Assembly (NCBI RefSeq): GCF_900109825.1
Contig: NZ_FOBL01000023.1
Location: 1 to 37,945, forward strand
DNA: 37,945 nt
Direction: 5' to 3'
From: Alkalibacterium putridalgicola
GTDB taxonomy: Bacteria > Bacillota > Bacilli > Lactobacillales > Carnobacteriaceae_A
Below, one piece after another: positions 1 through 37,945 of this stretch (position 1 is the first letter of the stretch; every line of letters starts with the position of its first letter). The position numbers and the translations under genes are program-made. Under the pieces are notes generated by a model. That model was given only the letters and a program-made list of their open reading frames with translations, was not told the DNA's origin and did not search any database.

Positions 1-1
1 C

Positions 2-298
2 ACACCGGAATTCCTCCAGCAGATGTCTGAAGGCGTCGATATCCTGGACACGACCACTCTTCCCTGCAAAGTGGAACAGGTGAACAAATATGAATTCGAG
101 ATCATCCTGACCCAGGGGCTGAACCGACAGATCCGCCGCATGTGTGAGGCTTTAGGGTATAACGTGTACCGCCTTCAACGGCTTCAGATCATGAACATCC
201 ACTTAGGCAAACTGCCAGTCGGCCAGTGGCGCTATTTATCCAAGAAAGAGAAAAGACAGCTCTTCAAAGAATTGCACTATACTCCTAGAGAATGGTAA
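2..298 (+). CDS. rluF: 23S rRNA pseudouridine synthase, RluF/RluB type (C-terminal part)
   Basis: The reading frame is open from the window edge, so this is the 3' end of a longer gene. The visible 98 residues carry the C-terminal signature of RsuA/RluB/RluF pseudouridine synthases: GLNRQIRRMCEALGY, then a YRLQRLQIMNIHLGKLPVGQWR stretch of which the core is LxRLxIxxxxLGxLPxGxWR. These enzymes isomerise a uridine in rRNA to pseudouridine; the GxNRQIRRM wording and the spacing fit RluF (U2604 of 23S rRNA in E. coli numbering) best. The N-terminal S4 domain and the catalytic aspartate lie outside the window, so the subfamily is inferred from the tail only. It is followed directly by a strong terminator. 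Confidence 0.8.
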   Translation, partial: TPEFLQQMSEGVDILDTTTLPCKVEQVNKYEFEIILTQGLNRQIRRMCEALGYNVYRLQRLQIMNIHLGKLPVGQWRYLSKKEKRQLFKELHYTPREW

Positions 299-312
299 AT
301 CCGTTATGTAAG

Positions 313-362
313 GCCCATCACCGACTGCATTCAAATGACGCAGTCGGTGATGGGCTGTTTTT
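313..362 (+). terminator. Rho-independent terminator after the rluF-like gene
   Basis: A perfect 16-bp stem (GCCCATCACCGACTGC at 313-328 paired with 340-355) with an 11-nt loop, followed by TGTTTTTAT. It ends the rluF-like transcript and faces the convergent glyoxalase II-like gene, so it may serve both strands partly. Confidence 0.9.
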
Positions 363-374
363 ATACTGCCTCTA

Positions 375-1079
375 TTAGAAATCGTCACGCGCCTGGCGCA
401 GTTCTTTAAAGGCTTCCAGCGTTTCCGCCTGAAGGAAAAGATTGATGTCTTTTTCTCTGCCTATGGTCGACGGCAGGGTCGGACGTTCTTCTTTTCTTAG
501 GCGTTTCACCTCATCCAAAGCATCGGAAATAGCTTGGTTCTCCGGCTCTATCGACTGAGCAAAGGTCAGATTTTTCTCTGTATATTCATGACTGGCATAG
601 ACCTTCACTTTGTCATCCAGCGCCTTGAACTTCTCTAAGGCCGCAAACTGGGCCTGATAATCTTTCGTAAAGACCCGGCCGCATCCACCTGAGAACAAGG
701 CGTCGCCACAGAAAAGAGCGTCATTATTCATCACTAAACTGATATGCCCATTGGTATGTCCCGCCGTTACCATTACTTGGAATTGCTGTCCTAAGAGTTC
801 AACGGTGTCCCCGCCCTTTAGTGTCTCTGTGTTCAGATCAGCCGTTTCTTCCGGTCCGTATACGGGCGTTTCTGGAAAACGAGCTAAAATCCTGTTTACC
901 CCTCCTGTATGGTCCTCATGGTCATGCGTCAGAATAATGGCATTTAAATAGAGCTGTTTTTCTTTCAGAAATTTAAGTACCCCTTCAGCTTCGCCGGGAT
1001 CGACGACGATGGCCTTGTTATTTTCCTCGATGACCCAGATATAATTGTCAAATAAAGCCTTGATTGGATGAATAGTCAT
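375..1079 (-). CDS. MBL-fold hydrolase, glyoxalase II-like (hydroxyacylglutathione hydrolase family)
   Basis: A 234-residue metallo-beta-lactamase-fold hydrolase. The zinc-binding THDHEDHTGG motif lies near residue 50, followed by GHTNGH (near 110), CGDALFSGGCGR with the bridging Asp, and a late SHEY histidine near 163. The CGRxF segment and the C-terminal KxLRxE region resemble glyoxalase II (GloB), which hydrolyses S-lactoyl-thiol adducts after glyoxalase I; a VOC glyoxalase I-like gene lies at 8354 in the same window. The frame could start at a GTG nine bases earlier, but that codon lies inside the AGGAG sequence; the ATG chosen here has AGGAG 8 bases upstream. The exact thiol substrate (glutathione, bacillithiol or other) cannot be told from the sequence. 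Confidence 0.8.
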   Translation of the reverse strand: MTIHPIKALFDNYIWVIEENNKAIVVDPGEAEGVLKFLKEKQLYLNAIILTHDHEDHTGGVNRILARFPETPVYGPEETADLNTETLKGGDTVELLGQQFQVMVTAGHTNGHISLVMNNDALFCGDALFSGGCGRVFTKDYQAQFAALEKFKALDDKVKVYASHEYTEKNLTFAQSIEPENQAISDALDEVKRLRKEERPTLPSTIGREKDINLFLQAETLEAFKELRQARDDF

Positions 1080-1191
1080 ATAAAACACTCCTCGCTAAAA
1101 AATAGATCGATCTGTCTTTATTCAGTATAGCAGATTTTCAAGCCAATCTAACTTATCGAGTACCACAGCAGCTGATGAGAATAAAAAATAC

Positions 1192-1227
1192 TTTGATGTT
1201 CAAAATAAATCTGTTTTCTGCTATTAT
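1192..1227 (+). promoter_or_regulatory. fabV promoter with overlapping FabT-like operator
   Basis: TTCAAA (1199-1204), a 17-base spacer and TATTAT (1222-1227) preceded by TGC form an extended -10 promoter 35 bases before the fabV start. The -35 box is half of the dyad TTTGA-TGT-TCAAA (1192-1204). FabT, the MarR-type repressor of fatty acid synthesis in Lactobacillales, binds TTTGA-TTA-TCAAA-like sites, so repression of fabV by FabT is a reasonable inference. Confidence 0.6.
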
Positions 1228-1261
1228 GGACTTACAACAAATTAACAGGGGGAAAATAAGC

Positions 1262-2458
1262 ATGGTGGAATTTGAACAAAAACTTCGAGGAAACATTGCA
1301 GTCAGTGTCAACCCGCTTGGACGCAAACAGCAAGTCTTGAATCACATCGATCACGTAAAAAGTAAAGGGACATTTGAAGGGCCGAAAAAAGTCCTCATCA
1401 TCGGAGCCTCATCCAGCTACGGTTTAGCGACACGGATCAGTCTGGCTTTCGGTGCCGGTGCAGATACGATCGGTGTCTCCTATGAAAAAGGACCAAAGAG
1501 CGAACGCAACCTCGGAACAGCAGGCTGGTACAACAATATCGCCTTTAAAGAAGCCGCTGGAAAAGAGGGTCTGATCGCCAAAAACTTCGTGCAGGACGCC
1601 TTCAGCACAGAAACCAAACAAGAAGTCATCGACTATATCAAAAACGAATTCGGCGGAAAAGTCGACCTCGTGGTTTACAGTCTGGCAAGCGGCAGACGGA
1701 CCGATCCAGAAACGGGCGAAACGTACACGTCATCGATCAAAGCCATCGGTGAGCCGGTCGTCGGCCCGAACATCAATATGCAAAAGGAAGACTATTACAC
1801 AGAAACTCTGGAACCTGCAACAGAACAGGAAATTGAAGATACGATTAAAGTCATGGGCGGCGAAGACTGGGAACTCTGGTTGAAAGCCTTGAAAGAAGCC
1901 GACGTATTGACAGAAGGTGTTCTGACAACGAACTATTCTTATTTAGGTTCAGAATTGAATCATCCTTACTACGGTCACGGCACGCTCGGCCGCGCTAAAG
2001 CCGACTGTGATGAAAAAGCAGACACGATCAACGAACTGCTGGCAGACATCAACGGCAAGGCCCAGATCGTCGTGGCTACAGCCGTGACGACGAAAGCCAG
2101 TTCAGTCATCCCCTTCTTTCCGGTCTACTGCATCGGTTTGTATAAAGTGATGTCGGAAAAAGGGACCCACGAGACACCGATCATGCATATGGACCGTATT
2201 TACCGTGACATGATCTACGGTGACAAGCCTGAGTATGACGAAGAGGGACGTCTGCGCCCGGACAGCTGGGAACTGGACAGCGATACACAGGCACAGACAA
2301 AAGCACTGATCGGTGAACTCAACGAAGAGAACTTCAATACCGATCTGACTGCCTACGCTCTCTTTTATAAAGAATTCTCCAACCTCAGCGGCTTCATGGT
2401 CGATGGCTTTGTTGAAAAAGAGGTCACGATTGACGAGCTGAAAGCAATGGAATACTGA
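1262..2458 (+). CDS. fabV: Trans-2-enoyl-ACP/CoA reductase FabV
   Basis: A 398-residue protein of the FabV/TER family, an NAD(P)H-dependent single-chain short-chain-dehydrogenase-like enzyme that performs the last step of the fatty acid elongation cycle. The nucleotide-binding segment IIGASSSYGLATRI sits near residues 46-59, SLASGRR near 141, and the FabV-specific catalytic Y-x8-K pair is visible as Y237 and K246 within YYGHGTLGRAK. Length equals the family norm (about 400). An upstream in-frame ATG at 1175 exists, but AGGGGGA 8 bases before the MVEFEQ start, and the family's N-terminus (the protein begins directly with a beta strand/helix cap before PLGRKQQV), favour this start. FabV is relatively triclosan-tolerant compared with FabI. 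It is monocistronic, with its own promoter and terminator. Confidence 0.93.
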   Translation: MVEFEQKLRGNIAVSVNPLGRKQQVLNHIDHVKSKGTFEGPKKVLIIGASSSYGLATRISLAFGAGADTIGVSYEKGPKSERNLGTAGWYNNIAFKEAAGKEGLIAKNFVQDAFSTETKQEVIDYIKNEFGGKVDLVVYSLASGRRTDPETGETYTSSIKAIGEPVVGPNINMQKEDYYTETLEPATEQEIEDTIKVMGGEDWELWLKALKEADVLTEGVLTTNYSYLGSELNHPYYGHGTLGRAKADCDEKADTINELLADINGKAQIVVATAVTTKASSVIPFFPVYCIGLYKVMSEKGTHETPIMHMDRIYRDMIYGDKPEYDEEGRLRPDSWELDSDTQAQTKALIGELNEENFNTDLTAYALFYKEFSNLSGFMVDGFVEKEVTIDELKAMEY

Positions 2459-2470
2459 TCGACATAAATA

Positions 2471-2507
2471 AAAAAAGGTTATGGCGGATAAAGCCATAAC
2501 CTTTTTT
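2471..2507 (+). terminator. Terminator of fabV
   Basis: A 15-bp perfect stem (AAAAAAGGTTATGGC at 2471-2485 with 2493-2507) with a 7-base loop and a T-run within the right arm, directly after the fabV stop codon. Confidence 0.9.
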
Positions 2508-2594
2508 CTGTTTTCACTAGTGATTTTTTATTCATCTCTCTCGTAAAAGCGACTGTTCTTCTGGATCTTCAGGAGTATTCAGAAAAACATCGGT

Positions 2595-2742
2595 CACTTC
2601 TTAAGTTAACTGATAAACGTAAGAAGTGAGAGCACTTTTTGGTGAAACTTCAGAAGTTACGCTGCCTATCTTCAGAAGTTTCCTGTGTTTTTGTCCCAAC
2701 TTCTGAAGATCAGCCTGCTTATCGGTTTTAATGTGCAAAAAA
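2595..2742. repeat. Cluster of AACTTC-n-GAAGTT dyads between fabV and the alkyltransferase gene
   Basis: This non-coding stretch of about 230 bases holds repeated copies of one dyad: CACTTCTTA/TAAGAAGTG (2595-2603 with 2620-2628), AACTTCAGAAGTT (2646-2658), TCTTCAGAAGTTT (2669-2681), AACTTCTGAAGAT (2698-2710). The stem of the following terminator (2747-2776) reuses the same core. Copies could be operator sites or decayed tandem terminator stems. I see no gene here. Confidence 0.55.
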
Positions 2743-2785
2743 ACCAGGCAACTTCTATCATCTCCAAGAAGTTGCCCGGTTTTTT
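2743..2785. terminator. Bidirectional terminator between fabV and the alkyltransferase gene
   Basis: GGCAACTTCT (2747-2756) pairs with AGAAGTTGCC (2767-2776), with A-run before and T-run after, so it can terminate in both directions; it lies just past the stop of the minus-strand alkyltransferase gene. Confidence 0.75.
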
Positions 2786-2831
2786 ACACTTCGAAAGAGG
2801 CGTCCAGTGTTTACCCTTAATACAGATCAGC

Positions 2832-3140
2832 TCAAAGATGCCACTGATAGCTCTTTATATCCACATGGTCCATATTCTTCATGGACACGCCCTCGGCTTC
2901 CAGGAGCTGTTTCTGTTCGCTCCAGCCGGGCACCAATCGTCCGGCATGATTCACTACTCTGTGACACGGGTAGCTGCCATAGAACTCAGCCATACTCAAC
3001 ACGCGGCCGACCAGCCGGGCATTGCGTTCTCTGCCGATCAGTCTGGCGATCTGTCCATAAGTCGCCACTTTCCCTTCAGGTATCTCTTCGACGACTGACA
3101 AGATTTCGTAAATCAATGCATCATCCAGTACACGGTTCAT
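2832..3140 (-). CDS. Single-domain MGMT/Ogt-family alkyltransferase-like protein
   Basis: A 102-residue protein made only of the C-terminal helix-turn-helix domain of O6-alkylguanine-DNA alkyltransferases. It shows IPEGKVATYGQIARLIG (minor-groove helix region), the 'arginine finger' segment RLVGRVL, and PCHRVVNHAGRL. The alkyl-acceptor cysteine is retained in PCHR, unlike alkyltransferase-like (ATL) proteins where tryptophan or alanine replaces it; unlike full Ogt/AdaB there is no N-terminal RNase H-like domain and the C-terminus is short. It could be a minimal repair enzyme or a DNA-damage sensor. An AAAGGAAAG sequence precedes the ATG at suitable distance. The YbaK-type gene ends 14 bases upstream, so the two are probably cotranscribed. 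Confidence 0.85.
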   Translation of the reverse strand: MNRVLDDALIYEILSVVEEIPEGKVATYGQIARLIGRERNARLVGRVLSMAEFYGSYPCHRVVNHAGRLVPGWSEQKQLLEAEGVSMKNMDHVDIKSYQWHL

Positions 3141-3154
3141 TACTTACTTTCCTT

Positions 3155-3628
3155 TCACTTTTCACGATAGATCAATAACTCGTTTCCCAAAAGTCTAATG
3201 ATTTTTTCTAAATCTACAGCCTTGATGACCATCGTCTGATCCGGCCGGGCAGGCGCAAAGACCAGTTTTTCCTGCTCAAATAACTCCGCATCCACGATCA
3301 TTGGTATGGACGCTTCATAGCCCAGTGGTGTCACGGCCCCCGGTTTCTGACCAGTGACTTCTTCCATTTCGTCCGGCTTTACAATGGACACTTTCTCCCC
3401 TGCCACTTTTTTCAACTGTTTAAAATCAGTACTCTTTGTCGTAAAGGTCACGATGGAATAGTACTGTCCGGATTTCCCTTTCAGAAAGAGCGCTTTGGTT
3501 TCCGTCCCTGTAAATCCTTTTTCTTCTTTCATGAGCACGGCAGCTTCATTAGTATAGATCGGATCATGGTCGTACAGTTCAAAATCAATGTGATGCTTGT
3601 TAAAAAACGCTTTAAGATCGACGAGCAT
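3155..3628 (-). CDS. YbaK/ProX-type aminoacyl-tRNA editing domain protein
   Basis: A 157-residue free-standing editing domain of the YbaK/ProRS-INS superfamily, closest in wording to the PrdX-like group: HHIDFELYDHDPIYTNEAA at the N-terminus, KALFLKGKSGQYY, and a central PGAVTPLGYEA segment (GxxxPxG loop). Such proteins hydrolyse mischarged tRNA, for instance Ala- or Cys-tRNAPro, in trans. The frame extends upstream to 3679 but AGGAGG 10 bases before the MLVDLKAFF methionine, and the family's usual N-terminus, favour this start. Substrate preference cannot be decided from sequence alone. Lies upstream of, and likely in one unit with, the alkyltransferase-like gene. Confidence 0.82.
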   Translation of the reverse strand: MLVDLKAFFNKHHIDFELYDHDPIYTNEAAVLMKEEKGFTGTETKALFLKGKSGQYYSIVTFTTKSTDFKQLKKVAGEKVSIVKPDEMEEVTGQKPGAVTPLGYEASIPMIVDAELFEQEKLVFAPARPDQTMVIKAVDLEKIIRLLGNELLIYREK

Positions 3629-3802
3629 TTCAGTCAGTCCTCCTCTGAGCAATTTTAAAAAAGAATACCCATTCATCATGATTATTAAGAGTTCTGAATC
3701 CTGCGCTTTCTTTTAGTCTCTTGTTTTTAGTATACTCTGCTTCCTTCTTAAATCAAAGATATCGACAGAGACTTTTTATCATCTTTCTGATCATCACATG
3801 AG

Positions 3803-3836
3803 ATAAAAAAGCCCTCCAGGAATTATCCTGAAGGAC
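3803..3836 (-). terminator. Terminator of the degV-family gene
   Basis: Read on the minus strand, GTCCTTCAGGA and TCCTGGAGGGC pair around a 4-base loop (3811-3836) and are followed by TTTTTT, just after the DegV stop codon. Confidence 0.8.
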
Positions 3837-3852
3837 GCGTATCGATCAACTT

Positions 3853-4725
3853 TTATATCGTTTCTTTTTCCATAAAGAACAAGGACAAGCCGCCCAGACC
3901 GACATGTGTTCCAACAGCCACACCCATCTGCATGATGTGCATGTCTCCAATAAAATCTGTTTTCAGCTTGATTTTTTCTTTCAGCTGCTCTGCAATGCTC
4001 TTGTCGTTAGAATTCCCGATAATGATGAACGTGGTCCACTCCGGGTCAATGCGTTTTTGAAATTCTTCAACATAATAGTTCAGCGCCTTCTTCGTGCCTC
4101 TTGCTTTGGCTACGATGGCACCTTTCGTGTCTTTCATGGACATGATCGGTTTCACACGAAGGAGACTGCCGATAAAGGCACCGGTATTCGAGATACGTCC
4201 GCTTTTCGTTAAATTGTGCAGATCTTCCACACATAAGAAGTGTTTCACGTGTTTTTTATGCGTTTCATTGAAAGCAACCAGTTCGTCGAATGAATACCCT
4301 TCTTCAAGCAGCTGGGCAGACTTCATGATCAGCCAGCCGCTTCCATGACTCATTGACCAGGAATCGACGATATGGATCTTCACGCCTGTCTCTGCATGTT
4401 TATCGTAAAAGGACTCCCTTGCGATCTCAGCTGCCTGGTAAGAGGCGCTTGTGCCGCTGGACATGCAGATACACAAAAATTCGCTGTAGCCTTCCGTCAT
4501 CGCTTCTTCAATAATATTCAAGTAAGCCTCGGGACTCGGTGCGCCCGTCTTGGGCAGCTCTTCCATGTCAGGCAGACGTTCAAAAAACTCATCTGATGTT
4601 AAATCTATTTTATCGCGATAGTGGACGCCTTCAATTTCAATATTCAAAGGTGCAATGCCGATATTATAACGCTCCACGATTTCCTGCGATAAATCGCACG
4701 TTGAATCAGCCATTAGTTTAATCAT
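3853..4725 (-). CDS. DegV family fatty-acid-binding protein (FakB-like)
   Basis: A 290-residue DegV-fold protein. Family motifs are MADSTCDLS at the N-terminus, KTGAPSPEAYL near residue 58, CMSSGTSASYQAA near 90, and SWSMSHGSG near 125. DegV/FakB proteins bind a fatty acid in a deep pocket and present it to the kinase FakA, feeding exogenous or recycled fatty acids into phospholipid synthesis; that role here is by family. No FakA is in the window. An ATG ten codons farther upstream is possible, but GGGGGA lies 6 bases before the start used. It is close to fabV and the pairing with lipid metabolism is suggestive only. Confidence 0.88.
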   Translation of the reverse strand: MIKLMADSTCDLSQEIVERYNIGIAPLNIEIEGVHYRDKIDLTSDEFFERLPDMEELPKTGAPSPEAYLNIIEEAMTEGYSEFLCICMSSGTSASYQAAEIARESFYDKHAETGVKIHIVDSWSMSHGSGWLIMKSAQLLEEGYSFDELVAFNETHKKHVKHFLCVEDLHNLTKSGRISNTGAFIGSLLRVKPIMSMKDTKGAIVAKARGTKKALNYYVEEFQKRIDPEWTTFIIIGNSNDKSIAEQLKEKIKLKTDFIGDMHIMQMGVAVGTHVGLGGLSLFFMEKETI

Positions 4726-4834
4726 TTTAAATTCCCCCACTATTTGATCCCACAATAAAAATTTTCGGGAACTAGTGCCTAGTATACTTTATTTCCAGGT
4801 ATTATCCTACTAAAACTTGTAATCGGTTTAGTCG

Positions 4835-5116
4835 TTAAATAATATCCAGCCAAAGATCGACTAAGATTTTATCGCCCGGTTTTTTATTCAAGGTTTCTCG
4901 AATCTCTTTATTGATGGAAATGAGGTAATCTTCATCTTTTCTCGGAGCCAGATTATGCTTCTTCAGCTCATAGTCATCCAGGGTCCCGCTCACCTTCATC
5001 CTGCCCCACTGTCCGTTGAGTCCTTGGGTATCCGGGATTTGAATGAAGTAGGTCCAGGCACCAAAGTCATCTCTGTGCTGGAGCTCAAGTTCTTTGTGGT
5101 CAACTAAATGAATCAT
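4835..5116 (-). CDS. DUF1905 domain protein
   Basis: A 93-residue protein with the pattern of DUF1905: a beta-rich start, GRMKVSGTLDDYELKKHNL, then DEDYLISINKEIRETLNKKPGDKILVDL where ISINKEIRxxLxKxxGDxxxVxL is the family's most conserved part. Function of this fold is unknown; it resembles AbrB-like or small beta-barrel proteins and in many bacteria is fused to a YdeI/OmdA-like helical domain, which is absent here. Strong GGAGGAG site before the ATG. It lies 44 bases after the helicase stop... on the minus strand it follows dbpA and could be cotranscribed with it. Confidence 0.75.
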   Translation of the reverse strand: MIHLVDHKELELQHRDDFGAWTYFIQIPDTQGLNGQWGRMKVSGTLDDYELKKHNLAPRKDEDYLISINKEIRETLNKKPGDKILVDLWLDII

Positions 5117-5160
5117 ATCTGCTCCTCCTGTAAGTTATGTCGCTCGCCCGTTCAGTCTGC

Positions 5161-6615
5161 TTACTTGCGTGCTTTACGGACTTTCAATGTTTTGTTTTTA
5201 ACTGTGCGGTTCTGCATCTCAGAAATCACGTAAGGGCCTTTGCCATTCAGTATCTCGACATACGTGACATTTTCCTGGATCGTGATGATCCCGATGTCTT
5301 CGGCTAAAACGTCTTTGATACTCGTTAAGGTCCCCACAAAATCGACGGCGCGCAGCTTTTTCTTCTTACCGCCGTTGAAGTAAACCTTGGTGATGTCCTT
5401 GTTCAATTCCTTGTTGCGGGCGACTTTTGGTTTGACCCGAGCGTTTATTTTCTTATCAAAGGCAGCTTTCGTGCGGTTCACTAGACGTTCGTTAGGGGCA
5501 AACACTTCCGTCAACTCCTGGCTGTCACTGAAGGCAAAGTCACGGACTTCCCGCCAGCGTCTCTGGTCCCCTTCGCTTACCATTGTTAAAGCCAGCCCCG
5601 TCTTCCCGGCACGACCTGTCCGACCTGTCCGGTGGGTGTAGCTTTCTTTTTCAAAAGGCACGTCAAAGTTTACGACGTGAGTCAGATTGTCGATATCGAT
5701 CCCGCGGGCAGCCACGTCAGTTGCCACCAGATAACGGAGATTCCCTTTTCGGAAGTCATCCATGACGACTAGACGGTCCCGTTGGTCCATCCCGCCATGC
5801 AGCTTGTCACTCGGCAGGCCGGCTTTGTTTAAGTGCTTCTCTACGGCATCCACGGTGTCTTTCGTATTACAGAAGATGATGCAGGCATCCGGATTCTCAA
5901 CAGTCAAAAGATCCAGCAGACGTTTTTCCTTGTCTGCTTCGTCCACATTGATATAGGCATGCAAGATCTTAGGAGTGTTTGCCGCTGACTGCTCCATTTT
6001 GACCGAAGCCCGGTCAGCATTCATGTAAAAACTGGCTAGCTGTTCGATCTGCTCTGGCATAGTGGCAGAAAACAGCATCGTCTGGCGTTCTTTCGGTAAG
6101 TAGTCAATAATATTTTCTACCTGATCGATGAAGCCCATATTGAGCATTTCATCTGCTTCGTCTAACACGAGACTGCTGACTTTATCGACGACCAGTGTGC
6201 CTTCTTTTAAATGCTCCAGCATCCGGCCCGGCGTACCAACCACGATGTGACTTTTCTGCTTGAGTTCAGATTTCTGTGTTTTAAAAGAGGCCTTCCCGAA
6301 TACCGCCGTCACCTTTATCCGCTTTAACCGTCCAACGTTCATGATGTCGTCCTTGACCTGCAGCGCCAGCTCTCTCGTCGGGACCAAAATCAAGGCTTGC
6401 GGTTTATTTTCTTCCCACTCAACCTGTTCACAAAGCGGTATCCCAAAGGCCACGGTCTTCCCGCTGCCTGTCTGTGACTCCACTAGAACGTCCTGTTTCT
6501 CTAAAGCCAACGGAATAACTGCTTCCTGTACCGCCGTCGGATTGTAGTAACGCAAACTCGTCAATGCTTTCACTATCTCGGGACTGATCCCGAACGTTTC
6601 AAATGATGTAGTAAT
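5161..6615 (-). CDS. dbpA: DEAD-box RNA helicase with DbpA RNA-binding domain
   Basis: An ATP-dependent RNA helicase, about 484 residues. In order: Q motif (FETFGISPEIVKALxxxxYYNPTAVQE), Walker A SQTGSGKT, PTRELALQ, TPGR, DEAD as VLDEADEML, SAT, then the second RecA domain with ARGIDI and HRTGRTGRAGK. Residues from about 400 form a DbpA/YxiN RNA-binding domain (PF03880 type), which in homologues recognises hairpin 92 of 23S rRNA; a role in 50S assembly is inferred. The first canonical start (GTG at 6573) lies inside the Q motif and would remove its upstream aromatic residue. The frame stays open to a stop at about 6633 with no ATG, GTG or TTG; AGGA lies 4 and 7 bases before two ATT codons (6618, 6615). 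I therefore annotate an ATT start. Confidence 0.9.
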   Translation of the reverse strand: MTTSFETFGISPEIVKALTSLRYYNPTAVQEAVIPLALEKQDVLVESQTGSGKTVAFGIPLCEQVEWEENKPQALILVPTRELALQVKDDIMNVGRLKRIKVTAVFGKASFKTQKSELKQKSHIVVGTPGRMLEHLKEGTLVVDKVSSLVLDEADEMLNMGFIDQVENIIDYLPKERQTMLFSATMPEQIEQLASFYMNADRASVKMEQSAANTPKILHAYINVDEADKEKRLLDLLTVENPDACIIFCNTKDTVDAVEKHLNKAGLPSDKLHGGMDQRDRLVVMDDFRKGNLRYLVATDVAARGIDIDNLTHVVNFDVPFEKESYTHRTGRTGRAGKTGLALTMVSEGDQRRWREVRDFAFSDSQELTEVFAPNERLVNRTKAAFDKKINARVKPKVARNKELNKDITKVYFNGGKKKKLRAVDFVGTLTSIKDVLAEDIGIITIQENVTYVEILNGKGPYVISEMQNRTVKNKTLKVRKARK

Positions 6616-6649
6616 AATAGTTTCCTGCTTTCTTTAAGTTCGTTTAGTT

Positions 6650-6655
6650 ATTATA
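6650..6655 (-). promoter_or_regulatory. Extended -10 promoter of dbpA
   Basis: On the minus strand TGTTATAAT gives a TG-n-TATAAT extended -10, about 30 bases before the proposed start; a TTGAAA lies farther upstream at non-ideal spacing (20). Confidence 0.55.
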
Positions 6656-6660
6656 ACAGA

Positions 6661-6946
6661 ATTTTCACACTAAATTTTCAAAACAGCCCTATTTAAATAG
6701 AGAGTGGGAAATGCTTTGTCACAAAATCCAAAAAATTTCTGCTTTTCTCTATCCTTTTAATCTAATCGCTACTCTATCATCAGTCTTAAACCCTTTTTCT
6801 CCTAAATATTAAGAATAAAAAGTTAAGAAGCAATTGAGTACTTATCCTGAAGAAAATGGCACCGTACACTGGGCTAATTCTTTTTTACGAATCTTCACTA
6901 AAATAAATTGGAGTACATCATTCTGCTCATTACACATTGATTTCTT
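6661..6946. other. AT-rich intergenic stretch, nothing recognised
   Basis: Between the dbpA promoter and the MFS gene promoter. I find no convincing reading frame, structured RNA or repeat. Confidence 0.5.
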
Positions 6947-6975
6947 TTGACAAATCTGTACGGATTAAATATAGT
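6947..6975 (+). promoter_or_regulatory. Sigma-A promoter of the MFS transporter gene
   Basis: TTGACA (6947-6952), exact 17-base spacer, TATAGT (6970-6975). The leader to the start codon is about 90 bases and contains a direct repeat of GTTATACAA at 7013-7021 and 7039-7047 (26-base period), possibly regulator half-sites. Confidence 0.8.
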
Positions 6976-7068
6976 TGTTAGATATAGCAGTTTCTTATCT
7001 GCGAAGAATCACGTTATACAACATACCAACGACATCAAGTTATACAATTTTGAACTGGAGGAAAACAG

Positions 7069-8223
7069 TTGAAAAGACTTTTATTTATCCTGATAATTTA
7101 CTTAACTTATATCAGTCTTGGACTTCCTGATTCTCTTTTGGGCGTAACCTGGCCCGAGATGATGAAAGATTTCCCTGTACAGCAGAGCGCAGCAGGAATT
7201 ATATCAATGACTGTATCTTCCTTTGGTATTTTGTCCAGTATCAAGACTTCCAAGATTACTAACCGGCTGGGCATCGGGCGTCTAATCCTTACGAGTGTAC
7301 TTTTAACCTCACTCGGCCTCGCAGGTTTTTCATTGTCTCAACACTTTTTCTTCTTGCTGATTGCTTCTGTCCCATTGGGTCTAGGTGCTGGTGCGATTGA
7401 CACCTCTTTAAATAATTATGTATCAGTCAATCTTAAAGCTTATCACATGAACTGGCTCCACGCTTTCTGGGGAGTAGGTGCCACTGCAGGACCTTTGATC
7501 ATGGGGTTCACACTGAGAAGTCAGTTTTCCTGGCGAACAGGATATGCCATCATCGGGGGAATTCAGTTAATGATTGCCATCGTTCTTTATTACTCCTTAC
7601 CTATGTGGAAACATGGAAGAGCTTTTCAGTTACAAGAGAATAACATTTCAGTTTCTCCTGATTTGCTCATAAAGAATAAGGGCATTATTTATGCTCTACT
7701 TTCTTTCTTGATCTATGTAGCACTGGAAGGCACTGTCTTTCTTTGGGGAAGCAGCTACCTGATCAGAGCGAAGAGTTTAACTCCTGCTACTGCCAGTTTT
7801 ATTTTATCTATATTTTTTATTAGTCTGACGCTTGGGCGAGTCGTTTCAGGTTTCGTGACCTTGTGGCTGTCCAATCAAAAAATATTATACTTAAGCATGG
7901 CCTTGCTGATGCTGGGAATAGGTGCCACTGCATTAGGTACACATATTCTTCTCTATCTTGGATTAAGTCTTATTGGCTTGGGCTGTGCCGCCATCTTTCC
8001 TACGATGATGCATGAAACACCCCGACGTTTCGGCGAACAGCTTTCTAGCAGTATCATTGGTCTGGAGATCGCTGCCGGATCCATCGGAATTATAACCGTT
8101 CCGCCCTTATTCGGTATTGTTTTTCAAGCAGTCAGTATGACACTATTCCCAGTTTTTCTGGCTATACTGACCCTCATTCTCTTTATACTGACACGAATGA
8201 TTGATAGAAAACATCCTTTGTAA
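7069..8223 (+). CDS. MFS transporter, fucose permease-like family
   Basis: A 384-residue integral membrane protein with about twelve hydrophobic segments. The loop-2 region SKITNRLGIGRLILTS (GxRxG-type MFS signature variant) and the second-half equivalent SFILSIFFISLTLGRVVSG are visible, as is GAGAIDTSLNNYVSVNL, followed by WLHAFWGVGATAGPL, which is characteristic of the FucP/sugar-permease-like branch of MFS. Substrate cannot be assigned. The start is TTG with GGAGG 7 bases upstream. It has its own strong promoter; the following gloA-like gene is 130 bases away and has its own ribosome-binding site. Confidence 0.82.
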   Translation: MKRLLFILIIYLTYISLGLPDSLLGVTWPEMMKDFPVQQSAAGIISMTVSSFGILSSIKTSKITNRLGIGRLILTSVLLTSLGLAGFSLSQHFFFLLIASVPLGLGAGAIDTSLNNYVSVNLKAYHMNWLHAFWGVGATAGPLIMGFTLRSQFSWRTGYAIIGGIQLMIAIVLYYSLPMWKHGRAFQLQENNISVSPDLLIKNKGIIYALLSFLIYVALEGTVFLWGSSYLIRAKSLTPATASFILSIFFISLTLGRVVSGFVTLWLSNQKILYLSMALLMLGIGATALGTHILLYLGLSLIGLGCAAIFPTMMHETPRRFGEQLSSSIIGLEIAAGSIGIITVPPLFGIVFQAVSMTLFPVFLAILTLILFILTRMIDRKHPL

Positions 8224-8353
8224 ACATATCATTCACTATACTTTTACCTATTGATCTATTAGAACACAACTGAAAATATCGGAGGCTAAAAAATATCCCT
8301 CTATAACTTTTTCATGCTAGAATAAAGATAAGAAATTTTTGGAGGATGATAGT

Positions 8354-8734
8354 ATGAACCAAGAACTTGTTGAGATTTGCCTGCGTGTGAGAGATATTGA
8401 TGCAACATTAGACTTCTATACCAATCTATTTGATTTTGAAGTTGCAAGCCATAGAAAATTCCCAGAAAATAAATTTGATTTAATTTATCTGAACTCACCT
8501 GGTTCTTCTGTACAGATCGAACTAACTTACAATTACGATGCTGAGCCATATGAGATAGGAAATGGCTTCAGTCATTTAGGTGTCACTGTCGATGACTTAG
8601 AAGACATGCACGAAACATGTAAAGCTTCTGCTTACAAGACAGGCGAGTTAAAAGGACTGTCCGGCGGCACACCGAGCTATTTTTTTGTGACCGACCCTGA
8701 TGGGTATCGTATTGAAGTTAAACGCAGAAAATAA
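8354..8734 (+). CDS. VOC family protein, glyoxalase I (lactoylglutathione lyase)-like
   Basis: A 126-residue vicinal-oxygen-chelate protein with two beta-alpha-beta-beta-beta modules: CLRVRDIDATLDFYTNLFDFE, QIELTYNYD, GNGFSHLGVTVDDL and FVTDPDGYRIEV. This matches GloA, which isomerises the hemithioacetal of methylglyoxal. Three of the four usual metal ligands are present (Glu of IELTY, His of FSHLG, Glu of YRIEV). The first, a His in E. coli GloA just before xxLRV, aligns with Glu here (VEICLRV), so metal preference may differ. An in-frame TTG five codons upstream overlaps the GGAGG site, so the ATG 9 bases after GGAGG is chosen. Followed by a strong terminator. Confidence 0.85.
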   Translation: MNQELVEICLRVRDIDATLDFYTNLFDFEVASHRKFPENKFDLIYLNSPGSSVQIELTYNYDAEPYEIGNGFSHLGVTVDDLEDMHETCKASAYKTGELKGLSGGTPSYFFVTDPDGYRIEVKRRK

Positions 8735-8751
8735 TATTTCGAAAAGTTTAT

Positions 8752-8790
8752 ATGAAAGCATGTTGGTTTTCCAACATGCTTTCATTTTTT
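8752..8790 (+). terminator. Terminator of the gloA-like gene
   Basis: ATGAAAGCATGTTGG (8752-8766) pairs perfectly with 8771-8785 around TTTT, followed by a run of seven Ts. It is the last chromosomal feature before the first att-like site. Confidence 0.92.
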
Positions 8791-8796
8791 TGTGAA

Positions 8797-8827
8797 AAAC
8801 CCATTACTTAGGGTACGATTCTCCGCA
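8797..8827. repeat. Degenerate SCC-type att-like site 1 (outer left end)
   Basis: CATTACTTAGGGTACGATTC followed by TCCGCAT. It aligns base for base, with about six differences, to the rlmH 3' end at 26280-26309; preceded by AACC like the other copies. Interpreted as the outermost left attachment site of the island. Confidence 0.55.
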
Positions 8828-8919
8828 TTGTGTTTAAATGAGGCTTTGAACAGCACTGAATTAGTCACACGGAACGTAATTAAACATAATATATCTATTC
8901 TTAATTCTTTAAAATTTAC

Positions 8920-9765
8920 TTATTTGAAGCTTTCAATAATCTCATAAAACTCTTCTTTGCTCATATTCTTATACATTCTTTTTACAACTGTCCTTCTAAA
9001 TACTGTAACTCTTCTGTAAGACAGCTTACAAACCTTAACAGTTTCCCATCTATGCAGCATTCGGATTTTTTTATTTTTAGGTTCCTTAAACTTCATTATA
9101 ATAAATAATTCTTGATATTTTGAGTAAAGAGCATAACTATACGATATTGGAATGAAGAGTAACGCTAAAACTATCGGAATAGAAAAAGTTATTAATAAAT
9201 CTATACTCCCCATATCAGTATAATTAGCAAATGCATTCTTCATTGTAAGTACTAAAACTGTAAGACCAATAAAAGTAATAGCAATTGATGTTATTTTTTT
9301 TATTATTGAATATTCTTCTTTTAAACCTGCTACAGTATCTAACAAAACTAAAAAAGTTATACTAGGGACTAGTATCAGTTCAATAATGATATGAAAAGTA
9401 AATGTACTTAATAAAAATTCTAGGATTACGATAAATTTTAAGTTACTTTTTAAGATATTTGCAAAATAATGATCATCATTTTTAATTATAATGGCTCCAA
9501 AGCACATTGGAATTCCACTAAAAACTATCCAAAAAATAACTTCTTTTAAATATTTCCAATTCCAGAATGAATATTGAGAGGCTACTATTATCCAAAAGGA
9601 GGAATAGAATATTATAATAACTACCAGAGTGATTATTTGCTTGTTAACAGAAATTTTTAATAATTTTAAAGCTGAACTCCTTATTTTGGGTATTAGAAAC
9701 ACGAAAACACAAAGTATGATTAACCAAATTATACTTGCTACTTCTCGACTTGAAAACAAGTTCAT
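8920..9765 (-). CDS. Multi-pass membrane protein of unknown function
   Basis: A 281-residue, AT-rich gene product that I do not recognise. It has an N-terminal hydrophobic helix (about 10-30), further segments near 40-60, 75-97, 107-140, 157-180 and 190-215, so five to seven membrane spans, then a basic cytoplasmic tail of about 65 residues rich in Lys/Arg (VCKLSYRRVTVFRRTVVKR) ending in an acidic helix. GGAGGGGA precedes the ATG by about 10 bases. It is the only gene between two att-like sites, which suggests it was brought in as cargo of a small SCC-like segment. A membrane effector or immunity role is possible but unsupported. Confidence 0.7.
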   Translation of the reverse strand: MNLFSSREVASIIWLIILCVFVFLIPKIRSSALKLLKISVNKQIITLVVIIIFYSSFWIIVASQYSFWNWKYLKEVIFWIVFSGIPMCFGAIIIKNDDHYFANILKSNLKFIVILEFLLSTFTFHIIIELILVPSITFLVLLDTVAGLKEEYSIIKKITSIAITFIGLTVLVLTMKNAFANYTDMGSIDLLITFSIPIVLALLFIPISYSYALYSKYQELFIIMKFKEPKNKKIRMLHRWETVKVCKLSYRRVTVFRRTVVKRMYKNMSKEEFYEIIESFK

Positions 9766-9881
9766 AATTAATGCTTCCCCTCCCCATTAAAACTTCATTT
9801 ATATTAATAATACTAATACTTCTAAACTATTAGTATTTAATAATAATGAATTGCAGTAGAATATTATTTAAACTTTTAAAT

Positions 9882-9914
9882 AACCCCATCTACTTAGAAT
9901 ACGGTTCTGCGTAT
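9882..9914. repeat. Degenerate SCC-type att-like site 2
   Basis: AACCCCATCTACTTAGAATA, then CGGTTCTGCGTAT. It shares ATACGGTTC and the flanking CC-CAT with the rlmH site. The inner ATACG...CGTAT forms a short dyad, as at site 3. The rest of the 313-base gap (9766-10078) holds AT-rich sequence, CAATGCGGTTTTTTT at 9931-9945 (recalling the SCC end TGATGCGGTTT) and a terminator. Confidence 0.6.
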
Positions 9915-10040
9915 CACTAACCAATGCGGTTTTTTTATATCATCTATTACGTTACTGATATCCTATCACGAATAGATGCATTATAGTAAAGGGTATCCGT
10001 ATTCCTTTATTAACTAGATTAATAAGCTATATTGTACTAG

Positions 10041-10070
10041 AAAAGCCAACTTAGAAAAGCTGGCTTTTTT
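10041..10070. terminator. Terminator of the ImmA/IrrE operon
   Basis: AAAAGCCA (10041-10048) pairs with TGGCTTTT (10061-10068) and lies 10 bases after the minus-strand stop codon. A longer T-run exists on the plus strand, so it may act in both directions. Confidence 0.6.
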
Positions 10071-10078
10071 GTACTACT

Positions 10079-11275
10079 TTACTGTAATTTAGATTTTGAG
10101 TTATAGTTGTCCTTTATAGACAAGACTACACCACTCTCCCTATTGTCCATGAAAAACTGCTTTGGTAAATCGGTTACTTGAGACAAAAATTCTAGATTGA
10201 GATATAGATTATATTTCTCAGCTAGTTCGTCCCTTATCTCAGCACCGGTCCTAACATTATTATCATCTAATAATTTCATCGCTTGTCTTATTGCAACCGG
10301 CTTATTCACCTTAGTTTCTTTGTCAAATGGTTCTAATTTTCTATAGCCTTTATAGCTCATGTGTTTAAATAAGCTTTGTTTTTCTATACTGGTAATTAAA
10401 CCTAGTTGGTAACTTCTCATAATCATACTTGAAACAGAGACATTCCACCTTTTTTTAAGAATTAAAAAACTTTCAAAGTGTGTACCTGTATTTTCAACAT
10501 CTTTAGTGAATCTTTCAGCTGGCATAAGCAGGCAAGAAGCAAAATTATTTGCATCTTGTTCCATGAGTTTGTACTCGTCTTTTTCTAGTTCCTGTGGATC
10601 CATACCCTCATGTAGAATCCAGTGACCTATCTCATGTGCTATACTGAACTGCTGTCTGAAGAATGTACCTTCTGAGGGTATTGAAATCACAAAATAGTTA
10701 TTATCTCCTATTGAGTATCTACTACTGAATGCATCTACTTTCTCAGAAAATCCATTATTGTTTATCACTGTTATTCCTAATAGTTCTGCAAATTCAACCA
10801 TATTCTCAATTGGTTGATCGTTATAGTCAAGTAATTCTCTTACATGTTGTGCTATTTTTTCAATATCATTTAATGTCAAATTGCTGCTTTGTAAATCTAT
10901 ACTTTCCGTAATGCTATCAGTATTTTTTAAATCTGGAAAATCCACATATTGATTTAGATACTCTTTAATGATTAATGCATACTTTAACCAGTATGTTGCA
11001 GGTTCTTTTTCCTTCTGAGTTGATGTAAGATATGATCTAAAATAAAGACCATTTGAAGCTATACTGCTATTATCTTCTGTCATGAAGAACTCTGTGGGAA
11101 ATTTAAGTAAGTTACTTATTTTAAATAGTGTCTCTTTAGATGGTTGACTATTTAAATTCTCATATTTGGACACCATTTGTTTAGAGACTTCTAACTCTTT
11201 AGAAAGAGCTGTTATGGTATATTGATTAAATAGTCTAGCCTCTTTTAGCCTCTTCCCATTAAAAATCCTTTGCAT
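10079..11275 (-). CDS. XRE-type HTH and ImmA/IrrE metallopeptidase fusion
   Basis: A 398-residue protein. Residues 5-65 form a Cro/CI-type helix-turn-helix (LKEARLFNQYTITALSKELEVSKQMVSKYEN). Residues about 150-260 form an ImmA/IrrE zinc peptidase with HEIGH at 214-218 and the third ligand in EQDANNFASCLLMP near 239. In phages and ICEs such proteases cleave repressors; standalone XRE-ImmA fusions are also found as antitoxin-like partners of diverse toxins. The gene follows the 225-residue gene by 10 bases, with GAGGTG before the ATG, so the two form a bicistron on an att-flanked segment. Either repressor-protease control of island genes or a toxin-antitoxin/defence pair is possible. Confidence 0.85.
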   Translation of the reverse strand: MQRIFNGKRLKEARLFNQYTITALSKELEVSKQMVSKYENLNSQPSKETLFKISNLLKFPTEFFMTEDNSSIASNGLYFRSYLTSTQKEKEPATYWLKYALIIKEYLNQYVDFPDLKNTDSITESIDLQSSNLTLNDIEKIAQHVRELLDYNDQPIENMVEFAELLGITVINNNGFSEKVDAFSSRYSIGDNNYFVISIPSEGTFFRQQFSIAHEIGHWILHEGMDPQELEKDEYKLMEQDANNFASCLLMPAERFTKDVENTGTHFESFLILKKRWNVSVSSMIMRSYQLGLITSIEKQSLFKHMSYKGYRKLEPFDKETKVNKPVAIRQAMKLLDDNNVRTGAEIRDELAEKYNLYLNLEFLSQVTDLPKQFFMDNRESGVVLSIKDNYNSKSKLQ

Positions 11276-11285
11276 TTCCTACACC

Positions 11286-11963
11286 TCAATTATTTTTTAA
11301 AGATACAATCTGTTTTTCTTGTTTCTTCAATTTATCTACTGTTGTACTTTCTGTAGAGTCATTTTTTACTTTATCAGTTGTATCAACTTCAAAGGTAGAA
11401 TCTATTAGATCTGAATAATTTTCAAACTCTATTAAATCATAATTAGAAGTAAAACGATACATGCTAAATTGCTCTTGACCGTATGTATCTGAAAAAGTAT
11501 AAACATACGTTTTTTTTGCAGTAATTTCGTAGTCATTCATCATCTTTATAAATAGTTCTTCAGTTAACCCAACTTCCGAGCTATCTCCTAAGTCCAGTGA
11601 GGTTTGCAGTGCCTCTTCTTTGTTGAGAACAGATAATATAGACATATAGTGTGTTGGACTTTTTTCCTTTAGTACCTTTTGGAGGTTTTTTTCAGACAAA
11701 AACAACGATATTTCTTCATTTTTCTCGTCAACAAGCGCCACTAATTCCCACAAACTTCCCCTGCTAATCGTTACAAAATCCATTCCGTTCCTAATAGCAA
11801 CATTCCTTATTTTTGTGTACCTCACATCCCAATTATAGACAGGCCTAGAGTTCACTGTAGCTGGATTACCAGCGGAATCTATTGCATATGCCAATTGCTC
11901 TTTACTATCCTGATCTTTGACCGATAAGATATTGGCTAATTCTTTTAAGATTTTTTCTTCCAT
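11286..11963 (-). CDS. Hypothetical protein paired with XRE-ImmA/IrrE gene
   Basis: A 225-residue soluble protein without a motif I can name with certainty. The N-terminal helix is followed by an alternating beta/alpha region (VYNWDVRYTKIRNVAIRNG..., WELVALVDEKNEEISLFLSEKNL) and a low-complexity, charged tail (about 190-225) with repeated KLKKQEKQ. It resembles in layout the partner proteins found with XRE-ImmA proteases (possibly DUF5986-type; not verified). The start is the ATG after AAAGGAGGT (6-base spacing); an in-frame TTG one codon earlier is less likely. It is the first gene of the bicistron and has its own promoter, so if the pair is a toxin-antitoxin unit this would be the candidate toxin. 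Confidence 0.65.
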   Translation of the reverse strand: MEEKILKELANILSVKDQDSKEQLAYAIDSAGNPATVNSRPVYNWDVRYTKIRNVAIRNGMDFVTISRGSLWELVALVDEKNEEISLFLSEKNLQKVLKEKSPTHYMSILSVLNKEEALQTSLDLGDSSEVGLTEELFIKMMNDYEITAKKTYVYTFSDTYGQEQFSMYRFTSNYDLIEFENYSDLIDSTFEVDTTDKVKNDSTESTTVDKLKKQEKQIVSLKNN

Positions 11964-11992
11964 CAAAATACCTCCTTTTGTAGTTACATATT

Positions 11993-12020
11993 ATATTAGA
12001 CTATTTTTGTATTTTGTCAA
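11993..12020 (-). promoter_or_regulatory. Promoter of the XRE-ImmA bicistron
   Basis: On the minus strand TTGACA (12020-12015), 16-base spacer, TAATAT (11998-11993), 30 bases before the start codon. Just upstream, AACCG-type repeats (TAACCGTTTCCGTTAAACCG, 12036-12055, and TTAACCGG near 12119) could be regulator sites. Confidence 0.7.
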
Positions 12021-12147
12021 CCATAATAGTAAAATAACCGTTTCCGTTAAACCGATTTCCTACTAAACATTTACTCTCACCTCGTTTATAGTTTAGCAAG
12101 TAATTACAGTTAAATAATTAACCGGTTTTCCTTCAAAGATAGAAAAG

Positions 12148-12180
12148 GGCCAACAGCGTTTGAATCCGCTGTTGACTCTT
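12148..12180. terminator. Stem-loop in the segment B/C spacer
   Basis: CAACAGCG (12151-12158) pairs with CGCTGTTG (12167-12174) with an 8-base loop, flanked by AAAAGGG on the left and CTCTTTATT on the right; terminator-like in either direction. The rest of 12021-12225 shows no gene. Confidence 0.5.
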
Positions 12181-12225
12181 TATTATTGTATTCATTTAGT
12201 TTATCTACGACTGACTGACTGATTG

Positions 12226-12258
12226 AACCTCATTCATTTATGATACGGTTCTCCGTAT
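12226..12258. repeat. SCC-type att site 3 (left end of the 14-kb segment)
   Basis: Contains TCATTTATGATACGGTTC (12234-12251), identical over 18 bases to the 3' end of rlmH at 26283-26300, followed by TCCGTAT. GATACGG/CCGTATC forms a perfect 7-bp dyad around TTCT. On the minus strand it reads GAACCGTATCATAAATGAAT followed by GAGGTT, close to staphylococcal SCC attachment sequences (TATCATAA...TGAGGTT). Same orientation as the rlmH copy, as expected for attL/attR. Confidence 0.8.
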
Positions 12259-12367
12259 CATTTTACGGTGATAAATTTTATCAGGGTGTAAAATTAAGTA
12301 AGATGCTATACTTTCGAATTTAACATCTAACTATTAGTAAAAGAAACTATTCGCATACATTTAATTT

Positions 12368-14590
12368 CTATTTTAAATCATTAATTAATGTCTCTAGCAC
12401 GCTATCGTGAATAGTAACTTCAGCATCTTGATCGAAATAATATGAAACCATTCTTATTCCATTACGATCCAATCTATTATAATAATAACAAGCATTTACT
12501 TGGGTTTTTGGACTTGGCATGAGCTTAATAAATGGCAGTAATTTAAGTGGGTCATAACCATCTTCCTCAAGTAGATATAAGTTCTCAATATCTAGTCCAT
12601 TTGAAACTTCAATACTCTTTTCAACAAATGTATTTCTAGTTCCTTTTACTAACCTACAATTACAATTATAGAAACCAGAACTAAAATGTCCATTTCCTGG
12701 TTGAATTAGCTGGTATCCTTCGTATATATCACCAATTACTTTTCTTAATGCATTTAGCTCTCTTTCTAGCAACATCAGTCTATTCTTGACATCTCCCTCA
12801 CTTTCAACTCCTCCGTGACCTTTCCAATCATTTCTGTAGCTTCTAGTTCTATCTAATATTTTATATACTTCCTTGGATGATATTATTTCAATAAAACTTT
12901 TTCTTTTTTGTTGAAATAATCGTAAACATTGATCAGGGTATTTGTCCATTAATTTTCTAAGCTTCTTAGCTAGCTTTTCTCCAATATGAACCCATGTTCC
13001 AAATGTTGCATTGGCTAATCTATCGGCATCTATTTCATAAATATACTCTTTATCTATAATTTCACCATTTTTTGCATAGGCACTCATCATTAATACAACT
13101 TGAAATTGAGCGAATGCTTCAAAAAAATGTAGCAAAAATTCTTTCTTTGAGAATACATCAGTTTTAGCATAGTATTTATACAGAATAGATGCTAGAGGAA
13201 AAGGTAATGTTTCTATCCATTCTGTAACTCCATCTTCTCTGTTTAATTTTTCTAATCGTTTATTTAAATGCTCATGGCTATTGGGATAGTTCCATGCTTT
13301 GCTTTCAATACTGAATAATTCATTTCTTAATTCATCTACCTTTGATTGAATATCTAATATTTCTTGTTGTATACTCTTTTCAGGAAGATATAAATTAGCC
13401 GATTCTAAAGTACTTTTATTAATTTTTCCTACGTAGGCTCCACTCGTTAAGCTATCTCTAAGAATCAGACCTACTTCTGTATTGAACCACTTTGCCAGAT
13501 AAATAGAGTTTATACTATCTTTTAGTACAATTTGAAAATAATTATGAGTTTTATTTTTCATTTCACTTTGATCATTGACTGCATCAGAACGACCAATATT
13601 AGGCAAATATACTGAATTAGCATGTTCTTTAAATTGACCAATTTCTTTTTTTACGCTATTTATTTGTAATGCAATATCAGTAATTGGCACTTCTATTAAA
13701 TTAGCTTTTTTAACAAACCTCTCTATTTCTAACTCTTTTTCCAACTTTCCATAAGATGAGAAGGACTTATGATCTACTAGCTTTCCATTTGTTAGAACTT
13801 TACTATCTTTTCTATTATTCCATCCTGATATTACTTGTTCTAAATTCTCATTTTTTAATTCACTAATAAATAAGTCCCCGTACTCTTTTTTACTCAATAC
13901 TATTAAATATGTTCCTATATTTGTGTTGACATGAGTTCCTGGAGGCAAATAAAAAGCTGCATCTAAAAAAATACCCTTGTCTTCTAATATTGGCAAAATG
14001 GAGTTCCTCAATTTTCTATTAAAAAAATTATGATTAACAACAAAAAACATTCGACCGGATTCTCTTAATTTATAGGACGCTTTCAATATTAATAAATGAG
14101 CTAGTTCTGCTCGAATTTTTTTGTTATTTACTGTTGTTTCAGCTTTTATCCCCATTGGAGGAAAGCTACATATCAAATCAAACTTAAATTCCTTCATTTT
14201 TTCTAATTCAATTAAAGGATCACCAATAATGCTTTGATATTTATTATCTTTCAACATCATGCCTGTTATAGTAGCCCATTTATCATTATTACTAATCAAT
14301 ACACTACTATCAGTATTTATTGATACTTCCCCTAACAACTCCCCATATATATTCCATGGTATTAGCACATCACTCTTATTTGTAATTACTTTTTTCATAA
14401 ATTCAGAAACTATTTTAGGTGTGATTCCATGACTATATTTATTATGCTTTTTAAGTATTTCGCGAATATCGTCATAGCTTAAATCAATATGTTTTTCGAG
14501 CCCACGTTGAATCATTTCATCTTGATTATTAATTTTTTTACCCGAATAATAATCAGTACTCTCATATAATTGCTTTAATTTATTATTCAT
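12368..14590 (-). CDS. Degenerate N6-methyltransferase/TRD protein with HEPN-like C-terminal motif
   Basis: A 740-residue protein. Residues about 50-240 follow the HsdM-type N6-adenine methyltransferase plan (HGITPKIVSEFM, then a Rossmann core and KFDLICSFPPMG), but motif I reads IPWNIYGELLG instead of DPxCGxG and motif IV reads SFPPM at 142-146 instead of NPP(F/Y), so catalysis looks lost. Residues about 300-440 resemble an HsdS target-recognition domain with its coiled coil (YLPEKSIQQEILDIQSKVDEL). The region 460-640 is helical with R586-NDWKG-H592, an R-x5-H motif as in HEPN ribonucleases. The last 120 residues are unassigned. AGGAGGT precedes the ATG. It lies downstream of an AbiJ-like HEPN gene and a type I R-M operon, suggesting a recognition-plus-effector defence protein; that role is inference. 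Confidence 0.65.
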   Translation of the reverse strand: MNNKLKQLYESTDYYSGKKINNQDEMIQRGLEKHIDLSYDDIREILKKHNKYSHGITPKIVSEFMKKVITNKSDVLIPWNIYGELLGEVSINTDSSVLISNNDKWATITGMMLKDNKYQSIIGDPLIELEKMKEFKFDLICSFPPMGIKAETTVNNKKIRAELAHLLILKASYKLRESGRMFFVVNHNFFNRKLRNSILPILEDKGIFLDAAFYLPPGTHVNTNIGTYLIVLSKKEYGDLFISELKNENLEQVISGWNNRKDSKVLTNGKLVDHKSFSSYGKLEKELEIERFVKKANLIEVPITDIALQINSVKKEIGQFKEHANSVYLPNIGRSDAVNDQSEMKNKTHNYFQIVLKDSINSIYLAKWFNTEVGLILRDSLTSGAYVGKINKSTLESANLYLPEKSIQQEILDIQSKVDELRNELFSIESKAWNYPNSHEHLNKRLEKLNREDGVTEWIETLPFPLASILYKYYAKTDVFSKKEFLLHFFEAFAQFQVVLMMSAYAKNGEIIDKEYIYEIDADRLANATFGTWVHIGEKLAKKLRKLMDKYPDQCLRLFQQKRKSFIEIISSKEVYKILDRTRSYRNDWKGHGGVESEGDVKNRLMLLERELNALRKVIGDIYEGYQLIQPGNGHFSSGFYNCNCRLVKGTRNTFVEKSIEVSNGLDIENLYLLEEDGYDPLKLLPFIKLMPSPKTQVNACYYYNRLDRNGIRMVSYYFDQDAEVTIHDSVLETLINDLK

Positions 14591-14706
14591 TTTTTACCTC
14601 CTATATGAATTTAATTAAAATACCATTTCTTCATGACTAATAGTTAATTAGTTAACAAATTTCATCTGAGTTAATAATCAGATTTTATACTATCGGTTCA
14701 CTCATG

Positions 14707-15150
14707 TTATTCTTCTTTTTCTAGTGCTTCTTTTATTTTTTGGCCATTATCTTTTAATTTCAGTAATTCTGGTTTAGTTTCTAACTTTTCACTTACCTTA
14801 TTTTTTCTCATAAAAACACCTACATCAACTTGTGAGAACCCCTGAGATATTAAATGCCTTTTTAACACTTTATAACAATACTGAATTTTTTCATATCGAA
14901 GCCACATTGCAGCATCATCCATACTTATATGCCAATACTTGTTCAAGAGCTCTATGATTTTTCTGTCTTCGACACCTGCATCATATAAACTAACTATATT
15001 CCTTTGCAGACCAGCATCTAAACCTTGAATATGTGCATCTAGTTCTCTCTCACTCATTACTTCTCTAACGCTTTCTATCACAATATTAGACAGATCTCTT
15101 CCATAGCTCTTAAAACGTTCTATACTTGAAGTGTCATCATTATTATTCAT
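14707..15150 (-). CDS. Hypothetical helical protein between two HEPN-type genes
   Basis: A 147-residue, largely alpha-helical, soluble protein; I do not recognise a family. The middle (IVSLYDAGVEDRKIIELLNKYWHISMDDAAMWLRYEK, residues about 52-90) could form a helix-turn-helix-like bundle, and the C-terminus is lysine/glutamate rich. AAAGGAGA lies 6 bases before the ATG. It starts 31 bases after the AbiJ-like gene and ends 116 bases before the methyltransferase-like gene, so it is probably part of the same transcript. A small adaptor, antitoxin or regulator for the neighbouring HEPN proteins is possible. Confidence 0.65.
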   Translation of the reverse strand: MNNNDDTSSIERFKSYGRDLSNIVIESVREVMSERELDAHIQGLDAGLQRNIVSLYDAGVEDRKIIELLNKYWHISMDDAAMWLRYEKIQYCYKVLKRHLISQGFSQVDVGVFMRKNKVSEKLETKPELLKLKDNGQKIKEALEKEE

Positions 15151-15181
15151 TTTAATCTCCTTTTCGAATGTTTAGTCATTT

Positions 15182-16123
15182 TTAGAATACCGAATGTTTT
15201 TCTTGATACGTCTCCCATAAAAAATATACTATTGTCGTAGATGTTCCTACTGCCAGTCGAGCATATCTAGGTGGTAAAGAAACAAACGTTTTTGCTTTGC
15301 CATGCCCATCACCGAAAGTATTCCTTAATTCTGCCATATTCTGTGGAATTGCATTTAAATTTCCTAATATTTTGGCTGCAATCTTCCCAGACTCTTTTTC
15401 TTTTTCCTGTGTATTAGCTGTTAGTCCCAACTCTTTCATTACTAATTTCAAAAGTGGGGTAAACTCCATTTTTCTATCATATTCACTACCTAGTTCGTCT
15501 AATATTGTTTTTGCACATGATTCCATTAATTCCTTAGCTTTGCCAATAGCTACATTCGGATTTGACTCAATATTTTCTAACATTATAGAAACCTGAGAAT
15601 CGATATATTCAGAACTAAACTTTACTTTTAATTCTTCAGTGTAATCTTCTATCAATCCTCCATTTGTGATTGAAACAATCTCATAAACAGGTCTACCGCT
15701 AAATTCTTTGGTTACTCTCAATTCCATTTTGTCAAATTTTAATATTTCATTGATCTGATTTAAATAGCTTCTCCATTCCGATACCTCATCCCTAACTAAC
15801 GGGTGAAATATGTTATTAATGAACTTTACAAATAAATCATTATCATTAGTTAGATTTAATATCTCATTATCAAAGACCCAATCGAGCTCCCAATCATCAT
15901 TATTTATAGTGTGTTGTCTTATGTCCTGTTTCATATTGCTAAATCTAGAATCAGATGAAGGCAACTCATCTAGATTAACTATTCTGTTAAGAAAAGCTAT
16001 TTCACTATATTTACCAAAATACTGAAATTCCCGCTCATATAAACCAACTCTTAATAAATCAAAAATATCTCTTTTCGATAAATCAGAGATTATTAGTTTT
16101 CCTTCTTGTGTTCCATTCAACAC
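15182..16123 (-). CDS. AbiJ-like abortive infection protein (Abi_C/HEPN C-terminus)
   Basis: A 313-residue protein. The N-terminal half (GKYSEIAFLNRIVNLDELPSSDSR, the DIRQHTINNDDW and LFVKFINNIFHPLVRDE segments) matches the AbiJ N-terminal domain type that precedes HEPN domains. The C-terminal half has the Abi_C signature: NPNVAIGKAKELMESCAKTIL, then LRNTFGDGHG with R267-x6-H274, the HEPN ribonuclease R-x4-6-H motif, and ARLAVGTSTTIVYFLWET. Homologues are abortive-infection effectors that are thought to cut RNA on phage infection. The start is GTG with AAGGAGG 6 bases upstream. It follows hsdR by about 90 bases, separated by a terminator, so expression depends on readthrough or a weak own promoter. 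Confidence 0.8.
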   Translation of the reverse strand: MLNGTQEGKLIISDLSKRDIFDLLRVGLYEREFQYFGKYSEIAFLNRIVNLDELPSSDSRFSNMKQDIRQHTINNDDWELDWVFDNEILNLTNDNDLFVKFINNIFHPLVRDEVSEWRSYLNQINEILKFDKMELRVTKEFSGRPVYEIVSITNGGLIEDYTEELKVKFSSEYIDSQVSIMLENIESNPNVAIGKAKELMESCAKTILDELGSEYDRKMEFTPLLKLVMKELGLTANTQEKEKESGKIAAKILGNLNAIPQNMAELRNTFGDGHGKAKTFVSLPPRYARLAVGTSTTIVYFLWETYQEKHSVF

Positions 16124-16162
16124 ATCAAGCCTCCTTAATTGACAAGCTAATCATATTCATCT

Positions 16163-16204
16163 TAAAAAATCCCCATACCCGTACTTATAGCAGGATATGG
16201 AGAT
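16163..16204 (-). terminator. Terminator after hsdR
   Basis: On the minus strand ATCTCCATATCC (16204-16193) pairs with GGGTATGGGGAT (16180-16169), a 12-bp stem with G-U pairs, followed by six Ts. It separates the type I R-M operon from the AbiJ-like gene set. Confidence 0.85.
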
Positions 16205-16215
16205 TTACTTTTTTA

Positions 16216-19200
16216 TTACATTTTCGCCATCTGCCTACCATCCCAATGTTCTGCTTGTTTAATAACCAGTTGAATGGCTTCTTTATAGTTACCTGGATAT
16301 TTGTATTTCTTCAGCAATCTCTTAATAGTGCGATATACGTTCGCTCGTCCGGATTCTCTCATCATCCAGTCGGAGGTCATTTCTTCTGATATTGATTCAG
16401 CTAATTCTTTGGTTAATTCAATCAGCTGATCATCTGTATAGAAATCCTGAACATTTTTTGGATTACTTATGGCATGATAGAAAGCCATTTCTGCACGAGA
16501 TAAGCCTAAGCTTTTATGCTCTTCTTCCAATGCCAAGGCTTCTTTTGCTAACTTAACAAGCTCTTCTCTTGTGTTCTGCACATTCGTAGCTTTATATTCA
16601 TCATAATCTTCATTTAATGTATCTGCAAAGCCTGCAAAACGGTCCAGCGATTCTGCATTGTCTACTAAACCTTCTCGATATTTTTTCATAATTCGACGAA
16701 GACGCTCAGAAAATTCTGATCCTTTAACTACATCTGTACGTAAGATAGAACGTATCTCATCAGTTAATAATTTATTTAATAACTCAACAGATAAGTTCTT
16801 CTGTTCCAACTTCTCAATCTTTTCTAAAAAGTTAGGATCAAACAGACTAAAGCCACGTTCAAAGTCTTGAAATAGATTTATTACACCTTCACTTTGTATC
16901 GATTGGTGTAAGAGCTCGCTAATCTGTTTATTGATTTCTTTCCGTGACAGTTTCGTATTTGTACTGGTGATTCTATTGAGACTGATGCGGATAGCTTCGA
17001 TATAAGCAGCTTCCCTTTGTTCTTTCTCGGATGTCACAGATGAACATAGAGTATGCGCTTGCTTTAATTGATAGGATTGATCCTTAAAATCTTTTTGTTT
17101 CTCTACGTTCATGCTTAACATATGATTGATACCCTCACGAATAAGGTCTGCCATATCAGCATCCGTCGTCTCTTTTGAGTATATTCGAGAATAGCTAAAG
17201 CTGTTAAAGAAAACATTTCGACATACTTCTAGTTTTTCTTGAAACTTGGGATATGCAGAATCTCGGATATTGGCATTATAAATCGCTTCTTGGTCAGCTT
17301 TAGTATAGTCGCTCATTGCCTCTTTCAAGGCTTTGCCAATACCTATATAGTCAACAATCAACCCGCCTTCTTTTTCTTCAAAGACTCGGTTCACTCGTGC
17401 TATTGCCTGCATCAAGTTGTGACTTTTCATTGGTTTATATACATACATCGTGGATAAACTAGGGACATCAAACCCAGTTAACCACATATCAACCACTATA
17501 GCGATTTTCATTGGGTCATTGTTGTCTTTAAACTTACGAGCTAGTTCATCTCGATCAGCTTTTGTACCAATGACTTCCTTCCACTCTTCAGGGTCATTGT
17601 TATTGCCGGTCATGACGACTTCAACTTTATCCTGCCAGTCTGGACGTAATTCGATCATACGCCGGTACAGTTTCATAGCTATACGGCGATTATAGGCAAC
17701 CACCATCGCTTTCCCTGTTAACAACTCTGCTCTGTTACCCTCGTAGTGCTCAAGAATGTCTGTTACTAACGTGTCAATCGCTTGGTCAGAACCTAATAGA
17801 ACTTCTAAGCGGCTCAGTTCTTGCTTGCTTTTTTCAATTTCAGATTCTTCAGCCAAATCAGCCAGTTCATCATACTTTGCATCGATTTGTTTCAATACCT
17901 CATCATTTAAATTTAGATTAATGACTCTGTTTTCATAATAAATAGGCTTTGTTGCACCATCTTCTACTGATTGAGACATATCATAAACGTCAATATAGCT
18001 CCCAAAGACCTCCTGGGTGTCTTTGTCATTTTCAGTAAGCGGCGTTCCTGTAAAGCCGACATAAGTGGCTTTTGGTAACGACTCACGAACGATACGTGCC
18101 ATACCACGCTGTATTTTACCATCTCGAGATACCTTTTCTCTTAACCCGTATTGTGAACGGTGGGCTTCATCCGCCATTACAATCACATCTTGTCGGTTCG
18201 TTAATGGTTCTTCCGATTCAGCAAACTTTTGCATCGTTGAAAAGAAAATCCCATTTGATTTCCGATCATTTAGTAATTCTTTTAAATGACTTCGAGAATT
18301 CGCTTGAATAGGTGTTTGTCTTAAAAATTCTTGCACACGTGAAAACTGCCCATAGAGCTGATCATCCAAATCATTTCTATCTGTGAGCACCACAAATGTT
18401 GGCTGGTCTAAGGCTCGCGTCACTAGCTGCGTGTAAAAGACCATTGACAATGATTTTCCGGACCCTTGAGTATGCCAAAATACGCCTCCACGTCCATCTC
18501 CATCTTCTATAGCTTGAAGTGTGGAGTAGACAGCTTTATGTACCGCAAAATATTGATGGTATTGCCCCATTATTTTCACAGTAGAGCCTTCTATATGTTC
18601 AAATAAAATAAAGTTTTTCAAAATATCAAGCAATCGATCCTTTTGTAGTATACCTTCAAGTAATGTACTGTAATCCGCAAATCGAGTACTTTCATAGTTC
18701 CCATCCGTTGTCTTCCATTCTTTATACCAGGATTCATTAGATGTAATCGTTCCTACTTTAGTATGAGTAAAATCCGAAATGATATTAAATGCATTATAGA
18801 CAAAGAGTTCTTCTATATCATATTGATAATTTTTGATTTGTCTGTAAGCACTGGATATGTCTGCTTGAGTTGTTGTAGCGGATTTTAATTCAATCACTAC
18901 AATAGGAAGTCCGTTTAGGAAAATGACGATGTCAGGGCGTTTTTGTTCTTTACCAATCACTGTATATTGGTTACTAACCATAAAACTGTTTCTATCAATA
19001 TCCATGTAGTCTACTAAATGGACACGTGTTGTTTTTTGTTTGCCTTCCTGATAATGACTAACTTCTATACCATTTTGTAGATAGTCAAAAAAGTGTTCAT
19101 TCCGGCTTTCTAATAGACCAGCATCAATATGTCGGATATGATAAAGCGCTCGATCGATTACATCCATAGATGCCTCTGGGTTTATATTAACTAAACTATT

Positions 19201-19341
19201 TTTCAACATTTTCTCTGCAATAGGTGTCTTATAGTTTGGACGAATGATTTCTTGGTTCGGAATAAAATGATAACCTAGATTCTGAACTTCTTTTAGAAAA
19301 ACTTTCTCTAGCCCTTCTTCTAGAAATTTGACTTCTGCCAT
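16216..19341 (-). CDS. hsdR: Type I restriction enzyme R subunit HsdR
   Basis: A 1041-residue translocase-nuclease, full length for the EcoR124I-like class. The nuclease domain shows the PD-(D/E)xK pattern with D137 in RPDIVIF and E151-L-K153 in VVIELKS, followed by the QxxxY-like YRQIKNYQ. Superfamily 2 helicase motifs are Walker A WHTQGSGKS near 290-297, LTDRNDLDDQL, DEAHRSQYG near 391, GFTGTPL near 429-435 and the C-terminal helicase motifs with TGFDVPSLSTMYVYKP and AIARVNR. With HsdM and HsdS it forms the complex that translocates unmodified DNA and cuts it. AGGAGGTG precedes the ATG. The frame is intact, so the system may be active. Confidence 0.96.
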   Translation of the reverse strand: MAEVKFLEEGLEKVFLKEVQNLGYHFIPNQEIIRPNYKTPIAEKMLKNSLVNINPEASMDVIDRALYHIRHIDAGLLESRNEHFFDYLQNGIEVSHYQEGKQKTTRVHLVDYMDIDRNSFMVSNQYTVIGKEQKRPDIVIFLNGLPIVVIELKSATTTQADISSAYRQIKNYQYDIEELFVYNAFNIISDFTHTKVGTITSNESWYKEWKTTDGNYESTRFADYSTLLEGILQKDRLLDILKNFILFEHIEGSTVKIMGQYHQYFAVHKAVYSTLQAIEDGDGRGGVFWHTQGSGKSLSMVFYTQLVTRALDQPTFVVLTDRNDLDDQLYGQFSRVQEFLRQTPIQANSRSHLKELLNDRKSNGIFFSTMQKFAESEEPLTNRQDVIVMADEAHRSQYGLREKVSRDGKIQRGMARIVRESLPKATYVGFTGTPLTENDKDTQEVFGSYIDVYDMSQSVEDGATKPIYYENRVINLNLNDEVLKQIDAKYDELADLAEESEIEKSKQELSRLEVLLGSDQAIDTLVTDILEHYEGNRAELLTGKAMVVAYNRRIAMKLYRRMIELRPDWQDKVEVVMTGNNNDPEEWKEVIGTKADRDELARKFKDNNDPMKIAIVVDMWLTGFDVPSLSTMYVYKPMKSHNLMQAIARVNRVFEEKEGGLIVDYIGIGKALKEAMSDYTKADQEAIYNANIRDSAYPKFQEKLEVCRNVFFNSFSYSRIYSKETTDADMADLIREGINHMLSMNVEKQKDFKDQSYQLKQAHTLCSSVTSEKEQREAAYIEAIRISLNRITSTNTKLSRKEINKQISELLHQSIQSEGVINLFQDFERGFSLFDPNFLEKIEKLEQKNLSVELLNKLLTDEIRSILRTDVVKGSEFSERLRRIMKKYREGLVDNAESLDRFAGFADTLNEDYDEYKATNVQNTREELVKLAKEALALEEEHKSLGLSRAEMAFYHAISNPKNVQDFYTDDQLIELTKELAESISEEMTSDWMMRESGRANVYRTIKRLLKKYKYPGNYKEAIQLVIKQAEHWDGRQMAKM

Positions 19342-19379
19342 TGTTTCACCTCCTATATGAGATTGAATATCAATGTACT

Positions 19380-20621
19380 CTATTCTGTTTCAACTGCTTC
19401 TTCTATTCGGATTTCTCCTGACATGAGTTTGGGTAGAAGTGTATCGCGAAGTTCTTCTAATTTTTTATTTTGAACACCTAAATTAATTATTTTCGATACA
19501 ATCGGATTCATAACTTTGTCCATCTCACCTAAGGTTACGTCATCAGGTATAAGAACTTTTGCCTCTTTTAAATGAGATCTTTTGATGTGCCCCATAGTTG
19601 TGGCTCTATCTCTAGCGATTGCAACAAATTGATTCAGGAAAAACTTTGTCCAATAATAATAAAACCACTTATTGTATTTATTTGAAGATACTTTAAATAA
19701 ATGTTGATTGAGTCCTGCAGTACCACCTGTCCATACTTCAACAAGTAGAGAACCAGACCAAGAGAAGATAATATCACCGTTTTCTATCAGTACTTCTTTT
19801 GGTATATCGACAGCACATCTGTCACTACTCGAATCCGTTTTATTAGCTCTGAGTTCTTTAATCTTTAATACGGGTAAAGAATCTTGTTTAGTTTCAGGTC
19901 GAAATTTTTGCATTGCTATACCATTTTTGAACGTAGCAATATTCTCTAGACTGTTTACTTGCCATCCTTTTGGGAGTCTGCCCAACTCTGAGTCTACAAA
20001 TTCCTCGTCTTTACGCGCTTCAAAATCTATAAACCACGACTTAAAAATCGCTTGCGCTTGTTCTTCAAGGATAGTAATCATAGTGTTGTTTTTCTTTACT
20101 TTATTCTCCAAAGAATCTAATATTTCTACTATTCTTTTTTGTTCCCCCATTGATGGTAGGAGAATCTTCATAGAACTAAACATTTTTTGGTTAATATTTG
20201 GACGAGTACTACCTGTGGCTATGGAGTCTACCCAATTTTTGTAGTCAGACGAAATCGTAAAATACCTCATGAATCTCGGATCGACAATTATCGGATTTAA
20301 TTTATATCTTATTAAAAAACCTGCCACTATTAAAGGTTCTACAGTTTCCTCGTATACATAACTTCTACCTGCACTTGCCCCAGTTCTAGCAAAAACTATA
20401 TCATTTTTTTCAAGTAAATATTTCTCATATTGGTTTGCATTTACACTAACCGATACTTTACCATCATTTTTTAAAAAACCATCATCAGTTATATCAGTTA
20501 TTCGAAGATACCTTGGTAAGTCTGATTGATATGGAATAGATGATTCAGCAATTCCATACTGACCTTTTCTCAAACAAATTTCTTCAAGAGTATATTCTCT
20601 CCAATTTTCATTATTATACAT
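19380..20621 (-). CDS. hsdS: Type I restriction-modification specificity subunit HsdS
   Basis: About 413 residues with two target-recognition domains separated by conserved coiled-coil helices: first repeat ends in LLPSMGEQKRIVEILDSLENKVKK (core shown in part), second in LIPDDVTLGEMDKVMNPIVSKI. Each TRD reads one half of a bipartite DNA site. The second repeat begins with RLPKGWQVNSLENIA. The frame opens with a GTG five codons upstream, but ATG at this position overlaps the hsdM stop (ATGTATAA), has AGGTGGG about 10 bases upstream, and fits translational coupling. TRD sequences are the most variable part of the operon, so specificity cannot be read. It ends 38 bases before hsdR. Confidence 0.94.
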   Translation of the reverse strand: MYNNENWREYTLEEICLRKGQYGIAESSIPYQSDLPRYLRITDITDDGFLKNDGKVSVSVNANQYEKYLLEKNDIVFARTGASAGRSYVYEETVEPLIVAGFLIRYKLNPIIVDPRFMRYFTISSDYKNWVDSIATGSTRPNINQKMFSSMKILLPSMGEQKRIVEILDSLENKVKKNNTMITILEEQAQAIFKSWFIDFEARKDEEFVDSELGRLPKGWQVNSLENIATFKNGIAMQKFRPETKQDSLPVLKIKELRANKTDSSSDRCAVDIPKEVLIENGDIIFSWSGSLLVEVWTGGTAGLNQHLFKVSSNKYNKWFYYYWTKFFLNQFVAIARDRATTMGHIKRSHLKEAKVLIPDDVTLGEMDKVMNPIVSKIINLGVQNKKLEELRDTLLPKLMSGEIRIEEAVETE

Positions 20622-22116
20622 TAAATCCAATCCCACCTAACTGTTCTCTTATCTCCTCTTCTAATTTGTGAGATTCTTTAAGTAGGTTCCCTAGTTCTGC
20701 TGTTAAACTTTCCATCTTTTCTTCGAAAGGTATTCCATCATCTTCAATTTCTTCTGAACCAACATAACGTCCAGGAGTTAAAACAAAATTATTTTGTTCA
20801 ATTTCTTTTATATCTGCTTCGTGAGCATAACCAGGTTTTTCTACGTCTTCATCCCTTACAAAATCATGGTATACTTTAGAAATAGCATCTATATCATCAA
20901 TAGATAGCTCTCTATGAGCTCGGGTTACCTTATACCCAAGACTACGTGCATCGATAAAAAGTGTTTTACTTTTACGTTTTTTATTTTTATTGATAATCCA
21001 AAGTGATACAGGGATAGGCGTAGAGTAAAAAAGCTGTCCCGGCATTGAAATAACCGCTTCTACTAAATCATTTTTGATAATATTTGCGCGGATGTCCCCT
21101 TCTCTACCAGTTGATGATAAAGACCCATTCGCAAGAACAAGCCCTAATTTACCATTCGGAGCCAAATGATAAATCATATGCTGCATCCAAGCAAAGTTGG
21201 CATTTCCTTCTGGTGGCGTGCCATATTGCCAACGCACATCTTCAGCTAGTTTATCTCCCCCCCAGTCACTCATGTTAAATGGTGGATTGGCTAGTATATA
21301 GTCTGCACGCATGCTTTGATGTTGATTATTGTAGAACGTATCCGCAGCTCCTTGACCCAAATCACCTTCTATACCATGGATCGCTAGATTCATTTGTGCC
21401 AGCTTCCATGTATTGGCATTAGCTTCTTGTCCGTAGATTGACAACTCATTTATACGACCTTGATGGCGTTCCACAAATTCTGCTGATTGGACGAACATTC
21501 CACCTGCACCACAGCATGGGTCATAGACTCTTCCTTCATAAGGTTCAAGTATTTCTACAAGTGTCCGAACAATACTTGATGGCGTGTAGAATTCTCCAGC
21601 ATTTTTACCTTCTAAACTTGCAAATTGAGCAATCGCATATTCATACGTTCGACCTAAAATATCTTTCGAATTACCATGTTCCTTTAATTTTAAATTGTTG
21701 AATAAATCAACTACTTCTCCTAACCGACGTTTGTCAAGTTCGGGACGAGCATAGTTTTTAGGAAGAATACCACGTAAGCGATCATTTTCTTCTTCGATTA
21801 AAATCATTGCCTGGTCAATAACTTGTCCTATTTCAGGTTCAGTCGCATGTTTGGCTATGTAGCCCCATCGTGCTTTTTCAGGTACAAAGAAGATATTTTC
21901 AGCGAGGTATTCATCTCGATCTTCCTCAAAGCCATCGCCTTCTTCAAGAAGTCCATTGTAACGCTCCTCAAAACTGTCTGAAATATATTTTAAGAAAATC
22001 AAACCTAGAACGATATTTTTGTACTCTGCAGCATCAATGTTTCCTCTTAACTTGTCAGCTGCTTTAAAAATTTCTTTTTCAAATCCTAAATCTGCACTAT
22101 TTACTTTTTCTGCCAA
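20614..22116 (-). CDS. hsdM: Type I restriction-modification methyltransferase subunit HsdM
   Basis: A 500-residue N6-adenine methyltransferase. The N-terminal HsdM_N region (FKAADKLRGNIDAAEYKNIVLGLIFLKYIS) is followed by AGEFYTPSSIVRTLVEI, motif I DPCCGAGGMF at 199-208 and motif IV NPPF at 277-280; all catalytic residues are present. It methylates the site that HsdS recognises and protects host DNA. The start is TTG preceded by AGGAGA at 9 bases; low-efficiency start may limit expression. First gene of the hsdM-hsdS-hsdR operon, divergent from radC. Confidence 0.96.
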   Translation of the reverse strand: MAEKVNSADLGFEKEIFKAADKLRGNIDAAEYKNIVLGLIFLKYISDSFEERYNGLLEEGDGFEEDRDEYLAENIFFVPEKARWGYIAKHATEPEIGQVIDQAMILIEEENDRLRGILPKNYARPELDKRRLGEVVDLFNNLKLKEHGNSKDILGRTYEYAIAQFASLEGKNAGEFYTPSSIVRTLVEILEPYEGRVYDPCCGAGGMFVQSAEFVERHQGRINELSIYGQEANANTWKLAQMNLAIHGIEGDLGQGAADTFYNNQHQSMRADYILANPPFNMSDWGGDKLAEDVRWQYGTPPEGNANFAWMQHMIYHLAPNGKLGLVLANGSLSSTGREGDIRANIIKNDLVEAVISMPGQLFYSTPIPVSLWIINKNKKRKSKTLFIDARSLGYKVTRAHRELSIDDIDAISKVYHDFVRDEDVEKPGYAHEADIKEIEQNNFVLTPGRYVGSEEIEDDGIPFEEKMESLTAELGNLLKESHKLEEEIREQLGGIGFNV

Positions 22117-22148
22117 TGAAATCGCTCTCCTTCAAAATACTTATCATC

Positions 22149-22157
22149 ATTATAGCA
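22149..22157 (-). promoter_or_regulatory. Extended -10 promoter of the hsdMSR operon
   Basis: TGCTATAAT on the minus strand, 33 bases before the hsdM start, with a weak TTAAAT 17 bases upstream. It lies in a 270-base divergent region shared with the radC leader. Confidence 0.6.
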
Positions 22158-22308
22158 CAGGCTATCCTGGTATTTAATTCATTCTCTAGTTTTATTATAT
22201 TTAAGCATAAGTAAAATCGTTATAATCAATTTCTCAAACATATATTATAACTTTGATTTCACAAATATAGTAAGGAGGAATATCATACTTAAACAGTCAG
22301 GTTTTCAT

Positions 22309-22342
22309 CCCCCATCGACAAATGTCGATGGGGGTATTTTTT
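22309..22342 (+). terminator. Terminator-like attenuator in the radC leader
   Basis: A perfect 12-bp GC-rich inverted repeat (CCCCCATCGACA at 22309-22320 with 22323-22334) followed by TATTTTTT, placed 45 bases before the radC start. A strong AAGGAGGA (22272-22279) stands upstream, followed by an open frame from ATA 22285 to TAA 22366 that runs through the hairpin but lacks a normal start codon. Such a layout allows leader-translation or anti-termination control of the downstream genes. Confidence 0.8.
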
Positions 22343-22386
22343 CGCCAATGCTTACTCGCGGCACTTAAAACTTAAGGAGGATAAAC

Positions 22387-22836
22387 ATGGATTACATTCC
22401 ATTCATTAAACTAAAGCAAGAAGTCGTTCATGAAACATCAATCGAAAGTAAAAAGCTCACATCAGCAATTACTGTTGCCAATTACGCTCAAGAACTTATT
22501 GGTAACTGTGACAGAGAGACGGTAATCGTGTTTGGTCTAGGTACAAAATCGGATATTAATTTTATTTCGACTGTGTCAGTTGGATCTTTAAATACTTCAA
22601 TCGTGCATCCTCGGGAGATATTTAAAGCAAGCATTGCTTCAAACTGCGCTCGCCTGATCATTGCTCATAATCATCCCTCTGGAGATATCAGTCCGTCAGA
22701 TGCTGATCATAACTTTACTCGTAGGATTTGCGAAGCCGGTGAACTGCTTGGTATAGAAGTATTAGATCATGTCATTGTATCTCCTACTGAGTATTATTCT
22801 TTCGCAGAATACGGACACATCAAAAGGGAGGCATAG
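22387..22836 (+). CDS. radC: RadC-like JAB/MPN domain protein
   Basis: A 149-residue protein consisting only of the MPN+ (JAMM) domain of the RadC family; the N-terminal HhH part of chromosomal RadC is absent. The metal-binding signature is complete: H94-N-H96-P-S-G-D followed by D105 in SPSDAD, with the upstream Glu in HPREIF region. Short RadC copies are typical of mobile islands including SCC elements; biochemical function is unknown, despite the historic DNA-repair name. AAGGAGG lies 7 bases before the ATG. First gene of a four-gene unit, with only 3 bases to the next start. Confidence 0.9.
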   Translation: MDYIPFIKLKQEVVHETSIESKKLTSAITVANYAQELIGNCDRETVIVFGLGTKSDINFISTVSVGSLNTSIVHPREIFKASIASNCARLIIAHNHPSGDISPSDADHNFTRRICEAGELLGIEVLDHVIVSPTEYYSFAEYGHIKREA

Positions 22837-22839
22837 CTT

Positions 22840-23145
22840 ATGGACTATTCTGAACTTGCTCTCGACATGCTGAGCAAACACTTAGGAGAGCCAATAACTC
22901 TAGAAGACGCTGGTTACGAATCATATAGCTTTGAAGTCGTTGAACTAGATATGTCAATCATTCCGATGAGTTATCAATCATACCTTTCAAGGTTTCAAGA
23001 CGTCATGACTCATTTGTATGTATATAAAGAGCTTGTAGTATATATACTATATCCATTAACCGATTCAGCTTCAGATCCGAAATTGGTTGGCTTGCTTTAC
23101 GAGGATAAACTGCTTGACTACCGCATTATTACAGGAGGTATTTAA
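22840..23145 (+). CDS. SAUGI-like uracil-DNA glycosylase inhibitor (DUF950 type)
   Basis: A 101-residue acidic protein. Its layout follows SAUGI of staphylococcal SCCmec: a central helix after IIPxxY (SIIPMSYQSYLSRFQDVMTH), a YxYKELxxYILYP strand, then KLVGLLYED and a terminal DYRIITGG, corresponding to LPDQYxxL, YPFILYY, QLIAIGYID and QRYLLTGG. This is from memory of the family, not an alignment search. SAUGI mimics DNA and blocks uracil-DNA glycosylase. AGGGAGG overlaps the end of radC and the start is 3 bases after the radC stop, so translation is coupled. Confidence 0.65.
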   Translation: MDYSELALDMLSKHLGEPITLEDAGYESYSFEVVELDMSIIPMSYQSYLSRFQDVMTHLYVYKELVVYILYPLTDSASDPKLVGLLYEDKLLDYRIITGGI

Positions 23146-23226
23146 ATGTTCACACCTATTCTCATTCTAGAAATTATTGCATTGGTTGCTACTTCTGCTG
23201 CTAGAGAATTAAAAAAGAAAAAATAA
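23146..23226 (+). CDS. 26-residue hydrophobic micro-protein
   Basis: Starts at the base after the upstream stop codon, with AGGAGG 7 bases before its ATG. The sequence begins MFTPILILEIIALVATSAA and ends in RELKKKK: one membrane helix with a basic tail facing the cytoplasm by the positive-inside rule. Tight spacing and strong ribosome-binding site argue that it is translated. Function unknown. Confidence 0.65.
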   Translation: MFTPILILEIIALVATSAARELKKKK

Positions 23227-23245
23227 TCTAAGGAGTCTGATATAT

Positions 23246-23515
23246 ATGGTAAAAGAATTATCTGCAAGCATGACAACAAAAGTTATCGAAGAAGATTCAG
23301 GCACACATCGTTACGTATTAGAACGGTCGTGGAATAAAAAAGGAAAAGCCAAAATGGCCACTGTTATCACACTGTATCCTAGTACGAGTGAGCTTATATT
23401 GACCGATACCACGACAATGCTAATTACGAACAACATTTACAAACTTGGTTATGACGGCTTTTTTTCTGTAAACCTATATTCTAAAGTGAACCTTCCCGTT
23501 TCCCCGTCATATTAA
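23246..23515 (+). CDS. DUF1643 family protein, C-terminally truncated
   Basis: An 89-residue protein that matches the N-terminal half of DUF1643 proteins: GTHRYVLERSWNKKGKAKMATVITLYPSTSE in parts (HRYxLxRSW, then xxPST), followed by NNIYKLGYDGFFSVNLYSKV corresponding to the NxxxxxGYGGxxVVNLF block. Family members are usually about 150-170 residues, so the second half is missing; the tail NLPVSPSY runs straight into the terminator. DUF1643 genes accompany ccr genes in SCC elements; function unknown. A related 3' end and terminator recur at 26101-26166, so a deletion or insertion event beside this gene is likely. AAGGAG precedes the ATG. Confidence 0.7.
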   Translation: MVKELSASMTTKVIEEDSGTHRYVLERSWNKKGKAKMATVITLYPSTSELILTDTTTMLITNNIYKLGYDGFFSVNLYSKVNLPVSPSY

Positions 23516-23560
23516 AGTAATGAACAGCATACTGAGAAATAAGTATGCTGTTCAAATTTT
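23492..23560 (+). terminator. Terminator of the radC unit and first copy of a flanking repeat
   Basis: GAACAGCATACT (23522-23533) pairs perfectly with AGTATGCTGTTC (23542-23553), followed by AAATTTTTATTTTT. The terminator and 30 bases before it are repeated, imperfectly, at 26101-26166. Confidence 0.85.
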
Positions 23561-23654
23561 TATTTTTAAATAGGTTAAATTTCTAAATATAAGATCATGT
23601 AAGATCAGTTATTGATAGTACGAAAAATACACGTGCATTCTTTTTTATTTCAGG

Positions 23655-25919
23655 TTAAGCTGCTACTAGCCCATCGTAATGGATCATAGCCACTTCCATT
23701 ATTTCTTCTTCATCTGGTAGTTCTCGTTTTAAGTATACTTGTTCTACAAAGTTGAGAAAATGTTCATGGATATAGTCACGGGAATTATTTGAAGCATACA
23801 TAGTTTTTAATAAATTATCAAACTTTTTATTTAAGAATGTTTTTTCTAAGATATCTTTGAATTCTTCTTCAGACAGCGAACTCATCATAACTGTTTCGAT
23901 GAACTCTTCTTTTGCGACTCTAATCATCTTAACTGCGTCATCTTCTATAAAGTTGTCCATTAGTTTCCTAGCTGATATCGCTCCAATAGATCCGCCTACA
24001 ACCGTTCCTATAACGTTACCCACTACTGGAACGACAGAACCTACTGCGTTACCAATCACTGCTCCTGAGGCCATTCCTGCGCCAGTCGATAGCGTATTTT
24101 TCACTAATTGCTCCATTGACAATCGTCCTCGTAAGCAATCTGTCAGATCTGGGCCTACTGTGATAGCAACTGTAATAATTCCCATTGCTCCTTTCGTAAC
24201 AGCTTGTGTTTTAGCTTTGTTTGTCATTTGTTTTTTAACAAATGTTTTTGCGAATAAGTTTCCTGCTGCCTTACCCATCTTACTTCCTGCAAACTGTGAT
24301 GATACCATATATATGACTCCACCAGTCAATGTTGGTTTTGCAGCTGAAATAACTGAATTTTTCAATGCTGTTTTCTTATCTGTCCCTTGCCAGACACTAT
24401 TACAATAAACCCATAAGCCTGAAACTACACCAAACGGTAATGCAGCAGTTGCTCCGGTTAAAAAATCTCCTCCTGCTGACCAAATCATTTTTTCTCCTAA
24501 AGTGACATCTCTATATACTGTTTTATTATTCTTATCTTTAACCGCAATTTTAGATTTTCGATCAAAAATTGATTTAGTAGCAATTCGAGAGTGTTCGTAT
24601 GTTAGAGCTCCTTTTTTAACATAATTTTCTGCGTTATGTGGATTATTTTCGTTTGGTACTTGACCTAATTCTATTCTTTCCGCCATTTTCTTCAAAGCAG
24701 TTTCATATTGGTCTTTAGGAACTTCAATTTTCATCATAGATCCATCGGTATTTAAGTATTTAGCACCTATACCCTTATCATCAAAGCATTGTCCTATAGA
24801 TTTTCCTGCTGTTTTACAATACTTTGTCTGAATATTCTCTCCGTTGACTACTCGATCTGCACCGTATTTCTCATGACTTGATCCTAACTTTTCTGTACTT
24901 TTAAAACGAAGCTTGTCGTAAACATCTCCATACTGTTCTCCGACATGACCATGTCCTTGACCCTTACCAAATCGATCGTTTATCTGATTCTGATTTAACT
25001 CAGACCTTATAGAACCTAGACTTCCTGCCACAGATGCATAAGTGGTCTGTTTGTTACCTATGTCTACATTTTTATTTCTTTTTGCCTTCTCAACTGCTAG
25101 ATCCACATCATTTATTCTTCTATAATACTCTTCAACATCTGTATCAATTATTTCCAATTCTTCTTCAGTTACCCCATTATTAAATATGACATCCTCTACA
25201 TGGGCTGTCCAACCAGACTCAATAGCCAACTGAAACACACTACTAATAAATTGTAATTCTTCAGGATTAAGTTTTATAGTATTCTTAGTACGATCCGCAT
25301 AGTAAACTGTAAGGGAATCAATTGTAGTTTTATACCGGTAGACTTTGGAAAAAGGCAAATAGGATTTTTGATTGCTATACTCTTTTTTTCTACCCTCATG
25401 CGGGACTTCTATCTGTTTATTAACAATAACTCCTAATGAAGTAACTAAAAAACCATATTCTTGAAAAGACATTTCATTGTCAGCCGGACTGGCATCAAAA
25501 AAGATGTTGGATACGTATTCCATATCAATGTCTGCATCAGTTTCTGAGCTAAAATATTTTGCTCGATTGTATGGAATGTCTTCATGATATCGGACGTTAC
25601 CTATATCACATTTTTCCAATAATAAATTCGAAAATTCGAAAGATGAAATAAACGGGAAGTCAGTGTTTTCCCATTCTTCTATGTATTTACCTTCTGTATC
25701 CCTTTTTAAAAAGAAGTAAACTATCGCTACAATAATTATGAATGTGAATAGGGAACCCAGACCCTCGTACATCAATAGGGAATATACAAATTCTAAAATA
25801 CCAGTTATGAAATTTATGCCTATGATACCTAGAAAAAAGGAACCTATAGTCTGACGCCAACTAAAATTGTATTTCTCTCTCACAATCCAAGCAATTACAC
25901 TTGCAATAATAATCTCCAA
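23655..25919 (-). CDS. Large membrane protein with candidate QxK nuclease motif and glycine-zipper region
   Basis: A 754-residue protein, likely TTG start with AAGGAGGT 8 bases upstream. Two or three hydrophobic segments lie within residues 1-72. After a soluble part, GHGHVGEQYGDVYDKL (E328) and GADRVVNGENIQTKY (D355, Q364-x-K366) give an E...D...QxK set as in Mrr/HJC-type PD-(D/E)xK nucleases; the DRVVNGxxIQTKY stretch is conserved in a widespread uncharacterised family I recall from many bacteria. Hydrophobic and Gly-rich stretches follow at 480-545 and 605-650 (VVGNVIGTVVGGSIGAISA), typical of membrane insertion, then an acidic helical tail. I infer a membrane-associated effector, perhaps defence; no tested function is known to me. 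It is the gene nearest to rlmH in the island. Confidence 0.65.
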   Translation of the reverse strand: MEIIIASVIAWIVREKYNFSWRQTIGSFFLGIIGINFITGILEFVYSLLMYEGLGSLFTFIIIVAIVYFFLKRDTEGKYIEEWENTDFPFISSFEFSNLLLEKCDIGNVRYHEDIPYNRAKYFSSETDADIDMEYVSNIFFDASPADNEMSFQEYGFLVTSLGVIVNKQIEVPHEGRKKEYSNQKSYLPFSKVYRYKTTIDSLTVYYADRTKNTIKLNPEELQFISSVFQLAIESGWTAHVEDVIFNNGVTEEELEIIDTDVEEYYRRINDVDLAVEKAKRNKNVDIGNKQTTYASVAGSLGSIRSELNQNQINDRFGKGQGHGHVGEQYGDVYDKLRFKSTEKLGSSHEKYGADRVVNGENIQTKYCKTAGKSIGQCFDDKGIGAKYLNTDGSMMKIEVPKDQYETALKKMAERIELGQVPNENNPHNAENYVKKGALTYEHSRIATKSIFDRKSKIAVKDKNNKTVYRDVTLGEKMIWSAGGDFLTGATAALPFGVVSGLWVYCNSVWQGTDKKTALKNSVISAAKPTLTGGVIYMVSSQFAGSKMGKAAGNLFAKTFVKKQMTNKAKTQAVTKGAMGIITVAITVGPDLTDCLRGRLSMEQLVKNTLSTGAGMASGAVIGNAVGSVVPVVGNVIGTVVGGSIGAISARKLMDNFIEDDAVKMIRVAKEEFIETVMMSSLSEEEFKDILEKTFLNKKFDNLLKTMYASNNSRDYIHEHFLNFVEQVYLKRELPDEEEIMEVAMIHYDGLVAA

Positions 25920-26100
25920 ATAAAAAACCTCCTTTTATTTATACAGTCAACCCACATTTGAAATCGCTTACTAATTATTATTGATTGTCTGATATATATA
26001 TTTATAATAATCTCTGTTCTCTTAATTGTAAATGAAAATCATGTAAACTTGTGATTTTTATTGTGAATTTCTACTTTTAGTAAAGTTTGATATTATTCGT

Positions 26101-26166
26101 TTTACCCGATTCCCCGATGTATTAAGACAAAGAACAGCATACTTAAACTATATAAGCATGCTGTTC
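26101..26166 (+). repeat. Second, decayed copy of the DUF1643-end/terminator repeat
   Basis: TTTACCCGATTCCCCGATGT, then ATTAAGACAAAGAACAGCAT, aligns to 23492-23553 over its whole length, including a weakened stem (26132-26143 with 26155-26166). The same codon pattern L-P-x-S-P-x-Y-stop appears in both. The copies flank the large membrane protein gene. The rest of 25920-26282 is AT-rich with no gene. Confidence 0.7.
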
Positions 26167-26254
26167 TTCTAGTTAAAGAAACTAGTGAAACTAACTTTCT
26201 GTCCTAACTTAATAAACTTTAGATATAGAGATAAAGCAATGATAAACATGGACC

Positions 26255-26309
26255 GAACCGTACAGACTATAAATTCTTATCATCATTTATGATACGGTTC
26301 ATTCCGCAT
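26255..26309. repeat. SCC-type att site 4 at the rlmH 3' end, with inverted copy
   Basis: The last codons of rlmH on the minus strand read CGGAATGAACCGTATCATAA, then ATGA. TCATTTATGATACGGTTC (26283-26300) is the direct repeat of 12234-12251. Just inside the island, GAACCGTA (26255-26262) and TATAAAT form an incomplete inverted copy, as seen at SCC ends. I read this as the right attachment site. Confidence 0.8.
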
Positions 26310-26762
26310 AATCCGAAAGGCACGGTAGATTTGCTCGACTAGTATCAATCGCATGAGCTGGTGGGGGTAGGTCATTTTTCCGAATGAGATGGTGGTGTCG
26401 CTGCGGTCCATGACCGCCTGGCTCAATCCTAATGAGCCGCCGATGACAAAGACGATCTTACTTTTCCCGTGGATCATGAGCTGTTCGATTTCTTTGGCGA
26501 AGGATTCTGAGGTGCGTTCTTTGGACTGGATAGCCAAGGTGAAGACGTAGGCCTGGTCAGGAATTTTTGCCAGTAGACGCTCGCCTTCTTTTTCCTTCAC
26601 CTGTTCCATCTCGGCTTCACTTAGGTTTTCGGGGGCTTTTTCATCCGGCACTTCGATGACTTTGATTTTTGTGTAGGCGCCTAAACGCTTGGTGTATTCA
26701 TCGATGCCTTTTTTCAGGTACTTTTCTTTCAACTTTCCGACTGACAATATTGTGATATCCAT
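26283..26762 (-). CDS. rlmH: 23S rRNA (pseudouridine1915-N3)-methyltransferase RlmH
   Basis: A 159-residue SPOUT-class methyltransferase (formerly OrfX), which methylates pseudouridine 1915 in helix 69 of 23S rRNA. Visible features are [20 protein letters not shown] at the N-terminus, the knot region [10 protein letters not shown] (SAM-binding GGxxG), and the C-terminal [27 protein letters not shown] core, ending NEPYHK as in other RlmH. Its 3' end is the SCC attachment site in staphylococci; here the gene is intact, since SCC-type insertion regenerates the C-terminus. It starts 16 bases after ohrR. Confidence 0.97.
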
Positions 26763-26778
26763 TACTGGCTCCTTCTAT

Positions 26779-27204
26779 TTAAACTTGATCGAGTATTTTG
26801 GTCAGCAGACGTTTCAGCTCATCAAATTCGTCTTGTTCCAGGTGTATCTCTTTGGAAAATCTATTCGGTATCTCTTCTGCCTTCTTTTCGATGCTGCGGC
26901 CTTTTTCTGTCAGGCTGACTTCCACGACGCGTTCATCTTTGCTGGATCGCTTACGTTCCACTAACCCGTGCTCTTCCATGCGTTTCAGCATCGGGGTCAG
27001 TGTCCCTGAATCCAGATATAAGCGTTCACCCAGCTCTTTGACTGTGACAGACACATCTTCGAACAAGACCAGCAGGACCAGGTATTGCGGATAGGTCACT
27101 TCCAGCTTTTCAAGCATCGGCCGGTAGAGCTTAGTGATCTGCCGTGTTGCTGCGTATAATGGAAAACACACTTGATTACTTAATTTTAATATATTTTTAG
27201 ACAC
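26779..27204 (-). CDS. ohrR: OhrR-type MarR family peroxide-sensing repressor
   Basis: A 141-residue winged-helix repressor. The redox-active cysteine of the OhrR family is present as C13 in LSNQVCFPLYA, with the two tyrosines expected to contact it (YxxxLxxxxVTYPQYLVLLVLF). The DNA-binding wing segment is SGTLTPMLKRMEEHGLVERKRSSKDER. Organic hydroperoxides oxidise the Cys and release the repressor from DNA; the target is the divergent ohr. The only sensing Cys is the N-terminal one, so it is likely a one-Cys type like that of Bacillus subtilis. Start is GTG after GAGGAG. Its transcript probably includes rlmH. Confidence 0.92.
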   Translation of the reverse strand: MSKNILKLSNQVCFPLYAATRQITKLYRPMLEKLEVTYPQYLVLLVLFEDVSVTVKELGERLYLDSGTLTPMLKRMEEHGLVERKRSSKDERVVEVSLTEKGRSIEKKAEEIPNRFSKEIHLEQDEFDELKRLLTKILDQV

Positions 27205-27228
27205 GTTCGTTCACTCCTCTTTTTTCTT

Positions 27229-27237
27229 ATTATAGCA
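27229..27237 (-). promoter_or_regulatory. Extended -10 promoter of ohrR
   Basis: TGCTATAAT on the minus strand, 25 bases before the GTG start; no good -35, consistent with an extended -10 promoter. Confidence 0.55.
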
Positions 27238-27261
27238 AGGAATATCAAAAGTTCCTACATT

Positions 27262-27298
27262 TTGACAAAAACAATTAAATTGTGTACAATTTAATTGT
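27262..27298 (+). promoter_or_regulatory. ohr promoter with OhrR operator
   Basis: TTGACA (27262-27267), a 17-base spacer and TACAAT (27285-27290). A near-perfect 28-bp palindrome, ACAATTAAATTG-TGTA-CAATTTAATTGT (27271-27298), covers the spacer and -10, so bound repressor would block RNA polymerase. Fits known OhrR operators, which are AT-rich palindromes with TACAATT cores. Confidence 0.92.
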
Positions 27299-27325
27299 AG
27301 TAAATTAAAAGGAAGAGGTGTTTTT

Positions 27326-27748
27326 ATGGGACTTGCACTCTATACAGCAGAATCCACAGCCCGCGGTGGACGTCAGGGACATGTTAAATCATCAGATGGT
27401 AATCTGGAAGTCGATCTGGCTACGCCTAAGGGATTAGGCGGGAAGGATGTCAAAGGGGCGACCAATCCGGAACAACTGTTTTCTGCAGGATATGCCGCCT
27501 GTTTCGACAGTGCACTGCAGTTGTCCGCAAAGAAAGCGAAAAAGAAAACAACATCAGCGGTCACAGCTAAAGTCAGTATCGAGAAACGATTAAAAGGATT
27601 CGGTTTAAGCGTCGAGCTATATGTGGAAATCGAAGGCGTTACCCAAGCAGAAGCAGAAGAATTAGTTGAGCAGGCACACGAAGTTTGCCCATATTCTCGA
27701 GCGATCGAAGGCAATGTCAAAGTGAAGAAAACCGTTAAAGCACTATAA
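27326..27748 (+). CDS. ohr: Organic hydroperoxide resistance protein Ohr
   Basis: A 140-residue OsmC/Ohr-family thiol peroxidase that reduces organic hydroperoxides. Catalytic cysteines are C59 in GYAACFDSAL and C121 in HEVCPYSRA; the catalytic Arg is R16 in ARGGRQGHV. NPEQLFSAGYAACF and CPYSRAIEGN are the Ohr hallmarks. It is divergent from ohrR and controlled by the palindrome in its promoter, and ends in a terminator. Dithiol lipoyl systems are the usual reductant, by family. Confidence 0.96.
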   Translation: MGLALYTAESTARGGRQGHVKSSDGNLEVDLATPKGLGGKDVKGATNPEQLFSAGYAACFDSALQLSAKKAKKKTTSAVTAKVSIEKRLKGFGLSVELYVEIEGVTQAEAEELVEQAHEVCPYSRAIEGNVKVKKTVKAL

Positions 27749-27766
27749 GTTAATCACACTCTCCAC

Positions 27767-27807
27767 AGGGATTTTCTGTTGGTTTAACAGGAAATCTCTT
27801 TTTTTTT
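27767..27807 (+). terminator. Terminator of ohr
   Basis: A 14-bp stem with two G-U pairs (AGGGATTTTCTGTT 27767-27780 with AACAGGAAATCTCT 27786-27799), followed by eight Ts. Confidence 0.88.
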
Positions 27808-27814
27808 ACCCAAA

Positions 27815-28105
27815 TTTTCCACAGTTATCCACAAAGTTATGCACATATCCACAGGCTTTGTTCCCGTTTCTGCTTATGAAAGCTTGAAGCTCCGTCAAGA
27901 TCCAGTTCGTTTATTCAGAAAGTTATGCACACTTTTATTGGGGATTACTTTTATAGGCAACCTGCACAAAAACCCTTTACCTAAAGGGTTAAATCTATCA
28001 GTCCAACTTCTATAAATAAAGTTATACACAACTCGTTTGTAGGTTGTGTATAACTTATTTGAAGAAATCCCCGGTATAAATGGTTTCTATATAAAGTTAT
28101 GCACA
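27815..28105. other. Cluster of DnaA boxes between ohr and htrA
   Basis: Nine-base sites matching or near TTATCCACA: TTTTCCACA 27815, TTATCCACA 27825 (perfect), TTATGCACA 27837, ATATCCACA 27845, TTATGCACA 27923, TTATACACA 28022, TGTGTATAA 28045 (reverse), TTATGCACA 28097. Four are extended as AAAGTTAT(G/A)CACA. Two of them form a 14-bp inverted repeat at 28019-28032/28043-28056, and AACCCTTTA/TAAAGGGTT is at 27971-27990. No gene is seen in 27808-28140. A DnaA-binding locus near the replication origin is the simplest reading. Confidence 0.7.
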
Positions 28106-28134
28106 CCCGAACGGAACAGTTCTTCTTTTTTCCC

Positions 28135-28174
28135 CAAATAAAAACGCACAGCCTGTGAAAAAGACTGTGCGTTT
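28135..28174 (-). terminator. Terminator of htrA
   Basis: AAACGCACAG (28142-28151) pairs with CTGTGCGTTT (28165-28174); on the minus strand the stem is followed by TTATTT, directly after the htrA stop. Confidence 0.85.
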
Positions 28175-28185
28175 GATTGAACGGC

Positions 28186-29388
28186 TTATATATTCTGTTC
28201 TTCAGTACTTTGAAGGGTTAGTGTGACTGACTGCAGCTCTCCGTCACGGTAGAATTCGATTTCCACTTCATCCCCGATCTCGGTATCATAGATTTCCTGT
28301 CTCAATTCGATGCCATTCGCTACTTCTTCACCGTTGAATGACACGATCACGTCATTCGATTCAAGACCCGCTTCATCGGCCGAACTGTTTGGCTGTACTT
28401 CTGCAATCACTACACCGCCTGTGACATCCTCCGGCAGATTTAGTATCGCTTCCTGCTGCTGTGGTGACACCATGGATAAATCGACCATGGCCACGCCTAT
28501 GACTGGTCTGATTACCTCACCATCCTGTTCCAGCTGATTGATGATATCCAGTGCATCATTACTTGGAATAGCAAAGCCCATCCCTTCAATGGTTGACGAT
28601 GAGATTTTCATGGAGTTGATCCCCACGACCTGACCCGCGATATTGACGAGCGGTCCACCGGAATTCCCCGGATTGATGGCTGCATCAGTCTGAATGGCAG
28701 TCATTTCCCAATCGTTTTCTCCATCCATGTTCGTATCTACGGGCACTGTTCGGCCGGTAGCGGAGATGATCCCTGAGGTTACGGAAGAAGCAAAATTTGT
28801 CCCCAGTGGCGAGCCGATCGCAATAGCCGGTTCACCCACGGTCAGGTTCTCTGAATCGCCAAATTCTGCTGTCGCCGATACTGCTTCTGAGTCGATCTCT
28901 AAAACAGCCAAGTCTGTCCACATGTCTGCACCGACTATGGATGCTTCCACGCGCGAACCGTCTTTAAACAGGACTTCTATGGCGTCTGAACCATCAACAA
29001 CGTGATTGTTCGTGAAGATGTAGGCCGTATCGCCATCCACTTTATAAACGGCTCCACTCCCTGTTCCTACCTGCTGCAGGTCTTCTCCCTCTGCATCTGT
29101 ATCTTGAGACCCTTCATACCAGCCATATGGATTCTGTCCCACACGCTGCATGTTTATAATGGAAACAACGGCTTCATCTACTTCCTGCACAGCGTCTGTT
29201 ATGTCTGAGGTCACGTCTACTCTGACTTCAGATATTTGGACATCTCCTTCTTCTGTCACAGGTGTATCTTCTACAATTTCTTCATCCTCTGTTTCGGGTT
29301 CTGTTTGCGGATCCGTGACATCACACCCTGCGAGTAGTGCGCCTGATAAGCTTAACGCCAATAATGTTTTATATATATTATTTTTCAT
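28186..29388 (-). CDS. htrA: HtrA/DegP-like serine protease, predicted lipoprotein
   Basis: A 400-residue trypsin-like quality-control protease with one PDZ domain. The catalytic triad is H129 (TNNHVVDG), D159 (WTDLAVLEI) and S243 (NPGNSGGPL). The PDZ domain spans about 295-390 (PVIGVAMVDLS to QSVTLTLQS). The N-terminus MKNNIYKTLLALSLSGALLAGC has a lipobox LAGC with C22, so it would be lipid-anchored on the outer face of the membrane instead of by the usual single helix of Firmicute HtrA. An acidic linker (25-50) follows. GGAGGA precedes the ATG. It lies beyond yycJ, the classic walRK-htrA arrangement. Confidence 0.93.
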   Translation of the reverse strand: MKNNIYKTLLALSLSGALLAGCDVTDPQTEPETEDEEIVEDTPVTEEGDVQISEVRVDVTSDITDAVQEVDEAVVSIINMQRVGQNPYGWYEGSQDTDAEGEDLQQVGTGSGAVYKVDGDTAYIFTNNHVVDGSDAIEVLFKDGSRVEASIVGADMWTDLAVLEIDSEAVSATAEFGDSENLTVGEPAIAIGSPLGTNFASSVTSGIISATGRTVPVDTNMDGENDWEMTAIQTDAAINPGNSGGPLVNIAGQVVGINSMKISSSTIEGMGFAIPSNDALDIINQLEQDGEVIRPVIGVAMVDLSMVSPQQQEAILNLPEDVTGGVVIAEVQPNSSADEAGLESNDVIVSFNGEEVANGIELRQEIYDTEIGDEVEIEFYRDGELQSVTLTLQSTEEQNI

Positions 29389-29403
29389 TTATCGATTCCT
29401 CCA

Positions 29404-29417
29404 GTAAACATATTTAC
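29404..29417. promoter_or_regulatory. Palindrome in the htrA leader, possible operator
   Basis: GTAAACATATTTAC lies just before the htrA ribosome-binding site; TTGACC and GATAAT stand upstream as weak promoter elements. The dyad might bind a stress regulator; which one I cannot say. Confidence 0.35.
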
Positions 29418-29627
29418 ATTATCTATATTAACGGTCAACCATGACATTTTTATGTCTATTTTTCAATTATATCATGATACAATTCTATCATAATCAACTT
29501 TTTTTCCGTATTATTAAGCTTTTTGAAGAAAATTAGACTATTTCGTGTTAAAAATACTATCAAGACAACCAGATCCATCTCTTCGATACCTAAAGGTGAA
29601 TCAGGTCTTTCTAATAACTGTCTCCTG

Positions 29628-29991
29628 CATTCACTAGTGAGTGAGTGAATGAAAGTGTTTTTGCTTTTATTAACTCTTCCTTTTTTATCTATCGGGTTAA
29701 TAGAAGATCCGTCATCTTTTGGTAACCCCTAGTCAAAATGGCGCACGGGTTACTAGAAGAACCGCCTTCTTTAAGTAACTCTACTATCAATAACCGCTGA
29801 GTTAATAAAAGAGATCCCGTCTTTTAGTAACTCAGAGGCCAATCGGTAAAAAGTTATCAAAAGAACTGCCCTCTTTTGATAACTCCCCATCATGTTAACG
29901 ACCGAGTTCATAGAAGAAGGCTGAACTTCTATGAACTGAGTCACTTTTACTCAAGGAGTTGCTGGAACGAATTCTACCTTTTCTAAACTCC
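29628..29991. repeat. Array of hairpin units between yycJ and htrA
   Basis: At least six consecutive imperfect hairpins of 33-39 bases, about 50 bases apart: 29694-29728, 29747-29781, 29797-29835, 29852-29884, 29904-29938, 29955-29991. The consensus is (G/A)GTTA-n2-AAAAGA, a short loop with a CCG(T/C)C-like core, then TCTTTT-n2-TAAC(T/C)C. Stem changes are compensated: GGGTTA/TAACCC, GAGTTA/TAACTC, AGTTATCAAAAGA/TCTTTTGATAACT (13 bp perfect), AGTTCATAGAAG/CTTCTATGAACT (12 bp perfect). An unrelated hairpin CATTCACT/AGTGAATG precedes at 29628-29651. No gene is seen in 29389-30034. Confidence 0.75.
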
Positions 29992-30034
29992 AGTTGATCT
30001 ATCCAGCGAGTTGATGCAAATGAATTTCCAGACA

Positions 30035-30089
30035 TAAAAAAAGCCTTCCTCATCTCTAACTCATACGTTAAAGATGAGGATGGCTTTAT
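30035..30089 (-). terminator. Terminator of the walRK operon after yycJ
   Basis: Long stem of about 21 bp with three mismatches (30040-30060 with 30067-30087), read on the minus strand and followed by TTTTTTTATG, directly after the yycJ stop. Confidence 0.9.
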
Positions 30090-30094
30090 GGATG

Positions 30095-30907
30095 TTACAG
30101 AATAAACAGCGGACAAGGTTCTGCCGGATCTGTGTCATAGAGCTGGAACCGTTCGTTGACTCCGGTGTCTTTTCTCAAAAGGATATCTTCCACCGTCTGA
30201 TGAGCGACTTCCTTAATGTTGTTTTCCTTGCTCAAATGGCCCAGATACACACGTTTGGTATTGTCTCCAATAATTTCCGCCAGAGCCAGAGCCCCATCTT
30301 CGTTGGATAAATGGCCTTTGTCGCCGATGATACGCTGCTTCAGCGACCAGGGATATTTCCCCATACGCAGCATGCTCAGATCGTGATTGCTTTCGAATAA
30401 ATAAGCATCGGCGTCTTTCACCAGACCGCGCATACGGTCGCTCACGTAACCTGTATCTGTCAGCATGACGAAACGCTTATCATTTTTCTGGAAAGTGTAA
30501 AACTGAGGATCGATCGCATCATGAGACACGCCGAAACTGGAAATATCGATATCCCCCAGCGTCAAGGTTTTCTCTTTTGAAAAATGATGCTTCTGTTCGA
30601 TCTTCAGTTTACCGAGCTTGGGTTCCATCGCCTGCCAGGTTTTTTCGTTGGCATAGATGTCCAAGTCATATTTTCGGGCGAGGATCCCCACGCCTTTGAT
30701 GTGGTCCGTATGTTCATGCGTGACTAAGATGCCATCCAGGTCTTCCGGACGGCGCCCTATCTTCGTCATCAATTCGACTGCTTTCTTGCCGCTGAATCCG
30801 CAGTCCACCAATACTTTTGTCTGATCAGTTTCGATATATGTGATGTTTCCGGTACTTCCACTGGCTAACACGCTGATGCGCAAGCCGGACTGTTCTGATT
30901 GCATCAT
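30095..30907 (-). CDS. yycJ: MBL-fold hydrolase YycJ (WalJ)
   Basis: A 270-residue metallo-beta-lactamase-fold nuclease-like protein of the YycJ/WalJ family. Metal-binding motifs: THEHTDH near residue 60, FGVSHDA near 115 and the Asp in MLTDTGY, then YLGHLSKEN near 230. It is coded at the end of the walRK operon in most Firmicutes, where it has been linked to coordination of cell division with DNA replication and to exonuclease activity. Two consecutive ATG codons are possible; AGAGGA precedes the first. The last gene of its operon, followed by the terminator and hairpin array. Confidence 0.94.
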   Translation of the reverse strand: MMQSEQSGLRISVLASGSTGNITYIETDQTKVLVDCGFSGKKAVELMTKIGRRPEDLDGILVTHEHTDHIKGVGILARKYDLDIYANEKTWQAMEPKLGKLKIEQKHHFSKEKTLTLGDIDISSFGVSHDAIDPQFYTFQKNDKRFVMLTDTGYVSDRMRGLVKDADAYLFESNHDLSMLRMGKYPWSLKQRIIGDKGHLSNEDGALALAEIIGDNTKRVYLGHLSKENNIKEVAHQTVEDILLRKDTGVNERFQLYDTDPAEPCPLFIL

Positions 30908-31001
30908 GACAATGATTCCTCTCTCTGCGAATACTCATTGTCTATCTTACAACAAGTCATCACCTACAAGCAAGACCACTTTTTCAGGTCCTTTTCTTCT
31001 A

Positions 31002-31958
31002 TTATTCCTCTGATTCATCACTGCTGATTTCTACATCTATCTCAAGCATTGCTTCTACGTCTTCTTCTGGCTCTTCTGTTGCGTCTTCCTCCGGTTCTTC
31101 AGAATCTTCTGACTCTTCAGGCTCTTCCGGTTCTTCAGGTACAAGCGGTGCGGCCGGCTCTGTAATGATCGTGCGTTCCAGAGCATCCACGCGAAGGATT
31201 CGTTCGCCGCCGGTATCTCTGACCGGGACATACCAGACTGGGCCGTACATACTTAAGTCTTCCAGATGCAGGGTCCGGTAGTAAGAAAGGATCGGCTGAC
31301 CGACGACTGAGTTGGAGCTGATTTCATTGTTCTGAAAAAGGACCTCAATGGCCTGTCTATCTGTAATGATCGCCTGCGTCGTCCCCTGTGGTATCATCGG
31401 TCCTGCATAGGTCTGCTGGTAAGAGATGATGTTTCCGTCACTGCCGTAAAAGAGCGAGATTTCGGATGTCCCATCTGCCACGGGGATCCCTTCCACTACC
31501 TGGGCATAGACAAAGCGATTTTGACTGCGGTCATACCTCAAGTAAGTATATTCATCCCCAAATAAAACCGAATCACTTAAAATAAACTCGTTTAGTCTAG
31601 CAAAGTCTGCTTCGGTAAAGCCATCGTCAGGATTGCCTTCGATCTCGATCGGATCAGATAGAATACTTGTGTAGAGAGACCCGTCCGCCGCGACAGAACC
31701 CGCCTGATTTTCCAGCTGATCGACATTCTCTTCCAGCAGCTGATTGCTGTCTGCCTGAACATAATAGACTTCCCGTTCTTCTTCCTGAAGGGTGGGCAGT
31801 TCGATACCGATCTGCTCCATCTCACGTATCAGATTGACTTGACCGGGGGCACTCGTTGCCTGCTGGATATCATTCCGATTGAAGTAACTGACAAGAAGAT
31901 AAATATTCAGCAGCAGAAAGGTGATCAGAAAAATGTTTTCAATTTTTTTAAAATCCAT
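31002..31958 (-). CDS. yycI: YycI, regulator of WalK
   Basis: A 318-residue single-pass membrane protein with N-terminal anchor at about residues 9-27 (FLITFLLLNIYLLVSYF) and a large extracytoplasmic YycI domain (to about 262). In relatives YycI and YycH interact with WalK through their membrane helices and modulate its kinase activity. The last 55 residues are a highly acidic, repetitive Pro-Glu-rich tail (PEEPEEPEESEDSEEPEEDA...), not usual for the family. Its start overlaps the end of yycH by 11 bases, so translation is coupled. Confidence 0.92.
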   Translation of the reverse strand: MDFKKIENIFLITFLLLNIYLLVSYFNRNDIQQATSAPGQVNLIREMEQIGIELPTLQEEEREVYYVQADSNQLLEENVDQLENQAGSVAADGSLYTSILSDPIEIEGNPDDGFTEADFARLNEFILSDSVLFGDEYTYLRYDRSQNRFVYAQVVEGIPVADGTSEISLFYGSDGNIISYQQTYAGPMIPQGTTQAIITDRQAIEVLFQNNEISSNSVVGQPILSYYRTLHLEDLSMYGPVWYVPVRDTGGERILRVDALERTIITEPAAPLVPEEPEEPEESEDSEEPEEDATEEPEEDVEAMLEIDVEISSDESEE

Positions 31959-33267
31959 TTAGTGATGCCTCCTGTGACTCAATGAATCGGCTGACTTCTA
32001 TCCAGTTATCCTGAGTTTCTACATACCAGTCGGGTTCAAAGTGCACGACCCGTTCATCTTCTTCACTCTCTGTCCATGTCAAGCCAATGCGGATATCTTC
32101 GATATTTTCCATAGTGCCTGCCTCTTCAAGCTGTGCCATAATTTCTGTGCCGCTTGGCAAGGTCTTCGTTCGTTCTCCCGTCAAGGTCAGGGGTGTCTGA
32201 ACGACTCGGATAGGAACCTCAAGGCTTGTCAGACCACTCTCAACGACGGTCACCTCGATCATCGATTCATACTGCTGATAGCTGTAGATAGGATAGCCCT
32301 GGATATAACGCTGGTACGTGACTTCCTGGGTCTCAGGGACATATCCCTGATAATGCACGTGTTCTGTCCAGTTCTCGATCTGCGTCAGCGTCTGATAGCT
32401 GCTTAGAAGGCGTTCGCTGAACGTCATCTGTCCCATATCTGAACGCTGTCTCAGATACATTAGGGTATTTGTCGAATCATTTATTCTCAATTCAGTAGTC
32501 AGATCGATATAGCGCGTCGTATTGCCCGTACGTCTCGCATCGATATCCGACGTATCGGAAAAGAACTGAAGCACGAACAGGTTGTTCGGCAGACGCTCGA
32601 CCAGATAGTCACGGTACTCCACTTCCTGTTCTTCTACAGGCAGATAAATGACTCGCTCATTGACTTGAAACGCTTCAACATCGGTCATGATATTATCCTG
32701 GGAATAGAGGAGCTCGTCGAGTATCTCTTCTGTATACTCAGTCCCATCGATTTGGTATAGGAATTCATTATGTGAATCGTAGAAACCGGCAAGTTCAGGG
32801 TTTTCCTTATTCATCAAGACATGTGTAAAGGTACGATTCTCGTAATCTGTCGGCAAATCACTGAAGCCATTCTCAAAGATCCCAAAGGGTACCGGCGCAT
32901 CGAAAATAAATTCGATCCAGCTTTCCTCGTTCAGGTACTCCTGATAAGCAGAGAAACTCAAGCGCTGCGGCGACTGTACTTCGCCAAAGGTGGTTTCCGA
33001 TAAATACTCTTCAAACCAGTCTACTGTATAAAATGTATTGATATCGAGTTTTCTGTCCAGTTCATTACGGTGCCAGATGATTTTCTTGGGAGAAAAAACT
33101 TCCACCAGCGAACGGTCGACCAGTGAAGCGGGAACGGTACTGCCGCCTCCGGAAGATGGTTCGCGCAGCTGCACCCCGGTCGTCCAGATCTGAAAACTCA
33201 AGAACAAGCTCAAACCGATCAGGACGATCAAGAGCAATTGTCTGATTTTAGACCAAATCATTCCCAT
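31948..33267 (-). CDS. yycH: YycH, regulator of WalK
   Basis: A 439-residue single-pass membrane protein: helix at about 10-29 (LLLIVLIGLSLFLSFQIW) and a long extracytoplasmic part with several YycH-type beta domains. Works with YycI on WalK, as above, either repressing it (Bacillus) or activating it (Staphylococcus); which applies here is unknown. Length matches the family (about 430-450). It overlaps the end of walK by 10 bases. Confidence 0.93.
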   Translation of the reverse strand: MGMIWSKIRQLLLIVLIGLSLFLSFQIWTTGVQLREPSSGGGSTVPASLVDRSLVEVFSPKKIIWHRNELDRKLDINTFYTVDWFEEYLSETTFGEVQSPQRLSFSAYQEYLNEESWIEFIFDAPVPFGIFENGFSDLPTDYENRTFTHVLMNKENPELAGFYDSHNEFLYQIDGTEYTEEILDELLYSQDNIMTDVEAFQVNERVIYLPVEEQEVEYRDYLVERLPNNLFVLQFFSDTSDIDARRTGNTTRYIDLTTELRINDSTNTLMYLRQRSDMGQMTFSERLLSSYQTLTQIENWTEHVHYQGYVPETQEVTYQRYIQGYPIYSYQQYESMIEVTVVESGLTSLEVPIRVVQTPLTLTGERTKTLPSGTEIMAQLEEAGTMENIEDIRIGLTWTESEEDERVVHFEPDWYVETQDNWIEVSRFIESQEASLNGF

Positions 33268-35117
33268 TCCTCCTCTTCGTAAGGGACATAAGGAAGGGAG
33301 AGATAAAAGGTCGTCCCTTTGCCTTCCGTACTTTCTGCCCAGATGCGGCCGCCGTGCTGTTCCACGACTTCCTTGGAAATAGCCAGTCCTAGACCGCTGC
33401 CTCCCATGGCGCGTGACCGGGCCCGATCCACACGATAGAAACGGGAGAATATCTTATTGAGATCGGCTTTAGGGATACCCATCCCTTCATCACGGATACT
33501 GATGAGCACCGTGTCGTATCTTTTTTCCATTTTTCCTGTGATGGTTCCGCCGTCCGGTGAATACTTGATCGCATTGTTCATGATATTATCCAGGACCTGG
33601 ATCATTCTGTCCGGATCCACTTCAACAAACACGGACTCCTGGAGGATATCTTTTCTGATCTGATAGTTCTTGCCTTCATACTCGGCCGAATGAATCACCA
33701 TGTCGAACCGGTTAAGCACATGTTCGAGCATTTCGGTCATATCGACGATCTCAAGATTCAGCACACTTTTACCCGAATCGATACGGGATAAGTGAAGCAG
33801 ATCCTGGATCATGCGGATCATACGGTCTGTTTCGTTCTGTGTGACTTCTAAAAAGCGCGGTGCCAGATCGGGATCCTGCCAGGCCCCATCCGCCAGTGCT
33901 TCGATATAGCTGCGCATGCTCGTCAATGGTGTGCGCAGTTCGTGAGAGACGTTGGAAACGAATTGCTTACGCTCTTCTTCTATCCGTTCCTGTTCCGTGA
34001 CGTCATGGAGCACACAGACGATCCCACTGATAAAGCCCGACTCTCTCTGGATCAGAGAAAAAGAGGCGCGCAGGATGATCGGGATACCGTTCTGTTTGCT
34101 GTTCACCAGCATATCGTCCTGATTTTCCAGGATACGGCGCAGAGTGACATCTTCTTCTACGTCCAGGATGGACAGCAGATTGCGTCCGATGGCTTCCTCC
34201 TGGTTCTTATCCAGCATGGACTGGGCCATCTCATTGATGATCATGATCTTGCCGCGCCTGTCTGTCGCCACAACGCCATCCGTCATATGGGTCAGGACGC
34301 TGTCCAGACGTCTGCGCTCGGCATCGATGGATTCCTGCGCCTCGGCAACATCATCGGACAAGTCATTGATCAGACTGGCAAGCTGACCCAGTTCGTCTTC
34401 GCCGTAAACTTTCAGCGTACCTGAATAATCTCCTTCAGCGATCTGACGGGTCTGGATCTGCATTTCCTTGATCGGTTTCGTCAGTGCCCGGGAGACCATG
34501 TTGGCCAGGACGAGGGACAAGATGATGGCCACCGCACTGGACTGCAGAAAGATGCCGGTGATTTGAGAGATCTGATCATAAACGGATTCAATATTGCTTT
34601 CCATTAAAATAGCCCCTAAAAACTGAGACTCTTCCCCCGCTGAAAAAACAGGTTCGACGATTTTCCATCTTCTGTTCTGAGTGACCGGATCGATCACTTG
34701 TCTGGTGATGGAATTTTCAGTTATCTGGGCCTGTCTCAGATCGACGTCATCGGATAATTGTCCGACAATGTTCTGCTGGGTCGTATCACTGGTCCCCATG
34801 AGAATAAGTTCCGAATTCACGACTTGAAGATCGGTAATGCCACTGCCTGAAAACTCAGTGAGCAGATTGCTGATCTCCTGTTCCGGATTTACTTCGCCTT
34901 CTTCCCCGCTTTCTTCACGCTCCAGCGCGGGAAGGATCGTACTTTCCAGAAAATTCATCTGTACTTGACGGTCTTCCTGAAAATTGGCGATCAGCTGACG
35001 CTCAATTTGGGTAATAAAATTCGCCCCGATAAGCTGCAGGGCGAATACAAGTAATAGGACGATCACGAATACGATTTTAGTGTTGATCGACTGATAAATG
35101 CGAATCTTTTTTTTCAT
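33258..35117 (-). CDS. walK: Sensor histidine kinase WalK (YycG)
   Basis: A 619-residue essential-type histidine kinase. Transmembrane helices at about 14-33 and 183-206 flank an extracytoplasmic sensor domain of 150 residues. HAMP (206-260), PAS (about 268-375), HisKA with phospho-acceptor H392 in SNVSHELRTPLTS, and HATPase_c with N box DNIMNNAIKYS, G1 RDEGMGIP, F box FYR and G2 GGSGLGLAI follow. It controls cell-wall hydrolase genes through WalR, with input from YycH/YycI. It starts 6 bases after walR. Confidence 0.97.
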   Translation of the reverse strand: MKKKIRIYQSINTKIVFVIVLLLVFALQLIGANFITQIERQLIANFQEDRQVQMNFLESTILPALEREESGEEGEVNPEQEISNLLTEFSGSGITDLQVVNSELILMGTSDTTQQNIVGQLSDDVDLRQAQITENSITRQVIDPVTQNRRWKIVEPVFSAGEESQFLGAILMESNIESVYDQISQITGIFLQSSAVAIILSLVLANMVSRALTKPIKEMQIQTRQIAEGDYSGTLKVYGEDELGQLASLINDLSDDVAEAQESIDAERRRLDSVLTHMTDGVVATDRRGKIMIINEMAQSMLDKNQEEAIGRNLLSILDVEEDVTLRRILENQDDMLVNSKQNGIPIILRASFSLIQRESGFISGIVCVLHDVTEQERIEEERKQFVSNVSHELRTPLTSMRSYIEALADGAWQDPDLAPRFLEVTQNETDRMIRMIQDLLHLSRIDSGKSVLNLEIVDMTEMLEHVLNRFDMVIHSAEYEGKNYQIRKDILQESVFVEVDPDRMIQVLDNIMNNAIKYSPDGGTITGKMEKRYDTVLISIRDEGMGIPKADLNKIFSRFYRVDRARSRAMGGSGLGLAISKEVVEQHGGRIWAESTEGKGTTFYLSLPYVPYEEEEWE

Positions 35118-35123
35118 AAATCA

Positions 35124-35837
35124 CTACTTCTCCTGTTGTTCAGGACTTCTCAGATAATAACCTACACCTCGGCGTGTGACGAGGAAAGTCGGATGACTTG
35201 GATTGTCTTCGATTTTCTCACGCAGACGTCTGACCGTGACATCTACCGTACGGACATCTCCAAAGTAGTCGTAACCCCAGACCGTTTCAAGCAGGTGCTC
35301 CCGCGTCATGACTTGACCGATATGTCTGGCCAGATAATGCAGCAGTTCAAACTCCCGGTGGGTCAGTTCGATGGACTCGCCGCGTTTGGACACGATATAG
35401 GCATCGGGATGAACGGTCAAGTCACCCACTTCGATATCATTGCTCTCTTCTTTGGCCGCTTCTGTACTCTGCAGAGAGGCCTGTCTTCTAACATTGGCTT
35501 TCACTCGTGCCACCAGTTCACGGTTAGAGAACGGCTTCGTGACGTAATCGTCCGCTCCGAGTTCGAGCCCCAGTACCTTATCGATCTCCTGGTCTTTGGC
35601 TGTGACCATAATGATCGGGATATCCTTCGTTTTTCGGACCTCACGGCAGACTTCCAGTCCATCCATTTTAGGCAGCATAAGATCCAGGACGATTAAGTCC
35701 GGATTCTCTTCTTCGACCTTTTGAAGGGCTTCTTCCCCATCAAAGGCAGTGACCACTTCAAATCCTTCTTTTTCTAAATTAAATTTAACAATATCGGAAA
35801 TCGGCTTTTCGTCGTCGACAACTAGTATCTTTTTCAA
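35124..35837 (-). CDS. walR: Response regulator WalR (YycF)
   Basis: A 237-residue OmpR/PhoB-family regulator. Receiver domain (1-118) with acidic pair D8-D9, phospho-acceptor D52 ([10 protein letters not shown]), T near 80 and K102 in TKPFSN; the winged-helix domain (about 132-232) ends with TRRGVGYYL. In Firmicutes it activates autolysin genes and is essential in many species. First gene of the walR-walK-yycH-yycI-yycJ operon with its own strong promoter. Confidence 0.97.
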
Positions 35838-35895
35838 AGATGTTCCTCCTCAGAACTGTTTTAAAAAACTGAAAACTGTGATGCATTTCACTTTG

Positions 35896-35924
35896 ATTAT
35901 ACCCTACCTATAAGATGTGTTCAA
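35896..35924 (-). promoter_or_regulatory. Promoter of the walRK operon
   Basis: On the minus strand TTGAAC (35924-35919), exact 17-base spacer, TATAAT (35901-35896), 60 bases before the walR start. Confidence 0.85.
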
Positions 35925-35949
35925 TTTTACTTCATCGACCGGCCGAGTT

Positions 35950-36471
35950 TCAGCGGGTCAAGGTGATCTTCAAGGCATCTGTTTCTCTGGCTATGGCTTT
36001 CTTTTCAGGTAAAGTTTCCAGCGACAATACAGAGTCATGTTCCAGAACGATGACAGGTATTACGGTATTAAAGCCTTTTTCGCTGATCAATTTCTGATCG
36101 AACGTGGCCAGCTGAGCTCCTTTTTCCACGCGGTCGTTCTTCCTTAAAGAGGTCTGAAACCCTTCGCCGTTCATCAACAGGGTATCGATACCGATGTGTA
36201 TCAAGACTTTCAGTCCTCCATCTGTTTCTATATAATAGGCATGCTTTGCATCTGCAACTTCGATCAGTTTGCCGGAAACAGGCGCATACACTATTTCGGA
36301 AGAAGGCTTGATCGCGTAACCGTCACCGATCATTTTCTGGGAAAATAAATCGTCCTGCACTTCCTCAATGGGAATGATTTCGCCATCTGTGACAGCACTT
36401 AACATCACTTCCACTGTATCGCTTTTTTGCTCTCTTTTCTGATCACCGAACCCCTTACGTTCATTACTCAT
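35950..36471 (-). CDS. crr: PTS glucose-family EIIA component
   Basis: A 173-residue phosphotransferase IIA protein of the glucose/Crr family, cytoplasmic. The phospho-accepting His lies in VLIHIGIDTLLMNG (near 112), the second active-site His in the AYYIETDGG preceding segment is replaced as HAYYI (H near 99), and YAPVSGKLIEV is the N-terminal family motif. It can carry phosphate from HPr to EIIBC partners that lack their own IIA domain; the partner is elsewhere. A 20-residue charged N-terminal extension precedes the fold. Standalone, divergent from the DUF948 gene; the leader has a 7-bp inverted repeat AGCAGCA/TGCTGCT near 36510-36551. Confidence 0.88.
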   Translation of the reverse strand: MSNERKGFGDQKREQKSDTVEVMLSAVTDGEIIPIEEVQDDLFSQKMIGDGYAIKPSSEIVYAPVSGKLIEVADAKHAYYIETDGGLKVLIHIGIDTLLMNGEGFQTSLRKNDRVEKGAQLATFDQKLISEKGFNTVIPVIVLEHDSVLSLETLPEKKAIARETDALKITLTR

Positions 36472-36661
36472 TTTTTTCTCCTTTTTAAAGCGACTGATTT
36501 TTATCTGAACAGGCTAAGCAGCACCCTTTTCTGCTTATTTTGCTGCTGCTCATCCACTCCACTTGTTCGTTTCACTTGACAACGCACAAAAATCCTATTG
36601 TGTTGCTACTATTCTAACAATTAAAGCTCTTTCAAGCAATATCTTTTCGCTAGCGTTTCAG

Positions 36662-36690
36662 TTGGTGTTCTATTTACTTCATGGTATTCT
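36662..36690 (+). promoter_or_regulatory. Promoter of the DUF948-ytxH unit
   Basis: TTGGTG (36662-36667), 17-base spacer, TATTCT (36685-36690), 51 bases before the start codon; moderate match. A TTGACA at 36579 has no fitting -10. Confidence 0.5.
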
Positions 36691-36740
36691 AATACTATAG
36701 ATGTAAAAATGATGAAACTGATCAGTAAAGGAGGCACACA

Positions 36741-37202
36741 ATGGAAGCCGGTTATCTTATTTCGCTCATTATTGTTGGTGTATCGCTTGTTCTCCTCATC
36801 GCCATAGGTATTTATGCCATGAAGAAAATGAAGCCGACCCTGAACAATATCGAGCGGACACAAACCAACGTACAAGAACAGGTTGAACATTTTACTAACG
36901 AAGCGGATGTGATGCAGAAGAAAGTGGATCTGATCATGACCCGTGTTGACAGCACCAAAGAGGTGGCGCAGACCAATATGGAAAGAATGAACGAACTCTC
37001 GGATACTGCGTCTAGTTTGTCTCACTCGCTGACTTACCTGAAAGAACACAGCGCTGATTATTCCAAGGGTATCGCACAAAACACCTATACGGAACTGAAG
37101 ACAGACGGACCACGCTTAGCCAAGACCTTTAAGCGGGCGTTCAAAGGGACAGTCGAAAAACAGAAACAGCGTCATCAGAACGACTCGACACAACCACTAT
37201 AA
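36741..37202 (+). CDS. DUF948 domain membrane protein
   Basis: A 153-residue protein with one N-terminal membrane helix (about 5-27, LISLIIVGVSLVLLIAIGIYAM) and a long coiled-coil region (30-110) of the DUF948 family, followed by a basic tail. Function unknown; in Firmicutes such proteins are general-stress/envelope proteins coded next to YtxH-type genes, as here. AAAGGAGG precedes the ATG. Cotranscribed with the ytxH-like gene 30 bases downstream. Confidence 0.82.
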   Translation: MEAGYLISLIIVGVSLVLLIAIGIYAMKKMKPTLNNIERTQTNVQEQVEHFTNEADVMQKKVDLIMTRVDSTKEVAQTNMERMNELSDTASSLSHSLTYLKEHSADYSKGIAQNTYTELKTDGPRLAKTFKRAFKGTVEKQKQRHQNDSTQPL

Positions 37203-37232
37203 ACCACATTATCTTGAAAGGATGACTGAATC

Positions 37233-37775
37233 ATGCCCAAAGTAAGTTTAACAAAAGCCGTACTCATGAGTGCCGCATCAGCCTTCGCCGCTCTAATGTT
37301 TGCCCCTAAAAACGGTAAAGCCTTTAGAGAAGACCTGAAAGACGAGGCATTGAAATTAAAAGACTCCGGAGAAGAAAAAGCCCATGAACTCGTGGATGAT
37401 TTTAAAACGTCTTACATGGAAGCTGAAAAAGAGCTGGAATCAGAACAGGCTAAACTTGATGCCAAACAGGCGAAATTGAACCAGACTATTGAAGAAATCG
37501 AAAGAGATCTGGCTTTAAGTGAAGCCGAAAGACAAGGAACGACAACGCCTGCATCCGATGCCGCTTCTGCAGGCCAGACGATGTATACCGATGATAAATT
37601 AGGCGATGTCAAAGATACGCCTCTTGAACCTGAACAGGATCAGGCCATTCCGAAAGACAAAGTGGATGAAGCCCTCCACGACAATTACCTGTCAGATGAT
37701 GACGATTTTGATATCGACAAATCTGAAGCTGAAGGTAAAGAAGATGCTTCATTGAAGGTAAACCCTAACGAATAA
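37233..37775 (+). CDS. ytxH: YtxH domain general-stress-like protein
   Basis: A 180-residue protein with the YtxH pattern: short N-terminal hydrophobic segment (AVLMSAASAFAALMFAPKNGKAFRED), the APxxGxxxR motif, then an amphipathic/coiled-coil region (40-120) and a very acidic, Pro/Asp-rich tail (130-180). YtxH proteins accumulate in general stress in Bacillus; molecular role unknown. GAAAGGATG lies before the ATG. Last gene of the unit, ending at a strong terminator. Confidence 0.82.
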   Translation: MPKVSLTKAVLMSAASAFAALMFAPKNGKAFREDLKDEALKLKDSGEEKAHELVDDFKTSYMEAEKELESEQAKLDAKQAKLNQTIEEIERDLALSEAERQGTTTPASDAASAGQTMYTDDKLGDVKDTPLEPEQDQAIPKDKVDEALHDNYLSDDDDFDIDKSEAEGKEDASLKVNPNE

Positions 37776-37785
37776 TACCATAGGA

Positions 37786-37816
37786 AAAGGCTGGACTCTA
37801 TTGAGCCCAGCCTTTT
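37786..37816 (+). terminator. Terminator of the DUF948-ytxH unit
   Basis: AAAGGCTGGACTC (37786-37798) pairs with GAGCCCAGCCTTT (37803-37815) with one mismatch, followed by Ts. The remaining 130 bases to the window end show no gene. Confidence 0.88.
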
Positions 37817-37945
37817 TCTGTGTTTAGATAAGAAACCTTCGACAATGTAACGGGAAAAGTGGTCGGCTAGCGGTATTAAGACATGTTCTGGTGATTTCTT
37901 CTCAGGAACTTGTTCTAATAACGGTTTTGCAACATGTTTTTAGTG

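Follow-up and report, generated by a model that had tools for sequence, protein, structure and literature searches.

The stretch of DNA analyzed here, a 37,945-nucleotide window from the lactic acid bacterium Alkalibacterium putridalgicola (Carnobacteriaceae), very probably carries a tandem array of SCC/ECC-type cassettes at the 3' end of rlmH, most likely three in number, of which cassette I (12252-26282) derives from a complete element. In staphylococci, rlmH is the site of the methicillin-resistance cassettes. The initial annotation had proposed an SCC-like island at the rlmH gene of a non-staphylococcal Firmicute, and the insertion site, the att core, the inverted repeats, an empty site in a relative and a homologous cassette in a genome of the Marinilactibacillus group (G025) all agree with that proposal.

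Most features by which SCC and Enterococcus cassette chromosome (ECC) elements are recognized are found here. The insertion lies at the 3' end of rlmH and leaves the gene intact (159 aa, full-length model match). Direct repeats with the TATCATAA core occupy both ends (26283-26300 and 12234-12251), and both ends also carry inverted repeats. The exact, same-orientation repeat of the rlmH end that had been reported about 14 kb apart, TCATTTATGATACGGTTC, is confirmed at these two positions. It had been asked whether this 18-mer is common genome-wide; these are its only two exact copies in the whole host genome (2.6 Mb, 99.4% complete). When up to three mismatches are allowed, shuffles should give 0.08 matches; two matches arose in 1 of 100 shuffles. 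A matrix built on seven left ends, all taken from cassettes outside the window and including that of the G025 sister, with a background of 20 first-order Markov shuffles (top score 13.6), adds 9878-9916 and 8792-8830 to the two exact copies, so that the island holds four att-like copies instead of the two first described:

26283-26762, minus strand: rlmH, the insertion gene, whose last codons carry the att core (NCBIfam RlmH, 9.1e-77; single match in the genome)
26283-26300, minus strand: att copy 1, formed by the last rlmH codons and serving as attR of the array; exact repeat, minus-strand sequence GAACCGTATCATAAATGA; imperfect inverted repeat 26250-26262 / 26293-26305 (85%)
12222-12260, minus strand: att copy 2, at the junction of cassettes I and II (the far end of I); exact 18-mer, matrix score 41.6; inverted repeat 12240-12248 / 12253-12261 (100%)
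9878-9916, minus strand: att copy 3, separating cassette II from cassette III; core TATTCTAA, matrix score 38.5
8792-8830, minus strand: att copy 4, altered, adjoining the terminator of the gloA-like gene; matrix score 17.8
8339-8734, plus strand: gloA-like gene, the first chromosomal gene beyond the island, found past rlmH in several relatives

Beyond cassette I, the segment 8811-12233 has the appearance of two mini-cassettes delimited by the altered att copies 3 and 4, an alteration that suggests cassettes II and III are the older ones. They encode the following proteins:

11286-11966, minus strand: DUF5986 protein, cassette II (6.3e-21)
10079-11275, minus strand: RmrA-type protein with HTH and IrrE-like parts, cassette II (PADLOC RmrA, 1.7e-113)
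8920-9765, minus strand: 281-aa hydrophobic protein, probably membrane-bound, cassette III; no family match

Among the 27 genomes of the family, the DUF5986 gene of cassette II occurs only in the window's own. The count of three cassettes rests on the matrix match, the cores of copies 3 and 4 being altered, and it is possible, though we consider it unlikely, that the segment is a single decayed cassette or old chromosomal DNA. Both copies depart from the core, and the C that is reported to be essential (Wang et al., cited in the accessible text of PMC6222049) is missing from copy 3. Against this, copies 3 and 4 score 38.5 and 17.8, above the shuffle maximum, and the outer copy adjoins the gloA terminator, at a place where an att-like sequence is likewise present in two relatives: A. 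subtropicum (score 21.5) and G026 (judged by eye).

Cassette I carries conflict genes and, on the opposite strand, a core operon:

23655-25919, minus strand: 754-aa gene in the slot between two hairpin-doublet units; no family match over cut-off
23246-23515, plus strand: DUF1643 gene, 89 aa, without its C-terminal half (Pfam DUF1643, positions 1-59 of 134)
22840-23145, plus strand: 101-aa core-operon protein, 97% identical to G025; homologues adjoin DUF1643 in other cassettes
22387-22836, plus strand: short RadC-like protein that opens the core operon (Pfam RadC, 5e-38)
20614-22116, minus strand: HsdM, type I methyltransferase (PADLOC MTase_I, 2.9e-206), 91% identical to G025
19380-20636, minus strand: HsdS, specificity subunit (PADLOC Specificity_I, 6.8e-94)
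16216-19341, minus strand: HsdR, type I restriction subunit (PADLOC REase_I, 4.2e-273)
15182-16123, minus strand: AbiJ-type abortive-infection protein (AbiJ_NTD3, 9.7e-41; Abi_C, 6e-19)
14707-15150, minus strand: 147-aa protein, 100% identical to G025 over 147 residues
12368-14590, minus strand: 740-aa putative defence protein (Pfam N6_Mtase, 1.8e-5; Methylase_S, 6.4e-5), 99.6-100% identical to G025

Pfam and PADLOC matches thus bear out the cargo of type I R-M, AbiJ, RadC and DUF1643 genes read from the sequence at the outset. The DUF1643 gene is present as described but truncated: its G025 counterpart is complete at 177 aa, and the window copy is 98.9% identical to it over 88 residues. The RadC-like gene has an equivalent place in several other cassettes. 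HsdS is only 24% identical to its G025 counterpart, whereas the neighbouring genes reach 91-95%. The 754-aa gene has a 66% homologue in G265, again between rlmH and gloA, and no match in G025. No drug-resistance family is found among the Pfam, NCBIfam and PADLOC matches of the cargo, and the R-M, AbiJ-type and methylase-like genes have probably been retained as defence. The SAUGI-like label once given to the 101-aa protein was dropped, as the protein matches nothing in Pfam, NCBIfam, PADLOC or PDB sequences and six homologues, the G025 copy among them, are likewise blank in Pfam.

A search for ccr-type serine recombinases elsewhere in the genome had been suggested. None was found: a profile search of the host genome gives no match for Recombinase (PF07508) and none for Resolvase (PF00239), and neither ccrAB nor ccrC occurs in the window or genome, whereas the G025 sister has ccrA and ccrB. 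Without a ccr gene or a genomic serine recombinase domain, the window copy is a recombinase-less derivative and not a complete SCC. The hallmark of a pseudo-SCC is the absence of ccr, and the window copy is indeed att-bounded at rlmH and free of ccr. That it is instead a complete, currently mobile SCC-like element served by a recombinase encoded elsewhere is very unlikely; action in trans is conceivable, as neither att copy 1 nor att copy 2 is damaged and both have their inverted repeats, but the assembly (72 contigs, 99.4% complete) makes a missed gene improbable. The copy is presumably immobile now unless a Ccr pair is supplied in trans.

The origin of this derivative can be read from G025, which has a near-identical cassette at its own rlmH, complete with a helicase-ccrA-ccrB module (NCBIfam CcrB 1.1e-120, CcrA 2e-63, Cch 1.1e-90). 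DNA identity between the two is 94.0% over 12226-19442 and 92.5% over 20614-23508, against 66-84% for flanking chromosomal matches. The rlmH end of G025 is the same as that of the window (TCATAAATGATGATAAG), and a congener-type CCATAAGTAAATGAGG stands at the far end. Two hairpin-doublet units tie the copies together, with coordinates given for the G025 locus L155:

26101-26199, minus strand: rlmH-proximal repeat unit, a hairpin followed by CGGGGAATCGGG (motif at 26105; hairpin arms 26130-26145 / 26153-26168), 81% identical to L155:1147-1245 in the G025 cassette
23495-23562, minus strand: second hairpin and CGGG doublet unit, the ccr-module deletion seam, 88% identical to L155:1738-1805, which lies directly beyond ccrB

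On its other side, the seam aligns with the L155 DUF1643 gene from position 9138 onward, and homology to the window jumps from L155:9138 to L155:1805 where the window's DUF1643 gene is cut. Alignment of the two copies shows that the cch-ccrA-ccrB module was deleted, with the breakpoint in 9 bp that two CGGG doublets have in common; the deletion left RadC, the 101-aa gene and the truncated DUF1643 gene in the window. Among 27 family genomes, the hairpin-side motif occurs only in the host genome (once) and G025 (twice), and it is therefore not a general chromosomal repeat. The opposite order of events, with a ccr-less ancestor and later acquisition of the module by the G025 element, is highly improbable: most cargo is common to both copies, but the cut in DUF1643 coincides with the homology jump, and DUF1643 lies upstream of ccrB in 15 of 18 ccrB-bearing regions.

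We therefore favor loss from a complete SCC-like element, which would have been the source of cassette I and would also have entered the Marinilactibacillus group. CcrA/CcrB-type serine recombinases, probably acting as they do in staphylococci, would have joined the circular element to rlmH by recombining within a shared GAACCGTA-TCATAA sequence, which would explain why rlmH is kept intact. A doublet-to-doublet deletion removed cch-ccrA-ccrB from the window copy. The window and G025 have the same cassette in two genera, seen in the window after it had passed between genera and, probably, had ceased to be mobile.

The relatives complete the comparison. The empty site that had been predicted was found in G024, which belongs to another genus of the family; there, about 110 bp that include a single att copy separate rlmH from the gloA-like gene. 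Stable synteny of the cargo in relatives, which would have spoken against an island, was not seen apart from the G025 cassette: past rlmH, the cargo is absent or reduced to one weak match (AbiJ, 42%, G022), several of these regions reaching the contig end. Ordinary syntenic chromosome with a chance or duplicated rlmH end can be dismissed, since, although rlmH ends are similar across many genomes and short look-alikes are expected, the repeat occurs only twice in the genome, GC content falls (0.34 and 0.30 versus 0.44-0.46), the relatives' regions past rlmH, G025 aside, lack the cargo but for that one weak match, and the G024 empty site and the near-identical G025 copy in another genus refute it.

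Within the family, G025 is the only one of 27 genomes with a large serine recombinase near rlmH. Across Lactobacillales, a CcrB-like gene was found in 19 of 395 genomes, in 16 of them downstream of rlmH on the same contig at 1.2-25 kb and in the other three on other contigs. In a CcrB tree of 48 rows, 17 Lactobacillales and nine family f17 rows form a 26-row clade (support 99/99); it groups G025 CcrB with staphylococcal-type and rlmH-linked CcrB, with G025, G372 and G316 on a deep branch of their own. G025 CcrB fails the NCBIfam SCCmet_CcrB equivalog cut-off (403.8 versus 900 bits), which L220 CcrB of f17 passes with 1132; CcrA (215/700) and Cch (305/700) likewise fall short. The core order RadC, 101-aa gene, DUF1643, cch, ccrA, ccrB is complete in G025, G372, G316, G380 and G062 and partial in others.

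These properties place the island close to known systems. The window shares with staphylococcal SCC of the first pattern (Cch, CcrAB) the site at the rlmH 3' end, the TATCATAA core, direct and inverted repeats and conflict-gene cargo, and the G025 sister adds cch-ccrA-ccrB with DUF1643. Unlike staphylococcal SCC, the window lacks ccr and cch, sits in another host family and carries no drug-resistance family, and the G025 recombinases score far under the NCBI cut-offs for staphylococcal proteins. ECC elements, as described in the accessible text of PMC6222049, share the Lactobacillales host, the rlmH site, CcrAB-type recombinases, several att copies in some cases and variable cargo; there, a complete ECC is called by ccrAB plus att sites, and the window copy has no ccrAB. 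The pseudo-SCC and composite SCC islands in the available part of PMC10061031 are likewise att-bounded and tandem, but in this case a complete sister is identified in a different genus, and the seam left by the deletion can be read. The same source, as far as accessible, describes for other Bacillota a set of SCC-like islands that encode PolA-SSB primases, mostly downstream of rlmH, some in tandem, with R-M cargo and, as in the window, a second end marked by an rlmH-end match. Unlike these, G025 has a Cch of the DUF927 helicase type, and no polymerase was recognized in the eight G025 proteins scanned.

The expectation that the island would widen the host range stands in part. SCC-like elements are already published in Lactobacillales as ECC (PMC6222049, accessible text), and further host genera are listed in a 2023 paper (PMC10581047, accessible part); the family Carnobacteriaceae is new as far as searched. 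Literature searches gave no match for a cassette chromosome in Marinilactibacillus, none joining SCC, rlmH and Lactobacillales, and none joining cassette chromosome recombinase, ccrAB and non-staphylococcal; neither Carnobacteriaceae nor Alkalibacterium appears among the matches listed. The SCC/ECC family is thereby placed in Carnobacteriaceae, outside its usual clinical hosts, with a readable case of a mobile cassette turning into a fixed defence island, with and without recombinases in two genera. This points to rlmH cassettes as general carriers of defence genes in Lactobacillales.

The period-8 CGGG doublets (CGGGNNNNCGGG) are possibly a new feature, shared with staphylococcal-type loci and, in some cassettes, flanking an AT-rich, origin-like spacer. 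It is tempting, though rather doubtful, to see them as Cch sites, with inverted pairs around the spacer forming the cassette replication origin and the copies acting as weak recombination seams. Doublet sites beside the ccr genes would be bound by the Cch helicase, and inverted pairs around a 65-90% AT spacer would be the origin in staphylococcal-type and Lactobacillales Cch-type cassettes. As seams, they would account for the doublet-to-doublet deletion that stripped an autonomous cassette of its helicase and recombinases, making it a passenger, and for a slot between two hairpin-doublet units that holds different genes in two genera. It counts slightly against an origin that the inverted pair has no single fixed place. 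The pair is present in 6 of 18 Lactobacillales regions; only G360, G380 and G376, all of one genus, have it downstream of ccrB, and elsewhere it lies between cch and ccrA (G060), just upstream of ccrB (G265, a loose pair) or upstream of cch (G334). It was not found in the other 12 of 18 ccrB regions (including G025, G372, G316 and G062), in the window, or in two of nine f17 loci. A strict doublet lies in the first 400 bp past ccrB in 7 of 19 loci at order level and in 6 of 30 at class level. Rfam, at the gathering threshold, gave no match in the island or in eight ccrB loci; promoter-like sites are at chance level (82 versus 79.5), and terminator-like sites number 12 versus 7.0. The shared doublets would make Cch-type cassette replication testable.

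A hairpin-doublet unit flanking a gene on both sides was seen in G025 and the window only; an integron-like arrangement, with a hairpin repeat after each gene, is a minor idea. Of 17 other regions, 13 have repeat pairs listed by self-comparison, and G316 has doublets both near rlmH and beside ccrB.

The 18 bases that end rlmH (26283-26300) recur exactly and in the same orientation at 12234-12251 in a repeat search of the window, as the initial annotation had stated, and the second copy lies within a perfect 9-bp inverted repeat. These are the only exact copies in the whole genome (2,600,402 bases, 72 contigs, 99.41% complete), so the repeat is not common genome-wide. Read on the minus strand, the 18-mer is GAACCGTATCATAAATGA, the end of rlmH, and includes the core TATCATAA, the same SCC-type core that is given for SCCmec and ECC in a paper on enterococcal elements (PMC6222049). 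The rlmH gene itself is closest, among named genomes, to that of Alkalibacterium (97% to A. subtropicum). Together with an empty site in one relative (G024) and a ccr-bearing sister in another (G025), the att repeat bears out the proposal of an SCC-like element at rlmH as right in kind. The window copy is nevertheless a recombinase-less derivative, which the membership rule does not class as SCC, although it works, or once worked, in the manner of one. The suggested widening of the cassette range stands for the family, Carnobacteriaceae being, to the extent that literature searches show, a new host family, but not for Lactobacillales, already known from PMC6222049; PMC10581047 names further genera. 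The SAUGI-like label for part of the cargo fails.

A position matrix for att sites, derived from other Lactobacillales cassettes (seven left ends, G025 sister included, window excluded), scored 38.5 at 9878-9916, 17.8 at 8792-8830 and 41.6 at 12222-12260, the last value being non-independent because this cassette is also present in G025. Scores in 20 first-order Markov shuffles reached 13.6 at most. From these matches, the island is best read as an array rather than a single island, divided by att-like copies into three cassettes (gene labels of I and II from family matches):

12252-26282: cassette I, with R-M, AbiJ-type, methylase-like, RadC, DUF1643 and 754-aa genes
about 9900-12233: cassette II, with RmrA-type and DUF5986 genes
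about 8811-9890: cassette III, with a 281-aa protein

The core is altered in the third and fourth att copies, 9878-9916 and 8792-8830 (TATTCTAA, TACCCTAA), for which reason cassettes II and III are read as older. The outer copy adjoins the gloA terminator; att-like sequence occupies the same place in A. subtropicum and, by eye, in G026, a congener of G025. The cassettes have G+C contents of 0.34 and 0.30, against 0.44-0.46 for the chromosome. Possible secondary insertion sites occur in A. sp. 20 and one Marinilactibacillus-group genome, where att-like sequences with scores of 22-34 are located 3-12 kb after rlmH, on the far side of host genes such as dbpA and degV (L143:5885, 8893, 12179; L158:3401, 4996, in rlmH-first orientation).

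The complete sister cassette is found in G025, which shares a genus group with G024. There the cassette known from the window comes directly after rlmH, and gloA, dbpA and fabV lie on its other side. DNA identity reaches 94.0% over 12226-19442 and 92.5% over 20614-23508, above the 66-84% of the surrounding chromosomal genes, and the common cassette proteins are 91-100% identical, with the exception of HsdS (19380-20636 vs L155:12211-13185 in the G025 stretch). The 24% identity of HsdS, in R-M operons otherwise 91-95% identical, suggests an exchanged specificity gene. G025 additionally encodes cch, ccrA and ccrB (NCBIfam Cch1, 1.1e-90; CcrA, 2e-63; CcrB, 1.1e-120, all below the curated equivalog cut-offs); among 27 family genomes it alone has a large serine recombinase close to rlmH. 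The 754-aa gene (23655-25919) has a 66% homologue in G265, from another family, likewise between rlmH and a gloA-like gene (L262). In A. thalassium, a gene adjoining rlmH (L146, near 11860-12033) is 45% identical over 58 residues to the 131-aa slot gene of G025.

The empty site predicted for relatives is present in G024, which joins rlmH to the gloA-like gene over about 110 bp with a single att copy between. The rlmH ends of congeners G022-G024 and G026 are of the type CCATAAGTAA/G, while G025 ends in TCATAAATGATGATAAG, as does the window, and carries CCATAAGTAAATGAGGTTT at the far end of its cassette. With the pre-insertion state of G025 taken from its congeners, a crossover within GGAGAACCGTA would shift the host half of the site to the cassette far end, matching this pattern. 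Alkalibacterium thalassium and Atopococcus tabaci have about 120 bp after rlmH in common, a second cross-genus right end; the whole matched stretch, mostly rlmH, is 79% identical.

Gene order in G025 (RadC, 101-aa, DUF1643, two unknown ORFs, cch, ccrA, ccrB) locates what the window lacks. The window keeps RadC, the 101-aa gene and 88 N-terminal residues of DUF1643. At that point the match to G025 switches from L155:9138 to L155:1805, a position immediately past ccrB, and some 7.3 kb that carry cch, ccrA and ccrB are absent. The two sides of the seam have GACGGGGAA exactly in common and match at 13 of 14 bases over GACGGGGAANCGGG. Loss of the stretch between them would have cost the window copy its mobility. 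A search for a ccr-type serine recombinase elsewhere, as the initial annotation advised, gave no match to PF07508 or PF00239 in the genome; in a 14-genome control these domains were found in 3 and 10 genomes, respectively.

A search with the G025 CcrB gives matches at 1e-60 or better in 19 of 395 order-level genomes. The gene lies on the same contig as rlmH and downstream of it, 1.2 to 25 kb away, in 16 (for G265, measured from the shorter rlmH-like copy), and on another contig in three. In G265, 67 kb separate two rlmH-like genes (G265:C1:745437, 812387), and the CcrB-like gene lies 8 kb downstream of the shorter match. Of the 18 ccrB regions read (all but G374), 15 have DUF1643 upstream of ccrB. 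All six genes stand in the same order in G025, G372, G316, G380 and G062, the others lacking one or more genes, and RadC and DUF1643 are swapped in G060 and G088. At class level, 46 of 398 genomes match. A 48-row CcrB tree (18 of 19 order-level sequences, the broken G138 copy being left out, 26 of 30 class-level and four outside rows, the last with a tool warning of long branches) places 17 Lactobacillales and nine f17 rows in a single group (support 99/99), with G265 outside it among class-level rows. The family f17 is presumably Staphylococcus, since one of its rows passes the NCBI CcrB cut-off (1132 bits).

The window cassette contains two copies of the CGGG doublet CGGGNNNNCGGG (23495, 26105), and another falls inside a chromosomal gene (5597). 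The G025 stretch has three copies, 10/18 ccrB regions contain the doublet, and six stretches of relatives (120 kb) gave two; it lies within 400 bp after ccrB at 7/19 order-level and 6/30 class-level loci. Looser doublets in inverted pairs, 30-160 bp apart around a spacer at least 65% AT, were found in 6/18 ccrB regions and 7/9 f17 loci; eight control stretches (160 kb) and 20 shuffles of each had no such pair. Within Lactobacillales, three members of one genus (G360, G380, G376) have the pair downstream of ccrB, whereas G060 has it between cch and ccrA, G265 immediately upstream of ccrB and G334 upstream of cch. These pairs, with doublets of period 8 and AT-rich spacers some 70-110 bp long, stand in L201, L202, L203, L206, L215, L218 and L220-L226. 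Such an arrangement looks origin-like. For pattern 2 elements, PMC7581432 describes AAGTG iterons in a putative origin that lies between cch2 and ccrC; for pattern 1 elements, the literature search returned no described origin among the matches listed. G025 and the window have direct doublets only, which weakens the origin reading for their branch. By eye, L183, L184 and L185 have in common, after ccrB, some 220 bp of conserved G+C-rich sequence, with no Rfam match in the two searched (L183, L184). In two f3 cassettes (L192, L193), an inverted repeat and then att-like sequence stand directly 3' of ccrB.
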